Shown here piece after piece: positions 1 through 64,000 of a stretch of 64,000 bases of DNA (position 1 is the first letter of the stretch; the number at the start of each line of letters is the position of its first letter). Under the pieces are notes generated by a model. The model ran no database searches. It saw only the letters and a list, made by a program, of their open reading frames with translations, and had not been told where the DNA came from. Origin of the DNA: a virus; the IMG/VR virus record IMGVR_UViG_3300032462_001908, positions 1 to 64,000 of that record. One strand, given 5' to 3'. The translations under genes and the position numbers were made by a program.

Positions 1-25
1 AGTTTTATAACAAAGGATCAGTTTA

Positions 26-361
26 ATGTCAGAAGAAAACAAAACAGAAGAATTGAAATCGTCCACAGATGTGGATCAAACACTTTTATTAATTTCTGGA
101 TCAAAAGGGAGAGAAAATGATAAAGGCTATGTTAAAAAACTAGCTAATGCCGTTGTTAGAGTTTTTGTGAAACACGGATCTGTTAAGATGAGATGCGTCG
201 GAGCGGCAGCTGTTAATAATGCTGACAAAGCTTTCATTATTGCAAAAAAAGAATTAGCAAAGCGAGATATTCATATTCTGCTAGATCAGTCTTTTGCAAA
301 TGTAGTTTTTGATGGTGTAGAGAAAACTGGTATCTTGAAAGAAGTTGTTGAAACAGATTAA
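26..361 (+). CDS. SpoVS/Alba-like nucleic-acid-binding protein
   Basis: The 111-aa product has an acidic leader of about 20 residues followed by a domain that follows the SpoVS family along its whole length: a beta strand ending in SGSKG, a helix (KKLANAVVRVFVKHG), the MRCVGAAAVNNADKAFIIAK stretch matching the family's IQAIGAGALNQAVKAVAIAR-type core, and a C-terminal DGVEKTGI that matches the DGEERTA-like end. SpoVS proteins are small Alba-fold proteins; nucleic-acid binding is the presumed role. In sporulating bacteria SpoVS acts in stage V, but nothing here implies sporulation. An AAAGGA element lies upstream of the ATG. It heads the string of small genes before the helicase, so a DNA- or RNA-binding job is likely. 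The family call is good; the function is inferred. Confidence 0.72.
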   Translation: MSEENKTEELKSSTDVDQTLLLISGSKGRENDKGYVKKLANAVVRVFVKHGSVKMRCVGAAAVNNADKAFIIAKKELAKRDIHILLDQSFANVVFDGVEKTGILKEVVETD

Positions 362-377
362 TTCAAAGGATAATACT

Positions 378-947
378 ATGAGTATGGACCCAACGGCAGT
401 AGGAAAAATTGACGCTATCGAGGCTTTGAAATCTAGTGATATTAGGTCTTTGCAAGATATAGATAATATTGAGGCTATATTATTATTTATCAAAGATGCT
501 AATTCATCTGTTGAAAAATATAAAATATTTAAGAAGAAGAAGATTCAGGCTATAGATGAAGAGATATCTGCTTTAGAAGAGAACGTTGAAAAGGCTAAAA
601 AGATTATAGTAGAAACTTTGAATCAATTTAATGAAAAGGCAATTCGCTTTCCTGGAGTTGGCAAGGTTTCTAAGAGGAAAAAAGCAGGTACATGGAAAAT
701 TAGTGATGAGATGAAACTTATCGATGTTCTTATGAAGGAAGGACATAAAGATTCTTGTTTGAAAACTGAGGTTCTGATGACTATAAAAAAAGCAGAAACC
801 AACAAGGTTTTAGATATGTGGTCAACTATCGACAAAGTTCCAGAAGGTTGTGTGGAAAGAAGTCCTGACGAAGAAGGTGTCACGATTTCTTTTGACGATT
901 TAGCAACAGATAAAAACGCTTCTATTCCTGTAAAATCACATGATTAA
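378..947 (+). CDS. Gp157/Gam-like coiled-coil protein
   Basis: I chose the ATG at 378, preceded by AAAGGA, over an earlier in-frame ATG at 345 that overlaps the upstream gene. The 189-aa product has a charged coiled-coil middle (about residues 40-85, KKKKIQAIDEEISALEENVE) and then a PGVGKVSKRKKAGTWKISDE segment. That arrangement, coiled coil followed by a short beta-rich 'PG-G-x-x-R/K-K' element, is seen in siphovirus Gp157-like proteins and Gam-type host-nuclease inhibitors. A role in protecting phage DNA ends or in recombination is inferred from that resemblance only. It overlaps the next gene by 8 nt, so the two are probably co-translated. Confidence 0.55.
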   Translation: MSMDPTAVGKIDAIEALKSSDIRSLQDIDNIEAILLFIKDANSSVEKYKIFKKKKIQAIDEEISALEENVEKAKKIIVETLNQFNEKAIRFPGVGKVSKRKKAGTWKISDEMKLIDVLMKEGHKDSCLKTEVLMTIKKAETNKVLDMWSTIDKVPEGCVERSPDEEGVTISFDDLATDKNASIPVKSHD

Positions 948-1689
948 CTTAAATAATAAAAACCTGGTTAAAGCTATTGATAAACTTAAAAAAGTTTACA
1001 ATGAAATACCATCAACTACGGGTTGTATGGAAAATATAGCTAAAACTGATGGTTGCAAAGCTTGGTGTTGTAACTACCAATCCCCAAGTGTGTTATCTGT
1101 TGAATTCCATAATGTCTGGAAACATATTCTAAATATATGGAAACCTAAAGATATTTGTAATTTGGTTGAGAGGTCTTTACGAAATTACTTATCATCTAGT
1201 ACGACTAAAGGGTGTGTTATGTGGGATAAGAATACAAAGCTTTGTCAGATACATAAGCATAGGCCATACAACTGTAGAACATACGGAATAATACCAGAAG
1301 AAGAATTTAAGCCAAGATTCGAGAGATTAAAGATACTATACCAGAACGATTTATCTGCCATTGTTAGAGATCAGTGTAATTTAGTCAAAACAGAAGATGG
1401 CTCATCTGTTACAAAAGAGATGACAGAAAAATGGTGGAAAGAAATGTTATCTATAGAGAAAAAATCTGGTGTTAGTAAGGAAAATATAAATGATAGCAAG
1501 ACTGGAACATATAGAACATATCACGACCATATAGTTTTAAGACTATTAAGCGACAATATGTTAGCTAAAATGACATATCTAAAAATTCATGGAAACGAGA
1601 TGGATAAAGAGCAAGCTGTCAATGGTGTTATAAACGGTCTAAGACTTTCTTTAGAGGAAAAAGCATGCCAAAAAGAAGAGTTACCATAA
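940..1689 (+). CDS. YkgJ-like cysteine-cluster protein
   Basis: The 249-aa protein carries the cysteine pattern of the YkgJ/zinc-or-iron-chelating domain family: C29, C39 and the C43-C44 pair in an AWCCNY context, then a second cluster ending in HKHRPYNCRTYG, the family's diagnostic R-P-x-x-C-R-x-Y/F signature. The metal is thought to be Zn or an Fe-S cluster, and the biochemical role of the family is not settled. The C-terminal half (from about residue 140) is helical and unfamiliar. The ATG overlaps the upstream stop region by 8 nt and the gene overlaps the next one by 25 nt, so it sits in a tightly coupled operon. Confidence 0.75.
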   Translation: MINLNNKNLVKAIDKLKKVYNEIPSTTGCMENIAKTDGCKAWCCNYQSPSVLSVEFHNVWKHILNIWKPKDICNLVERSLRNYLSSSTTKGCVMWDKNTKLCQIHKHRPYNCRTYGIIPEEEFKPRFERLKILYQNDLSAIVRDQCNLVKTEDGSSVTKEMTEKWWKEMLSIEKKSGVSKENINDSKTGTYRTYHDHIVLRLLSDNMLAKMTYLKIHGNEMDKEQAVNGVINGLRLSLEEKACQKEELP

Positions 1690-2006
1690 TATCTACAGAT
1701 TACGATTCCGGTCTAAAACTTATTACATGGAAGATGTATGATATAAATACTAAAGAAGAGTTTAGTATTGCCTGGAGAAGTACGGATTTACAACAGGCTA
1801 TGAATATAAATCCAAATTTAACAATACCTGATAATTTAATGGAAAAGTTCTGTAATGATATAATTGGAAAAACAATTAATTTAGATATGGAATCTAAAGT
1901 CCATTTAGCAAAAAGCACTAGTAACGCAGAAGATGGAATCGATATAATGGATGCATACCCATTTAATGAGGTTGCTACCAAATTGGCTAAAGATGAACAA
2001 AGATGA
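1665..2006 (+). CDS. Hypothetical protein, 113 aa
   Basis: No family recognised. The ATG has a GAGGAAA element 5-8 nt upstream, inside the end of the previous gene, which supports translational coupling. The N-terminus is basic (MPKRRV) and leads into a short beta-like half (ISTDYDSGLKLITWKMYDI). The rest is mixed alpha/beta without cysteines or membrane segments. It overlaps the downstream glutaredoxin-like gene by 14 nt. Real gene by position and ribosome-binding site; function unknown. Confidence 0.7.
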   Translation: MPKRRVTIISTDYDSGLKLITWKMYDINTKEEFSIAWRSTDLQQAMNINPNLTIPDNLMEKFCNDIIGKTINLDMESKVHLAKSTSNAEDGIDIMDAYPFNEVATKLAKDEQR

Positions 2007-2265
2007 TATTATAATAAGATTTTTTGGAAGTAGCGATTGCGAGATGTGTAAATTGCAAGAGGCTATTCTCCGGAAAATAAATATTGTCTATGACTATATA
2101 GATGCTATGTCTGTAGAAACTCAAGACTTTTGTGATAAAAATTCCGTAGATGAACTTCCTCATTTGCAATTGCTTAACGGTGCAAACGTAATTAAAGAAT
2201 TTATAGGATTTACAGACCCTAATCTAATTTTAAAGTTTATGAAAAAGGAAACATCAAATGACTGA
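1993..2265 (+). CDS. Glutaredoxin/thioredoxin-fold protein
   Basis: I use the ATG at 1993; the frame is open further upstream, but the domain begins at MNKDDIIIRFFG. The 90-aa product is a minimal thioredoxin fold: strand IIIRFFGSSDC, a redox pair C16-x-x-C19 (DCEMCK), helix, strand INIVYDYID, and the cis-proline element DELPHLQL followed by a final strand (VIKEFIG) and helix. Such phage proteins reduce disulfides, commonly for ribonucleotide reductase, but no reductase gene is in the window. It overlaps both neighbours by a few bases. Confidence 0.8.
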   Translation: MNKDDIIIRFFGSSDCEMCKLQEAILRKINIVYDYIDAMSVETQDFCDKNSVDELPHLQLLNGANVIKEFIGFTDPNLILKFMKKETSND

Positions 2266-2470
2266 TAACTTAAATAAATGCGTAGTTAAAGAAACTAATA
2301 TCTTAACTTCTAGCGGGCATGAAAAAGTTAAAACATTATCTGACGGGAATGATATTTTAAAAGCACCTGATAAATCAGATAGTTTAGAGTGGAATTTAGC
2401 TTCACTGGGTTGCGTTATTATAGTTGCTATAGTTGTACTGGCTGTTTGTCTGGTTATCTTAAACAAATGA
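2258..2470 (+). CDS. Small C-terminally anchored membrane protein
   Basis: The 70-aa product has a polar 47-residue N-terminal part and one strongly hydrophobic C-terminal segment (LGCVIIVAIVVLAVCLVIL) ending in NK, so it looks tail-anchored with the N-terminus in the cytoplasm (inference). An AAAAGGAAA ribosome-binding site precedes the ATG. It overlaps the upstream gene by 8 nt and its TGA overlaps the helicase ATG (ATGA). No family recognised. Confidence 0.7.
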   Translation: MTDNLNKCVVKETNILTSSGHEKVKTLSDGNDILKAPDKSDSLEWNLASLGCVIIVAIVVLAVCLVILNK

Positions 2471-4446
2471 TAAATAAACAAATGATAAATCTAAATCCAT
2501 ATCAAGAAGAAGCAGCCAGTCATAAAGATGGTCCCTGTCTCGTCACAAGTGTTCCAGGATCCGGTAAGACCGCTATGTTAGTGGAGAGGACCGCTAGACT
2601 TATAAATTCAGGTGTAGTTCCAAAATCTATAGTCTGTATGACCTTTACTAACAAGGCGGCAGACGAAATGAAAGAGCGTATATCTAAGAGACTCGGCTTA
2701 AAAAGACCTGGTCTTTGGGTTGGAACATTTCATTCTTTATGCGCGTTGCTTCTTAGAAAATTCGGTATTAACATAGGGTTGTCCGAAAGATTTACCATTC
2801 TAGATAGTAACGATCAAAAAGATTTAATGTTAAAATGTTCAAGACAGTTAGGATTTGATTTAGAGAAAAATGAGATATTAAATATTGTAAGAGCGGTTAA
2901 TAATTATAGAGAAAATATACAAACTCATGAACATATGGAAGTTTCTCTTAATGATAGAGAAGATTTTATAAGACTGGCGGATGACTATATTGATAGACTT
3001 AGGAGATCTGATTGTGTAGATTTTTCAGGATTACTATCTGAATCAATTAGGTTGCTAAAAGAATCTAAGCCAACGCTTGATAAAATTCAAGATGCTTTCA
3101 AATATTTACAAGTTGATGAATTTCAAGATACGAATAAGGCTCAATTTGAATTGCTTAATTTATTTTCCGGAAAATGGAATAATATTCTTGGAGTAGGAGA
3201 TTTAAGCCAATCTGTTTATCGTTTCAGAGGAGCTAGATATCAAAATATTCATGATTTTATAGCAAGACATGATAACTGTAAGGTTTTAGAATTGTCTTTG
3301 AATTATAGATCAACACCAGAAATTATAAGTATTGCTGATAAACTTATAAGACATAACAAAAGTCATATGTCTAAGGAATTTAGGACAGATAACGATTCTG
3401 GTAATCATCCAGTTTGTGTTAGGTTGCAAGACCAGATGGAAGAAGCAGAATGGGTTTCTAAGCATATCCATAGATTAGTTAATGAGGGAGGATGGGCTTA
3501 TAGTGATATAGCTATATTGTATCGCATGAATAGTATGGCAGAACCTATAGAGAGAAGTTTAACTAATAATAAAATGGAATATATTGTTATAGGCGGCAGA
3601 TCATTCTATGATAGAAGAGAAGTTAAGGATTGTCTTTCTATTCTTAAATTTTTAATGAATCCGAAAGATAGTATAGCATTTGAGAGAATGTCATCTTTTA
3701 TTGCTGGTCTTGGAAATGTAACAATTGGTAAGGTAGAAAATATAGCAGATGAAAACTCTATTGCTATAATGGATGCATTTGATAGATATTTAAAGGTATC
3801 TAATTCTCAACAATTAAAAACAGCTTACGATTTAATTAAGGATTCTTTCGATATTGGAGATATAAATAGGCATAATGCCGCAACTGCTCTTGATGAAGTT
3901 CTTACAAAATTAAAATACTTTAATTTTTTGGAAAAGGAATATAAAGAAGATTTTCAAGATAGAATAGATAATGTCAGAAGTATGGTTGTAGCAGCAGGAG
4001 AGTTTTCTGATGGAGATAACGGCTACACGGCTATACAAAATTATTTACAGATGGTATCTTTGATAACTTCATCTGATAAGAAGAAGGATGGAAATAGAAT
4101 CTCTCTTATGACGTTACATGCGTCTAAGGGACAGGAATTCCCAATAGTATTTATTGTAGGAATTGAACACGGTATATTGCCTCACGGAATGTCTTTATCA
4201 GAAGATATTGAAACAAAAACAACAGAAGGTATTGAGGAAGAAAGAAGATTATTTTATGTAGGAGTAACTAGAGCAGAGAAGGCTTTATTTACATCTTATT
4301 GTAAGAGGAGAAAGTTTTTCTCCAAAGGAGGGTCCAATTATAAAGCGGCTAGACCTAGCCAATTTCTATTTGAATCAGGTTTAGTTAAGAAAAACGAGAA
4401 AGAGGGAATTATTTATGGAGAAGGCTCGTCTTATACAGGCATTTGA
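2467..4446 (+). CDS. UvrD/PcrA-type superfamily 1A DNA helicase
   Basis: A 659-aa 3'-5' DNA helicase for replication, recombination or repair. Motifs in order: Q-motif region LNPYQEEA (residues 9-16), Walker A PGSGKT (30-35), Ia TFTNKAADEM, Walker B VDEFQDT (about 217), III GDLSQSVYRFRGA, IV LNYRST, V LMTLHASKGQEF, VI EEERRLFYVGVTRAE. All catalytic residues look intact. The length is slightly below bacterial UvrD (about 720 aa), and the C-terminal tail is short. The start is taken at 2467 because this ATG overlaps the preceding stop (ATGA); a second in-frame ATG lies 15 nt further on. The frame is open upstream of 2467, but that part is a shadow of the membrane-protein gene. Confidence 0.95.
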   Translation: MINKQMINLNPYQEEAASHKDGPCLVTSVPGSGKTAMLVERTARLINSGVVPKSIVCMTFTNKAADEMKERISKRLGLKRPGLWVGTFHSLCALLLRKFGINIGLSERFTILDSNDQKDLMLKCSRQLGFDLEKNEILNIVRAVNNYRENIQTHEHMEVSLNDREDFIRLADDYIDRLRRSDCVDFSGLLSESIRLLKESKPTLDKIQDAFKYLQVDEFQDTNKAQFELLNLFSGKWNNILGVGDLSQSVYRFRGARYQNIHDFIARHDNCKVLELSLNYRSTPEIISIADKLIRHNKSHMSKEFRTDNDSGNHPVCVRLQDQMEEAEWVSKHIHRLVNEGGWAYSDIAILYRMNSMAEPIERSLTNNKMEYIVIGGRSFYDRREVKDCLSILKFLMNPKDSIAFERMSSFIAGLGNVTIGKVENIADENSIAIMDAFDRYLKVSNSQQLKTAYDLIKDSFDIGDINRHNAATALDEVLTKLKYFNFLEKEYKEDFQDRIDNVRSMVVAAGEFSDGDNGYTAIQNYLQMVSLITSSDKKKDGNRISLMTLHASKGQEFPIVFIVGIEHGILPHGMSLSEDIETKTTEGIEEERRLFYVGVTRAEKALFTSYCKRRKFFSKGGSNYKAARPSQFLFESGLVKKNEKEGIIYGEGSSYTGI

Positions 4447-4759
4447 GTGGATATGTCCAGAATGCGGTACTCAAAATTTTATTAGTGCAATACAACAGGA
4501 GATTGACCCTGACAGAAAGCAAGAGATTTTAGATTCTATTAATAGTATGCTAAGTCATGATGATGATGATGATGATGCATCTGATGATAGAGAACTAGAG
4601 TATATATCTGTTCCTGATACGGTAGAATGTCTATTCTGCAAAAAGACTCTAGAAACTATTTTTGAAGATGAAGAAGATTTAGATGATTTTGATGACCTAG
4701 ACGAAGAGTATGATGATGAGGATGATGATGAGGATGATGAGGATAAAATACCTTGGTAA
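4415..4759 (+). CDS. Zinc-ribbon protein with polyacidic tail
   Basis: The 114-aa product has two CxxC knuckles, C-P-E-C near residue 14 and C-L-F-C near residue 73, which together could form one zinc ribbon. They are separated by an acidic linker with a run of six Asp, and the last 25 residues are almost all Asp/Glu before a final KIPW. The acidic tail may mimic DNA or bind basic proteins (inference). It overlaps the helicase end by 32 nt, with AGAGGGAA upstream of its ATG. The Asp runs create an antisense Ser-rich open frame that is not a gene. Confidence 0.7.
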   Translation: MEKARLIQAFEWICPECGTQNFISAIQQEIDPDRKQEILDSINSMLSHDDDDDDASDDRELEYISVPDTVECLFCKKTLETIFEDEEDLDDFDDLDEEYDDEDDDEDDEDKIPW

Positions 4760-5460
4760 TGAAATCGTACACTGATTTTATAGGTAAGCATAAAAATGAG
4801 ACTGCTTTTGTTATAGGAGCAGGAACTAGCTTGCTTGAAGTCTATAATAGCCCTCTTTTAGAGCATATACATAATCATATAATTGTATCCGTTAATTCTA
4901 GTTTTATTATGATGCCCTGGTTAGATGGATCACCAGAAAAAAGATATTGGATATCAAACGATGCGCTTTGCAGAAGATGGGATTGGTGGACTGCGTTAAA
5001 AAAATCATCATGTAATAAAATTGTAAGAGATAGTTGGAAACCTCATTTCCAAGAAATTCCAGAATTTTACACATTTCATATACGTCCCACAAGCGAAGGA
5101 GTTATCAATACAGATGATACCGGCTTATCTTACTGCTCTAGCGTACCAAGCGGCATAGACCTCTGTGTACAAATGGGATGCAAGCGTATATACCTTCTGG
5201 GTGTAGATCAATACATGATAGGTGAAAAGAGTCATTTCTGGCAATTCTGGCCAAAAGAGAAACAGCCAAGAAGAATAGATTATATGATGGCTCCTCATAA
5301 GCAACAAAGAGAAGCATTTAAGTATAATGATATGGCGTATCCTGCGTTAAAGGAATTTGCCGAAATAAGAAAGGTAAAGATATATAATTGCAATCCTCAA
5401 AGTAGGGTTGAAGTTTTTGATAAGATATCTTTTACTGATGCCATAAATGATATTAAATGA
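4759..5460 (+). CDS. DUF115/Maf-like protein 1
   Basis: A 233-aa protein starting at the ATG that overlaps the upstream TAA (TAATG). It shows the DUF115 (MptE-like) layout: an N-terminal AFVIGAGTSLLEV glycine motif corresponding to the family's 'GAGPSL', a VSVNSS strand, and the later SGIDLCVQMGCKRIYLLGVDQ element, which matches the 'G..A..LA..LG...I.LLG.D' motif. In bacteria DUF115 proteins include Maf flagellin glycosyltransferases that move nonulosonic acids, and a fold related to pterin pyrophosphokinases. The placement beside NeuA- and NeuB-like genes favours a sugar-transfer role (inference). It opens the glycan island and overlaps the second DUF115 gene by 14 nt. Confidence 0.7.
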   Translation: MKSYTDFIGKHKNETAFVIGAGTSLLEVYNSPLLEHIHNHIIVSVNSSFIMMPWLDGSPEKRYWISNDALCRRWDWWTALKKSSCNKIVRDSWKPHFQEIPEFYTFHIRPTSEGVINTDDTGLSYCSSVPSGIDLCVQMGCKRIYLLGVDQYMIGEKSHFWQFWPKEKQPRRIDYMMAPHKQQREAFKYNDMAYPALKEFAEIRKVKIYNCNPQSRVEVFDKISFTDAINDIK

Positions 5461-6202
5461 TTTAAAGAATCTTCATAAAGGTAAGCCTGCGTTTATAGTT
5501 GGTGCTGGTCCATCTCTTCATTTTACAGATACAAATATATTAAAACAAGGTATAACACTATCAGTTAATTCTTCTATTCAAAAGATAGAAACAGATTATT
5601 TCATAGGAGATGATATAGGTCTAAAAAACTGGTCGTACTATACTAAAAGACTTCCAAATCTAAATACTATATCCTTATTATATAAAGGGAAGTTGCAAGA
5701 TCATGCTTCTCATTTAAATCCTGATAAGGTTATATTTTTCAATCATAAAACATGGTATGAACCATCTAAGAAGAAATATCATGAAGATGGATTGGTTTTG
5801 ACTGAAGATCCAAATGAACCAATAATAGGTGCTAGAACGGCTGCTGGGACTGCTGTACATTTTGCATTTATTATGGGTTGCTCTCCAATAGTATTGGTGG
5901 GATGCGATTGTTGCTATCATAAAGTTGATAGGAAATTTTATCGTTACTATTGGCAGTATGAGGGAGAGGAAAAACCTTATAGGATTACTCATGAGCCTGT
6001 GTTTTCAACTCCAAATCGAGGAATGTATAGGGGGAAATGGATTGATTCTCATTGCATGTCTTTTATAGAATACTGGACAGCATTAGCAAAACAATGTGAT
6101 AAGCAGAATGTTAAAATAATAGACTGTTCAGATGGGTTACTGGATTGTTTTGAAAAGAAAAAATTAGAAAATTTACTTAATTTCGAAGATACAAATGATT
6201 AA
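5447..6202 (+). CDS. DUF115/Maf-like protein 2
   Basis: The 251-aa product repeats the architecture of the preceding gene: AFIVGAGPSLHF near the N-terminus (a textbook DUF115 glycine motif), then LSVNSSI, an acidic GDDIG stretch and AGTAVHFAFIMGCSPIVLVGCD near residue 140. The two neighbours are clearly paralogous in layout but have diverged well, so the duplication is old. A likely role is transfer or handling of an activated nonulosonate in the same pathway as the next gene. The start overlaps the previous stop region and its own end overlaps the NeuA-like gene by 8 nt. Confidence 0.7.
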   Translation: MILNDLKNLHKGKPAFIVGAGPSLHFTDTNILKQGITLSVNSSIQKIETDYFIGDDIGLKNWSYYTKRLPNLNTISLLYKGKLQDHASHLNPDKVIFFNHKTWYEPSKKKYHEDGLVLTEDPNEPIIGARTAAGTAVHFAFIMGCSPIVLVGCDCCYHKVDRKFYRYYWQYEGEEKPYRITHEPVFSTPNRGMYRGKWIDSHCMSFIEYWTALAKQCDKQNVKIIDCSDGLLDCFEKKKLENLLNFEDTND

Positions 6203-6917
6203 TAATAAAAAAATTATTGCAGTCATAACAGCAAGGGCAGGATCTTCTTTAACTGGTAAAAATTACAGAAGATTTTGCGATATGCCACTTATTTATTGGT
6301 CTGTCCTTGCTGCTCAATTAAGTGAATATGTAGATTCTGTTATAGTTAGTACGAACTGCAAAGAAGTAGAAAAAGTAGTGAAAGGAGGGAATGGACTGAG
6401 TGATAAAACAATTATTCTGAATAGGCCAGATGCATTATCTACAGCTACTAGTAAAAATGAATCTGCTCTTATTCATGCTTATTGGTGGTCATCTTTAAAA
6501 AAAGATTTAACAGCTGATATTATTATCAATCTTCAACCAACATCGCCAATTAGAAATAGGCATCTTATAGATAATTGTTTAGAATCTATGGTTAATGGAA
6601 ATCATGATAGCTTGCTTACGGTAAATAAATCAACTCCATTTATGTGGAAAAGCAAAGATAGCAAGTACTCTCCAATGTATGATGTACTAAATAGGCCAAT
6701 GAGACAAGATATTACTGATTCGGAGTTTTTGCTTTATGACAATGGGTGTCTATATATGATGAATTCCGATATCTTATTAGATAGAATGTGTAGAATAGGA
6801 TATAATCCCTATTTGTTTGAGACAACACAATATCAGTCTATGCAAATTGATACAGAAGAGGATTTTATTATTATGGAGTCAGTTTGCAAATCTGCATTAA
6901 ATAATATTCCAATATAG
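6195..6917 (+). CDS. neuA: Acylneuraminate cytidylyltransferase-like (NeuA)
   Basis: A 240-aa CMP-sugar synthetase of the NeuA/KdsB nucleotidyltransferase group, which couples CTP with a nonulosonic acid such as sialic, legionaminic or pseudaminic acid. The family's nucleotide loop is present as TARAGSSLTGKN (residues 12-23), with VIVSTNC, the LQPTSPIRN motif near residue 115, and a C-terminal QIDTEEDF that matches the family's metal-binding D-T-x-x-D. One oddity is that the loop reads SSLTGKN where most members have SKGIPGKN. The exact sugar cannot be told from sequence. The next gene follows after a 60-nt gap. Confidence 0.85.
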   Translation: MINNKKIIAVITARAGSSLTGKNYRRFCDMPLIYWSVLAAQLSEYVDSVIVSTNCKEVEKVVKGGNGLSDKTIILNRPDALSTATSKNESALIHAYWWSSLKKDLTADIIINLQPTSPIRNRHLIDNCLESMVNGNHDSLLTVNKSTPFMWKSKDSKYSPMYDVLNRPMRQDITDSEFLLYDNGCLYMMNSDILLDRMCRIGYNPYLFETTQYQSMQIDTEEDFIIMESVCKSALNNIPI

Positions 6918-6919
6918 CT

Positions 6920-6945
6920 TTATTAAAGGGTAGTCTTATTAAAGG
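6920..6945 (+). repeat. Direct repeat TTATTAAAGG in leader
   Basis: A perfect 10-nt direct repeat (TTATTAAAGG at 6920-6929 and 6936-6945) lies in the 60-nt gap upstream of the gene at 6978. The 16-nt period and the position suggest a protein-binding or promoter element, but in a genome this AT-rich the evidence is thin. No convincing sigma-70 -35 box accompanies it. Confidence 0.35.
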
Positions 6946-6977
6946 ATATATACATATTCTTTGCTAATTTATTATAT

Positions 6978-8126
6978 ATGAACTGGTATAAAACATCTCA
7001 ATTTTCCAGTATGTTCAAGGAGGCTATTAGAGCTTTAACTACTGAACAAAAAACATTGATAGAAAAATCTATTAAAGATAATCCTGGTGCTACTCAGAAA
7101 GCAATTTCTGAATTAACAAAAATACCATCAAATTACATAAGAGCCTATTTTCATCTAAATGGGCATAATAATACTAATAGAAAAAGATCAAAATTAAGAA
7201 CTCCTTCGTGGGCAGATAAGGATAGAATTTCTAAGATTATGCCATTATATGAAAATGGGCATGGAGTGTCAGCGATATCAAAAATGGTTAATATTCCTTA
7301 TAATGCTGTTGCCAGAACAATAGCTTATAATAGGAAATTAAATTCTACAGAAGATTATATTCCTATGCTTAAATATATGATATGGGATGGTTTGGGTATA
7401 GGATTTAGCGATATTATAGAGGGAAATAACGGAGATTACCAGAGATTAAAATATATTGGAAACATGATAGATAGGCAATTTGGAAATTCAAAAGATAAAT
7501 CTCATGCAAGACAGGCTCTTATAGAAAAATTAAATTTAAGAGGGGATTTTATCAACATGTTACAGGCTCCAGGTGCCGATGCTGGTTATGGAAATAATGC
7601 CGGAGAGTCTATGATTCATCATTTTGATGAAAATCCTATAAAAAGTCCTAATACTGTATTAACTAGAAATATACCTGATTTTTCAGCAAATGAAGATAAT
7701 ATAGCAAATATGTTGTTAGAAGGAAAATCTATAGAAGATATATCTAATGCTCTTAATGTATCTAAAGGTTATGTATCTAAAATAATCAGTGAAAGAGGAA
7801 TTCAATACAGTCTGAAAGGCTGGAGTGAAGAATCTAGAAAGAGAAAGTCAGAAAAGTCTAAATTAATGATGGAACAACTTAAGAATAACCCTGTATACAA
7901 AAAGAGACTTAGCGATGCTGCTAAGGCTAGATGGGAAAGAGTAAGGCAGGAAAAAGCAAAACAAGTTCCTGCAATACAGAATACACTTCCTGTGGCAATT
8001 CAGTCATATGCAGGGGATGATAAGAATCAATATCAAATTAGACAATTAAGAGAATTGCAGGATAGATTGAGAAACGAATTATTCTTATTTAATAGGAGGC
8101 AGCGATTTCTCGCTGCGTTATTATGA
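6978..8126 (+). CDS. Multi-HTH protein with MNWYKTS N-terminus
   Basis: A 382-aa protein starting MNWYKTSQF, an N-terminal tag also found in two other proteins here. Three segments look like helix-turn-helix units: residues about 22-60 (GATQKAISELTKIPSNYIRA), about 78-105 (GVSAISKMVNIPYNAVARTI) and about 243-275 (IEDISNALNVSKGYVSKIIS). The C-terminal 110 residues are basic (SRKRKSEKSK, AAKARWERVRQEKAKQ), as in DNA-binding tails of phage endonuclease-like proteins, but I see no nuclease motif. It interrupts the NeuA-NeuB order, so it may be a regulator or an inserted accessory gene. It ends in a hairpin that also serves the next gene's start. Confidence 0.6.
   Translation: MNWYKTSQFSSMFKEAIRALTTEQKTLIEKSIKDNPGATQKAISELTKIPSNYIRAYFHLNGHNNTNRKRSKLRTPSWADKDRISKIMPLYENGHGVSAISKMVNIPYNAVARTIAYNRKLNSTEDYIPMLKYMIWDGLGIGFSDIIEGNNGDYQRLKYIGNMIDRQFGNSKDKSHARQALIEKLNLRGDFINMLQAPGADAGYGNNAGESMIHHFDENPIKSPNTVLTRNIPDFSANEDNIANMLLEGKSIEDISNALNVSKGYVSKIISERGIQYSLKGWSEESRKRKSEKSKLMMEQLKNNPVYKKRLSDAAKARWERVRQEKAKQVPAIQNTLPVAIQSYAGDDKNQYQIRQLRELQDRLRNELFLFNRRQRFLAALL
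8094..8122 (+). promoter_or_regulatory. Structured ribosome-binding site for NeuB-like gene
   Basis: A consensus AGGAGG (8094-8099) lies 23 nt before the ATG at 8123, too far for normal initiation. Between them 8099-8116 can fold into a 7-bp GC-rich stem (GCAGCGA with TCGCTGC, loop TTTC). Folding would leave about six unpaired bases between Shine-Dalgarno and ATG, an ordinary spacing. This resembles the hairpin-bridged start of phage T4 gene 38. The fold is read directly; its function is inferred. Confidence 0.55.
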
Positions 8127-8974
8127 AAAAATCATGTAAAATAGTAGCAGAAGGGTGTTGCAATCATCTCGGAAAATTAGATGTAGCCATAGAAATGATT
8201 AAGATGGCTAAGATATGTGGTGCAGATTATATAAAATGGCAAAAAAGAAATCCAGTAGAATCTGTACCTAAAGAATGGCACAACAAGCCTCATCCTAATC
8301 AATCAAATGCTTTTGGATCGACATATTTAGAGCATAGGGTTAACCTAGAATTTTCTTTAGACCAGCATAAGGAACTTAAAAAAGTGTCTGACGACATTGG
8401 GATTGGTTACTCTTGCTCTGTTTGGGATATGACATCTGCTGCCGAGATAGCATCTTTAAATCCTGACTTTATTAAAATACCGTCTGCTGCCAATACATGT
8501 CTTAATATATTATCAATGCTTTTTAAGAGTTACGATGGTGATCTGCATATTTCTCTTGGAATGATGACAAAATTAGAACGTGAAAATCTTTTTGTATTTT
8601 TAGAGAATTACAAAGATAGAGTTGTTATTTATCATACTACAACAGAATATCCATGTCCATTTGACCATCTCTATTTGCGAGAAGTAGAGAACTTAAAGAA
8701 GATGTTTCCAGTCGTTGGATATTCTGGCCATAATTACGGTATAGCAGCTGATGTTATTGCCTATTCTCTTGGGGCATCTTGGATCGAACGTCATTTCTCT
8801 CTAGACCGTACTATGAAAGGAACTGACCATGCGGCATCTTTAGAACCAGATGGGCTTAGAAGGCTTTGTAGGGATATTGTGGCTATAGAGAAAGCTTTGA
8901 AGTTCAAAGAAAAAGACATGACAGATATGGAAGAATCTCAAAGATCAAAGCTTAAAATTTCAAATTCTCTTTAA
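8123..8974 (+). CDS. neuB: NeuB-like nonulosonate synthase, no SAF domain
   Basis: A 283-aa TIM-barrel synthase that condenses phosphoenolpyruvate with an N-acyl-hexosamine to give a nonulosonic acid. NeuB signatures: IVAEGCCNHLGKLDVA at the N-terminus (usually 'AEIG.NH.G'), ADYIKWQKR, the IKIPSAANT strand, GYSGHN, and ERHFSLDRTMKGTDHAASLEP near residue 225. Bacterial NeuB has about 340-350 residues because of a C-terminal antifreeze-like (SAF) domain that helps bind substrate in the dimer; here the protein stops right after the barrel. Either the domain is supplied elsewhere or this variant works without it. It shares 4 nt with the previous gene. Confidence 0.85.
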   Translation: MKKSCKIVAEGCCNHLGKLDVAIEMIKMAKICGADYIKWQKRNPVESVPKEWHNKPHPNQSNAFGSTYLEHRVNLEFSLDQHKELKKVSDDIGIGYSCSVWDMTSAAEIASLNPDFIKIPSAANTCLNILSMLFKSYDGDLHISLGMMTKLERENLFVFLENYKDRVVIYHTTTEYPCPFDHLYLREVENLKKMFPVVGYSGHNYGIAADVIAYSLGASWIERHFSLDRTMKGTDHAASLEPDGLRRLCRDIVAIEKALKFKEKDMTDMEESQRSKLKISNSL

Positions 8975-9223
8975 TGCCCTGCCTGAGTGGGTCATAAATT
9001 TATTTTCATCCAATTGACCAACATCTTCTTGAGTTCCTTGAATTTTTATAAATTTTTCTCCGTAGATAATACCGGAATCATCTTGTGAATATAGATATAT
9101 TATTTCTTGGAATACATCTAATATTACTTGGTTATTCTGTTCATCTATTGTACTGAATGAGCTAATTTTTATTATTTCTGTTCTAGTATTCAAGTTATCT
9201 CCATTATCTTGTGCAAATTTCAT
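8960..9223 (-). CDS. Leftward hypothetical protein, 87 aa
   Basis: This open frame fills the only gap in rightward coding between the NeuB-like and phosphatase genes and overlaps the end of the former by 15 nt, tail to tail. The protein is acidic and beta-like (TEIIKISSF, IIYLYSQDDSGIIYGEKFIKI) with no known domain. No Shine-Dalgarno is visible before its ATG, which lowers confidence. The second leftward gene of the window (30628-30936) has the same convergent overlap with its left neighbour, which argues that such small reverse genes are a normal feature of this phage. Confidence 0.5.
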   Translation of the reverse strand: MKFAQDNGDNLNTRTEIIKISSFSTIDEQNNQVILDVFQEIIYLYSQDDSGIIYGEKFIKIQGTQEDVGQLDENKFMTHSGRALKRI

Positions 9224-9264
9224 AATTTAGAATCAATAGTGTCGATATCATAAGGGAGATACAA

Positions 9265-9774
9265 ATGATTCTAAATTCAAAAAAGCTAATTATACTTGAT
9301 GTAGATGGCGTTTTAACTAATGGTATGTATTATGTTTCCAGTGATGGTAGGGTAACAAAGGGATTCTATACCAGAGACTTTTGGGCTATTGAAAAAGCTA
9401 CTACATTAGGTTTCGATGTTATTATATTAACATCCTCTTTTGATGGATGTATTAATAAAAAAGTCATATCTCTTGATAATGACAAGGTAAAGGTGGAAAG
9501 CTGTGTTAGTGACAAAATTACATGGATGGAAAACGTAATTATGCCGGAAAAAGAAGTTACTTGGGATGATGTAATCTATATCGGAGATGCCGAAAATGAC
9601 ATTGAATGCATGAAAAAAGCAAGATTTACGGCTTGTCCAAATGATGCCATACCTGCAATCAGGGAACTAAGTAATTATATATCTGATGCAAACGGCGGAA
9701 GTGGATCTGTTTATGAAATCATAACTAAAATCTTAAATGGAGATTTTAATTGCTATTTTGAAGGAAAGGAATAA
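9265..9774 (+). CDS. KdsC-like HAD phosphatase
   Basis: A 169-aa HAD hydrolase of the small, cap-less KdsC class. Motif I is LDVDGVLTNG (D12 nucleophile, D14 acid/base), followed by KdsC-type GRVTKGFYTRDFWAI; motif II is ILTSS, motif III the lysine region near residue 88, and motif IV GDAEND (D108, D112). KdsC removes phosphate from Kdo-8-P, and close relatives dephosphorylate Neu5Ac/KDN-9-P, so after the NeuB-like step this enzyme fits a 9-phosphate route (inference). The ribosome-binding site AAGGGAGA lies upstream. It overlaps nothing on the left because of the leftward gene. Confidence 0.85.
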   Translation: MILNSKKLIILDVDGVLTNGMYYVSSDGRVTKGFYTRDFWAIEKATTLGFDVIILTSSFDGCINKKVISLDNDKVKVESCVSDKITWMENVIMPEKEVTWDDVIYIGDAENDIECMKKARFTACPNDAIPAIRELSNYISDANGGSGSVYEIITKILNGDFNCYFEGKE

Positions 9775-9775
9775 T

Positions 9776-10327
9776 ATGGCAGCTAGTATATTAAAAATAG
9801 GAATAATGGATAATAATTTTGGATTATTAGACTGGCAGAGGTCAGTTATTAAGGTTATAGATGATTATGACGAGTTATCTGGCTCAGAACAGATGCAAGA
9901 GTTAAATCATTATGATAGGGCAAAGTCATGCGCTATTCGGGTTTGTTTTCCAAGGCGTTCTGGACATACGACTTTGGCAGTTTATTTAGCAAAACATTAT
10001 AATGCTTCTATCATATATACTGATACTGAGCATTACAGGGAGATAGACTCTCAATTAATAGATAATAAATATATAGAATTGGAAAAGCCTTTTAAGGATG
10101 CTAATAAATATAAGTCAGATATGGTGTCTGTTTATCATATCTGGCATGACATTATAAGATCAAGAACAGATTACAAATCAGCAGAAGGTCTTAATTCACT
10201 TAAGAATATTCTTTCAAATAAAAAAGTTATAGTTATAGATATGGCTAGTCTTATTACGGAAAGATATACGGAAGTATTAGATTGGTTATATAATATTACA
10301 AATGGCATCATAGTTATGCTAGGATAA
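9776..10327 (+). CDS. P-loop-like protein with altered Walker A
   Basis: I chose the ATG at 9776, which follows AAGGAAAGGA. The 183-aa product has the outline of a small P-loop NTPase: a strand and loop PRRSGHTT at residues 59-66 where a Walker A (GxxxxGK[T/S]) would sit, followed by helix TTLAVYLAKH, strand SIIYTDTE and a late hydrophobic strand KVIVIDMA resembling Walker B. The invariant lysine is replaced by His64 and the first glycine by Pro/Arg, so ATP binding may be lost or altered. Phage terminase, helicase and packaging ATPases have similar 'PRxSGKTT' loops. Function unknown. Confidence 0.5.
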   Translation: MAASILKIGIMDNNFGLLDWQRSVIKVIDDYDELSGSEQMQELNHYDRAKSCAIRVCFPRRSGHTTLAVYLAKHYNASIIYTDTEHYREIDSQLIDNKYIELEKPFKDANKYKSDMVSVYHIWHDIIRSRTDYKSAEGLNSLKNILSNKKVIVIDMASLITERYTEVLDWLYNITNGIIVMLG

Positions 10328-10336
10328 GGATAAAAA

Positions 10337-10801
10337 ATGGCAATCAGCACAACAGGTAGAGCTATAAAAGTAAAAACTAAAGCTTATGTTATATCAAAAA
10401 ATCATTTGCCAGAAGTCATAAATGAATATAATCATTTAAGATTTCAGTTTTCGGATGGTTCCGAGAGGCATATGTTGTTTACTAATAACGAAATGACAAG
10501 AGCTTTCAGAAGAGCTAATTCTAAAATAAGATCAAAAGAAAAGCCTAAGACAACATGGATACATGAAGTTTGGTATGAAGGTGTTGTTGAATTAGATAAA
10601 AATGAAGTAAAAGATATCATTATTAATAAGAATCTTCCGAATATAGCAAAGGTATTTAATCATGTTAGATTAAATATTAATGGATCGGATATGCATTTAT
10701 TATTTACCAAAAGTGACATCAGAGCAGCGTTATTGAGATCATCTCAATTAGATATTAAGCTTCCGAAAACATCATATATTGAAACAGATACTTTAAATTG
10801 A
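10337..10801 (+). CDS. Hypothetical protein with internal duplication
   Basis: A 154-aa basic protein built from two copies of one unit. Copy 1 (about residues 23-60) reads LPEVINEYNHLRFQFSDGSE then RHMLFTNNEMTRAFRRA; copy 2 (about 98-135) reads LPNIAKVFNHVRLNINGSD then MHLLFTKSDIRAALLRS. Conserved positions are L-P, the N-H-[LV]-R strand, a G-S turn, H-[ML]-L-F-T and a closing amphipathic helix. No known family recognised. The ATG follows GGATAAGGATAAAA. Confidence 0.65.
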   Translation: MAISTTGRAIKVKTKAYVISKNHLPEVINEYNHLRFQFSDGSERHMLFTNNEMTRAFRRANSKIRSKEKPKTTWIHEVWYEGVVELDKNEVKDIIINKNLPNIAKVFNHVRLNINGSDMHLLFTKSDIRAALLRSSQLDIKLPKTSYIETDTLN

Positions 10802-10807
10802 TATCAT

Positions 10808-12835
10808 ATGACAGATAAAATAAGAATTATTCATGCTATAGATAGTCTTGGCATAGGTGGAGCTCAAACTATGATGTTTGAGCTTCATGATGCTATTGCT
10901 AAATATTATCCAGAATATGTTCAAAATATAGTATTACTTAATAAGGAAAAAAAGGATACTAGATTTATAGAATCTTATGGAATAAAATATTCAAATATAA
11001 ATTCATCTTTATTTTCTAAAACTATTCTTTCATATAATGAAAACGAAAAAACAGTTTTAATATATCATAAGTTAATGTGTTCTAAGACTACTATATATAA
11101 TAATTTATTTTTGAAAGTTCCAATAATAGTAGTTAATCATACTTACACAGAGTCTAATGTATTCAATAGAATAAATAAGTGTACTTGTGTTGTTTCTGTT
11201 TCCGACTATATGGGAAAGATGATACGCAAAATATGTCCAAATTCTCATCATTTCACTATTATTAATGGAATAAATGGATATAAGTATGATGACATACCGT
11301 CTTTGGTAAGAGAGGATAAGGATTGTTTATTAACAGGACGTATAAATTCTCTTAATACTATTAAATTTTCAGAAAGTTGGCAAAAATGGATTTCCAAATT
11401 ATCTTTAACAAAAAGAGTTATTCATGAGTATGTTGGCGGTGGTCATCATTATAAAAAGGCATGTTCTCAGGTTTTAGAAATAAATAAGGTTAGTAATAAC
11501 GAAGTTAGGATGATTGGACCGATTCATGATTTGCAAACAAAAATATCTATGGTTAAAAGTTGGGATTTGTTTTTATATGAAATAAACAGACATGAGGGAG
11601 TTAGTATATCAATACTAGAAGCTTTGGCTTGTGGTGTTCCTGTAATATGTAGTAATCATTTTGGCAATAAAGAAATAATCAAAGATGGTATTAATGGGTA
11701 TGTTTTTGAATCTAGAGATCACGCAGCAAAAATATTAGAAGATTTATGTATACATCCTGAAAAGTTAGATGCCTTAAAAAAAACTACATTAGAAGATTTT
11801 AAAAATAACCTTGATGCAAAAATAGTTGCATCAAATTATGTAGAAGTTATAAATTATGCTCTTTCTAATTTTACAATTTTAAAATCTAATTTGAAGAAAA
11901 GAATGAAAGAAAATAATAGAAAACATTTTGCAATAAAACAAGTTAATAATAACAAAAGATTCGTAACAGAAAATAGTAAAAAGAATATAAAAATTAAAAA
12001 TTTACTTAGCACAAGTGATATAGAAATGGATTCTGATAATAAAAAACATGAAAGCAATCATGATAGTAAGGACAAATTCTCAATACTAACTGCTGGTTAT
12101 AATAATGGAAGATATATTAATGATTGGGTTAATTCTATTATAAAGCAAAAATACAGACCATTAGAAGTTGTATATGTTAATGACAATTCTTCAGATAATA
12201 CATTATCAATTCTTGCTAATTTATATAAGAAATTTTTAGAAGAAAACATAGAATTAAAGGTTATAAATAATCCCACGAGACAATTTTGTGGATCATCATA
12301 TCATATAGCTTTAGAAAATGCTACCGGACAATTTTTTGGAGTTTTGGATAGTGATGATATGTTATGTAATGATGCAGTTGAATATATAATGTCTATTTAT
12401 AAAAGTAGAGAAGACATTGCCTGGATATACACTCAGCATTATTACTGTTCTTCAGATATGAAACCAATAAAGGAAGGATTATGTACCCCTCCGAAACCTG
12501 GCAAGTCTCTTTTGCAAATGGGAAAAGAAGGTCGCCATACTTATTCTCACTGGAGAACATTTTCAAATAGATATCCTAAACTGGAAAAGATATTTTGCAA
12601 GGGGTTAAAATCAGCAGTAGATAAGTATATGGGATACAGATTGGAAGAATTTTCTAAAGGCATGTTTACTAATGAGGTTTGTTATCTATATCGATGTAAT
12701 AGCCAAAAGTCTATTTCAAAAACAGAAAAGACAAGATTAACTTGGAAAAATGTTATAGAAGAGGCTATTAATCGTAGAAGAAAATATAAATTAAAATCAT
12801 ATGAAATAGAAAAACTTGAAAGAAAGCCAAAATGA
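10808..12835 (+). CDS. Bifunctional glycosyltransferase, GT4-GT2 fusion
   Basis: A 675-aa two-enzyme chain. The N-terminal half is a GT-B retaining glycosyltransferase of the GT4 type: IGGAQTMMFELHDA near residue 16, and the donor-site EGVSISILEALACGVPVICS with the E-x7-E pair near residues 263 and 271. A basic, asparagine/lysine-rich linker of about 65 residues follows. From about residue 424 a GT-A family 2 domain begins (FSILTAGYNNGRYI, VYVNDNSSDNT) with a D-S-D-D metal site at 514-517. It probably adds two successive sugars to one glycan (inference). It overlaps the next gene by 4 nt (ATGA). Confidence 0.85.
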   Translation: MTDKIRIIHAIDSLGIGGAQTMMFELHDAIAKYYPEYVQNIVLLNKEKKDTRFIESYGIKYSNINSSLFSKTILSYNENEKTVLIYHKLMCSKTTIYNNLFLKVPIIVVNHTYTESNVFNRINKCTCVVSVSDYMGKMIRKICPNSHHFTIINGINGYKYDDIPSLVREDKDCLLTGRINSLNTIKFSESWQKWISKLSLTKRVIHEYVGGGHHYKKACSQVLEINKVSNNEVRMIGPIHDLQTKISMVKSWDLFLYEINRHEGVSISILEALACGVPVICSNHFGNKEIIKDGINGYVFESRDHAAKILEDLCIHPEKLDALKKTTLEDFKNNLDAKIVASNYVEVINYALSNFTILKSNLKKRMKENNRKHFAIKQVNNNKRFVTENSKKNIKIKNLLSTSDIEMDSDNKKHESNHDSKDKFSILTAGYNNGRYINDWVNSIIKQKYRPLEVVYVNDNSSDNTLSILANLYKKFLEENIELKVINNPTRQFCGSSYHIALENATGQFFGVLDSDDMLCNDAVEYIMSIYKSREDIAWIYTQHYYCSSDMKPIKEGLCTPPKPGKSLLQMGKEGRHTYSHWRTFSNRYPKLEKIFCKGLKSAVDKYMGYRLEEFSKGMFTNEVCYLYRCNSQKSISKTEKTRLTWKNVIEEAINRRRKYKLKSYEIEKLERKPK

Positions 12836-13749
12836 TTAAATTACTAATTGACTCTAGAAAATTTCATGGAGGTCCATTTGTCTTTAGAAATAGAATTTCT
12901 AAAGCGTTATCCGCCATAGATGGCATAAAAGTAATCAGAAATCGCAGAGAAGATTTTGATGTAGAATTATCTATTATTAGATGTCTTAGCAATCATGGAA
13001 AACCAATAATTTTAAGATTAGACGGATGCTATTATGATCCTTCCGCTTTATATCAAAATAAAGAAATATCTTCATCTATAAAAAAATCTAAACACATCAT
13101 ATTTCAATCCGAATTCTCAATGAAAATGATTAATAGTATTATACCTGCTAGGGCAAAAAACTGTAGCATAATTCATAATGGTATTGACATGAATTATATA
13201 TCTTCTATTAAGAGTAATCCCTCAATAGAACCTGGATCATTTGTAGCAGTTGCTAAATGGAGATACAATAAGCGTCCCATGTCAACTATAAATGGTTTCG
13301 TAGCGTCAGGAATAGATAGAAAATTATATATTATAGGCGATGGCATAGATAATAGTCTAATAAATAGGTATAAAAATGTTTGTATTTTAGGTAGTAAAAC
13401 ACCAGAAGAAACATTATCTATCATGAAATCTTGTCAATACCAGATTCATTTATGTCATATAGATTCCTGCCCAAATGCAGTTGTAGAGGGGTTGGCGTGT
13501 GGCCTAAATGTATTATGCACCAATTTAGGAGGAACGACAGAGTTGGTTAAGAAAGATGGTATTATTTTAGATATAGATAGATGGAATTTTATTCCAAAGA
13601 AGTTTAGTAATTTAGATAAGATTGAATCCCGTATCGTAGCTGATGGAATTTATGAAATATTGAAAAAAACAAAAAGAGCAGATAGGCAAGATTTAGATAT
13701 TAATCTAGTTGCTCAGAAATACGCAGATATTATAAAAAGTACAATATGA
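12832..13749 (+). CDS. GT4-like glycosyltransferase A
   Basis: A 305-aa GT-B type glycosyltransferase. The N-domain shows RKFHGGPFVFRNRISKAL and RLDGCYYD, and the C-domain shows AKWRYNKRP and an SCPNAVVEGLACGLNVLCTN donor-binding stretch near residue 215, ending in GGTTELV. It is shorter than typical GT4 enzymes (about 370 aa). It is clearly related to the gene at 18184, which shares the RLDG-YF/YYD, 'C/WCPNA-VE' and 'GG[TS].E' landmarks, so this island grew by glycosyltransferase duplication. ATGA overlap at both ends points to coupled translation. Confidence 0.8.
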   Translation: MIKLLIDSRKFHGGPFVFRNRISKALSAIDGIKVIRNRREDFDVELSIIRCLSNHGKPIILRLDGCYYDPSALYQNKEISSSIKKSKHIIFQSEFSMKMINSIIPARAKNCSIIHNGIDMNYISSIKSNPSIEPGSFVAVAKWRYNKRPMSTINGFVASGIDRKLYIIGDGIDNSLINRYKNVCILGSKTPEETLSIMKSCQYQIHLCHIDSCPNAVVEGLACGLNVLCTNLGGTTELVKKDGIILDIDRWNFIPKKFSNLDKIESRIVADGIYEILKKTKRADRQDLDINLVAQKYADIIKSTI

Positions 13750-14495
13750 CACATATATCTGTTATAACAACTTTGTTTAATTATAAGAACTATATAGGAA
13801 GCTGTATAGAATCTTTTTTATCTCAAAATTTTACCGATTCTGAGATGATTATTATTGACGATTGCTCAACAGACAATCCTATGAAATCTATAAAAAAATA
13901 TATCTCTGAAAGAGTACGCTATTATAGATTAGATAAAAATATGGGTTATTCTTTCGCAAAGAACTTTGGTATAAAGCATGCAAAATTCGAGATACTATCT
14001 ATGCTTGATGCAGATGATATGTTATATAAAGATAGTTTGCATAGCAGGTATAAAAAGATTCAAAGCGGATTTGATTTTGTTCATGGTCCAGCATTAGATT
14101 TGGAAAACGGAAAATTAAAATTATCAAAGTTATGGGCTAAATGGCTAAAAAGCTCAAAAGATGAAAAAAGCTATAAAATGATTCATGCCCAAACGGTAAT
14201 GTTAAAAAAAGATATACATCGCAAGGTTGGGTTATATGATGAATCTTTAAAATGCAAAAGTGATAGAGAAATGTGGGCTAGAATTATGAGTAGGCAAGAT
14301 GAATTCAAGGTATCTTATGTTAATGATCCAGTATCAATATATAGAGTTCATAAGAATCAGATGCACCGTTCAGACTGGAAGATAAAAAATAACGATAGAT
14401 TACAAAGGGATGTTTTAGATCGCATTGCTCGTAGGCGAAAAAATCTATCGGATTGTACTATGTTAGGAGACGAAAATGGATTTGAAAAATGTTAA
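13746..14495 (+). CDS. GT2 family glycosyltransferase
   Basis: A 249-aa GT-A fold transferase: the N-terminal ISVITTLFNYKNYIGSCIES, the nucleotide-binding IIIDDCSTDN, and the metal-binding MLDADDML at about residue 91. After the acceptor region, a short C-terminal segment with SDREMWARI and a YRVHKNQMH motif is typical of GT2 enzymes that build surface polysaccharide. No membrane segments are present, so it acts in the cytoplasm on a soluble or peripheral acceptor. It overlaps the dehydrogenase gene by 20 nt. Confidence 0.88.
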   Translation: MTHISVITTLFNYKNYIGSCIESFLSQNFTDSEMIIIDDCSTDNPMKSIKKYISERVRYYRLDKNMGYSFAKNFGIKHAKFEILSMLDADDMLYKDSLHSRYKKIQSGFDFVHGPALDLENGKLKLSKLWAKWLKSSKDEKSYKMIHAQTVMLKKDIHRKVGLYDESLKCKSDREMWARIMSRQDEFKVSYVNDPVSIYRVHKNQMHRSDWKIKNNDRLQRDVLDRIARRRKNLSDCTMLGDENGFEKC

Positions 14496-15351
14496 AATTG
14501 GCGTTATTGGGTGTGGAATTTTAGGAACATCTGTTGCAAGAGGCTTTATGACGTATTGTTCAATTATGACATACGATATAGATCCTAAAAGGTGTTCTAA
14601 TTCAATTGGAGAAGTATTAGAAAGTGATATAGTCTTTATATGCTTGCCAACTCCTATGATAAGTGTAGAAGGTGGAGAATGCAATTTATCTATTATAAAT
14701 GAATTTTTTATTAAGGCAGATAGCGTTTTATTAGAAGTATCAAAAAAGCCAATTTTTGTTATTAAATCCACAGTACCTGTTGGTACAACAAAATCATTAT
14801 TAGAAGAATTTCCTGATTTAAATATAGTTCATAGTCCTGAATTTTTAACGGCAAGATGCTCTCTAATAGATTTTATTACATCTGCTAGAAACATCGTCGG
14901 CGGCTCTGATGAAAAGTCTGTTAATTTTATATCTGATTTGTACAAATCTAGATTTCCAGGATGTCCATGCTATACAATGAGTTCAGATGAATCTGAATTT
15001 GTAAAATACGTAGCTAATTGCTTCTTTTCTACAAAAGTTATGTTTTTTAATGAAATGAAACTTTTAAGCGATAAGGTCGGATTAAATTGGGATAATATAA
15101 TTAATGGAGTTATGTCAGATGGAAGAATAGGAAAAACGCATTATCAAGTTCCTGGGCATGATGGAGCTTTAGGCATAGGAGGAACATGTTTTAGTAAAGA
15201 CATAAATGCTTTAATTAAAACATTTGAAAATAATGGTTTAGATCCTATTATTATAAAATCTGTGTGGGAACAAAATAAGAACATACGTCCTAAGAAAGAT
15301 TGGGATTGGGCAAATAATAAATCTGCTGTATCTGCTGTGGAAAAGAAATAA
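14476..15351 (+). CDS. Short UDP-sugar dehydrogenase-like protein
   Basis: A 291-aa member of the UDP-glucose/GDP-mannose dehydrogenase family. The NAD-binding G12-C-G14-I-L-G17 loop, FICLPTPM, the IKSTVPVGTT strand and HSPEFLTA are all present, and the catalytic cysteine is C238 in GGTCFSKD (the family usually has GGxCxPKD; the proline is Ser here). The chain stops about 50 residues later, so the C-terminal nucleotide-sugar-binding domain of full-length enzymes (about 390-450 aa) is absent. It may act on an unusual donor or be partly inactive. TAGGAG lies upstream of its ATG inside the previous gene. Confidence 0.75.
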   Translation: MDLKNVKIGVIGCGILGTSVARGFMTYCSIMTYDIDPKRCSNSIGEVLESDIVFICLPTPMISVEGGECNLSIINEFFIKADSVLLEVSKKPIFVIKSTVPVGTTKSLLEEFPDLNIVHSPEFLTARCSLIDFITSARNIVGGSDEKSVNFISDLYKSRFPGCPCYTMSSDESEFVKYVANCFFSTKVMFFNEMKLLSDKVGLNWDNIINGVMSDGRIGKTHYQVPGHDGALGIGGTCFSKDINALIKTFENNGLDPIIIKSVWEQNKNIRPKKDWDWANNKSAVSAVEKK

Positions 15352-15352
15352 C

Positions 15353-16021
15353 ATGAAAATAAATAACATATCATGCAAGTCATGTGAAAAATTTACATTT
15401 TGCAAAAGCCATGAGGAAAAGTATAAATCATCTATTAACAAGGACGGTGTATGGGTAGGAGTTATGTCTCCTATTAGAAAATGTCAACATGCTATTGCTG
15501 ATAAATACTATAGCAAAATACATGATAAAAACGTACTTGAAGTAGGATGCGGGTCATCATTAAAGGGTAATTTTATAAAAAAGGCTATTGAAGATGCTGG
15601 ATCAAAATGGAGTGGTATAGACATTAAGAAAACAGACCTGACTACTAAAGTTTGCGATGTTATTGCGATGCCTTTTGAAAATGAATTATTTGATTGCGTT
15701 ATTGGAAATCAGACGATGGAGCACTGGATCGATATAGTTTCAGCGTTATCGGAGATTCGTAGGGTTCTAAAAGTAGATGGAAAAATTATTTTAACTGTTC
15801 CTATTCACTTACACGGTGATCCTATATTTGTTACTGGTGATTTTAACAAAATAGAAAGTTTATTTAACTCATCAAAATTAGATATAGAGGTTGCCGAGGT
15901 ATGGAGAAAAAGCCATGATGGATTGCTATCATACTTACCAGGAGAATCTAAAAAGCATCTAAAGAAATATAATTTTTTAGCATCAACGTCCTATATCGCT
16001 TGTTTTGTATTAAGAAAATGA
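15353..16021 (+). CDS. SAM-dependent methyltransferase with Cys leader
   Basis: A 222-aa class I methyltransferase. A short N-terminal segment holds C8, C11 and C17, a possible metal knuckle (SCKSCEKFTFCK). The methyltransferase domain begins near residue 60: motif I VLEVGCGSSLKGN, the acidic SGIDIKK loop, motif IV FDCVIGNQTMEHW, and RRVLKVDGKIILTVP, the layout of ubiE/type 11 methyltransferases. It probably methylates a sugar or a nucleotide sugar made by the neighbouring genes (inference). It starts one base after the dehydrogenase stop codon. Confidence 0.8.
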   Translation: MKINNISCKSCEKFTFCKSHEEKYKSSINKDGVWVGVMSPIRKCQHAIADKYYSKIHDKNVLEVGCGSSLKGNFIKKAIEDAGSKWSGIDIKKTDLTTKVCDVIAMPFENELFDCVIGNQTMEHWIDIVSALSEIRRVLKVDGKIILTVPIHLHGDPIFVTGDFNKIESLFNSSKLDIEVAEVWRKSHDGLLSYLPGESKKHLKKYNFLASTSYIACFVLRK

Positions 16022-16043
16022 AAAAAAAGAATTAAGATTATTT

Positions 16044-16229
16044 ATGTGCGGTGTTTCTAAGACAATATTTAATCACTCTAATTTTTATAGTAAAGGTAAA
16101 TATATTAGAAATCAATATATAGACTACTGCATCAAGAATGGTATGGAAATACCAAAAAATAGAAAAATATACTATAAGAAAAGTCCTATTTCTCTAGATG
16201 AATACCTTAAAATAAGGAATAGTAAATGA
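16044..16229 (+). CDS. Hypothetical protein, 61 aa
   Basis: A small basic protein rich in Tyr, Lys and Asn, with no recognised domain and no membrane segment. No clear Shine-Dalgarno precedes the ATG, but its TGA overlaps the next gene's ATG (ATGA), the arrangement used throughout this island. It could be an independent small gene or the trimmed end of a former larger one, since remnants are common nearby. Confidence 0.5.
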   Translation: MCGVSKTIFNHSNFYSKGKYIRNQYIDYCIKNGMEIPKNRKIYYKKSPISLDEYLKIRNSK

Positions 16230-17068
16230 TCTTTGAGTTCGAGAAATTAATGTTTTTAGTTTCACAGGGTATAATTCATAAACCTCCTTCTGATAAGCCA
16301 TTGCCTAATAGACCTATTATTGAAGGAGCTTTTTTAAAAGGAATGTACCAAGGGGCTCCTGGAAAAGATATTTTTTTTGCATTAAGTAATATTTCGGAGA
16401 AACAAGAGGATGAGTTAGCAGAAAAATTTTCTAAATTGTATCTTTTTAAAAAAGCACCATCTGACCACGTTGGTTACGCTGCATGTATAAGGTATATTTA
16501 CGGGCAGTTTGAAAAACAGGGAATACACAGATCTGGTAATGATTATAAGAGAATGAAGAAGGAGTCTAATGATTGTAAGAGAATGAAGAAGGAGTCTAAT
16601 GATTGGAGTCGGTCTAGAAAATTTATGGACAAGGTTCGATATAATTTTGAAAAAGACAATAATTATTACGGTTTATGTATTTATTATGAGATGGAAGCTC
16701 ACAGACTTGGAGACGAGGCTGTTATAAATAAAGATGTTGTAAAATTAGATAATATGGAAAAACATTATATAATATCTGTTGAAAACGCATTAAAATGCAA
16801 TAGCTATAAACACATGTTTACTCCTTACTATTGGGCATCTATGTATTTTATAAAGTTTCCAGAAGAAAAAAAAGCGATAGAGTATTGTATGTTAACAATC
16901 AAAAACGCAGATAAGTATTGTCCAGATAAGAGAAAATCTTATGCTGAAAAAATTTACAATTGTTTAAAGTATATGAAAAGCAACTATAAATATTGGGGAA
17001 AATATTTCAAGGGTTGTAAAAAAACTATAAAAAATCCATGTGTTAAAAAAGCTTTCAATTTGATATAA
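16226..17068 (+). CDS. Hypothetical protein with 10-aa tandem repeat
   Basis: A 280-aa basic protein with no family recognised. Residues about 106-126 hold two consecutive copies of a 10-residue unit (D-Y/C-KRMKKESN), encoded by a near-perfect 30-bp tandem repeat. The second half is helical and Tyr/Cys/Lys-rich (KAIEYCMLTIKNADKYC), suggestive of TPR-like helices, although no consensus repeat could be confirmed. It lies between glycosyltransferases and methyltransferases, so a part in glycan assembly is possible but unproven. Confidence 0.6.
   Translation: MIFEFEKLMFLVSQGIIHKPPSDKPLPNRPIIEGAFLKGMYQGAPGKDIFFALSNISEKQEDELAEKFSKLYLFKKAPSDHVGYAACIRYIYGQFEKQGIHRSGNDYKRMKKESNDCKRMKKESNDWSRSRKFMDKVRYNFEKDNNYYGLCIYYEMEAHRLGDEAVINKDVVKLDNMEKHYIISVENALKCNSYKHMFTPYYWASMYFIKFPEEKKAIEYCMLTIKNADKYCPDKRKSYAEKIYNCLKYMKSNYKYWGKYFKGCKKTIKNPCVKKAFNLI
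16541..16600 (+). repeat. 30-bp tandem repeat, two copies
   Basis: Two adjacent 30-bp units (16541-16570 and 16571-16600) differ at one base (Tyr versus Cys codon). The period keeps the reading frame. Such a fresh duplication indicates recent slippage or unequal recombination, and copy number may differ among related phages. Confidence 0.9.
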
Positions 17069-17072
17069 TATT

Positions 17073-18116
17073 ATGCATCTATCATGTAAAACAATTAAGT
17101 CTCTTTGTGCTGTAACATATGATGGTAATATTATAAATATTTCTAATAAGGTATTTAGAAAGTGGACTTCGCTTAAATCACAGTCTGGAGATGGGAAAAA
17201 CAATATCTTTATAGCATGCGATTATAGGTTCAGAGAGAAGACATTAGAATGGCACGATAATATGTCTGCATTTTGTCATCCTTTTCGTGATGATTATACT
17301 TCACTTTTTCCAGATAAGCCAAAATTTCTTTTTTCGGAATCGGACATGGTTGATCCAAAATGGATATATTCAGGATGTACAAGTAGTAAAAGCAAATACG
17401 ACTTTGTTTTCTTTACTATAGACTCTATTCAAGGAGTTAATTGCAAAGGATATCATACACTAAGTTTGCTGGATAAAGCATCGGGGATACTTGGACTTAA
17501 AGGATTAGTAATAGACTTTTATAGTTTTAGAAATCCTGGAAAGAGGGGGGATATTATTTCAGGTAAAGTTGAAAAAGGAAGTCAAGAAAATAACTTACTT
17601 ATCTCTAGAGAATTAGCCAGAAGATTGGAAAACATTAAGTATAAAAAAGATAATCTTGATGAAAAAAGATTATGTTCACTACTAAGGAGTGTAAAATTCC
17701 AGTTTTTTGGAAATACAAGAGATTGTAGCCCTAGAATGATAACAGAGGCTTTGATTAGAGGAACTCCTATTTTAGTTAATAACAAGATATATGGAGGATG
17801 GAAGTACGTAAATAGTACAAATGGTGCATTATTTAATGGGCCAATGAATTCATTTGAAATTGTAAAACATAAAGATAATTATTTGGATAATTTAGTAAAT
17901 TCATTAAAATACATGGTTGAGACACAATTTAATAGAGAAGATATAATAAAAAATTACTTGAGTGAATATGGATTTATAAATTCTTCTAGAAGATTAGCTC
18001 TTATTATTAATAAGATAGAAGGTCACAATAATTACAAATTTGTCTCTTATTATGAATTGAAGCACATATTAAAAAAAATAAAACATATAGAAGCTCCATT
18101 AGGAATAACTATATGA
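17073..18116 (+). CDS. Putative GT-B/exostosin-like glycosyltransferase
   Basis: A 347-aa protein whose C-terminal half contains FGNTRDCSPRMITEALIRGTPILVNN (near residue 210-235). The S-P-R-x-x-x-E-A-L-x-x-G-T-P pattern is the donor-site helix seen in GT-B and exostosin-type enzymes. The N-terminal half is divergent. The position fits: ATG 4 nt after the previous stop and ATGA into a glycosyltransferase remnant. I am fairly sure of a glycosyltransferase fold but not of the family. Confidence 0.6.
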   Translation: MHLSCKTIKSLCAVTYDGNIINISNKVFRKWTSLKSQSGDGKNNIFIACDYRFREKTLEWHDNMSAFCHPFRDDYTSLFPDKPKFLFSESDMVDPKWIYSGCTSSKSKYDFVFFTIDSIQGVNCKGYHTLSLLDKASGILGLKGLVIDFYSFRNPGKRGDIISGKVEKGSQENNLLISRELARRLENIKYKKDNLDEKRLCSLLRSVKFQFFGNTRDCSPRMITEALIRGTPILVNNKIYGGWKYVNSTNGALFNGPMNSFEIVKHKDNYLDNLVNSLKYMVETQFNREDIIKNYLSEYGFINSSRRLALIINKIEGHNNYKFVSYYELKHILKKIKHIEAPLGITI

Positions 18117-18187
18117 GAGTATTATTTACAGAAGACATAGATAGAGTTGACTCTGGAAAGCATAAGTTTTTAAAGGCATATATATGA
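18113..18187 (+). pseudogene. N-terminal remnant of a GT gene
   Basis: A 24-codon frame (MRVLFTEDIDRVDSGKHKFL...) overlaps the previous stop by ATGA and the next ATG by ATGA. It matches the N-terminus of the following glycosyltransferase (MKIVFSEDISLNNSGKHKFL) at most positions, including the exact SGKHKFL. The simplest reading is a tandem duplicate of that gene from which everything after codon 24 has been deleted. Because its own start and stop remain coupled, it could still serve as a leader that passes ribosomes to the next gene. Confidence 0.7.
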
Positions 18188-19095
18188 AAATTGTTTTTAG
18201 TGAAGATATATCTCTTAATAATTCAGGGAAACACAAATTCCTTAATAGATTAAGTAGTATTTTTCAAGATATGGGAATAAAAATTGTTCCTAATAATGGG
18301 GATATACTTTTGCATTTAGGTCGTAATTTTGAGAATATATCATCCAAAATAAAAGTCATGCGTCTTGATGGTTTGTATTTTAATAAAGATCAGCCTTATC
18401 AAAAGAGAAACTCTAAATTACAAAAATCTATAAATAAAAGCAATGCGGTTATTTATCAAAGTATATTTTGCAAACAAGCATATGAAATGATTTTGAATGT
18501 AGATAAGAAGAATATATGTATTTTCAATGGAGCTGATCCTAATGAATTTCCACAACGTGATCCTGGTTATTTCTTTTTTGCACAATGCAACTGGAGACCG
18601 CATAAAAGGCTAGTAGATATTTGTAAATCTTTTATATACTCGGTAGATAGAGGGTTAAATGCATCTTTAAAAATAGCAGGAAATGTTGATAAACCAATTA
18701 AGCATCCTAATATAGAATATACCGGATGGATGGATAAATCTACGTCATCAAAGTATCTCTCAAGAGCATTGGCTACTATACATTTATCCTGGATAGACTG
18801 GTGTCCGAATGCGATGGTAGAGTCTGTTGTTGCAAAGTGTCCTATAATATATTCTATGTCTGGTGGATCACCAGAAATCGGTAACGGCAATGGTATAGGT
18901 ATTAAAGATACTCAGTGGGACTTCAACCCTTGTAGATTATATAAACCACCAAAGATGGATTATGATGAAATTTCTTTAGCATTGAAAGAATATTCAGAGA
19001 ATAAGACTATATTAAAATATGATGAAAAATTCGATATACGAAACATAGCAAATCAGTACATTGATTTTTTTACAGGATTATTAAATGAAAATTGA
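18184..19095 (+). CDS. GT4-like glycosyltransferase B
   Basis: A 303-aa GT-B glycosyltransferase, paralogue of the gene at 12832. Landmarks: SGKHKFLNRLS, RLDGLYFN, QSIFCKQAYE, the IFNGADPNEF hinge, CNWRPHKRL in the second Rossmann domain, and WIDWCPNAMVESVVAKCPII followed by SGGSPEIG at the donor site. The size is again about 70 residues under the GT4 norm. ATGA overlap with the remnant upstream and an 11-nt overlap with the methyltransferase downstream show coupled expression. Confidence 0.8.
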   Translation: MKIVFSEDISLNNSGKHKFLNRLSSIFQDMGIKIVPNNGDILLHLGRNFENISSKIKVMRLDGLYFNKDQPYQKRNSKLQKSINKSNAVIYQSIFCKQAYEMILNVDKKNICIFNGADPNEFPQRDPGYFFFAQCNWRPHKRLVDICKSFIYSVDRGLNASLKIAGNVDKPIKHPNIEYTGWMDKSTSSKYLSRALATIHLSWIDWCPNAMVESVVAKCPIIYSMSGGSPEIGNGNGIGIKDTQWDFNPCRLYKPPKMDYDEISLALKEYSENKTILKYDEKFDIRNIANQYIDFFTGLLNEN

Positions 19096-19672
19096 CATAG
19101 GTGGACAAAAAGGACGTAATCATTTTGGAGGACAAAGATGGGAAACTGTGGATATTCGAAAAGATGCCGATTATCAAATTGATATAATGAATGACAAGTT
19201 GCCCTTTGAAGATAATTCTATAGAAGCCGTTTATACTTCTCATACTTTAGAACATATTTTTCCAGATATTCTTCCTTTCGTATTATCTGAGTTTAGTAGG
19301 GTTCTTAAAAAGGGTTGTAAAGTAAGAATTGTAGTTCCTGACATAGATAAGGCTATTAAGGCATATATTAAAGATGATACAAAATATCTTAAAGACAGTA
19401 GGAATCCAACAAAATTGCCATGTCTTCCTGACATGGCAATTTGTTACCTTTCGTCATGGTTTTTTTCTTATAAAGAAGATGCGAAGACTCATGAAAGATT
19501 AATTGGCGGGCATGTAAATGTGTTTAATTTTGAGTTATTAAAGTATTATATGGAAAAAGCAGGATTTAAGAATATAGAGCGTAAGTCTCTTAATGATTGC
19601 TCGGATGAATTTAAAAATCATGACCATGATAGATATAAAGATTGTTCTATTTACACAGAAGGAGTTAAGTAA
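19085..19672 (+). CDS. SAM-dependent methyltransferase (type 11-like)
   Basis: A 195-aa class I methyltransferase with a short motif I (IDIGGQKGRNHFGGQ), the acidic TVDIRKDADY, LPFEDNSIEAVYTSHTLEHI in the motif IV position, and FSRVLKKGCKVRIVVPD. This layout (a short N-terminus and the 'SHTLEH' motif) is usual in methyltransferases of O-antigen and exopolysaccharide loci. A perfect 13-bp inverted repeat sits in the middle of the coding sequence (19412-19442). Its ATG overlaps the end of the previous gene by 11 nt. Confidence 0.8.
   Translation: MKIDIGGQKGRNHFGGQRWETVDIRKDADYQIDIMNDKLPFEDNSIEAVYTSHTLEHIFPDILPFVLSEFSRVLKKGCKVRIVVPDIDKAIKAYIKDDTKYLKDSRNPTKLPCLPDMAICYLSSWFFSYKEDAKTHERLIGGHVNVFNFELLKYYMEKAGFKNIERKSLNDCSDEFKNHDHDRYKDCSIYTEGVK
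19412..19442 (+). other. Perfect 13-bp inverted repeat inside CDS
   Basis: AAATTGCCATGTC (19412-19424) and its exact reverse complement (19430-19442) flank a 5-nt loop (TTCCT). No U-run follows, so it is not a standard terminator on this strand. It lies in the KLPCLPDMAIC part of the methyltransferase. Confidence 0.85.
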
Positions 19673-20223
19673 TGGGATATATAGATAAGCCAGCAAGACC
19701 AAATCTTAGATATGCATTTCTTTATGGGATGCTTAGGGCTTACGGTTTGAAAGATGATGCATTAATTGTAGACTGCGGTTGTTCACAGGGGGTTAATGCT
19801 GAAGTCTTAATTTTTAATGGATTTAAAGTTTTGGGATTTGATATTCTTAAAAATTCTGTTAATCTTGCAAAAAACGTTGGTCTTAAGGCTCAGATAGGCA
19901 ATATTATAGAGGGATTACCATTAGAAGATAATACGGCTGACCTGTTCATTTGCTCTGAAACTTTAGAGCATCTGAGAGATACTACTGAGATAAAAGCTGT
20001 TAAGGAAATAAATAGAATTACAAAACCAGGCGGTCTTATCGCAGTAACTGTTCCTTCTCATAAGGAAAGCTCATTAAAAAATAAATATCATCATCAGTAT
20101 CTTGGTATGGAAAAATTAATTGAATTATTTGGGTCACATGAGATACTTTGGACTGGAAAATTTCATAAAAATGCGAATCCAGATAAGGGAAGTTCTGTTC
20201 TCGTTGCTAGATGCAAAAAATGA
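19672..20223 (+). CDS. SAM-dependent methyltransferase
   Basis: A 183-aa class I methyltransferase: motif I LIVDCGCSQGVNAE (about residues 31-44), an LGFDILKNSV acidic loop, IIEGLPLEDNTADLFICSETLEH, and INRITKPGGLIAVTVPSH. It differs from the previous methyltransferase in having a complete motif I region. The start ATG overlaps the preceding TAA by one base. A sugar or glycolipid substrate is likely by context. Confidence 0.85.
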   Translation: MGYIDKPARPNLRYAFLYGMLRAYGLKDDALIVDCGCSQGVNAEVLIFNGFKVLGFDILKNSVNLAKNVGLKAQIGNIIEGLPLEDNTADLFICSETLEHLRDTTEIKAVKEINRITKPGGLIAVTVPSHKESSLKNKYHHQYLGMEKLIELFGSHEILWTGKFHKNANPDKGSSVLVARCKK

Positions 20224-20951
20224 ATATATTAACAGAGCAAGAGTTTCTTAGTAAGAAAACTTCTGATACTATAGTTATATATGGTAGCGGTAACTCTATT
20301 AATAAAATTACTGATACACAGAAGATGAGGCTGGGGGAATATAACTCTATATCATTTAATTGGTTTTGTAAGTCTAAAATTCAAACAACATTTTATACCA
20401 TAAGAGAGCAGTCTAATTCTCCAAAGCGTATTTCCAGTGATGAAACAGAAGATGAATTATATAATTTATTAAATAGTTATTATAAGGACAGTTGCTTGAT
20501 AGTCCATAATTTGTCAAAATCAATACACAAAAATATTGTAACATCTTATCATAATAAATTAGATAATTTCATTCAGTCAGGTATAGTTGTTAACGATATT
20601 AAATTATATATGAATAATGATGGTATAGATAAATGGAAAAAATATAATATTTTTAAGGATGGCGTAATACATGGGAAAATGACCCTAAATGGGATTTTGC
20701 ACATAGTATCATGGATGGGATATAAGAAGATTTTATTTGCCGGAATAGATTTGTTAGATTCTAGATATTTCTGGCTTAATAATAAGACCAGATATACCGT
20801 TAGTAAAAAGGGACGAAGTTGCAAGTCTAGACACATATTGGCTACTCAAACACTAGACCTAATTAAGCAGACCAGATCTATATTTGGTATCGATATGGCT
20901 ACTGTAAGTGATAAATCTTTACTAATAAAGATTATGGAAATATGGAAATGA
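20220..20951 (+). CDS. DUF115-like protein 3
   Basis: I take the ATG at 20220, which overlaps the upstream TGA. The 243-aa product has a glycine motif at the N-terminus (IVIYGSGNSINKI), SISFNWFC, and a later LNGILHIVSWMGYKKILFAGID that fits the DUF115 'A..LA...G...I.L.G.D' element. It is more divergent than the two copies at 4759 and 5447. Proteins of this sort occur in capsule and sialyltransferase-like loci, so an alternative is a sialyltransferase-related enzyme. It sits at the end of the glycan island and leads by ATGA into a broken glycosyltransferase gene. Confidence 0.55.
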   Translation: MNILTEQEFLSKKTSDTIVIYGSGNSINKITDTQKMRLGEYNSISFNWFCKSKIQTTFYTIREQSNSPKRISSDETEDELYNLLNSYYKDSCLIVHNLSKSIHKNIVTSYHNKLDNFIQSGIVVNDIKLYMNNDGIDKWKKYNIFKDGVIHGKMTLNGILHIVSWMGYKKILFAGIDLLDSRYFWLNNKTRYTVSKKGRSCKSRHILATQTLDLIKQTRSIFGIDMATVSDKSLLIKIMEIWK

Positions 20952-21302
20952 GAATAATATCTATAGCAGATAAAATTGGCAGAGTGCAGTATAGTAGAAT
21001 GAAATTGTTAGAAAATTACATGACATTTGACAAATTCCATACTGCATCTTTGTATAACAACAAAAGTAGGAAATACGATAGAAATAATTGAAGATAATAT
21101 CAATGGATATTATTGGAATGATATTCCAGAAGATTTATGTACATCTGTATATAATCGCATTAATGATGTTATATCCAAAAAACTATATTATTTAATAAGG
21201 GAAGAAGCAAGGCGCTCAATAGAGTCATGGGATTGGATTCATCAATCTAAGGCTTGGGTGAACTTCTTTGAAAGTTATGATAGAATTAAAAGAAAAGATT
21301 GA
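20948..21302 (+). pseudogene. Broken GT4-like gene, middle deleted
   Basis: Two fragments in different frames look like the two ends of one glycosyltransferase. The first, 20948-21091, starts by ATGA overlap and encodes a GT-type N-terminus (MRIISIADKIGRVQYSRMKL). The second is open in another frame to 21302 and carries a GT4 donor-site tail (GNTIEIIEDNINGYYWND, followed by a C-terminal helix). A normal enzyme would have more than 200 residues between these parts, so a large internal deletion with a frame change is inferred. The open frame of the second half has only a TTG as a possible start. Confidence 0.65.
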
Positions 21303-21963
21303 AGCGTTTATTATAACCAACGGAAGGTCTACATTTTCATTTTGTTTAAAATCTTTTTTAGAACAGCAGAATGTAAAAATAAAACACTATATACATAAAG
21401 ATATGTCCTGGATCGACGCTAATAGGAAAATACTTGATGTATGTTCTACTCCTTATTTTTTAAGAATAGATGATGATATGCTTATGCATCCAAGATGTAT
21501 AGAATTTATGTCTCAATCCATTGATGGACAAAAAGATAATATAGCAATGAGGCAGTGGATGCTATGGGAGCCATATACTTCTAAATCCAGAAAAGGTATT
21601 AAAATATATAACACTAGCATAGCTAGAGAGATAGGTTTCAGAATTAATCATCTTGGTAAAATTGATAAACCATTTTTTCAAGATTTGAAAAAAACTAGAT
21701 ATATAGTTAAAGTAGATCCAGATGTTGTTGCCATACACGCATGCTCGGATCATGCTGAACATATAAAGTATGCAGTTATGAGAGGGGAAGATAAAGGGAA
21801 AAATTTCGAGAAGAAGAGAAAAGAGTTAAAAAACACAATTTCTTCTTTTAATAAATCAATAGAATACCAGTACAATATGGCTACAGATTATGTTGAAAAG
21901 TATAATGATAATAATAATACTAATTTTCATAGGTTTTTAAGAATACAGAATATTTTAAAATGA
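21277..21963 (+). CDS. GT-A (GT2-like) glycosyltransferase
   Basis: A 228-aa protein; I use the ATG at 21277 rather than the in-frame TTG at 21268. The core reads IEAFIITNGRSTFSFCLKS, then a FLRIDDDMLMHPR segment with the D-D-D metal-binding motif near residue 66. The donor-binding N-terminal strand is typical of GT2, but the family consensus is weak and the C-terminal 60 residues are a charged helix (RGEDKGKNFEKKRKEL). It overlaps the broken gene by 26 nt and closes the glycan island. Confidence 0.65.
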   Translation: MIELKEKIEAFIITNGRSTFSFCLKSFLEQQNVKIKHYIHKDMSWIDANRKILDVCSTPYFLRIDDDMLMHPRCIEFMSQSIDGQKDNIAMRQWMLWEPYTSKSRKGIKIYNTSIAREIGFRINHLGKIDKPFFQDLKKTRYIVKVDPDVVAIHACSDHAEHIKYAVMRGEDKGKNFEKKRKELKNTISSFNKSIEYQYNMATDYVEKYNDNNNTNFHRFLRIQNILK

Positions 21964-22034
21964 ACGTGAATGAATTTTCCGAAATAGATAATAGCATTAG
22001 GATTAGATGCCTCTTATATGGAGTAATGCTTTGA
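21960..22034 (+). other. Short ATGA-coupled frame, possible remnant
   Basis: A 24-codon frame begins at an ATG that overlaps the previous TGA, as intact genes in the island do, and ends in TGA. The peptide (MNVNEFSEIDNSIRIRCLLY...) matches nothing I know. With two decayed glycosyltransferases just upstream, it may be the start of another lost gene. The rest of 22035-22108 shows no gene. Confidence 0.35.
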
Positions 22035-22076
22035 GTTTAGTAAAAACCATTAATGCTATATTATTAAGATAATACA

Positions 22077-22086
22077 AGGTATACCT
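22077..22086. other. Perfect 10-bp palindrome AGGTATACCT
   Basis: AGGTATACCT is its own reverse complement and lies 22 nt before the ATG at 22109, in the first non-coding gap after the glycan island. The position fits an operator for a dimeric repressor, but chance is not excluded. Confidence 0.3.
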
Positions 22087-22108
22087 AAAAAATCGCATTA
22101 TATAAATT

Positions 22109-22546
22109 ATGAATTGGTTTAAATTAGCAAAAAAGAAAGAAGCAGTTTTCAAGGCAATCTTAAAAAGATCTCCTAATGGCTTTCATTATCTTGATATACC
22201 TCAGTCATTTACTAATGGACTATTTGACATGCTAGATGACGACAAGGCCGAGAAACATCAGTATCAGCAAAAACAATATAATAGCGTAGGATCTCATGTC
22301 TCAGTTATATCCGATGACGAACTAGATGATGATATGATTATTAAGGAAGTCGGTGATTACTTTGAGTTTAATATTGGTAATGCAAAATGCGTAAAACCAG
22401 AAGGCTGGAAAGGTATGAAAAACGTGTGCTTTGTTGAAATAGAATCTCCTCAATTAGAAAAATTAAGAACAAAATATAAATTACCTAAAACTTATAAGAA
22501 TAAGGGTCATAAGTTTCATATAACGTTTTCTATAGAAAAATCCTAA
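22109..22546 (+). CDS. Putative 2H-phosphoesterase-like protein, MNWFK tag
   Basis: A 145-aa protein beginning MNWFKLAKK, the recurrent N-terminal tag. Two histidine motifs stand 74 residues apart: H63-V-S-V-I-S and H137-I-T-F-S-I. This matches the H-x-[ST]-x-x-x pair of the 2H (LigT/CPDase-like) superfamily, which cleaves 2',3'-cyclic phosphates or 2'-5' linkages. The tract before the first His is Gln/Asp-rich. If correct it may act on RNA ends or on cyclic oligonucleotide signals of anti-phage defence (inference). The fold call rests on the two motifs and their spacing only. Confidence 0.45.
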   Translation: MNWFKLAKKKEAVFKAILKRSPNGFHYLDIPQSFTNGLFDMLDDDKAEKHQYQQKQYNSVGSHVSVISDDELDDDMIIKEVGDYFEFNIGNAKCVKPEGWKGMKNVCFVEIESPQLEKLRTKYKLPKTYKNKGHKFHITFSIEKS

Positions 22547-22590
22547 ATTTCAATATTTGTCATTTCTCCATTAGATAAGGAAAATTACAT

Positions 22591-22878
22591 ATGTCTACGG
22601 TTGTTGTCGATATGGGTGGGGATTTGGGAAAATACATTAATGACTCTAGTAAGAAAATACCAGAGTCTCATTTACAATCAGTTTGCAAAATTTACAATGG
22701 TAATTTAACTTGCAGATATATTTGCTTGGGATTAAACGGCTTTATTTGTATGAAAAAGTCTCCTGCTAAGGGAGAATTAGATAGAAAAGTTATCTTATCT
22801 ATTAATGGGCTTATTCCTCTCTCTGAGAAGATGAAAGCTCTTGGAGATAACTGCGAAGGTTTAGGAAATGAAGATTGA
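22591..22878 (+). CDS. Hypothetical protein, 95 aa
   Basis: The ATG follows AAGGAAAA at a good distance. The product has three cysteines in its middle (VCKIYNGNLTCRYICLG) and a basic centre, but no family is recognised. It ends in an acidic tail (GLGNED). Confidence 0.6.
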   Translation: MSTVVVDMGGDLGKYINDSSKKIPESHLQSVCKIYNGNLTCRYICLGLNGFICMKKSPAKGELDRKVILSINGLIPLSEKMKALGDNCEGLGNED

Positions 22879-22913
22879 TATTTTAGTGTATATTTGTATA
22901 CTATAATAAGTAA

Positions 22914-23282
22914 ATGGAAACTATATCACCTATATACAGAGAAATTTTAAATATTATGGATAATAAAAAGAAAACTAATTTGAAAGTGAAAAAATCCAAA
23001 GTAAAAGAATCTGTTATAATTGATATAGAAGATGTTTATCGCATTGTGAATAAGGTTCAAGTTAGTAAGAAAGAAGCAACATTCTCAGTGCTTGCCGAAT
23101 TATATCTTGTTGTTAAGAATATTCTTAATGATGCAGGATTGGAATTCAAATCAAAAGAAAATAAAACAAAAACTAAAACATTATTTGTTATTTTTCCTAC
23201 ATGGGTAGAAAGTGAAGATGATGATTTGGCATTGGAATTCTTTGAAGATGAAATATTAGAAGACGATCAGCTATTTGGGTAA
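22914..23282 (+). CDS. Hypothetical acidic-tailed protein, 122 aa
   Basis: No family recognised. The N-terminal 40 residues are lysine-rich (KKKTNLKVKKSKVKES), the centre is helical (TFSVLAELYLVVKNIL), and the last 30 residues are strongly acidic (ESEDDDLALEFFEDEILEDD). A TATAAT (22902-22907) lies just upstream, but no -35 box stands at a suitable distance. The start could instead be the ATG at 22956; neither has a clear ribosome-binding site. Confidence 0.55.
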   Translation: METISPIYREILNIMDNKKKTNLKVKKSKVKESVIIDIEDVYRIVNKVQVSKKEATFSVLAELYLVVKNILNDAGLEFKSKENKTKTKTLFVIFPTWVESEDDDLALEFFEDEILEDDQLFG

Positions 23283-23323
23283 TTCATGTCTCCGGAATTT
23301 TAGGTAAAAAAGGTTATACAGTG

Positions 23324-24205
23324 ATGATCTCTGATTATGAATCCGTTATTAAATCGGCCAAGGATAGCCCGGAATTCTTAGCTATTTCTGGTTCTAAGCT
23401 TTATGGATCTTCTACTCCAGAATCTGATACTGATATCAGAGGTTTTTTTATTCCTCCATTTAGTTCCTTAGTTGGGATTCCTATAAAGGGTATTGCTACA
23501 GATTGTATCGAATTCGATGGCGATCATAAGGTTTTTGCTCTAAAAAGATTTTTAGAATTAGTAATCTCAGGTGATCCTCAAACTTCTGAATTATTTTTTA
23601 CACCAGAAGATTGTATAATACATATAACTAAAGTTGGCAGACAAATCCTTACACTTAGAGATTCAATTATATCTAAGAATATATCTAGAAGAATATTAGG
23701 GTTTAGCAACTCCGAATGGAGAAAGGCTATGGGGGTTAAGCTGTCTATACCTAAAAGAACTAAAACAGAAGATGAAGTCGTTGAAGATATAAGAAATTCT
23801 TTCGATTTAGATAAGGATTCAATGGATCATGTGGTAGATATTCTTTTCTCTAATCACAAAAAAGAAATGGTTCCGTCTAAAAGTGGTATTGGGTTAAAAA
23901 AACTTTCTCAATTTGATAAGTGCGGTTACGGAAGTTCGTCTGCATGCCATGCTATTCGTTTGCTTGGACAAATTGAAGAGCTAATGCTAACAGGCAGTAT
24001 GACTTTTCCTAGAAATAATGCGGAAATGCTTCTGTCTATCAAAAAAGGCGAAGTGGAAAAGAAAGAAGTAGAATCTATCTATAAAGATACCTTATCTAAA
24101 GCAGAAAATGCAATTGAAAAATCTGTTTTGCGAGATAAGCCGGATGTATTAATGGTTTACGAATTGTATGCCGATATCATTAAGGGAAGACTAGTAATGT
24201 GCTAG
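23324..24205 (+). CDS. RlaP-type nucleotidyltransferase
   Basis: A 293-aa member of the DNA-polymerase-beta-like nucleotidyltransferase superfamily (RlaP/YcgL group, COG3541). The active-site motif is complete: S22-G-S-K-L-Y-G28 with the metal-binding pair D35-T-D37 and IRGFFIPP after it, as in the family. The C-terminal region (HAIRLLGQIEELMLTG) matches the family's helical end. These proteins occur widely in phages; their nucleotide and acceptor are unknown. I use the ATG at 23324; a GTG directly before it is the alternative start. Confidence 0.85.
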   Translation: MISDYESVIKSAKDSPEFLAISGSKLYGSSTPESDTDIRGFFIPPFSSLVGIPIKGIATDCIEFDGDHKVFALKRFLELVISGDPQTSELFFTPEDCIIHITKVGRQILTLRDSIISKNISRRILGFSNSEWRKAMGVKLSIPKRTKTEDEVVEDIRNSFDLDKDSMDHVVDILFSNHKKEMVPSKSGIGLKKLSQFDKCGYGSSSACHAIRLLGQIEELMLTGSMTFPRNNAEMLLSIKKGEVEKKEVESIYKDTLSKAENAIEKSVLRDKPDVLMVYELYADIIKGRLVMC

Positions 24206-24241
24206 TCGATTGTGATATATATTATTATATAGGAGAATGGG

Positions 24242-24583
24242 ATGAAAAAGTTTGAAAAAACAATTAAGTCTCTGTGTTCAATTGATTTGAAAAAGGTTGA
24301 CTTGGATCCGGTAGATGAAAAAGGGGCTATCGGGGTTGCTTGCGTTTTATCATATCTAAATGGTGTTAAGCCATCTGTTGATGATTTAGCAAGAAATTTA
24401 GGTATGTCGGTAGAGGCAATTAATCAACCATATCAAAGATTACTTTCCAACGGTTTTTTTTCAACTAAAGATGCTAAGAAGGATGAAGCACTTTGGAGTG
24501 AAACAATTTCATGGGATACTCAAAGAACAGCATGGTGTTATGTTGCAGGTATTAGCGCAGGGTTGACTGGACTGAGAGATTAA
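24242..24583 (+). CDS. Putative winged-HTH protein
   Basis: A 113-aa protein with a strong AGGAGA site before its ATG. The middle reads VDDLARNLGMSVEAINQPYQRLLSNGFFS, which looks like a helix-turn-helix followed by the start of a wing, as in small DNA-binding regulators. The tail (WCYVAGISAGLTGL) is hydrophobic and glycine-rich. A transcriptional role is inferred from the HTH only. Confidence 0.55.
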   Translation: MKKFEKTIKSLCSIDLKKVDLDPVDEKGAIGVACVLSYLNGVKPSVDDLARNLGMSVEAINQPYQRLLSNGFFSTKDAKKDEALWSETISWDTQRTAWCYVAGISAGLTGLRD

Positions 24584-24641
24584 AAATTTGCATTTCGCAA
24601 ACACTCTACGGATAAGGTCATATTAAAATAAGGAGAATTCT

Positions 24642-24860
24642 ATGAGAATTCAAACTAGATTGACAAATGTAAAAGGCCACACAACTGGATTCAAAATTGG
24701 GGGAAAAAATCGTTCCCGCAAGGAAGCTGTTCAACTTGCTCAGTCAGGCAAGATTGAAGGTGTAGTAGTCAGAAAGGGCGGTAGCGATAGCTATTATATC
24801 GCCGCTGCTCCTGGACTGCCAGCCCTATATAATCTTCCTGAAAGAGTAGTTGTTGGGTGA
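24642..24860 (+). CDS. DUF3892-like protein
   Basis: The 72-aa product fits DUF3892: MRIQTRLTNVKGHTTGFKIGG at the start, SRKEAVQLAQSGKIEGVVVR as the central helix-strand, and a C-terminal YYIAAAPGLPALYNLPER that matches the family's 'DNL..LP' ending. The function of the family is unknown. The ribosome-binding site AAGGAGAA is strong. A terminator follows 31 nt after the stop. Confidence 0.75.
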   Translation: MRIQTRLTNVKGHTTGFKIGGKNRSRKEAVQLAQSGKIEGVVVRKGGSDSYYIAAAPGLPALYNLPERVVVG

Positions 24861-24891
24861 TCTTAAGAGATCTAAAGCATAATGGCTTTGT

Positions 24892-24925
24892 AAAACGCAG
24901 GCAGAAGTGCTTGCGTTTTATTTTA
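24892..24925 (+). terminator. Rho-independent terminator
   Basis: AAAACGCAGGCA (24892-24903) pairs with TGCTTGCGTTTT (24908-24919) around a GAAG loop, a 12-bp stem with one G-U pair, followed by ATTTTAT. It closes the small-gene run that ends with the DUF3892-like gene, 11 nt before the methyltransferase ATG region. Confidence 0.8.
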
Positions 24926-24935
24926 TAATATAAAC

Positions 24936-25685
24936 ATGTTTAGAATTTTCAATGAAGATTGTGTAAAAGGAAGTAAGTCTCATTTCTCCAATAATGAAGT
25001 GGATCTATTAATTTGTGATCCTCCATTTGGAATACATGAAACTACTTTTGATAAGCATTATAATCGTAAAGAAGATAATGTTTTAGATGGCTATGTGGAG
25101 GCTCCGTCAGATTATTACAAATGGTGCTACGATTGGCTATCTGAGGGAAGAAGAATTTTAAAAGAGAATGGATCAGCTTATATCGTTTCTGGACATTCTA
25201 AGCTTAGAGAAATGCTTAATGCTATTGATGATACTAAATTTAGTATAATCAATCATATTATATGGAAATATAATTTCGGCGTTTATACTAAAAATAAGTA
25301 TGTTACTTCTCATTATCACATCTTGTATTTGAAAAAAGATATCAAATCAAAACCTAAATTCAATACAGAATGCAGGTATAATTCTGGTGATAGAGATAAA
25401 AATAATAGGTCTATACTGTATAGAGATATGGAGGATGTCTGGACTATTAATAAGGAATATCATCCTGGCAAAGTTAAAAACAAGAATAAGCTTCCAGAAG
25501 AACTTGTTAAGAAGATGATTCTGTATTCTTCCGATAAGACTGATACAGTATGTGATTTTTTCCTTGGAAATTTTACAACTGCTATTGTAGCTAATAAATT
25601 AAATAGAATTCCTATGGGGTTTGAAATTAATTCTAGCAGTTTTGAAATTGGTATGAAAAATCTTACGGAGAAAGAGAATGTCTAA
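24936..25685 (+). CDS. DNA methyltransferase, DPPF type
   Basis: A 249-aa beta-class DNA methyltransferase. Motif IV is CDPPFG at residue 28, and motif I comes later as VCDFFLGNFTTAIVANKL (about residue 206), with the FEINSSSFEIG X-like ending. The order IV...I is that of beta-class N6-adenine or N4-cytosine enzymes. DPPF suggests N6-adenine, but the base cannot be decided from sequence. No restriction gene is nearby, so it is an orphan enzyme, probably protecting phage DNA against host restriction. It overlaps topA by 8 nt. Confidence 0.85.
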   Translation: MFRIFNEDCVKGSKSHFSNNEVDLLICDPPFGIHETTFDKHYNRKEDNVLDGYVEAPSDYYKWCYDWLSEGRRILKENGSAYIVSGHSKLREMLNAIDDTKFSIINHIIWKYNFGVYTKNKYVTSHYHILYLKKDIKSKPKFNTECRYNSGDRDKNNRSILYRDMEDVWTINKEYHPGKVKNKNKLPEELVKKMILYSSDKTDTVCDFFLGNFTTAIVANKLNRIPMGFEINSSSFEIGMKNLTEKENV

Positions 25686-27687
25686 ATATTTAGTTATACT
25701 TGAATCCCCTGAAAAAGCCAGAAAAGTTTCTACTTTTTTAGGGAAAGATTATGACGTAACAGCTTCTGTTGGTCATATAGCAGATTTGCCTGCTAAGGGA
25801 TTATCAGTTGATATTAAGAAGGATTTCAAACCAACTTATGAAGTAAACCCTGATAAGAAGCAAGTCGTAAAAACAATAATTGATAAAGCTAAAAAAGCAG
25901 AGATAGTTTATCTTATGACGGACATGGACCGAGAAGGGGAAGCTATATCTTGGCATATATCCAATCAGTTGCCTGCTGGAACGAAATATAAACGAGCAAT
26001 AACAAATTCAATAACAAAAGATGCTGTATTAAAGGCATTGGCAAATGCTGGTGATATAGATATGGATACGGTTTATGCGTATGAGGCCAGACGTATTATG
26101 GATCGCTTGTGCGGCTATAAAACTTCGTATATAACCAAGATGGCAACCGGCGGCCCTTCGGCTGGTCGGGTTCAAAGTGCTGCCTTGCGAATACTTGCGG
26201 AGCGGGAAAGGGAAATCAGAAGCTTTATATCTGAAGTATACTGGCCTATTCAAGCAGAAGTTCTGACAGAAGATAAGGAAAAGATTATTGCAGATATTAA
26301 GACTCCAAAATCATTAGATATTAAAACAGAAGAGCAAGCATCGAAGATATGTGGTATCCTTAAAAAAGGACCAGTAAAAGTATCAAAATTCGAAAAGAAA
26401 GAAATTTCACAGAATGCCTACGCTCCTTTTATTACATCAGATTTAATACAATCTGCCTCGTCTATCTTTGGTTGGAAAGAAGATAGAACTATGAGAGTAG
26501 CACAATCTCTACATAATCAGGGTCATATAACCTATCATAGAACTGATTCAAAATTTATTATCGCAGATGTCATAAAAGATATAAGAAACGTAGTAGATGC
26601 TGATTACGGGAAAACATACTTGCCAGCTAAGGCAAATGTTTATCTTAATAAGAAGTCTGCACAAGAGGCTCATGAGGCAATTAGGCCAACTCATATAGAG
26701 ACAAAATTCGTTTCTACAGGAGACGATACGAAGTTATATCAAATGATTTGGAAGAGAACAGTAGCAAGTCAGATGAAACCATTAGAGCGTTTAAGCATAT
26801 CTGCTGAATTCTCATGCGATACGAATATCTTAGGTGCTACTGGCTATAAAACTTTATTTGATGGTTGGAGAAAATGCTGGGACTATTCAATCTTAAAAGA
26901 GGAAGAGCTACCTGATATGAAGGTTGGAGATAAGGTAGATATCATTTCTATTAAGACAGAAAAGAAGGAAACACAGCCACCATCAAGATATTCAGGTGCT
27001 TCTTTTAATAAAAAATTAGAGACTGTTGGTATAGGTCGCCCAGCTACGTATGCTTCTATCCCGAAGACATTAGAAGATAGAGGCTATATTACTAGAGAAA
27101 AATCTATTAACGTAACAGATTTAGGATTGAAAGTCGATAAATTTCTTCAAGATGTAGGCTTTTGTTTTATTGATTTAGATTTTACAGCTAAGATGGAAGA
27201 CCAATTAGATGAGATATCTGAAAAGAAAATAAATAAGCTTCAAGTCTTAACAGCATTCTGGGATAGATTGAAAAAAGATATTGATAAAGCTAAAGATCAT
27301 AAGCAGGAAGCAAGCGTAACAGATATAGAATGTCCTGAATGTAAAAAACAAAATATAGAGTCTTTTCTTGTTAAGAAGTTTTCTAAGTTTGGAGAGTTCT
27401 GCGCATGTCCAAGATATAAAGAAGGCTGCTTATATAAAATAAACTTAGGCAAGGATGGCAAGCCTATTATTAAGGAACAAAAAGAAATAAAATTATCAGA
27501 TATAGATTGTCCTAAATGTGGAAAGAAACTTGTTATAAGACAAGGTAGAAAAGGAGAGTTTCTCGGGTGCCCTGGATTTTTTAAGGGATGCAAGGGAATC
27601 TACAATCTAGATGGAACAGAGATAGTTTTTTCTAAATCTAAAAAATGGGGAAAAAAGAAAAGCACTAAGAATAACGAGGAGAATTAA
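25678..27687 (+). CDS. topA: DNA topoisomerase I (type IA)
   Basis: A 669-aa type IA topoisomerase that relaxes negative supercoils. The Toprim domain has E9 (LESPEKARK) and D82-x-D84-x-E86 in TDMDREGEA. The catalytic tyrosine is Y286 in ITYHRTDS, followed by HEAIRPTHI and GIGRPATYASIP. Two C-terminal zinc knuckles start near residue 552 (CPECKK) and 611 (CPKCGKK...GCPGFFKGC), fewer than in E. coli TopA (about 865 aa). Everything needed for catalysis is visible. Phages rarely encode type IA enzymes; its place beside a methyltransferase and near UvrD/PhoH suggests a replication role. Confidence 0.95.
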   Translation: MSKYLVILESPEKARKVSTFLGKDYDVTASVGHIADLPAKGLSVDIKKDFKPTYEVNPDKKQVVKTIIDKAKKAEIVYLMTDMDREGEAISWHISNQLPAGTKYKRAITNSITKDAVLKALANAGDIDMDTVYAYEARRIMDRLCGYKTSYITKMATGGPSAGRVQSAALRILAEREREIRSFISEVYWPIQAEVLTEDKEKIIADIKTPKSLDIKTEEQASKICGILKKGPVKVSKFEKKEISQNAYAPFITSDLIQSASSIFGWKEDRTMRVAQSLHNQGHITYHRTDSKFIIADVIKDIRNVVDADYGKTYLPAKANVYLNKKSAQEAHEAIRPTHIETKFVSTGDDTKLYQMIWKRTVASQMKPLERLSISAEFSCDTNILGATGYKTLFDGWRKCWDYSILKEEELPDMKVGDKVDIISIKTEKKETQPPSRYSGASFNKKLETVGIGRPATYASIPKTLEDRGYITREKSINVTDLGLKVDKFLQDVGFCFIDLDFTAKMEDQLDEISEKKINKLQVLTAFWDRLKKDIDKAKDHKQEASVTDIECPECKKQNIESFLVKKFSKFGEFCACPRYKEGCLYKINLGKDGKPIIKEQKEIKLSDIDCPKCGKKLVIRQGRKGEFLGCPGFFKGCKGIYNLDGTEIVFSKSKKWGKKKSTKNNEEN

Positions 27688-27690
27688 ATC

Positions 27691-27894
27691 ATGCTAAGAG
27701 AAGTGAGAGGATTAAAGTCAGGTGTCTATTGGAATAAAGATGATAATGCGAGAGTCGATATTATTGTGAATGATGATGGTATTAAAATAACTATGGCAGA
27801 TTACGAAGTTGACACATTTTGGGAATTTTTAATTGATCCCAAAACATCTTCAGTTGTAGAATCTGGCATAGGCTCAATAGCAGAGGGGGATTAA
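27691..27894 (+). CDS. Hypothetical protein, 67 aa
   Basis: Follows topA by 3 nt with GAGGAGAA upstream of the ATG. A small acidic beta-rich protein (ARVDIIVNDDGIKITMADYEVD) without known domain. It runs directly into the next gene. Confidence 0.65.
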   Translation: MLREVRGLKSGVYWNKDDNARVDIIVNDDGIKITMADYEVDTFWEFLIDPKTSSVVESGIGSIAEGD

Positions 27895-28080
27895 GTGGAT
27901 TCAGAGAACCAGGATAATGTTTACCAAAAAGGGAATGATAAAAGTAGTCTTAACTTTATTACGTTGATTTTTTCAACAGGTTTGCTTTTGCTTTTAACAT
28001 GTTTCCTTTTTGATATAATATGTATATCTATAAAGTTTTTCGTAACAGAATTTCTAAAAATAACTAGATTTTCTATATAA
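27895..28080 (+). CDS. Small membrane protein, GTG start
   Basis: Starts at a GTG right after the preceding TAA, with GAGGGGG upstream. The 61-aa product has a polar N-terminus and one long hydrophobic segment (FITLIFSTGLLLLLTCFLFDIICISIKF) that could span the membrane once, perhaps twice. No family recognised. Confidence 0.55.
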   Translation: MDSENQDNVYQKGNDKSSLNFITLIFSTGLLLLLTCFLFDIICISIKFFVTEFLKITRFSI

Positions 28081-28104
28081 ACCTTTTTACAAAGAGATAA
28101 AAAA

Positions 28105-28566
28105 ATGGCACAAACACCAGCTGAATATCAGACACTTCCGGAAATCACTGAGATAATGAAAACAATTGTTTCCATTAACTCTACTCATTTTAGCGGAGTT
28201 GACGTTGATGTAGTTAGAGCTTATGCAATAACTAATAAGGATCGCAGCGAAAAGCAAAAGAAGATGTGGGATCTAAAGTCTGTCCCTATGCCTATTAAAT
28301 TAGATTGCCCATATTCGTATTATGTAATAGTATATCTTTCTGATTGGGATTCAATGCTTCAATGGCAAAAGGGCATGTTAGTATTAGATATGATTCATGC
28401 TTTGCCAAACGGACTTGATGATGAAGGCAAGGTCAATCCTATGGATCTAAAAGATTATTCACCTATGATTAGAACCTTTGGTGCTGATTATCTTTTGAAG
28501 CAACCAAAAACTGATATTCTATCGGACCCGATCAAATGGGAAGACGAACCTACTAATCTTTTCTAA
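28105..28566 (+). CDS. Phage metallopeptidase-like, catalytic site lost
   Basis: A 153-aa protein whose order of elements follows the putative phage metallopeptidase family: DVVRAYAITNKDRSEKQKKM, a VIVYLSDWDSM strand, then the helix QKGMLVLDMIHALP and a C-terminal KDYSPMIRTFGADYL matching the family's 'HDV..F...+...G'. In active members the helix carries HExxH; here it reads L94-D95-M-I-H98, so the first His and the catalytic Glu are gone. A binding or structural role is therefore more likely than proteolysis. The family assignment is from recall of its layout. Confidence 0.5.
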   Translation: MAQTPAEYQTLPEITEIMKTIVSINSTHFSGVDVDVVRAYAITNKDRSEKQKKMWDLKSVPMPIKLDCPYSYYVIVYLSDWDSMLQWQKGMLVLDMIHALPNGLDDEGKVNPMDLKDYSPMIRTFGADYLLKQPKTDILSDPIKWEDEPTNLF

Positions 28567-28575
28567 GGAGATATC

Positions 28576-28656
28576 ATGGAGCAGATCATTGGCTTAACTT
28601 TTATTTGCGTTGGATTTATTTTCGCAATTGTTTATACGGTAAGAAAATATACATAA
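28576..28656 (+). CDS. 26-aa single-span membrane peptide
   Basis: A strong AAGGAGA precedes an ATG that opens a 26-codon frame (MEQIIGLTFICVGFIFAIV...RKYT), one hydrophobic helix with a positive C-terminus. The stop is directly followed by the next gene's ATG, so the spacing is that of a true gene. The peptide resembles small membrane effectors or holin-like peptides only in general form. Confidence 0.6.
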   Translation: MEQIIGLTFICVGFIFAIVYTVRKYT

Positions 28657-29622
28657 ATGGATAAAGATAAAAAAATCTACGTAGCAGGTCACAGCGGCAT
28701 GGTTGGCCGTGCCGTTGTGAGGAACCTGCTAGAATTAGGTTATAGAAATATATTTAGATTTTCGCGGAAAGAATTAGATTTAAGAGATGCTGATGCTGTT
28801 TGTAAAAAGTTTCGAGCAATAGAGCCTGATTATGTTGTTATATCTGCTGCTCAAGTTGGGGGTATTATGGCAAATAAGGATAACCCTGTAAAATTTATAC
28901 AGGATAATATTCTTATACAGTCTAGCTTACTTGAAGCTTGCAGAAGAACTAAAGTCGAAAGAGTTATATTTCTTGGATCTTCTTGTATTTACCCAAGGGA
29001 TTGTCCTCAGCCAATTAAAGAAGAGTACTTTTTAACTGGTACTTTGGAGCCAACAAATCAATGGTATGCTATTGCTAAGATATCTGGTATTAAAACAATG
29101 GAAGCAATGATGGCAGAAGGCTTCTTTTCTGGCGCGACATTAATGCCAGTAAATTTATACGGAAGATATGATACATATAATCTAGCATCTTCACATGTAT
29201 TACCTGCTATGATACGTAAATTTGATGAGGCTAAAGATTCAGAGTCAAAAGAAGTTGTGCTTTGGGGAGATGGAAGTCCTAAAAGAGAGTTTATGTGTGT
29301 TGACGATTTAGCAAAAGCAATTTCTTTCTTGTTAGACAAAAAAGAAAATTATCCGCTATTAAATGTAGGTTGTGGTGAAGATATACATATTAGAGATTTG
29401 GCTATTATGGTTGCTGATATAATAGGTTATAAAGGGGAAATAAAATACGACACTTCATTTCCAAATGGAACTCCAAGAAAACTTTTAGATATTTCTAAAA
29501 TGAAGAGTATTGGCTGGAATCCTAAACTAGTAGATCTTCATACGGGTATTACAGAAACATTTAGATTTTATAAAGATCCATTAGGCATTTTAGACCTTCC
29601 AATGCTTAGAAATAATGTGTAA
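28657..29622 (+). CDS. fcl: GDP-L-fucose synthase-like (Fcl/WcaG)
   Basis: A 321-aa short-chain dehydrogenase/epimerase that, in the family, converts GDP-4-keto-6-deoxymannose to GDP-L-fucose with NADPH. Signatures: YVAGHSGMVGRAVVRNL for NADP binding, AAQVGGIMANKD, the catalytic Ser109 (GSSCIYP), Y137-x3-K141 (WYAIAK), NLYGRYD and EFMCVDDLA. Length is as expected. No GDP-mannose 4,6-dehydratase (Gmd) is in the window, so the substrate must come from the host or another phage region. The first 75 nt form an 18-bp stem-loop and use more GC-rich codons than the rest. Confidence 0.9.
   Translation: MDKDKKIYVAGHSGMVGRAVVRNLLELGYRNIFRFSRKELDLRDADAVCKKFRAIEPDYVVISAAQVGGIMANKDNPVKFIQDNILIQSSLLEACRRTKVERVIFLGSSCIYPRDCPQPIKEEYFLTGTLEPTNQWYAIAKISGIKTMEAMMAEGFFSGATLMPVNLYGRYDTYNLASSHVLPAMIRKFDEAKDSESKEVVLWGDGSPKREFMCVDDLAKAISFLLDKKENYPLLNVGCGEDIHIRDLAIMVADIIGYKGEIKYDTSFPNGTPRKLLDISKMKSIGWNPKLVDLHTGITETFRFYKDPLGILDLPMLRNNV
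28682..28731 (+). promoter_or_regulatory. Long RNA stem-loop at start of fcl-like CDS
   Basis: TAGCAGGT (28682-28689) pairs with ACCTGCTA (28724-28731), and CACAGCGGCA (28690-28699) pairs with TGCCGTTGTG (28710-28719) with one G-U. The loop is 10 nt and a 4-nt AGGA bulge sits on the 3' side. The stem has 18 bp and starts 26 nt into the gene, within reach of an initiating ribosome. Pairing is read directly; a regulatory role is inferred. Confidence 0.55.
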
Positions 29623-29646
29623 AAGTTACTTGTTCATGGATAGAAA

Positions 29647-29865
29647 ATGAAATTCACAATTGAAGTAGAGATGAATGATAGATGGGTTCCGCACTTTCTT
29701 GGTATGCTAAGTTATATGCAAACTCTTGGAAGTATTGGCTCATCTAGGCATGTTACTATTTATTCAGATGGAGATGGAGATTTTAGACCAAAATTTAATT
29801 GGAGTAAAGATCTTCCTGAACCAGTAGAGGCAGACGAGAGCGAACCTGTTTTTGATGCTGGTTGA
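29647..29865 (+). CDS. Conserved phage hypothetical protein
   Basis: A 72-aa protein starting MKFTIEVEMNDRWVPHFLGML, with GSIGSSRHVTIYSDGDGDFR in the middle and an acidic end (PEPVEADESEPVFDAG). I recognise this layout as a small conserved protein found in many tailed phages without known function. The TGA overlaps the TTG of the next gene. Confidence 0.65.
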   Translation: MKFTIEVEMNDRWVPHFLGMLSYMQTLGSIGSSRHVTIYSDGDGDFRPKFNWSKDLPEPVEADESEPVFDAG

Positions 29866-30647
29866 AACTACCTCATTTAAAGAATATTAATTTGGATTTT
29901 CATAATAAGATTATTTTTGGAGATTGTCTTGACATAATGCCTCATATTCCAGATTCTTCTGTAGATATGGTTTTATGCGACTTGCCATATGGAATAACTG
30001 CTCCCGATTGGGATAAGTTGGTAGACATGGATAATTTATGGAAGCAATACAAGAGAATTGTAAAGCCTAATGGAACTATAGCTCTATTTTCTTCTCAACC
30101 ATTTACTACAAAGTTAATATCTTCAAATGAAAAAGATTTCAAGTTTTGCTGGTATTGGTTAAAGAACCAGGGAACAAACTTTTTTCATGCCAAAAGAATG
30201 CCTATAAGAAAGATTGAAGAGATATGCATATTTATGGGAGGTAAATATAATCCTCAAATAAGTGATGGTCATATTCCTACTAATTCTGCTAAGGGTTGCT
30301 CAAATGGACAGGCATATTTCGGGAAAAATAAAAGAAATTATGAAGGCGGAAAAACAACAAGATTTCCAACTAATATTTTAGAGTTCAAATGTGTTGATAA
30401 TTATAGCAGAGTCCATAGCTCAGAAAAACCAATTAACCTGTGTGAGTATCTGATAAAAACTCATTCAGATGAAGGGGAAGTTGTTTTAGATAATTGTGCA
30501 GGTAGCGGATCATCTCTTTTGGCAGCAAGAAATACAGGAAGAATTTTTATAGGAATTGAAAAAGAAAAAGAATATTATGATATAGCATCTAAAAGATTAA
30601 ATGATAATCAGTTAGATCTATTCCCAGTTATACAGCTAGAGACATGA
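29862..30647 (+). CDS. DNA methyltransferase, DLPY type
   Basis: A 261-aa beta-class DNA methyltransferase beginning with TTG, which overlaps the previous stop (TTGA); no ATG exists before the conserved region. The start carries IIFGDCLDIMPHIPDSSVD, motif IV is CDLPYG at residue 40, and motif I (VLDNCAGSGSSLLAARNTG) lies in the C-terminal third, followed by FIGIEKEKEYYDIA. DLPY suggests N6-adenine methylation. The length is normal and no motif is missing. Its end overlaps the leftward gene by 20 nt. Confidence 0.85.
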   Translation: MKLPHLKNINLDFHNKIIFGDCLDIMPHIPDSSVDMVLCDLPYGITAPDWDKLVDMDNLWKQYKRIVKPNGTIALFSSQPFTTKLISSNEKDFKFCWYWLKNQGTNFFHAKRMPIRKIEEICIFMGGKYNPQISDGHIPTNSAKGCSNGQAYFGKNKRNYEGGKTTRFPTNILEFKCVDNYSRVHSSEKPINLCEYLIKTHSDEGEVVLDNCAGSGSSLLAARNTGRIFIGIEKEKEYYDIASKRLNDNQLDLFPVIQLET

Positions 30648-30936
30648 ACAGTCTTTTTAGAGCCTGGTTAACAACTCTTTCTTTTAAGTCTATTTGCTTT
30701 CCACTTTCTTCCGGTGCTTCGTTAGATGGTTCATAATCTACAATTATACTTCCGTCATTATTTATAACTCCCCACTTGCCTTCATCAGTTTGGATAAGAC
30801 GAATACCTATTGGTATTTCCTTTAATCCTCTTTGATAGAACGGTCTCCACATCCATTTGTATTCATGCAATAATTGATTTCGCAGAGAGTCCTGGAAAAC
30901 CGGAAATGCGAATTTTGAAGTGTGATACCAATTCAT
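30628..30936 (-). CDS. Leftward protein with MNWYHTSKF tag
   Basis: A 102-aa protein on the reverse strand with a clear AAGGA about 10 nt before its ATG. The first nine residues, MNWYHTSKF, repeat the tag seen at 6978 and 22109. The body has an aromatic-rich helix (HEYKWMWRPFYQRG) and a small beta unit (IGIRLIQTDEGKWGVI), then an acidic stretch. Function unknown. It converges on and overlaps the DLPY methyltransferase gene by 20 nt. Confidence 0.7.
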   Translation of the reverse strand: MNWYHTSKFAFPVFQDSLRNQLLHEYKWMWRPFYQRGLKEIPIGIRLIQTDEGKWGVINNDGSIIVDYEPSNEAPEESGKQIDLKERVVNQALKRLFMSLAV

Positions 30937-31001
30937 ACTAAATTATTCCTTATGATTAAGGGATGATCCTTTGTTGCGTCGATTATTACGTAGGAGGCTA
31001 T

Positions 31002-31316
31002 ATGATAAAAAACTTTACATCACAACAACTATCGGCAATTAAAGAAAAGATATCGAGAGAGGACATAGAGTTCTTTTATGTCCCAAGTTCTGATATACGT
31101 AATAGACTTATAAAAGGTGACGATGCAGAATTGAATAGAATCAATAAGGACTTAAAAGTTATTATAATAGACGGTCATTCTTTTAGAATATCTAAAGATA
31201 TGGTTATCAAGTATGTAGAAGGGACACTGGATAGAATGAATACTTTTATGCTTGATAATGGAGAGATAAGAGTAGAAGGATCTCCTGGTATTAAATTTGG
31301 AGGAAAAAATGTCTAA
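31002..31316 (+). CDS. Hypothetical protein, 104 aa
   Basis: The ATG at 31002 has a consensus AGGAGG 5 nt upstream; an upstream in-frame ATG is ignored. The product is alpha/beta (IEFFYVPSSDIRNRLI, KVIIIDGHSFRIS) with no recognised family. It overlaps the epimerase gene by 8 nt and holds that gene's ribosome-binding site. The 65-nt gap to the leftward gene must contain both promoters, but I see no clear -35/-10 pair. Confidence 0.65.
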   Translation: MIKNFTSQQLSAIKEKISREDIEFFYVPSSDIRNRLIKGDDAELNRINKDLKVIIIDGHSFRISKDMVIKYVEGTLDRMNTFMLDNGEIRVEGSPGIKFGGKNV

Positions 31317-32247
31317 ATGTGTTGTTACAGGCGGAGCTGGCTTCATAGGTTCTAATTTGGTATCTAGATTAATTGACCTTGGAGAAGATGTTATAGTTAT
31401 AGATAACTTGTCTACTGGGTCTATAGAAAATATAGAGAAAAATCCTGATGCAAGATTCTATGATGTAGATATCTCAAAAAGAGAAGATTTGGAAAGCGTG
31501 TTTTTAGATGAGAGTATAGATGTTATTTTTCATCTAGCAGCATTACCAAGAGTTCAGTTTTCTATTGCAAGCCCCTGGGCGTCAAATAACGCAAATATTA
31601 CTGGAACTTTAAATTTACTTACAGCAGCAAGGAGTCATTCAATTCCTAGATTTATCTTTTCATCTAGCTCTTCGGTATATGGAGACCAGGATACTCTACC
31701 ATTGGTAGAGACTATGAAGCCTAACCCTATGTCTCCATATGCGTTGCAAAAGCTAACAGGAGAAATGTATACATTAATGTTTAATAAAATATATGGATTA
31801 GAATCCGTAGCATTAAGATACTTTAATGTATATGGTCCTGGGCAAAATCCTAATGGCGGCTATGCTGCTTTAATCCCAAAAAGTATAAGTAAATTTATAA
31901 ATGGAGAAAGTCCTGTTATATTTGGTGATGGCGAGCAGACTCGTGATTTTACTTCAATTCATGATGTCGTTGAGGCTAATATAATAGCAGCTTGGCCTGA
32001 CAATACGGAAGTATTTGGAAAAGCATTTAATATTGGGGCTGGAAATAATCGTAGTGTTAATGATGTTATTAAAAACATCAAAGAAGTATTGGAAACTGAT
32101 ATCGAAGTCATATATGGGACAGCAGTAATTGAGCCTAAAAATACAAGAGCAGATATATGTCGTTCAGAAAATCTACTTGGTTGGAAACCTTCTGTTTCGT
32201 TCGAGGACGGAATAAGAGAAACTGTACTATCTTACAAAGGAAAATAA
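31309..32247 (+). CDS. NAD-dependent sugar epimerase (GalE-like)
   Basis: A 312-aa extended SDR epimerase/dehydratase. The start is the ATG at 31309, preceded by GGAGGAAA. Signatures: VVTGGAGFIGSNLVSRL for NAD, IDNLSTGSIENI, FHLAALPRVQFS, SSSSVYGD, catalytic Y144-x3-K148 (SPYALQK), RYFNVYGPGQNP and GDGEQTRDFTSIHDVV. This fits UDP-glucose/UDP-GlcNAc 4-epimerases and close relatives; the exact substrate cannot be fixed. With the fucose-synthase-like gene it adds nucleotide-sugar supply for the glycosyltransferases of the 5-22 kb region. Confidence 0.9.
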   Translation: MSKCVVTGGAGFIGSNLVSRLIDLGEDVIVIDNLSTGSIENIEKNPDARFYDVDISKREDLESVFLDESIDVIFHLAALPRVQFSIASPWASNNANITGTLNLLTAARSHSIPRFIFSSSSSVYGDQDTLPLVETMKPNPMSPYALQKLTGEMYTLMFNKIYGLESVALRYFNVYGPGQNPNGGYAALIPKSISKFINGESPVIFGDGEQTRDFTSIHDVVEANIIAAWPDNTEVFGKAFNIGAGNNRSVNDVIKNIKEVLETDIEVIYGTAVIEPKNTRADICRSENLLGWKPSVSFEDGIRETVLSYKGK

Positions 32248-32248
32248 A

Positions 32249-32563
32249 ATGGCTAAGAGAAAACTAAAATCTGTAACTGAAAATATAGTTCATCCTATGG
32301 ATGAAACTGTTTTTATAGATGCATCTGAACCTGTTGCTGAAATAGATAGCACAGAGAATGTGATATCTAAAAATAATTCTCAGTTTTATACACTTGATAA
32401 TAGACTTCTTATTGTCAAGGTAGATACTACAGGATTGAGTTCTGAAGATTCTGACTTAGAAATTAAAAAAGTAGAAACAACACTTGGAGACTTATTTATT
32501 AATAATAATGTAAATTGTCTATTATATGTTACTCATAACAAGGTAGTAGTAGAACTTGTATAA
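32249..32563 (+). CDS. Hypothetical protein, 104 aa
   Basis: Starts one base after the epimerase stop region. An acidic N-terminal half and a beta-rich C-terminal half (LLIVKVDTTGLSS, CLLYVTHNKVVVEL). No family recognised. The 54-nt gap after it carries only a weak 6-bp hairpin (32584-32599) and the next ribosome-binding site. Confidence 0.6.
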   Translation: MAKRKLKSVTENIVHPMDETVFIDASEPVAEIDSTENVISKNNSQFYTLDNRLLIVKVDTTGLSSEDSDLEIKKVETTLGDLFINNNVNCLLYVTHNKVVVELV

Positions 32564-32617
32564 ACATTGTTAAAGGGTTTTATTTTTCATTATTGAAAAT
32601 TATAATAGGAGATTCTG

Positions 32618-33070
32618 ATGATTCAAATTGGAGAACGTAAAATGAGCAACAATAGTAGTTCTGTTCACATTTTCGAAGACTTTGAAGAGTATTGGCATTA
32701 CATTAAATGTCTATCTCCTAATCAGAAGAAAATAATTTTCAGTAGTTTATCTGCGAATGACAAAGAATCAATTAAAAAATCTATAATTGACGGTGGTTGG
32801 ACAAGTCTTTACTTTACAGATCAATTAGAAGGTATAATTGATGATATAAAAGATAAATACGGTATAGATCTAATTGGAGCTAGATCAAAGGTACTTATGG
32901 GTAAATCTGTGTATCTTCCAAGAGATGTATGGGAAGAGGCTATTTTAAGAATTATAGATGTTGACCCTAAATTTAGATATTCAGGATTCATAGTTGGAGA
33001 ACTAAGTCCTACTGTTTGCAAACTTAATGATAACCTTATATGTTTACTCAGAAAAGGGGAAGAGGAATAA
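32618..33070 (+). CDS. Hypothetical protein, 150 aa
   Basis: TAGGAGA stands at good spacing from the ATG at 32618; an in-frame ATG at 32642 with its own GGAGA is an alternative. A mixed alpha/beta acidic protein (HIFEDFEEYWHYIKCLS, GIDLIGARSKVLMG) with no recognised domain. It leads directly into PhoH, so a shared transcript is likely. Confidence 0.6.
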   Translation: MIQIGERKMSNNSSSVHIFEDFEEYWHYIKCLSPNQKKIIFSSLSANDKESIKKSIIDGGWTSLYFTDQLEGIIDDIKDKYGIDLIGARSKVLMGKSVYLPRDVWEEAILRIIDVDPKFRYSGFIVGELSPTVCKLNDNLICLLRKGEEE

Positions 33071-33071
33071 T

Positions 33072-33788
33072 TTGTCAAAAAAAAAGAAATTTACCGTAAC
33101 CGATAAGCGTAAGGAACAAAGTAAAATTCAAAATCCAAAGTTAAATCAAGACCAAAAGTTAAAGATTTCTCTTTCGGCTCTTAATAATGCTCAAAAAAAT
33201 GCAATTAAAATTATAAAAGATAACGACTTAACCATTTTACATGGAGCTCCGGGAACCGGAAAGACCCACTTAGCAACGATCTTTGGATTACAGCAGCTGA
33301 TTTGGGGTAATTATCAAAAACTTATTATAACAAGACCGTGTATTGAAGCATGCGGTGAATCACTGGGATTCCTTCCGGGAGACTTCAATGCGAAGATTGC
33401 ACCGTATTTAATACCAATCTGGGATATTCTTCTTGAGTCTCTCCGGAAAACAGACCTTAATCTGTTAATAGAAGAAGGAAAGATTGTTACAATCCCATTG
33501 GCTTACCACAGGGGTATCACTTTCAAAAACGCATTTGTCATAGCGGATGAAATGCAAAACACTTTGCCACAACAAATGCGGATGTTTCTTACCCGCATGG
33601 GTATGGGATCGAAAGTGGTTATTACCGGAGATGTTTCACAAAGTGACATTCGTAATAAAAATGGCCTCTCAGACATAATTGAGCGACTTGACAATCTGGA
33701 AAATGTTGGTATCGTGGAGATGGACAGGACTTGCATCGTTCGTCATCCTCTGGTGGCATCAATCGAAGATAGATACAGTTTAGAATAG
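33072..33788 (+). CDS. phoH: PhoH-like ATPase
   Basis: A 238-aa PhoH-family P-loop ATPase. I choose the TTG at 33072, which follows GAAGAGGAATAA and begins a basic leader (LSKKKKF); upstream codons in the frame overlap the previous gene. Walker A is GAPGTGKT (58-65), followed by the PhoH-specific ITRPCIEACGESLGFLPGD, Walker B IADEMQN (D159-E160), and ITGDVSQSDI. PhoH is common in large phages; an RNA-helicase or nuclease-linked role has been proposed. The middle of the gene is visibly richer in G+C than its neighbours. Confidence 0.92.
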   Translation: MSKKKKFTVTDKRKEQSKIQNPKLNQDQKLKISLSALNNAQKNAIKIIKDNDLTILHGAPGTGKTHLATIFGLQQLIWGNYQKLIITRPCIEACGESLGFLPGDFNAKIAPYLIPIWDILLESLRKTDLNLLIEEGKIVTIPLAYHRGITFKNAFVIADEMQNTLPQQMRMFLTRMGMGSKVVITGDVSQSDIRNKNGLSDIIERLDNLENVGIVEMDRTCIVRHPLVASIEDRYSLE

Positions 33789-33810
33789 AATAGTCAAAGA
33801 CGAAGCAAAA

Positions 33811-33829
33811 TACCCAAACGTTTTGGGTA
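33811..33829 (+). other. 8-bp hairpin upstream of large gene
   Basis: TACCCAAA (33811-33818) pairs exactly with TTTGGGTA (33822-33829) around a 3-nt loop, in the 66-nt gap between phoH and the 613-aa gene. No T-run follows, so it is a poor terminator. It could stabilise a processed 5' end. Confidence 0.4.
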
Positions 33830-33854
33830 AACTCAAGCAGAAAGAAGGTTATCA

Positions 33855-35696
33855 ATGGCGAATCCGTGGAACATGGAAGTTGTGGGCGGAGCTGATGAAC
33901 CGAAGTATGAAAGTCCATTTCTTACTGAAATGGAGAGATTCGTAAAAAGGAATAAAGATAAAGCATCATGCGTAGCTTATCCACAGGAATGGATGGATGC
34001 GCAAGACCGAGTTATCTTTGGGGAAGTCTGCGAAAATCTCATTGGAGACAAGTCAGACAAGTTTTTACAGACTCTCTTTGCTAATTTTGGCGAAGCTTAT
34101 ACCAATCATCCTGGCGATAAAAGAAACAGAAAGTCAAGTGACTTGCTTTCTTTTAGCAGTCACGCTTCAGAATTCCTTAGACTTAACCCTGGTTTTTTGC
34201 TTGATAAGGTTACAACTTTATCTAGGTATTCTAAGTTTATAAATAACAATGATGTTGTCCAAGATGGTGGTCTTGATGGGGTGGCTCATGCATTAGGAGA
34301 GCCTGATTCAAGAAGCGTTGACCAGAGATTATATTTCTTTGTATTCTATTCTTCCAATATGACAACTAGGGCATCTATTGCTTTACGTAAGGTTATGGTT
34401 TTGTCTAAGAGTAGAGAGGAAATATCTTCTTTAGAAAAGAAGGCTGGATACAGAAGCATAGATGAAGCAAGAAAGATAAAAATTAAGAATAGCAGTAATG
34501 AAGGCCACAAATGTATCAAGCCTGATAAGGCTTTGTTATCTATTGTTTTAGCAGCATTGGAAACTGTAAAGGATGATACTTCTCCTGAAAAGAAGGATGG
34601 ACTTATTTCTAAATTGATGGAATTGATTTGCAATGATAGCGAAGATATTAAGTGTTGGGTTACATACCATATGTATAACAGAGCAAGAACTTCTCTTGGT
34701 AAAGAATGGCGTAGAAAAAAGAAAGAAACATCCTATAGCGGAGACGTTGGTACTCTTATTGGCGATAATGATCCATCTTTGCCTTCCTTTCTTGATGCTA
34801 AGTCTTCTTTTATGGTTTCGAGCAAAAGAGTAGATTTCAGGGATGATACTCCAGAGGAAAAAACAGATAGAGCTGAAAAGGTCGCAGCTATTACTAAAGA
34901 GTCTTTAGACTATACTAAAGCTCTTGGAGAGTATATTGTTAAGACCTTAAGAGCAAAGTGTAAGATGAAGAGTATGGAGAGAGCAGAGTGTTTGGAGGCT
35001 GTCATTCATCTTTCTTTACGTCAGATTTCTGAATTGTTTGTTCCTGAGAATGAGCAGGCTAGAAAAAGAGTTAGCGAAAAGGGTTTATGCTATAGACAGA
35101 AGGGTTCTAGTATCGTTATTCATTATGATGGCAATAGGGATTTATCTAAGCTTATCTCCCCAACTGACTTGATTAAAGAGATTAAAGAAATCTCTCAATT
35201 CAAGAGATTTGTTCACCTGTTACGCGAAAAAGGAATAGACATTGCGTTAATTCCTGAAATCGTTACTAAGCATGAGAAATACGGAGAGATATCTAAGAGA
35301 CTTATGGTAAATAAGGATTTTATAGATAACATCTTGTTACAGCCTTTGGAAGTAACAAGAAAGCTGGCTAATTTGAATTTTGATGCTAAGACTAGACGAT
35401 CCATAAAGAATCATTTTGGTCACTGGTGGGTCGAGATGCTTCCTATTATGCTTGCTGTTAAGGAAGACCATCCTGCTGAATCTCGTATAGATCTCCTTAA
35501 TATACTTGGAGTTCATCAGTATATAATAGGAGGCGTTAGCTGGGGGTGGAACGTTAACAGAGAATCAGGATTGAGTAATACCAGAATGTATTTTGAAGCG
35601 ATTGGCGATCCTCTTAGTTATAATAATCCTGATCACAAAGATATATTGGAAAGAGAAAGAATGTATATTGTATCTTCTTTACCTAAAAAGAAGTAA
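33855..35696 (+). CDS. Large protein of unknown function, sigma-like hints
   Basis: A 613-aa protein with AGAAGG before its ATG and a strong terminator after its stop, so it ends a transcript. I know no family for it. Two regions faintly recall sigma factors: about residues 262-290 (EDIKCWVTYHMYNRARTSLG then KEWRRKKKE), similar to the region 2.3-2.4 helix of ECF sigmas, and about residues 376-400 (CLEAVIHLSLRQISELFVPE), similar to a region 4 helix-turn-helix. Spacing and detail are not standard. Alternatives are a structural or DNA-binding protein. Confidence 0.55.
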   Translation: MANPWNMEVVGGADEPKYESPFLTEMERFVKRNKDKASCVAYPQEWMDAQDRVIFGEVCENLIGDKSDKFLQTLFANFGEAYTNHPGDKRNRKSSDLLSFSSHASEFLRLNPGFLLDKVTTLSRYSKFINNNDVVQDGGLDGVAHALGEPDSRSVDQRLYFFVFYSSNMTTRASIALRKVMVLSKSREEISSLEKKAGYRSIDEARKIKIKNSSNEGHKCIKPDKALLSIVLAALETVKDDTSPEKKDGLISKLMELICNDSEDIKCWVTYHMYNRARTSLGKEWRRKKKETSYSGDVGTLIGDNDPSLPSFLDAKSSFMVSSKRVDFRDDTPEEKTDRAEKVAAITKESLDYTKALGEYIVKTLRAKCKMKSMERAECLEAVIHLSLRQISELFVPENEQARKRVSEKGLCYRQKGSSIVIHYDGNRDLSKLISPTDLIKEIKEISQFKRFVHLLREKGIDIALIPEIVTKHEKYGEISKRLMVNKDFIDNILLQPLEVTRKLANLNFDAKTRRSIKNHFGHWWVEMLPIMLAVKEDHPAESRIDLLNILGVHQYIIGGVSWGWNVNRESGLSNTRMYFEAIGDPLSYNNPDHKDILERERMYIVSSLPKKK

Positions 35697-35719
35697 GATA
35701 TAAGAAAATCTTAATAACG

Positions 35720-35749
35720 AAAGCCAGCCTGTAAGGCTGGCTTTTTTTT
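35720..35749 (+). terminator. Strong rho-independent terminator
   Basis: AAAGCCAGCC (35720-35729) pairs perfectly with GGCTGGCTTT (35735-35744) around a TGTAA loop, followed by an unbroken run of T (35742-35749). It is the clearest terminator in the window and separates the accessory half from the morphogenesis half. Confidence 0.95.
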
Positions 35750-35815
35750 CAAGGATTTAGTATAAACAATGTCGAAAGATATATAGTTGTGTAGAATTAA
35801 ACTGGAGAAGATATT

Positions 35816-38476
35816 ATGGATATTAAGAAATTACTTGGCAAATTGGCTAAAAAAGATATTTCTAAAGTTGCTGCTGCTCCTTGGGAGTTGCAAAAAGGGG
35901 AAGATCAATATAGGCCAAATGATTCTTATGATGATTCTTATGATGATACTGATAAAGATGAATATGCTATTCAGCAACAGGAAGAATCAAATGATCCATT
36001 TGAAGTTATAGATAATCCAATGGCAACGCCAGAGCAAAAAAGAGATGCTGCTCTTTCTATACAAAAAATGTACAATGGTGCGCCCTTGCCAAAGAACATT
36101 CAGGATTTATTACCTCCTGTTGCTGCGACTACTCCTGATCCTACCACTGATCCTGTAAACAGCCTTCCACATGCTAATACTGTTACGGACGATGTTGAGC
36201 AAAATAGTCAAAAAAGGGCTAAGTTTTTTTCCGACAAACCAGATTGGTTTGGTGAAAAATGGAGTAAGATAAGTGGTCTAAGTGAGCAAATCAATGGATT
36301 CTATAATATGTATATTCTTAATCCTGATAAATTCCAAGCATATATCAATAGAGAGGGGCAAGTTGGTCAAGATGCATTTCAATATGCAATAACATATCTT
36401 TTAGGAGATCCAAAAGCAAAGAAGGATGCAAGAAGAGGAGATGAAGGGTTTAGTGTTGACCAAAGGATTGGATTTTTTAAAAAAAATCTCAGTAAATTAC
36501 CAAAAAGTGTTATATCGGAATTGAAGGAAAACAATTTACTAGAACTAAGAGAAGATGGTAAATATGGATTACTTAGTAGTATTAAGGAAAAAAATGTAAC
36601 AGGTCCAGATCCAGAAAACTCTAATGAAACTCTGCCAGTTAAAATACCAGTCAATGCTCCTAAATTAGATTATAGTCTCTTTAAAAAATATCTTCATGTA
36701 AGAGAGGATAAATATGGTAATCCAATTAGGGAGTTAAGGGTAGATTTGTCTAGTACGAAAAAATCGTATTCAAAAGTATTCAAATTCTTAAAAAATATAG
36801 AAGATGAAGCTGGAAACAAAAAATTTAATGCTATATTGAAGCAGCAAAAGCCAGAATTGCTTAAAAAGATGAATGATCTTATTTACGGAGATGGTACTGC
36901 AAGTGATAAATCTATTTTGAAGTATATTCGTACTTATTTAGGAAATGCCCAACTGAATGTACAAAACAGGAATATATCTAAAGGGACACGGAATATTGAT
37001 GTGACAAATACTGATGGAGTTTCTAATAGAACTTTAGCAGTTGACGAAAATGATCCTCCAAGCATGGCTTCTGCTAAAGAAGAAGCTAAGGAAACACTTC
37101 TGAATCCACAATCTAGTGACGCAAGTAAAGTTGAGGCATATAGGCTACTTGAGGGATTAGATGAGGGATTAGATTCTGTTACTCAGGATATGATTGATAA
37201 TATGAATGAAGCCGTAAAGTCATTGTTGGGTATTGGTATTGAGCAGGTTGAGCAAAATATTATTAACGAACCTCTTTCTGAACTTCCTTCTAATAATAGT
37301 GCATGGACTACTTTTTCTTCTTTAAAGCATAAGGAGATTAAGAGCGTTGCGGATCTTGGTATGGAGGTTGCTAAGACAATGCGGCAGATGGCGGATAAGA
37401 GAAATCCAGGTGGCCTTGACCATGATATGTATGCAAAGGCTGATTTCGTAGAGATGATATCTCAATTTTCTGAAAAACAAGTTCGCGGGCTGATGGGGCG
37501 AACGATGGACCGCAGTGAAATTGATAAAATAAATAAAAGCATAGGTAAAGGTCAAGAATTTTCTGTTAAGGGTTCTGATGGAGTAACAATTAAATTTTAT
37601 AAGTCAACACCCCAGGGTGTATTTGAAATTAAGAATTATAGCAAATTGATAAAACCACAGCTAATTAGTAAGTATCTTTCTGATTCACTGAATAAGAAAA
37701 AGGCTGTTCTATCAGGGTATGAATTAGGAAAACCATCTCAGCAAATAGCAAAAGAACTTGAAATTAGTGAACAGGAGGTAGAGAGGACTCTTAGGATGCA
37801 AGGGCAAGGTGTAGAATATTTTGAGAAATTTATTGCAGATAGACCATCGCCTTCAGACCCAGCGAGAGTAAGTACTTTGCGAGAAAGAGCTAAAAACTTT
37901 TTTTCAGATGTAGCCCCTGCCGTATTAGTATCGATGGTTAAAGACCAAAATGGCAAAGAACCGAGCCAGCACAAATATCCACCATCTGTTAGAAGAAACT
38001 TTATGGATCTAATAGGCTATCAGAATCGCTACCTTGGATTTGATAACCAATTAGGAGGGGGAAGAAGTTCATGGCTAAAAGATATGAGAGCCGCTCCATT
38101 ATTGAGAACAATTTTAGGTTATCATAAATCTCCCGATCCTGAAGAGAAGTTTAACGGAGAAGCTCTTACTCCGGATTCATGGGAAGAGAGAAAGCCTGAA
38201 AGAAAGTGGAATAATGCTCTTATGGATTACGGCTTGTTGGATAAAGAGAAGTTTCCAGAAAACTGGAGAACACTAGCTTCAGGTATGCAAAAAATCAAGA
38301 CAGCATATGTTAAAGAATCTTCTACTCTTATAAAAATAAAAAAGCAAATGAGTAAGTATAATTATGCTCATAGTAGCATGAAATTTATAGATGAAAAGAT
38401 TTCTATATTACAAGATAAATATGCTAGTATCGTAAGAAAGCATATAGAGAAAGCCTATGCCGATAAACATTCCTAA
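35816..38476 (+). CDS. Large protein of unknown function, 886 aa
   Basis: Begins a new transcription unit after the terminator, with GGAGAAG upstream of the ATG. The N-terminal 25 residues are basic (MDIKKLLGKLAKKD). Residues about 30-120 are disordered, with a SYDDSYDD repeat and a Pro/Thr-rich stretch. Near residue 628 a helix-turn-helix-like segment (PSQQIAKELEISEQEVERTL) is visible, and the last 60 residues form a basic helix. No known family. Placed directly before morphogenesis genes, it may be a virion-internal or head-associated protein (inference). Confidence 0.6.
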   Translation: MDIKKLLGKLAKKDISKVAAAPWELQKGEDQYRPNDSYDDSYDDTDKDEYAIQQQEESNDPFEVIDNPMATPEQKRDAALSIQKMYNGAPLPKNIQDLLPPVAATTPDPTTDPVNSLPHANTVTDDVEQNSQKRAKFFSDKPDWFGEKWSKISGLSEQINGFYNMYILNPDKFQAYINREGQVGQDAFQYAITYLLGDPKAKKDARRGDEGFSVDQRIGFFKKNLSKLPKSVISELKENNLLELREDGKYGLLSSIKEKNVTGPDPENSNETLPVKIPVNAPKLDYSLFKKYLHVREDKYGNPIRELRVDLSSTKKSYSKVFKFLKNIEDEAGNKKFNAILKQQKPELLKKMNDLIYGDGTASDKSILKYIRTYLGNAQLNVQNRNISKGTRNIDVTNTDGVSNRTLAVDENDPPSMASAKEEAKETLLNPQSSDASKVEAYRLLEGLDEGLDSVTQDMIDNMNEAVKSLLGIGIEQVEQNIINEPLSELPSNNSAWTTFSSLKHKEIKSVADLGMEVAKTMRQMADKRNPGGLDHDMYAKADFVEMISQFSEKQVRGLMGRTMDRSEIDKINKSIGKGQEFSVKGSDGVTIKFYKSTPQGVFEIKNYSKLIKPQLISKYLSDSLNKKKAVLSGYELGKPSQQIAKELEISEQEVERTLRMQGQGVEYFEKFIADRPSPSDPARVSTLRERAKNFFSDVAPAVLVSMVKDQNGKEPSQHKYPPSVRRNFMDLIGYQNRYLGFDNQLGGGRSSWLKDMRAAPLLRTILGYHKSPDPEEKFNGEALTPDSWEERKPERKWNNALMDYGLLDKEKFPENWRTLASGMQKIKTAYVKESSTLIKIKKQMSKYNYAHSSMKFIDEKISILQDKYASIVRKHIEKAYADKHS

Positions 38477-38648
38477 AATAATGGCTGTATGCTGTAATGT
38501 ACAATGTCGTCATACGACTCAAGAGCCTTCTTTAGAAATTAACTTTGCAGAAAAGAAGATATTATATATTTGTCCTGAGTGTAAGTCTGTATGTGAACTA
38601 TCATTAGAATCTGTTGTTAATAAACTACCTAAATCAAGAGTTAGATAA
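38457..38648 (+). CDS. Small zinc-ribbon protein
   Basis: A 63-aa protein with two cysteine knuckles: CCNVQC near residues 12-17 and CPECKSVC near residues 39-46, enough for one zinc ribbon. The start is uncertain: the ATG at 38457 overlaps the previous gene by 20 nt, while the one at 38481 begins MAVCCN just after the stop. Similar small ribbons lie near head-tail genes in other phages. Function unknown. Confidence 0.6.
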   Translation: MPINIPKIMAVCCNVQCRHTTQEPSLEINFAEKKILYICPECKSVCELSLESVVNKLPKSRVR

Positions 38649-39202
38649 TGTATTTCATTGTTAATAAAACAAACAGATCTGTAGTGATACAAGATCTAAA
38701 TGTAGTTTTACAAAGTAAGATAGGTATTGATTTAGAAAAGCTATGTTCTAAAAATAAAATATTATCATCTTCTGATTTAAAGACTCTTATTCACCAAGGT
38801 ATTCTGGAAGTAAGAGGATCAGTAAAACCTAAAGAGCCACCTCCAGTAGAGAGACAATCTGACAATCCCGATTTGAAATCTATTAAAGATGACATGAAGG
38901 AATTAAAAAAGGCTATATCAGGTATGGGAAATAACCCTGATTTAACTTCTGTTTTGCAACAACTAACTAGTTTATTGCAGAATCAGAAACCATCTATTAT
39001 TTACGAAAGTAAATCAGAAATAAGATCGGAAAGTAGATCCAATAGACCTTCTGATAATATTGATGAAGATATATTAAATTCTATACACGCCAAGGCTGTT
39101 AAGAATATGACTAAAGATTTAGAAGCAAATATAAGTTATACAGAAGAAAATATCAAAGATTCTCCTTCGGAAAGAGCAAAAGAGCTTGATGGATTGTTAT
39201 GA
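38648..39202 (+). CDS. Hypothetical structural-region protein, 184 aa
   Basis: ATG overlaps the preceding TAA by one base. The N-terminal 60 residues are a compact basic domain (MYFIVNKTNRSVVIQDL), then a Pro-rich linker (PKEPPPVE), a helical segment (LKSIKDDMKELKKAISGM) and an acidic C-terminus. No family recognised. Its position just before the actin-like and adaptor genes suggests a morphogenesis role. Confidence 0.55.
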   Translation: MYFIVNKTNRSVVIQDLNVVLQSKIGIDLEKLCSKNKILSSSDLKTLIHQGILEVRGSVKPKEPPPVERQSDNPDLKSIKDDMKELKKAISGMGNNPDLTSVLQQLTSLLQNQKPSIIYESKSEIRSESRSNRPSDNIDEDILNSIHAKAVKNMTKDLEANISYTEENIKDSPSERAKELDGLL

Positions 39203-39235
39203 TTTTTTCGATTATATTAGTAAGGAGATTATATT

Positions 39236-40309
39236 ATGAGTAAGATATTAGGAGTTGACCTTGGTACAATGTTTTTTCAAACTGCTGAAGAAAGCTCTGG
39301 TGGAAATGTGTCAATAAAAACAATGCGTAATGCATTTGTGGAAATTGCAGCTACAGATGATATAGAAGACATATTGAAACAAAATTCTTGGCAATATGTT
39401 AAAGATGGTAAGCATTATTATGTTCTTGGGGAAGACTCTCTTAGAGTAGCTAATATGTTTCCAGGTAAAGTGGAATTGCGTAGACCATTGCAAGATGGTG
39501 TTCTTAATAAGGGCGAAGAAAAGAAAATGCTAGTTTTATCAGAAATGATTAAAAATGCAATAGGGAAAGCACCTGATAAAACATCTGTAGTTTGTACATG
39601 CGTATCTTCACCATCTGTAGATGATTCTCCTGACAGTGCTTTTCATAAAGCTAGAATAAGTGGTATGCTTCAGCAACTTGGTTATAATGTAAAAGTAATT
39701 GAAGAGGGCCATGCCGTAGTTCTTGGTGAAAGACCATCTATTACAGAAATCGTAGATGGTAAGGAAGTAGAAAGACCATATAGCGGTATTGGTATCAGCT
39801 TTGGAGCTGGCAGAGTCAACTGCGTATTAGCTTACAAGGGTTTACAGGTATTGGGCATGTCAGCCGCTAGATCAGGAGACTGGATCGACCAGAAGGTATC
39901 TGAGGCGACTGGTGCTCCTATCTCTCAGGTTACCAAGAAGAAAGAAGTAGAATTGGATTTCGGGAATTTGAAAGATGACGATGATATTATCTTTGCTCTT
40001 AATGCATACTATACATCTATGATTGAATTTGTATTTTCTAAGTTTAGTTCTCATTTCCAAAAGGTTAAAAGCCAGTTTGAAGCTCCATTGGAAGTTGTTG
40101 TTGCAGGTGGCACATCAATGCCTAAAGGATTTTGCGATAAAGTTAGTGAAGTTATAAGTAGTCTTGAATTGCCTTTTGTGATTAAATCAGTTAGGCATGC
40201 AAAAGACCCGAGAAACGCAGTTGTTAAGGGTTGTTTAACATATGCAGCAAGTGCTTATCGCAAAATGCAACAGTCTAAAGACGATACCGTTGCAAAATCA
40301 ATGGAGTAA
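39236..40309 (+). CDS. Actin/MreB/Hsp70-fold (ASKHA) protein
   Basis: A 357-aa protein with an AAGGAGA-type site upstream. It shows the actin-fold order: phosphate-1 loop GVDLGT (residues 6-11), EEGHAVVLGERP like the MreB hinge, phosphate-2 region GIGISFGAG (184-192), an MreB-like SAARSGDWIDQKV helix, and the adenosine motif VVVAGGTSMP (about 287-296). The usual Asp of phosphate-2 is Ser188, so hydrolysis may be altered. Phage actins known so far segregate or position DNA; this one sits in a head-tail operon, where a chaperone or polymer role in assembly is possible (inference). Confidence 0.78.
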   Translation: MSKILGVDLGTMFFQTAEESSGGNVSIKTMRNAFVEIAATDDIEDILKQNSWQYVKDGKHYYVLGEDSLRVANMFPGKVELRRPLQDGVLNKGEEKKMLVLSEMIKNAIGKAPDKTSVVCTCVSSPSVDDSPDSAFHKARISGMLQQLGYNVKVIEEGHAVVLGERPSITEIVDGKEVERPYSGIGISFGAGRVNCVLAYKGLQVLGMSAARSGDWIDQKVSEATGAPISQVTKKKEVELDFGNLKDDDDIIFALNAYYTSMIEFVFSKFSSHFQKVKSQFEAPLEVVVAGGTSMPKGFCDKVSEVISSLELPFVIKSVRHAKDPRNAVVKGCLTYAASAYRKMQQSKDDTVAKSME

Positions 40310-40316
40310 ATCTTAA

Positions 40317-41033
40317 ATGGGCTATTGTACATTAGTAGAAGTCGAAAGAATCTTGGCCCAGGCTCTTACAAGTGCTACTACATCTACATTAACAGGTCGA
40401 GGTGCTTTATTAAGAGTAGGAAGAGTTCTTGATAAAAATACTGTTCCTACAGATATTATTGAACAGTATATTCAATTTGCAGGTCAAGAAATTGATGCAA
40501 CTTTAAGTCATCAATATAAAACACCTTTTTGTGAAATGGCAGATTTTGAAACATCATTACAATCTGATATAGCAGAATATAATTCGTATATAATATTAGA
40601 CAAAAAATGCCCATTAACTGCTGGTGATAATATTATCATAACTGACGGGGTTAATGAAGAAAGATTTACAATTGAAGACATGGTAGCAAGTGGGGTATTT
40701 TCTACCGTAGAAGAGATATTCACTTCATTTAATGCTGGAACAAGAGTAATAAGGGTAAAATATCCTGATCCTATTCCTTTAGTTTGTGCCAGGCTAGCTT
40801 CAGCTGATATTTATGATAAATATTTTATGGCTCAGGTATCTCCTAGCAAGTCTGAATATGGTAGCAATCTAAGAAAATTAGCAAGACAGCATCTTAATAA
40901 TATACTTAGGGGTATTACTGTTCTTCATGGGTATTTAAGAATTGGTAGAAGACTTTTCGATCCTACTATTCCTGCACAGTATGATACTCATAAGGGTACT
41001 GATGCGGCTAAGGAGATAGATGATGTCGGATGA
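40317..41033 (+). CDS. Head-tail adaptor (DUF1320/Mu gp36-like)
   Basis: A 238-aa protein starting MGYCTLVEVERIL. The helix IIEQYIQFAGQEIDATLSHQ followed by YKTPF matches the adaptor core 'I..AI..A..EID.YL..RY..P', and the ARLASADIYDKYFM helix fits the second half. Such proteins join the portal or connector to the tail. An insertion of about 55 residues (LTAGDNIIITDGVNEERFTI) lies between the two halves. It follows the actin-like gene by 7 nt and overlaps the next gene. Confidence 0.65.
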   Translation: MGYCTLVEVERILAQALTSATTSTLTGRGALLRVGRVLDKNTVPTDIIEQYIQFAGQEIDATLSHQYKTPFCEMADFETSLQSDIAEYNSYIILDKKCPLTAGDNIIITDGVNEERFTIEDMVASGVFSTVEEIFTSFNAGTRVIRVKYPDPIPLVCARLASADIYDKYFMAQVSPSKSEYGSNLRKLARQHLNNILRGITVLHGYLRIGRRLFDPTIPAQYDTHKGTDAAKEIDDVG

Positions 41034-41304
41034 TATTCAGAATCTATTGAACATAATGGATAGGATAGGAAAATCAAATATGGTTTTCGATGGAGGATCT
41101 TATATAGGCCCTGGAGTTGGTAATAAGGAAAATTTAAGACAAAAACCAACTTTATCAAAAAATAATAAAGATGCTATTGCTCAGGAAAAGTTGGATATAT
41201 TAAAAGAGACAGGCGAACTTTCCGCGGATGATGAAGAATCTATAGATGATATAGTTGATAAGGCAGTTGATGATTTTATTAATAAGTTAACTAGTGGACT
41301 ATAA
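41023..41304 (+). CDS. Small acidic morphogenesis-region protein
   Basis: A 93-aa acidic protein (ADDEESIDDIVDKAVDDFIN near its end) with AAGGAG upstream; an ATG directly before the chosen one is equally possible. No family recognised. Its place between the adaptor and the tail-completion gene suggests a minor virion or assembly protein. Confidence 0.55.
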   Translation: MSDDIQNLLNIMDRIGKSNMVFDGGSYIGPGVGNKENLRQKPTLSKNNKDAIAQEKLDILKETGELSADDEESIDDIVDKAVDDFINKLTSGL

Positions 41305-41312
41305 GGGATATA

Positions 41313-42245
41313 ATGGAAGCAGTATTAGACAGCATTAGACGAATTGTCCGAAGATGGACAACAACTGCTTCTCCTCTTACGGAAGACGCAAATGTTGGTG
41401 ATACTGTTATTAAGTTAAATTCAACATTAAGATTCAGAGAGGGAGACGAAATTCTTCTTCATGACCCATTACAGTATGAAGTTGATTTAATAATATCTGA
41501 AGTTATAGATAATAATTATGTAAGACTATCATCTCCAATATTGTACAACTGGACTGTTGACCAAAACTCTGTTATAGAAAAAGCTATTAATCAAATGATT
41601 GTTAATGGCATATATATAGGAGACCCTGATGTTATTCCTATGTACCCTGCTATAACCGTAAATGCTATAAGTAGAAATTCAGAGTGGATGACACTAGAAA
41701 GTACAAAAGAAAGATATGAAATAGAAGTTACTATTTATGCCTTGGAATCAACTCATGAGGATGGGTTAAGATTTATAATGCAAATGGTAGAAGCTATACA
41801 GCATGGATTAAAGAGAAATATATATCCACTTATTGGAGACTATGAAATAACATCTTTAACAGCAGATGCTACAGCTGGAGATATTTTTCTAAAGGTTGCT
41901 GATTCATCTATATTTGAAGATACTAGTATATCTCAGCCTACATTCCCAAAACAAAGTGTTTTAAGAGCTTTTATAGAAGATCAGTATAAGACTCAAGAAT
42001 TTACAGTTAGACAGTTATTAGATGAAAATACAATTGAAGTTGGTGACGGTATTTGTGAAAATTATTTAGTTTCTGATAATTCTATCCTAATTCATCCGAA
42101 GAGATTTATATACAACTCTTGGCCTAGCAGCATTGATTACGGTAAGATAAGCAAAGGGTCTTTGCTTCAAGCTGCCGTAATTAAATGGTTTGCAGAGGAA
42201 GAGGAGTTACAGGAGTTCCGATTCCAGGATACTCATCTCAAATAA
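41313..42245 (+). CDS. Putative tail-completion/neck protein
   Basis: A 310-aa protein in the slot normally held by head-closure or tail-terminator genes. The sequence holds two related beta units: residues about 19-50 (LTEDANVGDTVIKLNSTLRF) and about 184-215 (LTADATAGDIFLKVADSSIF), both of the A-x-[AV]-G-D-x-x-[IL]-K-[LV] form seen in repeated phage adhesin or neck domains. Between them, EWMTLESTKERYEIEVTIYA then a helix resembles tail-terminator folds. The role is assigned from order and weak similarity. Confidence 0.5.
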   Translation: MEAVLDSIRRIVRRWTTTASPLTEDANVGDTVIKLNSTLRFREGDEILLHDPLQYEVDLIISEVIDNNYVRLSSPILYNWTVDQNSVIEKAINQMIVNGIYIGDPDVIPMYPAITVNAISRNSEWMTLESTKERYEIEVTIYALESTHEDGLRFIMQMVEAIQHGLKRNIYPLIGDYEITSLTADATAGDIFLKVADSSIFEDTSISQPTFPKQSVLRAFIEDQYKTQEFTVRQLLDENTIEVGDGICENYLVSDNSILIHPKRFIYNSWPSSIDYGKISKGSLLQAAVIKWFAEEEELQEFRFQDTHLK

Positions 42246-42254
42246 GGATGTTAT

Positions 42255-43463
42255 ATGAAAATCTTAACGATCAGCGCATCTCCCTACTTACTAACAAATT
42301 TAGGAAGATTGAATAGTGAAATTTTAAAATACTTATCATCTTCTGGACATGATGTATCATCAGCAGTCTGGCATCATGATTTAAATTTTTTTATGCCTAA
42401 AAAAGATGGAACAAGTACATATGATGATATATGTCAATTGTTTCCATTTGAAAACGGGATAGAGACATCTCCTATTCATATCTATGAAACTATTAAGACA
42501 GAAAACCCAGACGTAGTAATAACTATTGGAGATTATCATGAAATTTCAACTCTAAAGCTAGTTAAAGATTTACTTCCAAACACATTTAAGTGGGTTGCTA
42601 TCATAGCAGGATCAGCATCTCCCATAAATGAATCTTATCTTACATTACTAGATGGTATAGATTTGTTATTTTTAACTAATAGTAATAACAAGGCTCAGTG
42701 GTCAGAGATAGCAAAAGATGATGTCAATGTTAGAAGAATAGGTTTATCTGAAAAAAGAGCAGGACATGTAGGAGATATGAGAGATAAATTCTCAGTATTA
42801 GGGGTTGGTAAGAATTCTCATATCAGTAATTTATCTGCATTTATATCTGGGGCTGGAAAATTCTCTAAATCATGTGAAAAATTAAATATAAGTAATACAA
42901 ATATTAGATTGCATACAAATTTTCATGATCCTGGAGATTATAATATTGATGCTCTCATGAAAAGATATGGAGAAGTAGAAATAGCAGAAGAATATGTTTC
43001 TATTAATCAGGGATTATCTGATGATAAAATGAAAGAAATGTATGAAAACACAACAGTTATAGTTGATACTTCAATGCGATCAGCTACAGCTATGAGTGTT
43101 TTAGAAGCTATGTCTTATGGTTGTATTCCGTTAATTTCTCCTGTTGGGGCTTTTGCTGATATATTAGATGAGTTAAAAAATGAAGGACTAAATCAGATTA
43201 ATTTTTCATTAAAAGGTGTACAGTTTGTTTCTGAAAGAGAAGAAGAGTTATTTATAGTTAATCCTGATAGTATAACCAAAGAACTTTGTAACATATATTA
43301 TATATGGAATTCTGAAAAAGAATTATTTAAAAAAATAAGAGGAAAGATATCGGAAATTGCGAAAAGGATTTATATAGAAAACTTTGTAATAGAATTAGAT
43401 AGTAAGATTAAAGATATAATGGAAGATACCAGCATGGTATTAAAAATAGAAGAAAATTTCTAA
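42255..43463 (+). CDS. Glycosyltransferase inside the virion operon
   Basis: A 402-aa GT-B (GT4-like) glycosyltransferase. The N-domain opens with MKILTISASPYLLTNLGRLN, the standard first strand and glycine-rich loop. The C-domain carries SMRSATAMSVLEAMSYGCIPLISPVGAF near residue 275, the donor-site helix. The length is close to that of a complete GT4 enzyme, unlike the short ones in the glycan island. It sits between the neck and tail-tube genes with 9 nt to its left neighbour, so it is expressed with structural genes and may glycosylate a virion protein (inference). Confidence 0.78.
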   Translation: MKILTISASPYLLTNLGRLNSEILKYLSSSGHDVSSAVWHHDLNFFMPKKDGTSTYDDICQLFPFENGIETSPIHIYETIKTENPDVVITIGDYHEISTLKLVKDLLPNTFKWVAIIAGSASPINESYLTLLDGIDLLFLTNSNNKAQWSEIAKDDVNVRRIGLSEKRAGHVGDMRDKFSVLGVGKNSHISNLSAFISGAGKFSKSCEKLNISNTNIRLHTNFHDPGDYNIDALMKRYGEVEIAEEYVSINQGLSDDKMKEMYENTTVIVDTSMRSATAMSVLEAMSYGCIPLISPVGAFADILDELKNEGLNQINFSLKGVQFVSEREEELFIVNPDSITKELCNIYYIWNSEKELFKKIRGKISEIAKRIYIENFVIELDSKIKDIMEDTSMVLKIEENF

Positions 43464-43523
43464 TATAAATATTAGAAAAGAGGAATTAGAATATATTTTA
43501 TGGTAACAAGTATTATAATGAAA

Positions 43524-43543
43524 TAGCTATTTTATGATAGCTA
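43524..43543 (+). other. 7-bp hairpin in 119-nt gap
   Basis: TAGCTAT (43524-43530) pairs with ATAGCTA (43537-43543). The gap 43464-43582 also holds TATAAT at 43514-43519 without a good -35 box and an AAGGAGA site for the next gene. A promoter for the tube genes is likely somewhere here, but I cannot place it. Confidence 0.35.
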
Positions 43544-43582
43544 AAATAATTTAGGATTCAGCGACTCTTAAGGAGACTACAA

Positions 43583-43954
43583 ATGGCTTTTATTTCTGGA
43601 ACAGATTACTACACGATAGCAACCGATTATGCACAGGCGTATCGTGCTAGGTACGATAGTAAGGACCAATTGTTTGATGCAGTTTATACTGTTGTTCAGT
43701 TAAACTCAATTAGACCTGAAGTGGATCTCTTGACTGACTTTTGGGAAAGTTACCTTGTTAACTCAGATTTACTTCAAAGTACAACTTTACTACTTGGTGC
43801 TATTAGGGCATTACAGGAGCATGTAATTGCTGCTGGTAGTTTTGCTACAGTTGATGCTTACTTGGATGACCAAGGAATTACGGTTCCTGCGGACTTCGCC
43901 TTGTTATCCTCGGATGCTGGATTTCCAATTGCTTCCTCAAATATTGACCCATAA
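43583..43954 (+). CDS. Hypothetical virion-region protein, 123 aa
   Basis: A 123-aa protein with AAGGAGA before its ATG. It is rich in Ala, Asp and Tyr and low in Lys (MAFISGTDYYTIATDYAQAY), with helices such as TLLLGAIRALQEHVIAAG. Like the next gene it uses a broader, more GC-containing codon set than most of the window, which is common for highly expressed structural genes. No family recognised; a minor virion protein is likely by position. Confidence 0.6.
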   Translation: MAFISGTDYYTIATDYAQAYRARYDSKDQLFDAVYTVVQLNSIRPEVDLLTDFWESYLVNSDLLQSTTLLLGAIRALQEHVIAAGSFATVDAYLDDQGITVPADFALLSSDAGFPIASSNIDP

Positions 43955-44023
43955 TTGTTCTGGCCAGTATTTATATTTAGATTTAGATTTGGTTAGATTT
44001 TATTATTAGGAGTATAACAAACT

Positions 44024-44920
44024 ATGGCAGTCCCTCCAGCATATATGGGCTTTGTAGGATTCGTAAAGGTAGCTAACGCTGTCGTTAGAGCTACCTCTTG
44101 CGATATCAAACTAAGTCAAGAAGTTACGAAACCAGAAGTCGTTGACGGTGCGTTTGACCGAACTGTGTATCAGCTTGGTCCTAAAATCGTTGGTGGTTCT
44201 ATTACCTATCCGGCAGTTATGGGTGATGTTGCCAATAATCCAACAGCAGTTATGGCTAATTTGTGTATTCTTAGACACGGCTTAGAAGCCAGATTGAATA
44301 AGACAACAGTAGAAGTTAAGTACACAACTAATAATGCCTCATTTAGATATACTAACTGTATTGTAAACTCTTTTAACTTTAAGGTAGCTCAATCGGATTT
44401 GATAACAATCACATCTGAAGTTATCGCAGAAGATAGAGAAGTTGCTTCACTAACTACTCCTAACCTGGTCAATTCCCGTGTTGCTACATGGAATGATGCT
44501 GTTGTTGAGCTAGGCACAGAAGGTGGTATAGTTGGTGGTGAATATATTAGATCATTTGATTCAACAATTAATAATAACGCTGAACGTTATTATACATTAA
44601 ACGGCAAGCTTGCTCCTCAAGATATTCAAGCTAGAAAAAGAGATGTAACTGGTAGCGTTGTTCTTCTTGGTCGCCATCCTATTTTGAGTCAAGATTCAGC
44701 GGACAACCAGGATCGCTGTCGTAATACAGGATTTGTAAGATACGGTTATCGACTACAGAAGGCAGGATGTGCAGGAACTTTGCTTATTAGATTGCCAAAT
44801 ATTGTTTATCAGATTGAAGAAATTGCATTATCAACTGATATTTTTGAAACAACGGTTGCATGGCATGCTTTCCCAAATAGTAACGTTAATCAAGAAAACA
44901 TTACTGTTACAACCGCTTAA
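44024..44920 (+). CDS. Tail tube (major tail) protein
   Basis: A 298-aa beta-rich protein. It has the features of tail-tube proteins: an early strand with VVRATSCDIKLSQEV, GGSITYPAVMGD, the FRYTNCIVNSFNFKV and ITITSEVIAEDRE strands, and later GSVVLLG. It lies directly before the tail chaperone and tape measure, the standard place for the tube. TAGGAG is 12 nt from the ATG. Codon use is more GC-rich than average, in line with high expression, and a terminator follows the stop. No sheath gene is next to it. Confidence 0.75.
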   Translation: MAVPPAYMGFVGFVKVANAVVRATSCDIKLSQEVTKPEVVDGAFDRTVYQLGPKIVGGSITYPAVMGDVANNPTAVMANLCILRHGLEARLNKTTVEVKYTTNNASFRYTNCIVNSFNFKVAQSDLITITSEVIAEDREVASLTTPNLVNSRVATWNDAVVELGTEGGIVGGEYIRSFDSTINNNAERYYTLNGKLAPQDIQARKRDVTGSVVLLGRHPILSQDSADNQDRCRNTGFVRYGYRLQKAGCAGTLLIRLPNIVYQIEEIALSTDIFETTVAWHAFPNSNVNQENITVTTA

Positions 44921-44945
44921 TTGAATTAAAAACAAAATTTCATAT

Positions 44946-44996
44946 CTACAGCAAACTGTTATTTTATATACCAGTTTGCTGTAGCTTTTATTATAA
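44946..44996 (+). terminator. Probable terminator after tail tube gene
   Basis: CTACAGCAAACTG (44946-44958) pairs perfectly with CAGTTTGCTGTAG (44972-44984) around a 13-nt AT-rich loop and is followed by CTTTTATTATAATT. The T-run is imperfect, but the 13-bp stem is strong. Partial termination here would give more tube than downstream tail proteins. The rest of the 200-nt gap shows no gene and ends in AAGGAG for the chaperone. Confidence 0.75.
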
Positions 44997-45120
44997 TTAA
45001 ACGGCGTAGAACCCAATATCTTTAGATTACGGTAATTGACTGTATTTTAATATCTTAAATAGACGATACAATATTTGGTGATCTGAATATAAGTATCATA
45101 TAACAATAAGGAGTTTGATT

Positions 45121-45573
45121 ATGTCGAATGAAATTGGAAATTTATTTTTCTCCGCAGAAAAAGAATTGGTTTGTTTTCCATTATTTTTTCAAATGAAGGA
45201 AAATAAATTTGGTATAAAAAGACTAACCGTTCTTGAAGAAGAAAAAGCCAAGAAGATTATGTCCGATCCAAAACATATTGTACAAGTATTAAATACCAAA
45301 TGGAGGCTAGCTAGCTGGGAAGATCAAAATAAAATGATGAAACAGTGTCAAGTACCTAATGAAATAACAGGGCAGACAGAAATTGATTGGGGAAAATACA
45401 GAGATACGAGAATAAAAAGCTTATTAGCAGAATGGGATATTACTGTAAGTGATGGAAAAGTAGCAGTAACTCCTGAGTATATTGACAAACTCCCCGCAGA
45501 TTTAGTATTAGCTTTATATGAAAAGTATAATGAGATGACTCAGATAACGGATGATGAAATGGGAAAATCATAA
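45121..45573 (+). CDS. Tail assembly chaperone, upstream ORF (gpG-like)
   Basis: A 150-aa protein in the classical lambda gpG position, between tail tube and tape measure. The ATG at 45121 has AAGGAG 7 nt upstream (a TTG 6 nt earlier is ignored). The protein is acidic with helical stretches (LTVLEEEKAKKIM, PADLVLALYEKYNEM). Near its end the codons atg-gga-aaa form a GGGAAAA slippery heptamer (45561-45567), so a minority of ribosomes should shift -1 into the downstream ORF. It binds the tape measure during tail assembly in other phages. Confidence 0.8.
   Translation: MSNEIGNLFFSAEKELVCFPLFFQMKENKFGIKRLTVLEEEKAKKIMSDPKHIVQVLNTKWRLASWEDQNKMMKQCQVPNEITGQTEIDWGKYRDTRIKSLLAEWDITVSDGKVAVTPEYIDKLPADLVLALYEKYNEMTQITDDEMGKS
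45561..45567 (+). other. Slippery site GGGAAAA for -1 frameshift
   Basis: The heptamer is in the right phase (G GGA AAA, zero frame atg-gga-aaa), six codons... within three codons of the upstream stop (45571-45573). After a -1 slip the frame reads on from 45567 through the ATG at 45588 to the stop at 45779 without any stop codon. Lambda uses GGGAAAG at the same place. A G-T fusion of about 219 residues is predicted. Confidence 0.85.
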
Positions 45574-45587
45574 GGGCTGTATCAGAT

Positions 45588-45779
45588 ATGGTTCAAGGTA
45601 GAAGACCTGTACAGCCGGTCCCAAAACAAGCAATAGAGTTTATGTTAGCATCGGAATTCCATTGGACTATCAGCGAAGTAAGAAATATGAGCAATATAGA
45701 TGCTGAATTAATGGTTACGTTAATACAAATTAAAAATGGTTTGATAGAAAAACGTAAAGCAAAAAACGGATTATTCTAA
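45588..45779 (+). CDS. Tail assembly chaperone, frameshift part (gpT-like)
   Basis: This 63-aa frame is best read as the T part of a G-T fusion made by -1 frameshift at 45561-45567, since the frame is open back to the slippery site. It has the usual T composition: a Pro-rich start (RRPVQPVPKQ), then FMLASEFHWTISEVRNMSNI, the W-[ST]-x-x-E-V/I-R element typical of these domains, and a C-terminal basic helix. An independent start at the ATG 45588 has no ribosome-binding site of note, so expression as a separate protein is unlikely. Confidence 0.8.
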   Translation: MVQGRRPVQPVPKQAIEFMLASEFHWTISEVRNMSNIDAELMVTLIQIKNGLIEKRKAKNGLF

Positions 45780-45792
45780 AAAGGAAAAAGAT

Positions 45793-46191
45793 ATGAATGG
45801 TATTTTTATTGACCCAAATGACACAGTATCAATTGAGATTTTTGTAACAAAAGACATCTCTGGAAGTATAGTAGCTGATATTATTAAAGAATCTTTCGAT
45901 GATGATAGTATATTTTTAAAAGATAGTATAGAAAGTTATAATTTCGTATTTAAGAAGCCATCATTTAAAGATAATGTATCTATATTGGGAACATTATCTA
46001 CTAATGATGGTGTTAATCTTTCATTTAATCCTTTAGCTTTAAGATTGCTTAGATTTAAGAAATTATTAAAGTCATGGACTTTAATAGATAATGAAGGAAA
46101 AGCAGTGCCTGTTACAGAATCTAATATTGAAAACTTAAATCCTATTATAGCAGGTGTAGTAAGCGCACAATTAGAAACATTAGTTGGCTAA
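45793..46191 (+). CDS. Hypothetical tail-region protein, 132 aa
   Basis: A 132-aa protein with AAAAGGAAA upstream of its ATG, between the chaperone and the tape measure gene. Acidic N-terminal half with beta strands (VSIEIFVTKDISGSI), helical C-terminal half (ALRLLRFKKLLKSW). No family recognised. The slot suggests a minor tail protein or a second chaperone. Confidence 0.6.
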   Translation: MNGIFIDPNDTVSIEIFVTKDISGSIVADIIKESFDDDSIFLKDSIESYNFVFKKPSFKDNVSILGTLSTNDGVNLSFNPLALRLLRFKKLLKSWTLIDNEGKAVPVTESNIENLNPIIAGVVSAQLETLVG

Positions 46192-46235
46192 TTAATATAA
46201 TAGTTTAGTTTGCTTATTTTATTACGAGATGTCTA

Positions 46236-49200
46236 TTGCCTTCTAGACCAGAAAAATCAGAAATATTAAGAGAGATTAAAATCAAAGCCGTGATGGAAGG
46301 CTTTGATTTATCTCATAAGCAATTAGGTAATCTATACAAATCAGTATTAGAGATATTCAATTCTCTTCCTAAGCATAGGCAAACTATTGCTAATATGAAT
46401 GCGTTAATTAATAACGCATTTACAGATATGGCTAAGAATGCGAAGAAGGCATCTGATTCTACAAAGAGCCTTGCTGACGGATTTATTAAATTAAATGGCG
46501 CAGCACTACATGGCGTAAAAAACATTTTGGCGCTTGGCTTCGGCTTTACTACTATATCATCATCACTTAAAGGCGGAGTATCGGCAGTAGAGAATTATAA
46601 TAATTCACTTGTTGCTGTGTCAGGTTCATTTAAAAAATATGGAATGGGAGTTATTGAAACTGAAGGTCGCATTAAGGGACTAGGTAAAACCCTTAATATG
46701 ACACAAGGTGATGTATTGAAATTTTTCTCGGCATATGAGAAAGGATTTCGTTCATTTTCTGCTGGTGGCTTCGAAAAAATGATGGTTAATATTCAAAAAG
46801 CAGTAGGATTATCTACTGACGCACAAAATGAAATGTTAGGATCATTAAGCCAGTTATCTGCAAAAATTCCAGAACTTCAGGGTTCAATTGAAAGATTAGA
46901 TGCATCAGATAAAAAAAGAATAGGCACTATGACAAAACTTATGCTTTTGTCAGGTAAGATGTCTTTGCAGGAATATAAATCATCTCAAACTTATCTTAAA
47001 AGTAGTCTACTAATTAGTACAGCTGATAAGAAAAGAGAAGCAGAATTAAAGAAAAATCAAGAGGCATTTGCAAAATTAAAAATAGCATCTGAAAAATTCA
47101 TGCTTGCTATTGGTAAAGCTTTAATGCCTATCATGGTGAAATTCGCAGATTCTATTGATAAGATTGCTCCAGAAGTTGAAAAATTCTTTAATAAAATGGA
47201 AAGTTTTGTCACGAGCGCAGTTCAAAACTGGGATCAACTTAAAGATATTATTGTTGCAATTGGCGTTGCTGCCGCATCTATCAAACTAGGTGCGATGGCT
47301 ATGAAGCTTGGAACAGGTGCAGTTAGTTTAGCTGGTGGCTTGGCTGCCGGGATGGGCATGGGAGGAGGTGGAGGAGGTGGAATAGGTGCTGCTGGAGGAG
47401 GTTATGCTAGCAGAGTAGCAGGAAGGGGTGCGTATGGGGCTAACGGTCTTATGGCTTACGGAATTGGTTACGGAGTAACGCAAGCTTCGGAATCTATGAA
47501 GTCATCTGCAAGGGCTAAAAAAGATTGGGGAGCAGAAAGAGGCGCAGCAGGAGCTGGGTTAGGGGGAAGTGCATTAAAAATAGGAGGTCTGGCAGCAACA
47601 GGCTTTATGTTCGGCGGTCCTGCGGGAGCGGCTATCGGAGCAGCTATTGGCGGAATTACAGAAGCTGGTAATATATTCAATAATGCTGTAACTCTTTTTG
47701 AAGATTCAGCTACTAAAATAGCCAGGGCTGTTAAAACAGGAGAAAAGGATGAAAAAGACGTTAAAGATTTTAAGAAAGATTCCAAAGCACAATACGAGAA
47801 AACTCAAACTTCAATGATCTTTGCAAAAGCTGAAGAAAAGAAAATGGCAGAAGAGATAGAAAAGGCTAGGCAGTATGGTAAAGATTCAATAAACGATCCA
47901 GTAAAAAGAAAAGAACTTGAAAAAAGAGGTAAAGAGTCAGAAGAGGGACTGACATTGGCAAATCAAGAATTTGAAAAGTCTCAAGAGTTTAGAGTAACAA
48001 CTCTTAATCTTAGCGGCGACGATAAGAGAAATTATAGTGGATCATCCGAAGCAAGAATGTCAGCTATGGAGGAGTCCAAAGCACGTTTATCTATGGATCT
48101 GTCTAATGCTCAGGCAGGAAAAGGAGAAGACGCAAAAAGTGATGGATTTATAAATGCTCTTAAAAACGATATAGAGTTATTGAGTAAAAGCATAGGAGAT
48201 GTTGGGAAAGAGGGAGAAGATGCTTCAAAATCGTTTGTAAGTGGTGGTAAGACCTTAGCAGAATGGAATCTAGAACTCGCCAAATCAAGGGGCGCACTCG
48301 AAGAAATTACTACAGCAGAAGCGGAAGTAGTAAGAAAAGCTCAGCAGCAAAAGGCTGTAACTGAAGCCATAACTGGAAGTCTTTTAGAACAATCAGAAGT
48401 TGCAGCTATGACAGGAAGAATTGTTGAAGAGGATTTGCTAGAGGGATTTAAAAAAATAACTGCCGAAATGGATACAGAAATGAGTTTACTTAACGAGAGA
48501 CTCTCAATTCTTAAGAAAAGCGCAGAGGCAACAAGCGCTGAGGATAAAAAGTTAGAAGCTTATAAAGTTGTACAGGCTGATATCGCTAATACTGAGAAGG
48601 AAATAAGTGGTATCTTTACTAGAAAGGTCAATCTTGCTTCCCAATTAGGAGATAAATACAAGTATCAACTATCATTAGCTGAAAAGCAAACTTCATTATT
48701 CACGCAGATGGTTTCCTTGGCAGATAATTTCGCTATTGGTGTTGGTGCTTCTGCTGATATGAGAATGATGGCTGTTGAATCTATGGAGAAGGAAATAGGA
48801 CTTCTTGAGAAAGAAAAGAATATAAGAATAGCTATTGTTAATACAGCAGAGGCAAATGGATCCTCTGAAGAAGCTATAATTCCTCTAAGAGAGCGAGTTT
48901 TGGAAACTGAAGGCAAAATATTGCAGAAAAAGATTCAACAGGCAGAGCAAACTAAGGTTCTTAGAGATGGATGGATAAGTGCTTTAGGATCAATGAATAC
49001 TGGTGCTGGAAGATTTACCAAGATATTAATAACACAACAGCAAAATTTACAATCATCATTGAAGCTAGGTGGTGTCGTTAGTAGTATGTCTGGTGCCTTG
49101 GGAGGTGGTTATACAAAAGGTGCACAATTCTCAGCACAGGGACCTGGTATTATAAATCCAGAACAGGGAGGCGTTGGAGGTGGAACATTTGCTTATAATA

Positions 49201-52200
49201 CAACGATACCACAGAATGGCGCTTCTGGTATACAAGATGTAATGAGAAATAGAACAGCAGCTGATGCTGCTGAATATGCAAATAATGCTTTAGATCATGC
49301 TAATGGTGCTAATGGTGCTAATGGTAATAGAAGGCGCTACGAGGGACAAGCCGCTATAGATCAGCCTAATGTACTTTCGTCAATGCAAGATGGTGCTAGA
49401 CAGACTGGTAGAAATCAACAAGGACAAGGACAGGGACAAGGACAAGGACAGACTAATGAAGGGCAAAGACAACCTGCTAGAGTACGTGGTTTTGTTCTTC
49501 CAGATAGAAAGAGCGGCGCAGACTGGAGAGATGGTGAATCATTTGCTAATGGTACTCGATATATTAATAACAAAGATGGCTCTAGAGATGACTCTAGAAA
49601 TGCTGACGGTTCTAGAAATTATGAAAGTGGGGTTACTGGTGTAGGTATTAATGTTCAAACAGGAAATACCAGAGATGGTATTAACGTATTGCCTATGCCA
49701 AAAGGAAAAAGTTCATGGCCTACGGTTGGTCCTTCTGGGTATCCTACTTCTCCTATTGCTGATGCTAATACTGCTATCCCTACTGATACTGCTATCCCTA
49801 ATCCTATAGCTACTCCCGTCTCTGGAATTAGTGTTCAAGTGCCGGAATTAGGAAAAGATGTTATTTTAGATGCCAAAAACCGCATAACTGAATTAGATAT
49901 TAAAGCTAAAACAGGAGGTTATGATAAAGAGTCTCAGGAAAAATTAGCAAAAGAGATAGCAGAAGAAAAAGAAGTTAGAAAAGGTATAGCTGGCAGCCAG
50001 GCTGGAGATCCATTTGACATAAGAATTAAAAATAAAGAAGAATTGTTAAAACAGAAGCAGGGATCGTATAACGCTCCTGACGAGATCGGTATGAGTCGTG
50101 AAGATTGGCAAAATAAGATAAAAAAGGTAGAAGGTTCTAGTAGTAAAGAAACTGAAGGATGGAATAAAAGTACATTTAAAACCGCAGAAGAAGCATCTGG
50201 TGCGGCGGATTCTACTAGGAATCTATTAGATAATAAGAAGAAAGAATTAGAGAAGAGATTGCTCCTTGAGGAAGCTGCTAAAAATTTTGAGGAAAAAGAT
50301 AGTCCAAGACTTAAAAATTTAAAGGATCAAAGAAGTGCTAATGAGGGACATGGGAAAAACGTAGATGGAACATCACTTGTAAGCTATACTCCGCCCACCA
50401 TAGAACAGGTGCTTTTGTCACCATTGAACCCAGGCGGATTACTAGGTGCAGTCTTGAATCCTGAAGGAGAAAGGAAAAAAGGAATAGGGGAAAGAGAGGG
50501 TGATAATATAAAATTAGTTAAAGCAATAGTTGGGTTACAAGGCTATAAAAAAGATATTGATGAAAGATTGGCTTCTTCTGCATCTGCGGATTCAAATATT
50601 GCAGATATATCTGCATTGGAAAAACTCTTGAAAACACAAGAACAGGCTAAATCTTCTTTACTAGAACAGGAGAAAGTAGCAGGAGAACAGAAAAAGGAAG
50701 CAAATAAGGGACTTATTGATAGCTTGGGTTATGGTGCGGATCTAGTTAAAGATGCCTTGGAAGATGGTGCTGCCTCTATCGCAAAAGAGAAAAAGGAATC
50801 AGCAGTACCTACTGCAAAAGAGAAAGAAGCATCAGTAGTACTACCTACTGCAAAAGAGAAAGAAGCATCAGTAGTACTACCTACTGCAAAAGAGAAAGAA
50901 GCATCAGCAGTACCTACTACAAAAGAGAAAGAAGCATCAGCAGTAGTACCTACTACAAAAGAGAAAGAAGCATCAGCAGTAGTACCTACTGCAAAAGAGA
51001 AAGATTTTCAGGATGTTCAAGATGCCAAAGATGACTGGCATAAAAGCAGAGACGAGGTAAAATTTAGAATAACTAAAAACCTTAAGTATAAACAGCAAGA
51101 ATCTGATGCAAGAAAAGAGGCTAAAGATTTTCAAGAAAATGGACAGAAAGAACTTACAGGATTAAGTGCAAAGAGGACTAACGAGAGTCGTCAATTACTT
51201 AGTGAAAAAGACCCAGGTGCTAGAAAAGACTTAGAGTCTTCTATTACTAGCATGACTGGAAGAATAGATGAACTTAACAAGACAAAGGAAAAAGTAACTA
51301 AGAATGCAGCAAGATGGGACACTGGCGGTGATATGAAAAAAGATGCTGAAGCCAACAAAGGAAAGATACCAGAAGCAGCAAATGCAGATGCAGAAAAATG
51401 GGATGCTTATAATAAAAAAGTTGGTGAGTCAAGTGATAAAGGATTATCTACAGAAGAGAAAGGGAAAAAGGAAGAGTTACTAGGACTGAAAGATATCACC
51501 AATGACTTTTCAAAAAGTTACAAAGAGTTAGAGAGTATAAATAATAAAATCGAAGAGCATAAGCAGCAAGAATCTGATGCAAGAAGGGATGTTAAATATT
51601 TTCAAGAAAATGACCAGAAAGAACTTACAGAATTAAGTACAAAGAGGACTGACGCGAGTAGTCAACTAAATATTAGTCGATTATCTGGCGAAATGGGTTC
51701 AGGTGCTAGAGATGACTTAGAGTCTTCTATTGCTAGCATGACTGAAAGAATAGATCATCTTAACAAGACAAAGGGAGAAGTAACTAAGAATGCAGCAAGA
51801 TGGGACACTGGCGGTGATATGAAAAAAGATGCTGAAGCCAACTTAGGAAAGCTACCAGAAGCAGAAAAGGTAAATTTAGAAAATTCTCTTGCTCTCGAGA
51901 AGAAAAGTAAGGAGATAGGTGATAAATATGGCAAGGATGCTCTAGGATCTGATTTCGATAAATATGCCTCAAGAGACGATACAAAAGAATGGGAAAAAGA
52001 TCAAGAGGAATGGAACAGCAGAAAAGGTAAATCTGGAACATTACAGGAAGCTTTAGATGCTTTTCAAGAGCAGGATGCACCTAAAGTTCGTGAGAATGCC
52101 GAACGAGGGTTAGATCCTAATTATAAAGCAAGATATAGTACAGTGCAAGAATCTGATAAAGCAATGAAAGGTACTGAACGTAGTATAGAAGTTCAAGAGC

Positions 52201-53003
52201 ATAAGATGGGAAGAAAGAGTGAAGCGGATGAATTACTTGGAATAAACTATGCCGACAAGGGGGAAGATCAGAAAATTTTAGATGGACTTAAGGAATTGTA
52301 TAAAAAGCAAGAAGTAGCTGAAATTGGATTTCTTGAAGAAGAGAAAAAAGCAAATAAGGAATTTAAAGATACCTTAAAAGAGGGATCATCTGCTTTGAAA
52401 GATGGACTAGATAGTGCAAGCGAGAAAATGACTGACTTTGCAACAGATCCAGTAAAAACTGGAGAAATAAAAGAGAAAAAAACAGCAGATGAAGAGAAAA
52501 AAGCTGCAAGAGATGCTGACATGGAAAATCTCATGAAAAATGTAGGTAAGAAAAAAGAGAACACTGATCCTGATTTTCTTAAAATGATGCAAAACGCAGG
52601 TAAAACTCCTACTATGGATGAAGAAATAGATAATTCTCCTTTCTTGAGAATGAAATACGATTCAGGATCACATATTGCAAGTGAAGGAGAAAAATTCAGT
52701 GCTATTCCTAAACTAGATACAGGAGGCACAATTGAAGAAACAGGATTGGCTGTAGTCCATAAGGGAGAAACTGTTGTTCCTGCAGGATCAGGTGGAGATA
52801 AATCTGGAATTCAATTAAGTATCGGGCAAATTGTTGTTCATCTTGAGGCAGGAGAATTGGATATGCTACCATCAATGATAGCTAGTGCAATAAATTCTAA
52901 GCTTAGTGGTAATCCTGCTGCAAGAAGTATATATTCTGGCGGAAGATCAGAAGCAGGTGGAATGATAAATGGTGGCGGAAGATCCTTTATTAATGCTCCC
53001 TAA
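46236..53003 (+). CDS. Tail tape measure protein
   Basis: The longest gene, 2255 aa, directly after the chaperone pair. It starts with TTG; the ATG upstream is out of frame. The N-terminus is helical; two hydrophobic glycine/alanine-rich segments (about residues 340-395 and 440-480, AAGMGMGGGGGG and GPAGAAIGAAIGG) could insert in the host membrane during DNA entry. The rest is long charged helix, with a GQGQ tract near residue 1065, six KEKEAS repeats (about 1516-1585) and a duplicated unit of about 95 residues (about 1620 and 1777). The C-terminus carries KLDTGGTIEETGLAVVHKGE, a common tape-measure ending. Taking about 1.5 angstroms per residue gives a tail near 340 nm. Confidence 0.92.
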   Translation: MPSRPEKSEILREIKIKAVMEGFDLSHKQLGNLYKSVLEIFNSLPKHRQTIANMNALINNAFTDMAKNAKKASDSTKSLADGFIKLNGAALHGVKNILALGFGFTTISSSLKGGVSAVENYNNSLVAVSGSFKKYGMGVIETEGRIKGLGKTLNMTQGDVLKFFSAYEKGFRSFSAGGFEKMMVNIQKAVGLSTDAQNEMLGSLSQLSAKIPELQGSIERLDASDKKRIGTMTKLMLLSGKMSLQEYKSSQTYLKSSLLISTADKKREAELKKNQEAFAKLKIASEKFMLAIGKALMPIMVKFADSIDKIAPEVEKFFNKMESFVTSAVQNWDQLKDIIVAIGVAAASIKLGAMAMKLGTGAVSLAGGLAAGMGMGGGGGGGIGAAGGGYASRVAGRGAYGANGLMAYGIGYGVTQASESMKSSARAKKDWGAERGAAGAGLGGSALKIGGLAATGFMFGGPAGAAIGAAIGGITEAGNIFNNAVTLFEDSATKIARAVKTGEKDEKDVKDFKKDSKAQYEKTQTSMIFAKAEEKKMAEEIEKARQYGKDSINDPVKRKELEKRGKESEEGLTLANQEFEKSQEFRVTTLNLSGDDKRNYSGSSEARMSAMEESKARLSMDLSNAQAGKGEDAKSDGFINALKNDIELLSKSIGDVGKEGEDASKSFVSGGKTLAEWNLELAKSRGALEEITTAEAEVVRKAQQQKAVTEAITGSLLEQSEVAAMTGRIVEEDLLEGFKKITAEMDTEMSLLNERLSILKKSAEATSAEDKKLEAYKVVQADIANTEKEISGIFTRKVNLASQLGDKYKYQLSLAEKQTSLFTQMVSLADNFAIGVGASADMRMMAVESMEKEIGLLEKEKNIRIAIVNTAEANGSSEEAIIPLRERVLETEGKILQKKIQQAEQTKVLRDGWISALGSMNTGAGRFTKILITQQQNLQSSLKLGGVVSSMSGALGGGYTKGAQFSAQGPGIINPEQGGVGGGTFAYNTTIPQNGASGIQDVMRNRTAADAAEYANNALDHANGANGANGNRRRYEGQAAIDQPNVLSSMQDGARQTGRNQQGQGQGQGQGQTNEGQRQPARVRGFVLPDRKSGADWRDGESFANGTRYINNKDGSRDDSRNADGSRNYESGVTGVGINVQTGNTRDGINVLPMPKGKSSWPTVGPSGYPTSPIADANTAIPTDTAIPNPIATPVSGISVQVPELGKDVILDAKNRITELDIKAKTGGYDKESQEKLAKEIAEEKEVRKGIAGSQAGDPFDIRIKNKEELLKQKQGSYNAPDEIGMSREDWQNKIKKVEGSSSKETEGWNKSTFKTAEEASGAADSTRNLLDNKKKELEKRLLLEEAAKNFEEKDSPRLKNLKDQRSANEGHGKNVDGTSLVSYTPPTIEQVLLSPLNPGGLLGAVLNPEGERKKGIGEREGDNIKLVKAIVGLQGYKKDIDERLASSASADSNIADISALEKLLKTQEQAKSSLLEQEKVAGEQKKEANKGLIDSLGYGADLVKDALEDGAASIAKEKKESAVPTAKEKEASVVLPTAKEKEASVVLPTAKEKEASAVPTTKEKEASAVVPTTKEKEASAVVPTAKEKDFQDVQDAKDDWHKSRDEVKFRITKNLKYKQQESDARKEAKDFQENGQKELTGLSAKRTNESRQLLSEKDPGARKDLESSITSMTGRIDELNKTKEKVTKNAARWDTGGDMKKDAEANKGKIPEAANADAEKWDAYNKKVGESSDKGLSTEEKGKKEELLGLKDITNDFSKSYKELESINNKIEEHKQQESDARRDVKYFQENDQKELTELSTKRTDASSQLNISRLSGEMGSGARDDLESSIASMTERIDHLNKTKGEVTKNAARWDTGGDMKKDAEANLGKLPEAEKVNLENSLALEKKSKEIGDKYGKDALGSDFDKYASRDDTKEWEKDQEEWNSRKGKSGTLQEALDAFQEQDAPKVRENAERGLDPNYKARYSTVQESDKAMKGTERSIEVQEHKMGRKSEADELLGINYADKGEDQKILDGLKELYKKQEVAEIGFLEEEKKANKEFKDTLKEGSSALKDGLDSASEKMTDFATDPVKTGEIKEKKTADEEKKAARDADMENLMKNVGKKKENTDPDFLKMMQNAGKTPTMDEEIDNSPFLRMKYDSGSHIASEGEKFSAIPKLDTGGTIEETGLAVVHKGETVVPAGSGGDKSGIQLSIGQIVVHLEAGELDMLPSMIASAINSKLSGNPAARSIYSGGRSEAGGMINGGGRSFINAP
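49416..49451 (+). repeat. GGACAA hexamer repeat (Gln-Gly tract)
   Basis: About five consecutive GGACAA/GGACAG hexamers encode a Gly-Gln run in the tape measure protein. Frame is kept, so copy-number change would alter tail length slightly. Confidence 0.85.
50781..50990 (+). repeat. 33/36-bp tandem repeats, six units
   Basis: Six units beginning at 50781, 50814, 50850, 50886, 50919 and 50955 each encode an A/T-KEKEAS-A/V-V-(V/L)-PT type unit. Lengths are 33 or 36 bp, all multiples of three. They lie in the tape measure gene and look recently amplified. Confidence 0.92.
51093..51864 (+). repeat. Two ~290-bp diverged direct repeats
   Basis: 51093-51380 and 51564-51864 encode near-copies of one ~95-residue helical unit: both start QQESDAR, share RTxxS, S-S-I-x-S-M-T, LNKTK and end KNAARWDTGGDMKKDAEAN. 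The last 60 bp are nearly identical at base level, while the middle has a short insertion in copy 2. A segmental duplication inside the tape measure gene. Confidence 0.9.
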
Positions 53004-53005
53004 TT

Positions 53006-56000
53006 ATGGCTAATTGTACTCCCAATGGATTTCTGGCATATGATCCTAGAGAATTATCGCCACATGGTGTTATTTCTTCTACTTTAGCTCGGATATATCC
53101 CGAGGGATCTGTAATTCATGAAAGAGTAGGACAGATTATTAGAGTACAAGATGATAAAACAATTCTTGAAATACGAAAGCAATTGCCATCAAGGAAATTA
53201 AGTGTAGAGTTTCGCTTTCGTAAAGGTGCAAAGAGTAATAACCTTAGTTTGACACAGCAAGGATCTCAATCAGGTGGTGGCAATATTGGAGGGTTGAGCT
53301 TATTAGGAGCAGGTGCAGGTGCTTTAGGTGCAACATTAGCAGCATCCATATTAACAGGTGGCATATCTACAAGTATAACTGAGTTTGTTTGGCATATCGC
53401 TGAATCTGAGACTGTATATAATTTGCCAATAACCCTTACTGATTCAAATCTATATTATGATGAGCTAAAACTTCCAGGATTTCCTATTACCATTTTTGGC
53501 ATATTCGATAAGCCAATAGTACTTACTGATGAACAGAAGGATAATATAGGAGTGATTACTGGAAGCGGCAATCCTAATAATGGCATTGCTGGTCCTCAAA
53601 TGCAATGGAACGGCAATGTTAGTGTTCCAGTTGGCAATAGATTCATTTCTTTAATTCATGACAGAAGAAAGGACGCTTTTAGGGCTGATGCAACTGGTGG
53701 CAAGTATGGGTTTACAACAAATCCAGAAGCCTTTAATGACCTAACAGATGACAAGGTAAAAATAAATGCTACAGGCATAGCTTCTGGTAGTATTGTATAT
53801 TTTACTGGAACAATTGCAAAAAAAAGATATTTAAGACAGTCATTAGACCATAAGGCTTTATTAGTTGAAGGTGCTAGTACGGTAGGAATAACAACTCAAA
53901 CTGTATCTATTGGAGATATTAACAAGGGAGCATGGAACTACACAATTGCAAAATGGCTTGTTAATTGTGTTCCATTTAGTGATGCTGAAAAATATGATCC
54001 CAAGGAAAGCATTGCAAAAGTTTTAGATGGGACAGGCGAGTGTATGATTGAAGGATGGAGACTATCAGAGATAGGAACAAAAGACTTCCCTTCTTTCTGG
54101 GCAGCAGATGGAAGAGGTATAGTAAAAGTAACTAATGGTGGCTCAGAAGTTATACTTGGAAAGGCATTAATTAGGGATCAAAAATGGTTCGATCAATATT
54201 TATTAGATACTGGCAGGGATAAACCTGATAGTTATTTTACTACTACAACAACAAACAACGGATTTAATTCTGTAGGAAATCTGTTTGATCTTGATATAGT
54301 AACAAATTCTTTATTATTTGATAATCAAAAAATACCATATCATAAAGATTTGGCAAAAGCTTTGAAATCTGTTACTAGATATAATAAGGATGTTAGCGGA
54401 ACAGGAGTTGGTGTACAGCTATTAGATTTGAAAGAAAACAATATAACTTCATCTCTGGATACATCAGATTTATCTTTTGCTAAATTTTCTCCATCTGGAC
54501 AAACATCCATGTTTCCATCGGCTTATTCGACAGAGCCTTGTGCTGGAATAGAAAATGCGTCTTTTTCCAATCCTATTGAGCAATTTCAAACTAATATATT
54601 TAATTTATTTGGCGGTGGTTCTCCTCCTGACTTGCAATCTGATTGGATAGTAAGAACTCCATTTATAGATGGAAAATTTGGGAAAAAATCGAGAATCTTT
54701 ATGGAGAGATTCACAGAGAAATCTGGTATATCAGGTATTAGAAAGCATAGTAGAATATATGTTAACAGTATTCCATTTGATGAATCATCTATATCTATTG
54801 ACCATACGTTTCTTAAGGATAAAAGCTTTATTGTATTTGAAGATCCTCAAACAGAATCATTATCTTATATAAGGTCAGATGATTCTATGGTCTATAGAAA
54901 GATGGATATAGTAAAAACCGATTTAGATAGAACACATAATTTTGGAAAATTCGATAGTAATAAATTCAAAATTATAGGCTATCCTCCTCTTATGGAGGGA
55001 GATCCTATTTCCTATTCAGGAGGAATAGCTATTTCAGGAGAATGGGGAGAGATATGCTATAATAATTTAAAATCTGCTGAAGTATTTACTACTGGTGATT
55101 TCACAATCCCATCCGTAGTTAATAATGAATTAAAAATTACTTTAGATAAAACTAAAATGTATAATGAGATTATTATAGAATATTTAGTATCTAATATATC
55201 TATTAACACTGTAGAAGAAAAGATTATTTCTATAGAGTTCGAAGGATCTAATCAATATATCCATAATATATCTTTACCTACAAGTTCTAGTCAGAAATTA
55301 ATGAATGTAAGAATAGATACTAGGCATTCTGGACCTTCTCCAAATATGTTTATTCGGGGAGATATTTTATCAAGAATAGATATTAAATCAATTAAATTTG
55401 TAGCCGCCGATACCAATATTATAAGAAAACATTTTATAAACGCTAAGTTTTCTTCTATTTTTATAAATGACCAGAATTCATTATTTGTTTTTTATGCAGA
55501 TGAAAATTCAGGAAATATATCTGTTGCTATTTCTGCTGATCTTGGAAAACAATGGGTACACCTGGAAGATATAATAAGGTTAAAGCAGGGAGAAACTGCC
55601 GATATGCCTTATATTATTAGGGACTCTAATAAAGATAATATATTATTATTTTATAGATTAAATAGTTCCTTTTTAATGTTAACTAGTATAGATACTAATT
55701 GGTTTGATTGTTCCGATATAGGTAAGAAATATGTTCCTCCTGTTGATATTAACTTTGAATCTAATGCAGATTTAGGAATAGAACAATATAGTATACATGG
55801 TAAGGCTTTAAGGAAAAATTTTACCTTATTTATAGCTGGAGACAAGGATGATCCTTTTTTTATTAATGAAATAAGTATAACTGATAAAAGAATAGAAAGT
55901 AAAGTTCAAGGATTTAGATTCTTTTTTAATGGAAATAAAGATGATCTTGATAAGCCATTCTCTGATGCTTCTTTTACCGCTTTTGCTGATAGGTATAATA

Positions 56001-56632
56001 TAATTAGATTACTTTATACATTAGACGACGGAAGATTATATGGCAAGTCAGGTTCGTCTAGGGGTGGTTGGAGTACATCATTTGAGGACGTAGTGTTTCA
56101 TAAAGATTTTATTAATGACAAGGACGAGAACGTATCTACAAAAATAAGCAATATACAGGCTGTATATGACGATCAGTCTGATTTTGTATATGTTCTTTAT
56201 ATTGCTTCTGATATGTTATTATACAGGAAATTAGATGCAGAGCTTTTATATCCAAGGAAAAATGATAATATTGTCAGTAATGTATCTATGCTGGTTTATA
56301 GTCATTTAATTATAGATGATAAGTCTATAAACAAGCCTGTATTCTTAGCTGGAAAAATATCAAACGATATGAAATTATCTTTTTCTAATAAATTAAAATC
56401 TATACCACAAATTAATGAGACTTTTATAGATTTTTATTATACAGAGAAAACATTAGAAAACTTTAAAGAAGGAAAGATGGCTATAAATACTACATCTAAG
56501 CCAGCAGGATGGATTACCGTAAACGGAGTAGCGAGAGTATTGTATAAAAGTTCGGATGATTTTGTTCACGGGATATCAATCAATGGCCTTACTCCTAAAA
56601 TGGATATCCATTTGGTAGGCAATAATGAATAG
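53006..56632 (+). CDS. Distal tail protein with Asp-box motif
   Basis: A 1208-aa protein following the tape measure by 2 nt. The N-terminal part (MANCTPNGFLAYDPREL) is followed by a hydrophobic Gly/Ala segment near residue 95-120 (GLSLLGAGAGALGATL). The C-terminal 400 residues are beta-rich and carry repeated 'LFVFYADENSGN', 'LLFYRLNSS', 'FVYVLYIASD' strands, with one perfect Asp-box (S-A-D-L-G-K-Q-W, residues 843-850) as in sialidase-type beta-propellers. A receptor-binding or tail-tip role is likely; no catalytic sialidase residues could be identified. Confidence 0.65.
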   Translation: MANCTPNGFLAYDPRELSPHGVISSTLARIYPEGSVIHERVGQIIRVQDDKTILEIRKQLPSRKLSVEFRFRKGAKSNNLSLTQQGSQSGGGNIGGLSLLGAGAGALGATLAASILTGGISTSITEFVWHIAESETVYNLPITLTDSNLYYDELKLPGFPITIFGIFDKPIVLTDEQKDNIGVITGSGNPNNGIAGPQMQWNGNVSVPVGNRFISLIHDRRKDAFRADATGGKYGFTTNPEAFNDLTDDKVKINATGIASGSIVYFTGTIAKKRYLRQSLDHKALLVEGASTVGITTQTVSIGDINKGAWNYTIAKWLVNCVPFSDAEKYDPKESIAKVLDGTGECMIEGWRLSEIGTKDFPSFWAADGRGIVKVTNGGSEVILGKALIRDQKWFDQYLLDTGRDKPDSYFTTTTTNNGFNSVGNLFDLDIVTNSLLFDNQKIPYHKDLAKALKSVTRYNKDVSGTGVGVQLLDLKENNITSSLDTSDLSFAKFSPSGQTSMFPSAYSTEPCAGIENASFSNPIEQFQTNIFNLFGGGSPPDLQSDWIVRTPFIDGKFGKKSRIFMERFTEKSGISGIRKHSRIYVNSIPFDESSISIDHTFLKDKSFIVFEDPQTESLSYIRSDDSMVYRKMDIVKTDLDRTHNFGKFDSNKFKIIGYPPLMEGDPISYSGGIAISGEWGEICYNNLKSAEVFTTGDFTIPSVVNNELKITLDKTKMYNEIIIEYLVSNISINTVEEKIISIEFEGSNQYIHNISLPTSSSQKLMNVRIDTRHSGPSPNMFIRGDILSRIDIKSIKFVAADTNIIRKHFINAKFSSIFINDQNSLFVFYADENSGNISVAISADLGKQWVHLEDIIRLKQGETADMPYIIRDSNKDNILLFYRLNSSFLMLTSIDTNWFDCSDIGKKYVPPVDINFESNADLGIEQYSIHGKALRKNFTLFIAGDKDDPFFINEISITDKRIESKVQGFRFFFNGNKDDLDKPFSDASFTAFADRYNIIRLLYTLDDGRLYGKSGSSRGGWSTSFEDVVFHKDFINDKDENVSTKISNIQAVYDDQSDFVYVLYIASDMLLYRKLDAELLYPRKNDNIVSNVSMLVYSHLIIDDKSINKPVFLAGKISNDMKLSFSNKLKSIPQINETFIDFYYTEKTLENFKEGKMAINTTSKPAGWITVNGVARVLYKSSDDFVHGISINGLTPKMDIHLVGNNE

Positions 56633-56680
56633 CCTATAGATACGTTTCAGGTGATTATACAGTAATAGGACAAGCTTAAT

Positions 56681-59600
56681 ATGGCAAGTAAAGAGAATAT
56701 TAATGATATATCAAAGGATAAGCCAGTAGTAGGAGCTATAAATAGTGGAATTGTTGACTTAGTTTGCTGGATTAACAGAAATTGTCCTTTTAATGATATT
56801 CCTGCAATGGACGATACTCTTATATTTAATTTTGAAACAATGAAGTTTTATCAAAGACAGTTAAAGGGGAGAATGGCAACGAAGAGTGGCTTGGAAGGAA
56901 TGTGGATGCAACCGTTTTTTATTCCATTTAATACATTTATCACAGGTTCTGATGGAATAGAGTTAGAACCTGATAGAAGTGCATTTGCCATTAGTGATCC
57001 ATCTGTAAACCTAGCAGCAGCTCCGTCATCTCCAGCAGCGGCAGGGGCATCTCCTTCACCATCTCCAGTAGTTGCCTTTGCCGCTGCAAGGGCGGTTCCC
57101 CCTTCTAAAATTGATATCCCTTATAAGGAAGAGCAAACCTTTATTATATCTCCTAGTTTGTTCGAAACAACTGCTTTACAGCCAAGCAAATACAATATAG
57201 CTAATACAGAAGAGAATACTGATAAAGGTAGATGTATAACAAAAGCTAGGTGGCAATATAAATATATTACAAAAAAAGGTTCACTCGGTACTCCATCTAT
57301 TGTTCAGTATCCTCAGCAGATATCAGGGCAAATATGTAAGGGTGCCGGTGTTCATTGGAAATTAGATAAGAAAACTCCATTATTTCGCGGAGAAGATTTT
57401 CTTATTGAATTTAGAAAAGCAGCAGTTGCAAGTAAGATATCCGTTTCAGATAAAGAAACTCCATTGAAGATATTGCATGGATATGATTATTTAGATTTTA
57501 GAAATGAAAATAAAAAGACTCTTTCTTCTCCAAAACTTGATAATGTTCCTGTTAATTGGGGCGTAGTTGATTATACTGAAGGATTTGGTGAAAAACAAAA
57601 TGCAAATAAATTTGATTTAGTATCTCAGCCATATTATATCATTGAATTTGGAAAATTCTCAAGAGATCATCATTATTTCTTATTGCTAGTAGGAGATAAT
57701 CCTCCAAGACTTATTAGAGAAAAAGATGGAGTTTCTTTTATTGTTGATGAATATACTAATGCAAAATCAAGTTCTCTAATAAATAGTGATTCATTTGTCG
57801 TTGCCATTAGAAATCATCTTGGAAAACTTCATATCAATATTAGTGTTGAAAATACTCCTGAGCAAATAGATTGGTTTGTAGTAAGACAAGACCTAGAGGG
57901 TAAGACTGGAAGTTTAACAGAAGTTGTTAGACTTATATTAGTTGATAGAGGTAATGTAAGTATCATGGGAGGTCATACCCAGGTATCTATATTATTTTCT
58001 CCAATAGTATACGGAGACGTTTCTGGAAGTTTAAGGTTTAATATACCTGAAAATATCACAGACAATCCTACAACGGAAGAAAAAATAGATAAGGCCCTTA
58101 ATGAAGTTTTAGGTGGCAAAAAAAAACAAACAGACTGTGCGGACTGTGCAGATCAACCTAAATTTTGTCTTTGGAAAAATAGTGAAATTGGAATTAAATT
58201 AAGAGCTTCTGATGCTAAGGCTGAAGATGTGGATACTGACATTTCTAATATTGTAAGGAACGCATCTGTTAAAGTAGTTTCTGGAGAACCTACTGTAAAT
58301 ATTAAAAATACTAATAAGGGGCCATTTACTGGTGATGCTCAGAAAATAGAAGAATTTGGAAGAGAAGAAGAATGGGCTGATTTTATGTATCACCATCCGA
58401 TTAAAGAAATTAGTACTGGCGATGGTGCTAAATTGTCCAAAATTAAAGTTAGCATGATTGATAAAACAGACGGCCCATCAGCCAATGTTGTTTCTTTTAG
58501 AGTCGCAATCGACATGGAGGCAGGGAACCATACATTTCCAAGTGGATTTACTCTTCCTCATTGTAAAACTCCTATCCTTACTATGTTGAGATTATATTCT
58601 AGACCTGATAAGGAGAATTCCAGATGGAAAGGAGAGGGTTTTGAATGCAGCGAACATGTTATGCATTTTTCTGATTCATGGAGCACAACTGAGTATACGC
58701 AAATAGAACATACAGGAAATTTGAAGTTTCTTCTTCATATGGGAGCTAATTACGAAGAAAACCATACAGCTGATTTGTTTAAATTAAAAGACAAAGCATT
58801 CTATGTAGAGATATGGGCTGGATATAAGTCTGACGCTACAGATACAGCACATACTGATCCAGATGAGTTTAAAAAAGGAAAAATTTGTAATTACTCACAG
58901 CTTCCTGGATATTATAAATTGTTTACAGGCATGTGCCAGGGTGGAACGCTTAGCATAGAAGCAGGACAGAGAATGATGGAATGTACCATTCTCGATTACA
59001 CACAGGTTCTTAAGGATCAAAGATTTTTTAACTCTCCATTCTATGACGGAGTTCGAGATTTTAATGCTATTGACCACGTGATGCAACTTGTGGGATTCAA
59101 GGATTCAGGAGATTCTAACCCGAATTCTATTATTCATAAATTAGCTAATTCTAGTAATAGCAAGGAGCAAATAAACACTATCGTTGATAAAAGTGGAAGA
59201 GTTGTAAGGTCACAGTTATTTGTTCTCCCTGCATCATATGCCAGATTAACTCAGCCATACTTTAAGTTTGAAGATGGCTCTACTTTGATAGATGGAGTGC
59301 TTGACATGGTTAAAAAGGCAGGCAAGGTATTCTTTTTTGACGCTCATGGTGTCGCTCATCTGGATAGCTATTACGATTTGGAAGTTAGATCAATACTAAC
59401 AGGATCTGTGTCTCCTGATCCTCTGTTTTGGTTTTCTACTAATCCTGCTTTTCATAAAGGGCAACAAGTATTTAATTCAGTAACAGTACAGAGGGCAGTT
59501 GGCGATGTTCATAATCAAATTAGGATATTATCAAATACCCCAAATTTTGAATTGATATTTTTAGACGATATGAATTATGCATCTGTATTTGATCCAGAAT

Positions 59601-59962
59601 CAGAAGGGTTCATTGGTTATCCTAAGATGTTTTATCAAAAAGAGGGCATATTCGGAAACATTTATGCAGCCAGAAAGATCATGTCATTATATGCGGCTAT
59701 GTATAAGCCTCCAATAGTAGCAAGATTTGAAACGTATGGACAACCAATAAGAGGTTTAGACATTGTATCCTTAGACGGTCAACCTTTAAGAGTTACGAAA
59801 GTTGATAATACAATAGATCCGGCAGAAAATAAATGGTGGCAACAACTAGAGTGTGAATGGTTACTTGAGCCATCATCTGAAACATTAGACCAGTTGCGAA
59901 AAATAGATCTAGATATCGCCGAAGATGCTGCAAATGGTAAGAAAGCCGATTTAGAGGCTTAA
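56681..59962 (+). CDS. Tail hub/baseplate-like protein
   Basis: A 1093-aa protein. An N-terminal domain is separated by a Pro/Ala/Ser linker (about residues 110-145, PSSPAAAGASPSPSP) from a beta-rich middle (YYIIEFGKFSRDHHYFLLLV, lectin-like in texture). The C-terminal third resembles phage hub proteins of the gpD/gp44 kind: KLFTGMCQGGTLSIEAGQRM near 750, ILDYTQVLKDQRF, GKVFFFDAHGVAHLDSYYDL, and GLDIVSLDGQPLRVTKV before a final QQLECEWLL strand. It probably forms the central tail-tip ring. A short CADCADQPKFC cysteine cluster lies near residue 487. Confidence 0.6.
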   Translation: MASKENINDISKDKPVVGAINSGIVDLVCWINRNCPFNDIPAMDDTLIFNFETMKFYQRQLKGRMATKSGLEGMWMQPFFIPFNTFITGSDGIELEPDRSAFAISDPSVNLAAAPSSPAAAGASPSPSPVVAFAAARAVPPSKIDIPYKEEQTFIISPSLFETTALQPSKYNIANTEENTDKGRCITKARWQYKYITKKGSLGTPSIVQYPQQISGQICKGAGVHWKLDKKTPLFRGEDFLIEFRKAAVASKISVSDKETPLKILHGYDYLDFRNENKKTLSSPKLDNVPVNWGVVDYTEGFGEKQNANKFDLVSQPYYIIEFGKFSRDHHYFLLLVGDNPPRLIREKDGVSFIVDEYTNAKSSSLINSDSFVVAIRNHLGKLHINISVENTPEQIDWFVVRQDLEGKTGSLTEVVRLILVDRGNVSIMGGHTQVSILFSPIVYGDVSGSLRFNIPENITDNPTTEEKIDKALNEVLGGKKKQTDCADCADQPKFCLWKNSEIGIKLRASDAKAEDVDTDISNIVRNASVKVVSGEPTVNIKNTNKGPFTGDAQKIEEFGREEEWADFMYHHPIKEISTGDGAKLSKIKVSMIDKTDGPSANVVSFRVAIDMEAGNHTFPSGFTLPHCKTPILTMLRLYSRPDKENSRWKGEGFECSEHVMHFSDSWSTTEYTQIEHTGNLKFLLHMGANYEENHTADLFKLKDKAFYVEIWAGYKSDATDTAHTDPDEFKKGKICNYSQLPGYYKLFTGMCQGGTLSIEAGQRMMECTILDYTQVLKDQRFFNSPFYDGVRDFNAIDHVMQLVGFKDSGDSNPNSIIHKLANSSNSKEQINTIVDKSGRVVRSQLFVLPASYARLTQPYFKFEDGSTLIDGVLDMVKKAGKVFFFDAHGVAHLDSYYDLEVRSILTGSVSPDPLFWFSTNPAFHKGQQVFNSVTVQRAVGDVHNQIRILSNTPNFELIFLDDMNYASVFDPESEGFIGYPKMFYQKEGIFGNIYAARKIMSLYAAMYKPPIVARFETYGQPIRGLDIVSLDGQPLRVTKVDNTIDPAENKWWQQLECEWLLEPSSETLDQLRKIDLDIAEDAANGKKADLEA

Positions 59963-59988
59963 AAGTCAATTTATAAAGGGATGATATT

Positions 59989-60255
59989 ATGGAAAATTTA
60001 GCTATTATGTCTAATTTCAATAAGGGAGCTAAAGGGTACGGCAACGAGTCTTCTGTTAATATAGATTCTGCGAAAGTTAAAGATAGAGAGCTTAAGCAAA
60101 TTAAGGCTCTTCTTAACAGAATAAAAACAGAGAAACAAGCAATGGATTCAAGAAATCATGGTGCAGGAACGCAAACCAGGAAGGTATGTGCTAATAATTT
60201 AAATTCATTAGCGGTATTCGGTACTTCAGGTGGCGGAAGGACAGTTGGAGCATAA
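59989..60255 (+). CDS. Small tail-region protein, 88 aa
   Basis: An AAAGGGATG site precedes the ATG. The basic 88-aa product has a central helix (VKDRELKQIKALLNRIKTEK) and a glycine-rich end (GTSGGGRTVGA). No family recognised. Lying between the hub-like and the next large gene, it is probably a minor tail-tip component or a chaperone. Confidence 0.55.
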   Translation: MENLAIMSNFNKGAKGYGNESSVNIDSAKVKDRELKQIKALLNRIKTEKQAMDSRNHGAGTQTRKVCANNLNSLAVFGTSGGGRTVGA

Positions 60256-60258
60256 TAA

Positions 60259-63200
60259 ATGGCAAGTGCAACCCCTTATTTCGGCATGGCAATATTTGAT
60301 TTTGGCGACAAGCTAGATGCTCCGCTTAACGTACAGCGTGAAATAGATCGCTTTTTAGTTATAGATAAGCAGATATATGGTGTTTATAACGTATTTGGCA
60401 ATGGTGTTATAAGTGGATGGACAGTAAAGGATGGAGGCTTCAGCACAGCATCTGGAATATCTATTAATATAGAACCGGGTATAGGTATTGTTAGATTTCT
60501 TGCAGCAGAAACACAATTTCCTATTCAGTTGACAGGATTGCAACCAAATACTACTCTTAATATTTATGCGGTATTACAGGGTTCTACAGCTAACGATAGG
60601 AGAGTAGATTTTACTGCTACGTCTTTAACTTTGGAATCTGATGGGGTTATTAAAATTTCAGAAGTTGTAACTTCCAATGAGGGAATAGCTCTTATAGATA
60701 ATGATAAAAGATCAGAAATAGGGTTTAAGGAAATTATCAAACAAGAGATAAATGCTCATAGGCATCGAGGAACTCCATCTAAAATAAATTTAAGAGATGA
60801 AACCAAAAATCAATTGCCTGGAGCTAAGATGTCAGATATTGATGCATCCAAGGTAACAACTGGAATTTTTAATATAGAGCAGATTCCAATTTTAGATCAT
60901 AGTGATTTAGAATTTAATGGTCTTATAAATCATGCAGGATTGGATTCTTTTGTAAAAACTCTTAATGAAAACAATAAACAATTATTAGGAGAAGTTGCTG
61001 TTGTAAATATGTTAAGACAGCATCTTTTTCTGAAAACAAAATTTGCCTCAGCAGATGAACATTTTATTAATGAATTAGTTATGATTCCAGGCATAACTCC
61101 TCAATCATTTATAGATTTTGATTCAAGTACGGCATATATTGATCTTGTTAATAAGTGTATCAGCGGTATACCTCCTAAAACTGGAGAGTTTATATCTGTT
61201 GTATGGGACGATCAAACTTCATTTAATAATTCTTTCAAAAAAACAAATGTAGTTATAGCTAATGACAAGGTTACTTTAAGTAGAGATAATGAGTCAGAGG
61301 ACGTAATAGAAAATTTTGAAACAGTTGCACAGTCAGGACAGGATGTTCCAGGATTTTCCAAGACAGTTGAAACAATTGTTGATTCTATGAACGTTGTAGC
61401 AGAAGATGCTGATACTCTTAAGACAGAAGGGTTCTTTAGTGGAAAATTTACTACTAAAAAAGAATTCAGAGCATTATTTACAAAGACATTTGAAATAGAA
61501 AGAGATTGGACTGGATTTGATAGAATATCTGTTTCTATTAAGTGTATTAACTCTGTTCATGGTGCTGTTTATATGTATTATACAAATACAGATGGAACTA
61601 CTGATACAGACTCAGAAACATTTTTACTTCTCGCGGAAAATGAAATAACAGATAATTCTGATAGTTCACTTAATGATTTTGAAGTAAAAACATTTAGTAT
61701 ATCTGAATTGATAAGAAATAATGTAATTAAGTTTGTAATCTTTACAGATGATGTCACATCTGACTTTGAATTCTTTGTAGATGATATCTCAGTTAGAAAC
61801 GTGGCTTTGTTCAGTAGCCAGGGTTCTATTAGATTAAGGTATTCTGGTGGGGCTAATGTTACATTCCATTCTATCTTCTATGAATTGGATTCTCCAACAG
61901 ATACAGATGTTCAAATAAGAGTCAGAGTAGCTAATTCTCCATCAGGATTGTCCAGAGCTTCATTTACTAGAGGATTGAATTCTGGTTCCGTATTTGCTTT
62001 AGATGGAACAGACGCAGAAATAGAAGTAACTTTACTTACGGAAGATCTAAGTATAACTCCATCACTTAAATCTGTTGAACTTAGATTGCTAACTTCAACA
62101 GATGAACATGGATTTAATATTAGAGCAGCGTCAGATTGGTCAAGAGGAAATATTACTAATCTTGAAATATCAGATTCATCTAATGATGATACGGCTAGTA
62201 TGAGCTTGAAAGGCCCTATAAATGTAGATGGTTTGTATTTTTCCAATTCAGGTAGCATAAGCGAGATTGACGATGCTGGAACTGGCCTATTTGGATTCAA
62301 TGGATCGAAAATGCCAATATCCCCATTTCAAGCTTTAACGTGGGCAACTAGTCCTGAAAAAAGATTTAATAAAGCTGTTTCTGTAGTAAGATTAAACGAC
62401 AAGAACTTTTTAGTATCTGATTTACAGAATAATAGAGTATTAAAATTAAATGGGACAGGAGATCTTGTTAAAGGATTTGGAAGCGTTAATATAAGTGAAG
62501 ATACATTTTTTGTTATGTGTTCCGTTTATAATCCAAATACAGGGATATTGACAATAGTAACAAGTCAAAAGATTGATAAAACTGATATAAATCTTGAAAA
62601 AATATCTGTATATATAGGCGGAACAAGACTTAAACTTAATACGACAGACACTATAATTTTATCTAAGAAAAGTGGAAATATACTAGAGATACAATTATCA
62701 TCTGATAAATTCGCTCAATTAGAGGGATTGACAAAGAATGTTTCAGTTGATTTTTCTTCAGGTGCTTTTCCTTTGAATATAGAGTTATCTGATAAGAATG
62801 CAGCTGCTCTTGTTGGCCTAAGAGGGATATCCGTATTTATAGGAGATTTTACTTATATAGATGGTATTAATCATCCTGTATATGCATCAAATCTGGCAAG
62901 TGGAAATTGGATAGTTGCTAATTCTAAAATTGTAGATAAAGCATCAGGATCTTCTACATCTATATCATCTGTTATAGAATTCAGTCCAGATAACCCATCA
63001 GAAATAGTATTTACATTTGATGATATAATTTTCTCAGATTATTCTCTTGGATCTGTTTATGAGATAAATGAAAATAGATTGTCTATCGCTGGTATAACAT
63101 CTACAACTTCTTCACTAATATCAGCAGATAAAACAGATAGTAAAACATCCTTACCAGACAAGACATTATTTATAGAATTAACAAATGATTCAGGAACCTT

Positions 63201-63753
63201 AGAAGATGCCTCTTCTGTTGTTCTTGCTTCCGAAGATGGAAAATACGGTATTAAGAGAAATGATACAGATGCTTCAGTTATAGCTATAAACACAGCAACA
63301 GGTCATCCTTCTGTTGGAAGATATGAATACGCCTTGAAAGCAGAAGAAGGTGTAACTTATACGATATCATGGAAAATTATTACAGCTATTGGATCTACAG
63401 AAGAATATTTAGTTCAAACTGTTGGACCGTTTTTCTCAGAAGATACATCATCGTTTAGCGACCGAGCAGTAAAAGCCTTAAAAGGATATAGGGGAACTGT
63501 TGTAAATGTTGATAAAGAAACTTCTAAAATAATAAGTAGATATATGTCCCCTGATGGATTGTATGCTTCCGATGTAGATGCAGACTCAGATGGAAATTTA
63601 GTAATTTCTGAATCAGATTTTTCGGAAAATGGAGGTAGAGTTATTAAATTAGATAGTTTTGGAAATATTATATTCCAGTTTAGTAATGGCTTATTCGGAA
63701 TAATAAATGATGCTAAAAGCCGATCAAATGGAAATATAGTTCTTAGCTTATGA
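60259..63753 (+). CDS. Tail fibre/baseplate protein with NHL-like units
   Basis: A 1164-aa protein. The N-terminus (ATPYFGMAIFDFGDKLDAPL then NVQREIDRFLVID) and GNGVISGWTVKDGG resemble baseplate or structural proteins with a conserved 'GVISGW' entry. The middle is beta-rich, Ser/Asp-rich and repetitive. The C-terminal region has NHL-like units: AVSVVRLNDKNFLVSDLQNN then RVLKLN near 720, and VDADSDGNLVISESD then GGRVIKLDSFGNIIFQF near the end, as in a beta-propeller. It stops inside what looks like a further repeat (RSNGNIVLSL), so the last propeller blade may be completed by another strand. Confidence 0.65.
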   Translation: MASATPYFGMAIFDFGDKLDAPLNVQREIDRFLVIDKQIYGVYNVFGNGVISGWTVKDGGFSTASGISINIEPGIGIVRFLAAETQFPIQLTGLQPNTTLNIYAVLQGSTANDRRVDFTATSLTLESDGVIKISEVVTSNEGIALIDNDKRSEIGFKEIIKQEINAHRHRGTPSKINLRDETKNQLPGAKMSDIDASKVTTGIFNIEQIPILDHSDLEFNGLINHAGLDSFVKTLNENNKQLLGEVAVVNMLRQHLFLKTKFASADEHFINELVMIPGITPQSFIDFDSSTAYIDLVNKCISGIPPKTGEFISVVWDDQTSFNNSFKKTNVVIANDKVTLSRDNESEDVIENFETVAQSGQDVPGFSKTVETIVDSMNVVAEDADTLKTEGFFSGKFTTKKEFRALFTKTFEIERDWTGFDRISVSIKCINSVHGAVYMYYTNTDGTTDTDSETFLLLAENEITDNSDSSLNDFEVKTFSISELIRNNVIKFVIFTDDVTSDFEFFVDDISVRNVALFSSQGSIRLRYSGGANVTFHSIFYELDSPTDTDVQIRVRVANSPSGLSRASFTRGLNSGSVFALDGTDAEIEVTLLTEDLSITPSLKSVELRLLTSTDEHGFNIRAASDWSRGNITNLEISDSSNDDTASMSLKGPINVDGLYFSNSGSISEIDDAGTGLFGFNGSKMPISPFQALTWATSPEKRFNKAVSVVRLNDKNFLVSDLQNNRVLKLNGTGDLVKGFGSVNISEDTFFVMCSVYNPNTGILTIVTSQKIDKTDINLEKISVYIGGTRLKLNTTDTIILSKKSGNILEIQLSSDKFAQLEGLTKNVSVDFSSGAFPLNIELSDKNAAALVGLRGISVFIGDFTYIDGINHPVYASNLASGNWIVANSKIVDKASGSSTSISSVIEFSPDNPSEIVFTFDDIIFSDYSLGSVYEINENRLSIAGITSTTSSLISADKTDSKTSLPDKTLFIELTNDSGTLEDASSVVLASEDGKYGIKRNDTDASVIAINTATGHPSVGRYEYALKAEEGVTYTISWKIITAIGSTEEYLVQTVGPFFSEDTSSFSDRAVKALKGYRGTVVNVDKETSKIISRYMSPDGLYASDVDADSDGNLVISESDFSENGGRVIKLDSFGNIIFQFSNGLFGIINDAKSRSNGNIVLSL

Positions 63754-63802
63754 ATATGTCAGTTCTAAGTATTTGAATTAATAAATTAATAAGCCAAGGA
63801 TA

Positions 63803-63831
63803 ATGATTATTGTTTTTGAATCAGTAATCAT
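63803..63831 (+). other. 10-bp hairpin before last gene
   Basis: ATGATTATTG (63803-63812) pairs with CAGTAATCAT (63822-63831), one G-U pair, loop of nine bases. It lies in the 119-nt gap 63754-63872. No T-run follows, so it may be a weak terminator or a leader structure. Confidence 0.4.
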
Positions 63832-63872
63832 AAACTTATATATTTTAAAGTATAAAACCAGGGAGATAAAGA

Positions 63873-64000
63873 ATGATAGAAGCTTTAATAAGAACACGTT
63901 CTAATGACAAGGGAGATATTATTGTCGCCAAGCTTCCCGGTGCAGTCTGGGGAGCAATGGAGTTGAAAACTCATCAACTAATTGAACTTGATGATATAGA
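63873..64000 (+). CDS. Partial CDS at window end
   Basis: GGGAGATAA precedes an ATG whose frame is open to the end of the window (42 codons seen). The start reads MIEALIRTRSNDKGDIIVAK then LPGAVWGAMELKTHQL. The gene is cut by the window, so neither length nor function can be judged; it continues the tail operon. Confidence 0.7.
   Translation, partial: MIEALIRTRSNDKGDIIVAKLPGAVWGAMELKTHQLIELDDI

Follow-up and report, generated by a model that had tools for sequence, protein, structure and literature searches.

Gene content and layout of the locus

The DNA analysed here (the window) is a stretch of 64,000 nucleotides, positions 1 to 64,000 of the IMG/VR virus record IMGVR_UViG_3300032462_001908. 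It carries a UvrD-type helicase (2389..4446, plus strand; PHROG 1967) that serves as a landmark for the genes directly 3' of it on the same strand. These encode two putative CMP-nonulosonate transferases of the DUF115 family, the Maf-like DUF115-1 (4753..5460) and DUF115-2 (5447..6202), followed by a NeuA-like CMP-nonulosonate cytidylyltransferase (6195..6917), a helix-turn-helix protein (6978..8126; PF13384, 30.6 bits), a NeuB-family nonulosonate synthase (8123..8974), and a HAD phosphatase resembling KdsC and KDN-9-phosphatase (9265..9774). Profile searches bore out the initial annotation, which had recognized NeuB, NeuA, a KdsC-like phosphatase, and DUF115 proteins at these places. NeuB (PF03102, 207.9 bits, cut-off 22.1), NeuA (PF02348, 47.2 bits, cut-off 22.6), and DUF115-2 (PF01973, 50.3 bits, cut-off 34.6) score above their Pfam thresholds, whereas DUF115-1 (25.5 bits) and a divergent DUF115-like protein further downstream, DUF115-3 (20211..20951, plus strand; 18.8 bits), fall below that of PF01973. 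The phosphatase falls below the cut-offs of its best NCBIfam models.

Also on the plus strand are three glycosyltransferases identified by profile match, a GT4-GT2 fusion (10808..12835), a GT4 enzyme (12832-13749), and a GT2 enzyme (13746-14495). They are followed by a nucleotide-sugar dehydrogenase (14476..15351; NDP-sugDHase, 154.5 bits), whose N-terminal and central domains were matched in the profile search and whose C-terminal domain was not, and by a segment (18184..20223) encoding a GT4-like protein, weak in Pfam, and two methyltransferases (19085 and 19672). Another methyltransferase starts at 15353. The dehydrogenase and the three methyltransferases had been proposed before and are real by profile match. 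The earlier count of "six or more" glycosyltransferases was generous: GT domains number five in the window, spread over four ORFs (10808, which has a GT4 and a GT2 domain, 12832, 13746, and 18184), along with a weak glycosyltransferase ORF (21268) and what looks like the remnant of a GT4 enzyme (21027-21302). The 18184 and 12832 ORFs have a homolog in common in viral contig L114.

The genes from DUF115-1 onward had been read as one 17-kb run. The genes are present, but only the first 5 kb (4753-9774) are conserved, and the locus is a 5-kb core module with loosely attached cargo rather than a single pathway. The glycosyltransferases and methyltransferases 3' of the core are mostly variable cargo. 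The fusion glycosyltransferase is an occasional companion of the module, with a full-length relative (43% identity) in contig L103 and its N-terminal part in L100 and L135, and two homologs of DUF115-3 adjoin another phage NeuB/NeuA set in L114. No counterpart of the helix-turn-helix protein was seen in the relatives, and it lies outside the conserved set.

Distribution of the module among viral contigs

A further 15 distinct contigs of uncultured viruses, the longest of 548 kb, carry DUF115, NeuA, and NeuB in unchanged order, and the arrangement helicase-[DUF115-1]-DUF115-2-NeuA-NeuB-KdsC is conserved across them. DUF115-2 is present in all 15, the phosphatase and the helicase 5' of the module each in 14, and relatives of DUF115-1 in nine. 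Single-sequence scans led to one locus for DUF115-1 and none for DUF115-2; the relatives were recovered with alignment queries. In the closest phage NeuB is 59% identical, compared with 42% for the helicase, and the diverged phage copies of the module enzymes retain the expected catalytic residues. A quick-mode NeuB tree places 14 of the 16 module sequences in one cluster that lacks strong support, with the NeuB of L139 elsewhere.

The constant order of the first five genes across many diverged viral contigs shows that the gene set is not a product of chance. The proposal that a phage carries a nonulosonate pathway, with DUF115 proteins as candidate transferases, is upheld. Recurrence in the same order across 15 contigs marks the module as inherited core equipment. 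Since relatives of up to 548 kb carry it in this order, the window is a fragment from a jumbo-phage lineage and not from a small lytic phage. Among 50,697 GenBank phages, neither DNA nor protein searches revealed a close relative of the module or of the virion protein that was queried, and a PF03237 search found no terminase, perhaps too divergent, in any contig.

The module contigs are all metagenomic and uncultured, most are fragments, and related bacterial loci are common, as would be expected if the cluster were host DNA, a misassembly, or a recent bacterial acquisition without lasting phage function. Synteny contradicts this explanation, in that contigs from many samples all have the module at one fixed position, 3' of the same helicase. 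In addition, a virion-type protein and an actin are common to the contigs, the active sites are conserved, and the gene composition of the module was not seen in bacterial loci, making such an origin highly improbable. The fixed genome position of a synthase-phosphatase-CMP-activation-transferase set in a diverse jumbo-phage lineage instead implies a lasting need, for genes that are easily mistaken for sporadic auxiliary ones. No description of such a module was found in the open-access papers searched.

Predicted nonulosonate product

The catalytic residues of NeuB are invariant in its phage relatives. Classical NeuB, PseI, and LegI synthases have a C-terminal SAF domain, for which a profile search of the 283-residue phage protein gave no match; most of its close bacterial relatives are of similar length, about 290 residues. 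The phage enzyme misses the NnaB equivalog cut-off (175.3 bits against 399.7) and that of PseI (115.3 against 340.3) by wide margins.

The genomic company of these SAF-less synthases is informative about the precursor. Among 80 bacterial loci of the same synthase, 69 contain NeuA and 62 a phosphatase, with the two activities on a single fused ORF in 58, and only three contain NeuC, which also had no match in the viral NeuB loci. The absence of NeuC was noted in the initial annotation, which concluded that a host precursor is required. That conclusion holds, but the precursor is likely to be mannose-6-phosphate (the KDN route) rather than ManNAc, as suggested by the company these synthases keep. 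Because a phosphatase accompanies SAF-less synthases of this family and NeuC hardly ever does, the absence of NeuC is probably not a gap. A synthase, phosphatase, and cytidylyltransferase co-occurring without NeuC is the gene set of the Bacteroides thetaiotaomicron-type KDN pathway, and a KDN-type route through a 9-phosphate, starting from host mannose-6-phosphate, appears likelier than a missing NeuC step. The KDN route from mannose-6-phosphate is described for B. thetaiotaomicron and was shown for Prymnesium (PMC6200933).

The other two enzymes leave room for a different ulosonate, either a sugar of the Neu5Ac, Leg, or Pse type, made from a precursor that the host supplies, or a Kdo-like one with eight carbons. 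The phosphatase conserves the HAD residues, and its best NCBIfam models are KDN-9-phosphatase (NF058599, 86.8 bits, cut-off 180) and, equally well, KdsC (85.8 bits, cut-off also missed), scores that do not separate KDN from Kdo specificity. The phosphatase of a Geobacter relative scores better as KdsC. NeuA, with conserved motifs, has a CMP-N-acetylneuraminate synthetase as its best solved relative and PseF as its best NCBIfam model, the latter at 67 bits and thus short of the equivalog cut-off of 206, and Leptospira is thought to make Neu5Ac via a 9-phosphate route (PMC3438082). Against such products, the synthase belongs to the NeuB family by fold and not to KdsA, the bacterial relatives seldom have NeuC, the NnaB and PseI cut-offs are missed by far, and the phosphatase of viral relative L098 passes the KDN-9-phosphatase equivalog (180.7 bits against 180), the only one to do so. 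We consider a product other than KDN a serious possibility, though one we are inclined to doubt.

In the KDN pathway that we prefer, NeuB would join phosphoenolpyruvate to a phosphorylated six-carbon sugar, most probably mannose-6-phosphate from the host, to yield a nonulosonate-9-phosphate (KDN-9-P), the KdsC-like phosphatase would strip the phosphate, and NeuA would convert the free sugar to the CMP-sugar. The two single-domain DUF115 proteins would then transfer it in the cytoplasm.

Transferase candidates, acceptor, and known systems

The phage DUF115 proteins are single-domain proteins of 235-251 residues, without the three-domain Maf architecture. DUF115-1 belongs to PHROG 4603, annotated "alpha-2,3-sialyltransferase," and its model (pLDDT 71) has the sialyltransferase Cst-II as best match (Foldseek E 1e-4, prob 1.00, TM 0.46), with the pterin kinase MptE (8sd5) second and Maf (5mu5) also matched; DUF115-1 is thus predicted to have the Cst-II fold. 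For DUF115-2 the resemblance is suggestive: its model matches MptE first and then lies near ST8SiaIII and Cst-II, sialyltransferase matches that are not significant by E-value. The fold matches of the DUF115 proteins also include GT29 sialyltransferases. The catalytic histidine of Cst-II is His188; a candidate for it is present in five of six DUF115-2 proteins, and none is conserved at that place in DUF115-1.

The rank of MptE, and the fact that Pfam now names PF01973 MptE-like, would fit pyrophosphokinases, for pterin or another substrate, that have no connection with the sugar genes. Yet DUF115 adjoins NeuA, NeuB, and the phosphatase in the 15 further contigs, and DUF115-1 has its best match in Cst-II, matches Maf, and carries the PHROG sialyltransferase annotation, so we judge a kinase role improbable. 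If they are transferases, these proteins would be minimal models of the Maf/DUF115 enzymes, which are poorly understood.

Where the sugar would be placed is suggested by what accompanies the module. No convincing transmembrane protein was found in the cassette, and profile searches of seven module contigs, including one of 494 kb, found neither a PF02397 initiating sugar-phosphate transferase nor a PF01943 Wzx flippase. Lipid-linked polymer synthesis was rejected on these searches, which favour cytoplasmic glycosylation, perhaps of virions. The same pathway could instead cap host LPS, capsule, or glycoprotein precursors, blocking superinfection or masking receptors; glycosyltransferases, methyltransferases, and nucleotide-sugar enzymes abound in the neighbourhood and would suit this role, and prophage epaA/epaB, which alter a host capsular nonulosonate, set a precedent (PMC12053666). 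With no transferase, flippase, or cassette membrane protein, and with cargo glycosyltransferases that are not conserved with the module, we consider a host-envelope target unlikely, even if host machinery could still be used. A LamG tail protein that is rich in serine (G000, 64302-67526) lies immediately beyond the window. It was considered as a common acceptor and rejected as a general one, because the structural regions compared from three relatives (G001, G003, and G008) hold no comparable Ser/Thr tract.

The sugar probably ends up as a coat on the virus particles or on the host. With confidence somewhat above even, we propose that a core module of a jumbo-phage lineage produces a nonulosonic sugar of the sialic-acid type, most likely KDN via mannose-6-phosphate, and transfers it in the cytoplasm, most likely to virion proteins or to glycans built by the neighbouring glycosyltransferases. 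More tentatively, and as less likely than not, we hypothesize that throughout the lineage single-domain sialyltransferase-like DUF115 enzymes attach a self-made KDN-type nonulosonate to the phage's own virion proteins while still in the host cytoplasm, a phage-native protein glycosylation. If the sugar sits on virions, phages would have a surface chemistry of a new kind, bearing on receptor binding, particle charge, and recognition.

By family, the module has the three activities of the B. thetaiotaomicron KDN pathway (KDN-9-P synthase, phosphatase, and CMP-KDN synthetase), in which NeuC is likewise unneeded, and bacterial homologs of the phage NeuB adjoin NeuA-phosphatase ORFs, some near the NCBI KDN-9-phosphatase cut-off. 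It differs in that NeuA and the phosphatase are separate genes, mostly fused in the bacterial relatives, in its adjacent DUF115 transferases, and in the failure of the window phosphatase to reach that cut-off. Maf flagellin O-glycosyltransferases such as that of Magnetospirillum (5mu5) share with the phage DUF115 proteins the PF01973 central domain, the fold neighbourhood, and a genomic link to CMP-nonulosonate genes, but the phage proteins are without the N- and C-terminal Maf domains and the phage locus has no flagellin. Campylobacter Cst-II (GT42), which the DUF115-1 model matches best among solved structures, is about 14% identical to DUF115-1; the catalytic histidine is not clearly present, and sequence does not place DUF115-1 in that family. 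The huge phage LR756508.1 (about 0.5 Mb) also has NeuB beside several sialyltransferases, but these are of the GT29 family, its NeuB is 32% identical, and no NeuA or phosphatase match lies within the stretch examined. Finally, Acinetobacter prophage epaA/epaB are likewise phage genes acting on nonulosonates; they convert host-made pseudaminic acid, whereas the jumbo phage carries its own genes for synthase, phosphatase, and CMP-activation.

Gene content and phage lineage

Pfam and NCBIfam searches recovered the NeuB (8123-8974), the NeuA-type cytidylyltransferase (6195-6917) and the KdsC-type HAD phosphatase (9265-9774) that the initial annotation had assigned to a phage nonulosonate pathway, together with a nucleotide-sugar dehydrogenase, three methyltransferases and several glycosyltransferases. 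The three DUF115 proteins it had proposed were all matched, DUF115-2 (5447-6202) above the family cut-off and DUF115-1 (4753-5460) and DUF115-3 (20211-20951) below it. Outside the range covered by that annotation, a GDP-L-fucose-synthase-like protein (28657-29622; 376 bits vs a cut-off of 500) and a sugar-nucleotide epimerase-like protein (31297-32247) may represent further nucleotide-sugar supply. An RlaP-type nucleotidyltransferase, from an RNA repair pathway family, is also encoded on this phage contig (23321-24205). The record is a linear virus contig of 68,229 bases, and thus probably a fragment, with phage genes for a tail tube protein, a head-tail adaptor match, PhoH, topoisomerase I and a UvrD helicase.

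A DUF115-1 scan of viral contigs retrieved the 68,136-base contig L006 (one and the same as L095, L128 and G001), which encodes relatives of the five module genes and of most genes of window 26-4446, with identities of 59% for NeuB, 50% for DUF115-1, 44% for NeuA, 43% for DUF115-2, 42% for the helicase and 34% for the phosphatase. The set of relatives was enlarged by scanning viral contigs with NeuB and DUF115-2 alignments, and profile searches of the fetched loci revealed the order helicase, DUF115-1 (where recognised), DUF115-2, NeuA, NeuB, KdsC, with NeuB on the opposite strand in several relatives. When contigs of the same phage were counted once and the window was excluded, DUF115-2, NeuA and NeuB occurred together in 15 distinct contigs (the largest 548, 494, 351 and 334 kb), accompanied by the phosphatase in 14, an upstream helicase in 14 and a recognised DUF115-1 in nine. 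A virion-type protein (56681-59962) has relatives at 37-41% identity in four of ten contigs tested. Beside the head-tail genes lies an actin-like protein of the volactin family (39236-40309; PF25216, E 3.5e-59), found on 7 of 11 module-carrying relatives tested, including all those above 160 kb, and matched at ~27% identity in GenBank phages of 485 and 595 kb. The module order in contigs of up to 548 kb, the virion-type protein and the actin therefore mark the window as part of a jumbo-phage genome and its module as equipment inherited within that lineage, in which the gene set appears, from its sequence, to be a core nonulosonate module.

The proposed pathway is confirmed as a gene set, and its interpretation is partly supported and has been refined. 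The glycosyltransferases and methyltransferases past 10.8 kb mostly have no counterpart in relatives. The GT4-GT2 fusion protein (10808-12835) recurs in a few of them, and the dehydrogenase in the related contig L103. A short ORF (21027-21302) resembles a leftover C-terminal end of a GT4 glycosyltransferase, which suggests turnover among the cargo genes. By eye, three relatives have peptide-deformylase-like ORFs at a distance of a few kb from their module (L006 17612-18175, L113 5722-6327, L103 2580-3176). L006 also carries a pseudopilin-like ORF (18917-19642; N_methyl, weak DUF1559), possibly a clue to the host.

Functional constraint and possible destination of the sugar

Residues E10, K38, K118, S121, H203, H224 and D235 of NeuB, the LQxTS, RxMRQ and QID motifs of NeuA, and D12, D14, K84, D108 and D112 of the phosphatase are invariant in the phage alignments. 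These are the residues expected to act in catalysis in the respective families, and their retention at ~33-59% identity to the window indicates that selection maintains function. The NeuB of L103 (4232-5134) has been exchanged against the rest of the genome: the AU test rejects the helicase topology for NeuB and the NeuB topology for the helicase (p < 0.001). At the conserved Asp, this exchanged version reads HTDA rather than GTDH. Intein-like insertions were seen by eye in the L103 helicase (7509-10451) and in a CxxCxxCC protein (11105-12993).

None of the cassette proteins has a convincing transmembrane segment, two peaks (5447, 10808) sitting inside globular domains, and neither the initiating transferase PF02397 nor the flippase PF01943 was found in seven module contigs searched, including the 494-kb one. 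The phage is therefore unlikely to build a new lipid-linked polymer on its own, which leaves two options: transfer in the cytoplasm onto virion proteins, or the capping of precursors made by the host. Of these, we consider decoration of virions slightly more probable than remodelling of the host surface. Just past the window (L014 4302-7526; contig 64302-67526) lies a protein of 1074 aa that contains LamG and extended stretches rich in serine, where Ser and Thr account for as much as 85% of 40 residues; a similar ORF begins downstream of it. This serine-rich protein seemed an attractive acceptor but was rejected as a common one, as the structural regions retrieved from three relatives have no counterpart.

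Putative transferases and probable product

PF01973 is the Maf central domain and resembles Cst-II (PMC11339370). For the DUF115-1 model (pLDDT 71), the best match was Cst-II (E 1e-4), with MptE second and Maf 5mu5 and mammalian sialyltransferases after it, while the DUF115-2 model (pLDDT 87) matched MptE, ST8SiaIII and Cst-II at probabilities of 0.89-0.97 but E-values of 0.007-0.08. The fold thus supports a sialyltransferase-like enzyme, although MptE among the matches of both models means that these proteins could still be pterin-kinase-like. Many other uncultured phages also encode DUF115/MptE-like domains, so the domain by itself proves nothing; it is the company of NeuA and NeuB that favours the sialyltransferase-like reading over a pterin kinase. 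The module's putative transferases are Cst-II/Maf-like. In the 484-kb phage LR756508.1, four GT29-type sialyltransferases rather than DUF115 proteins flank NeuB (L003 11256-16077; ORF at 13987, PF00777 E 8e-32), which makes it an independent case of sialyltransferases paired with a phage NeuB.

The window NeuB lacks a SAF domain and falls below the NnaB and PseI equivalog cut-offs. Its bacterial relatives, examined as the best 80 of 569 confirmed, are mostly ~290 aa; their fetched flanks encode a NeuA homolog in 69 of 80 loci and a phosphatase in 62 (a single fused ORF in 58 cases), with a NeuC homolog in only three, counts that are lower bounds because contig ends cut some flanks. The fused NeuA-phosphatase of a viral relative, L098, scores above the NCBI KDN-9-phosphatase cut-off (180.7 vs 180); on that model a fusion from Aquimarina scores 169.7, whereas a Geobacter fusion scores higher as KdsC. 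On L002, a viral contig of 332 kb, ORFs at 9995-12287 and 19666-20439 read as NeuB and NeuA together with a synthase resembling KdsA and a cytidylyltransferase resembling KdsB; many glycosyltransferases lie nearby. Because the window phosphatase does not discriminate (86.8 bits as KDN-9-phosphatase vs 85.8 as KdsC), KDN is a probable rather than a proven product, and the module is probably of KDN type, using the 9-phosphate route. Its phosphatase and the absence of NeuC fit the KDN route, known from a description in Bacteroides and demonstrated for Prymnesium, in which Man-6-P and PEP yield KDN-9-P, which passes through a phosphatase to CMP-KDN (PMC6200933), a route that draws on a common host metabolite.
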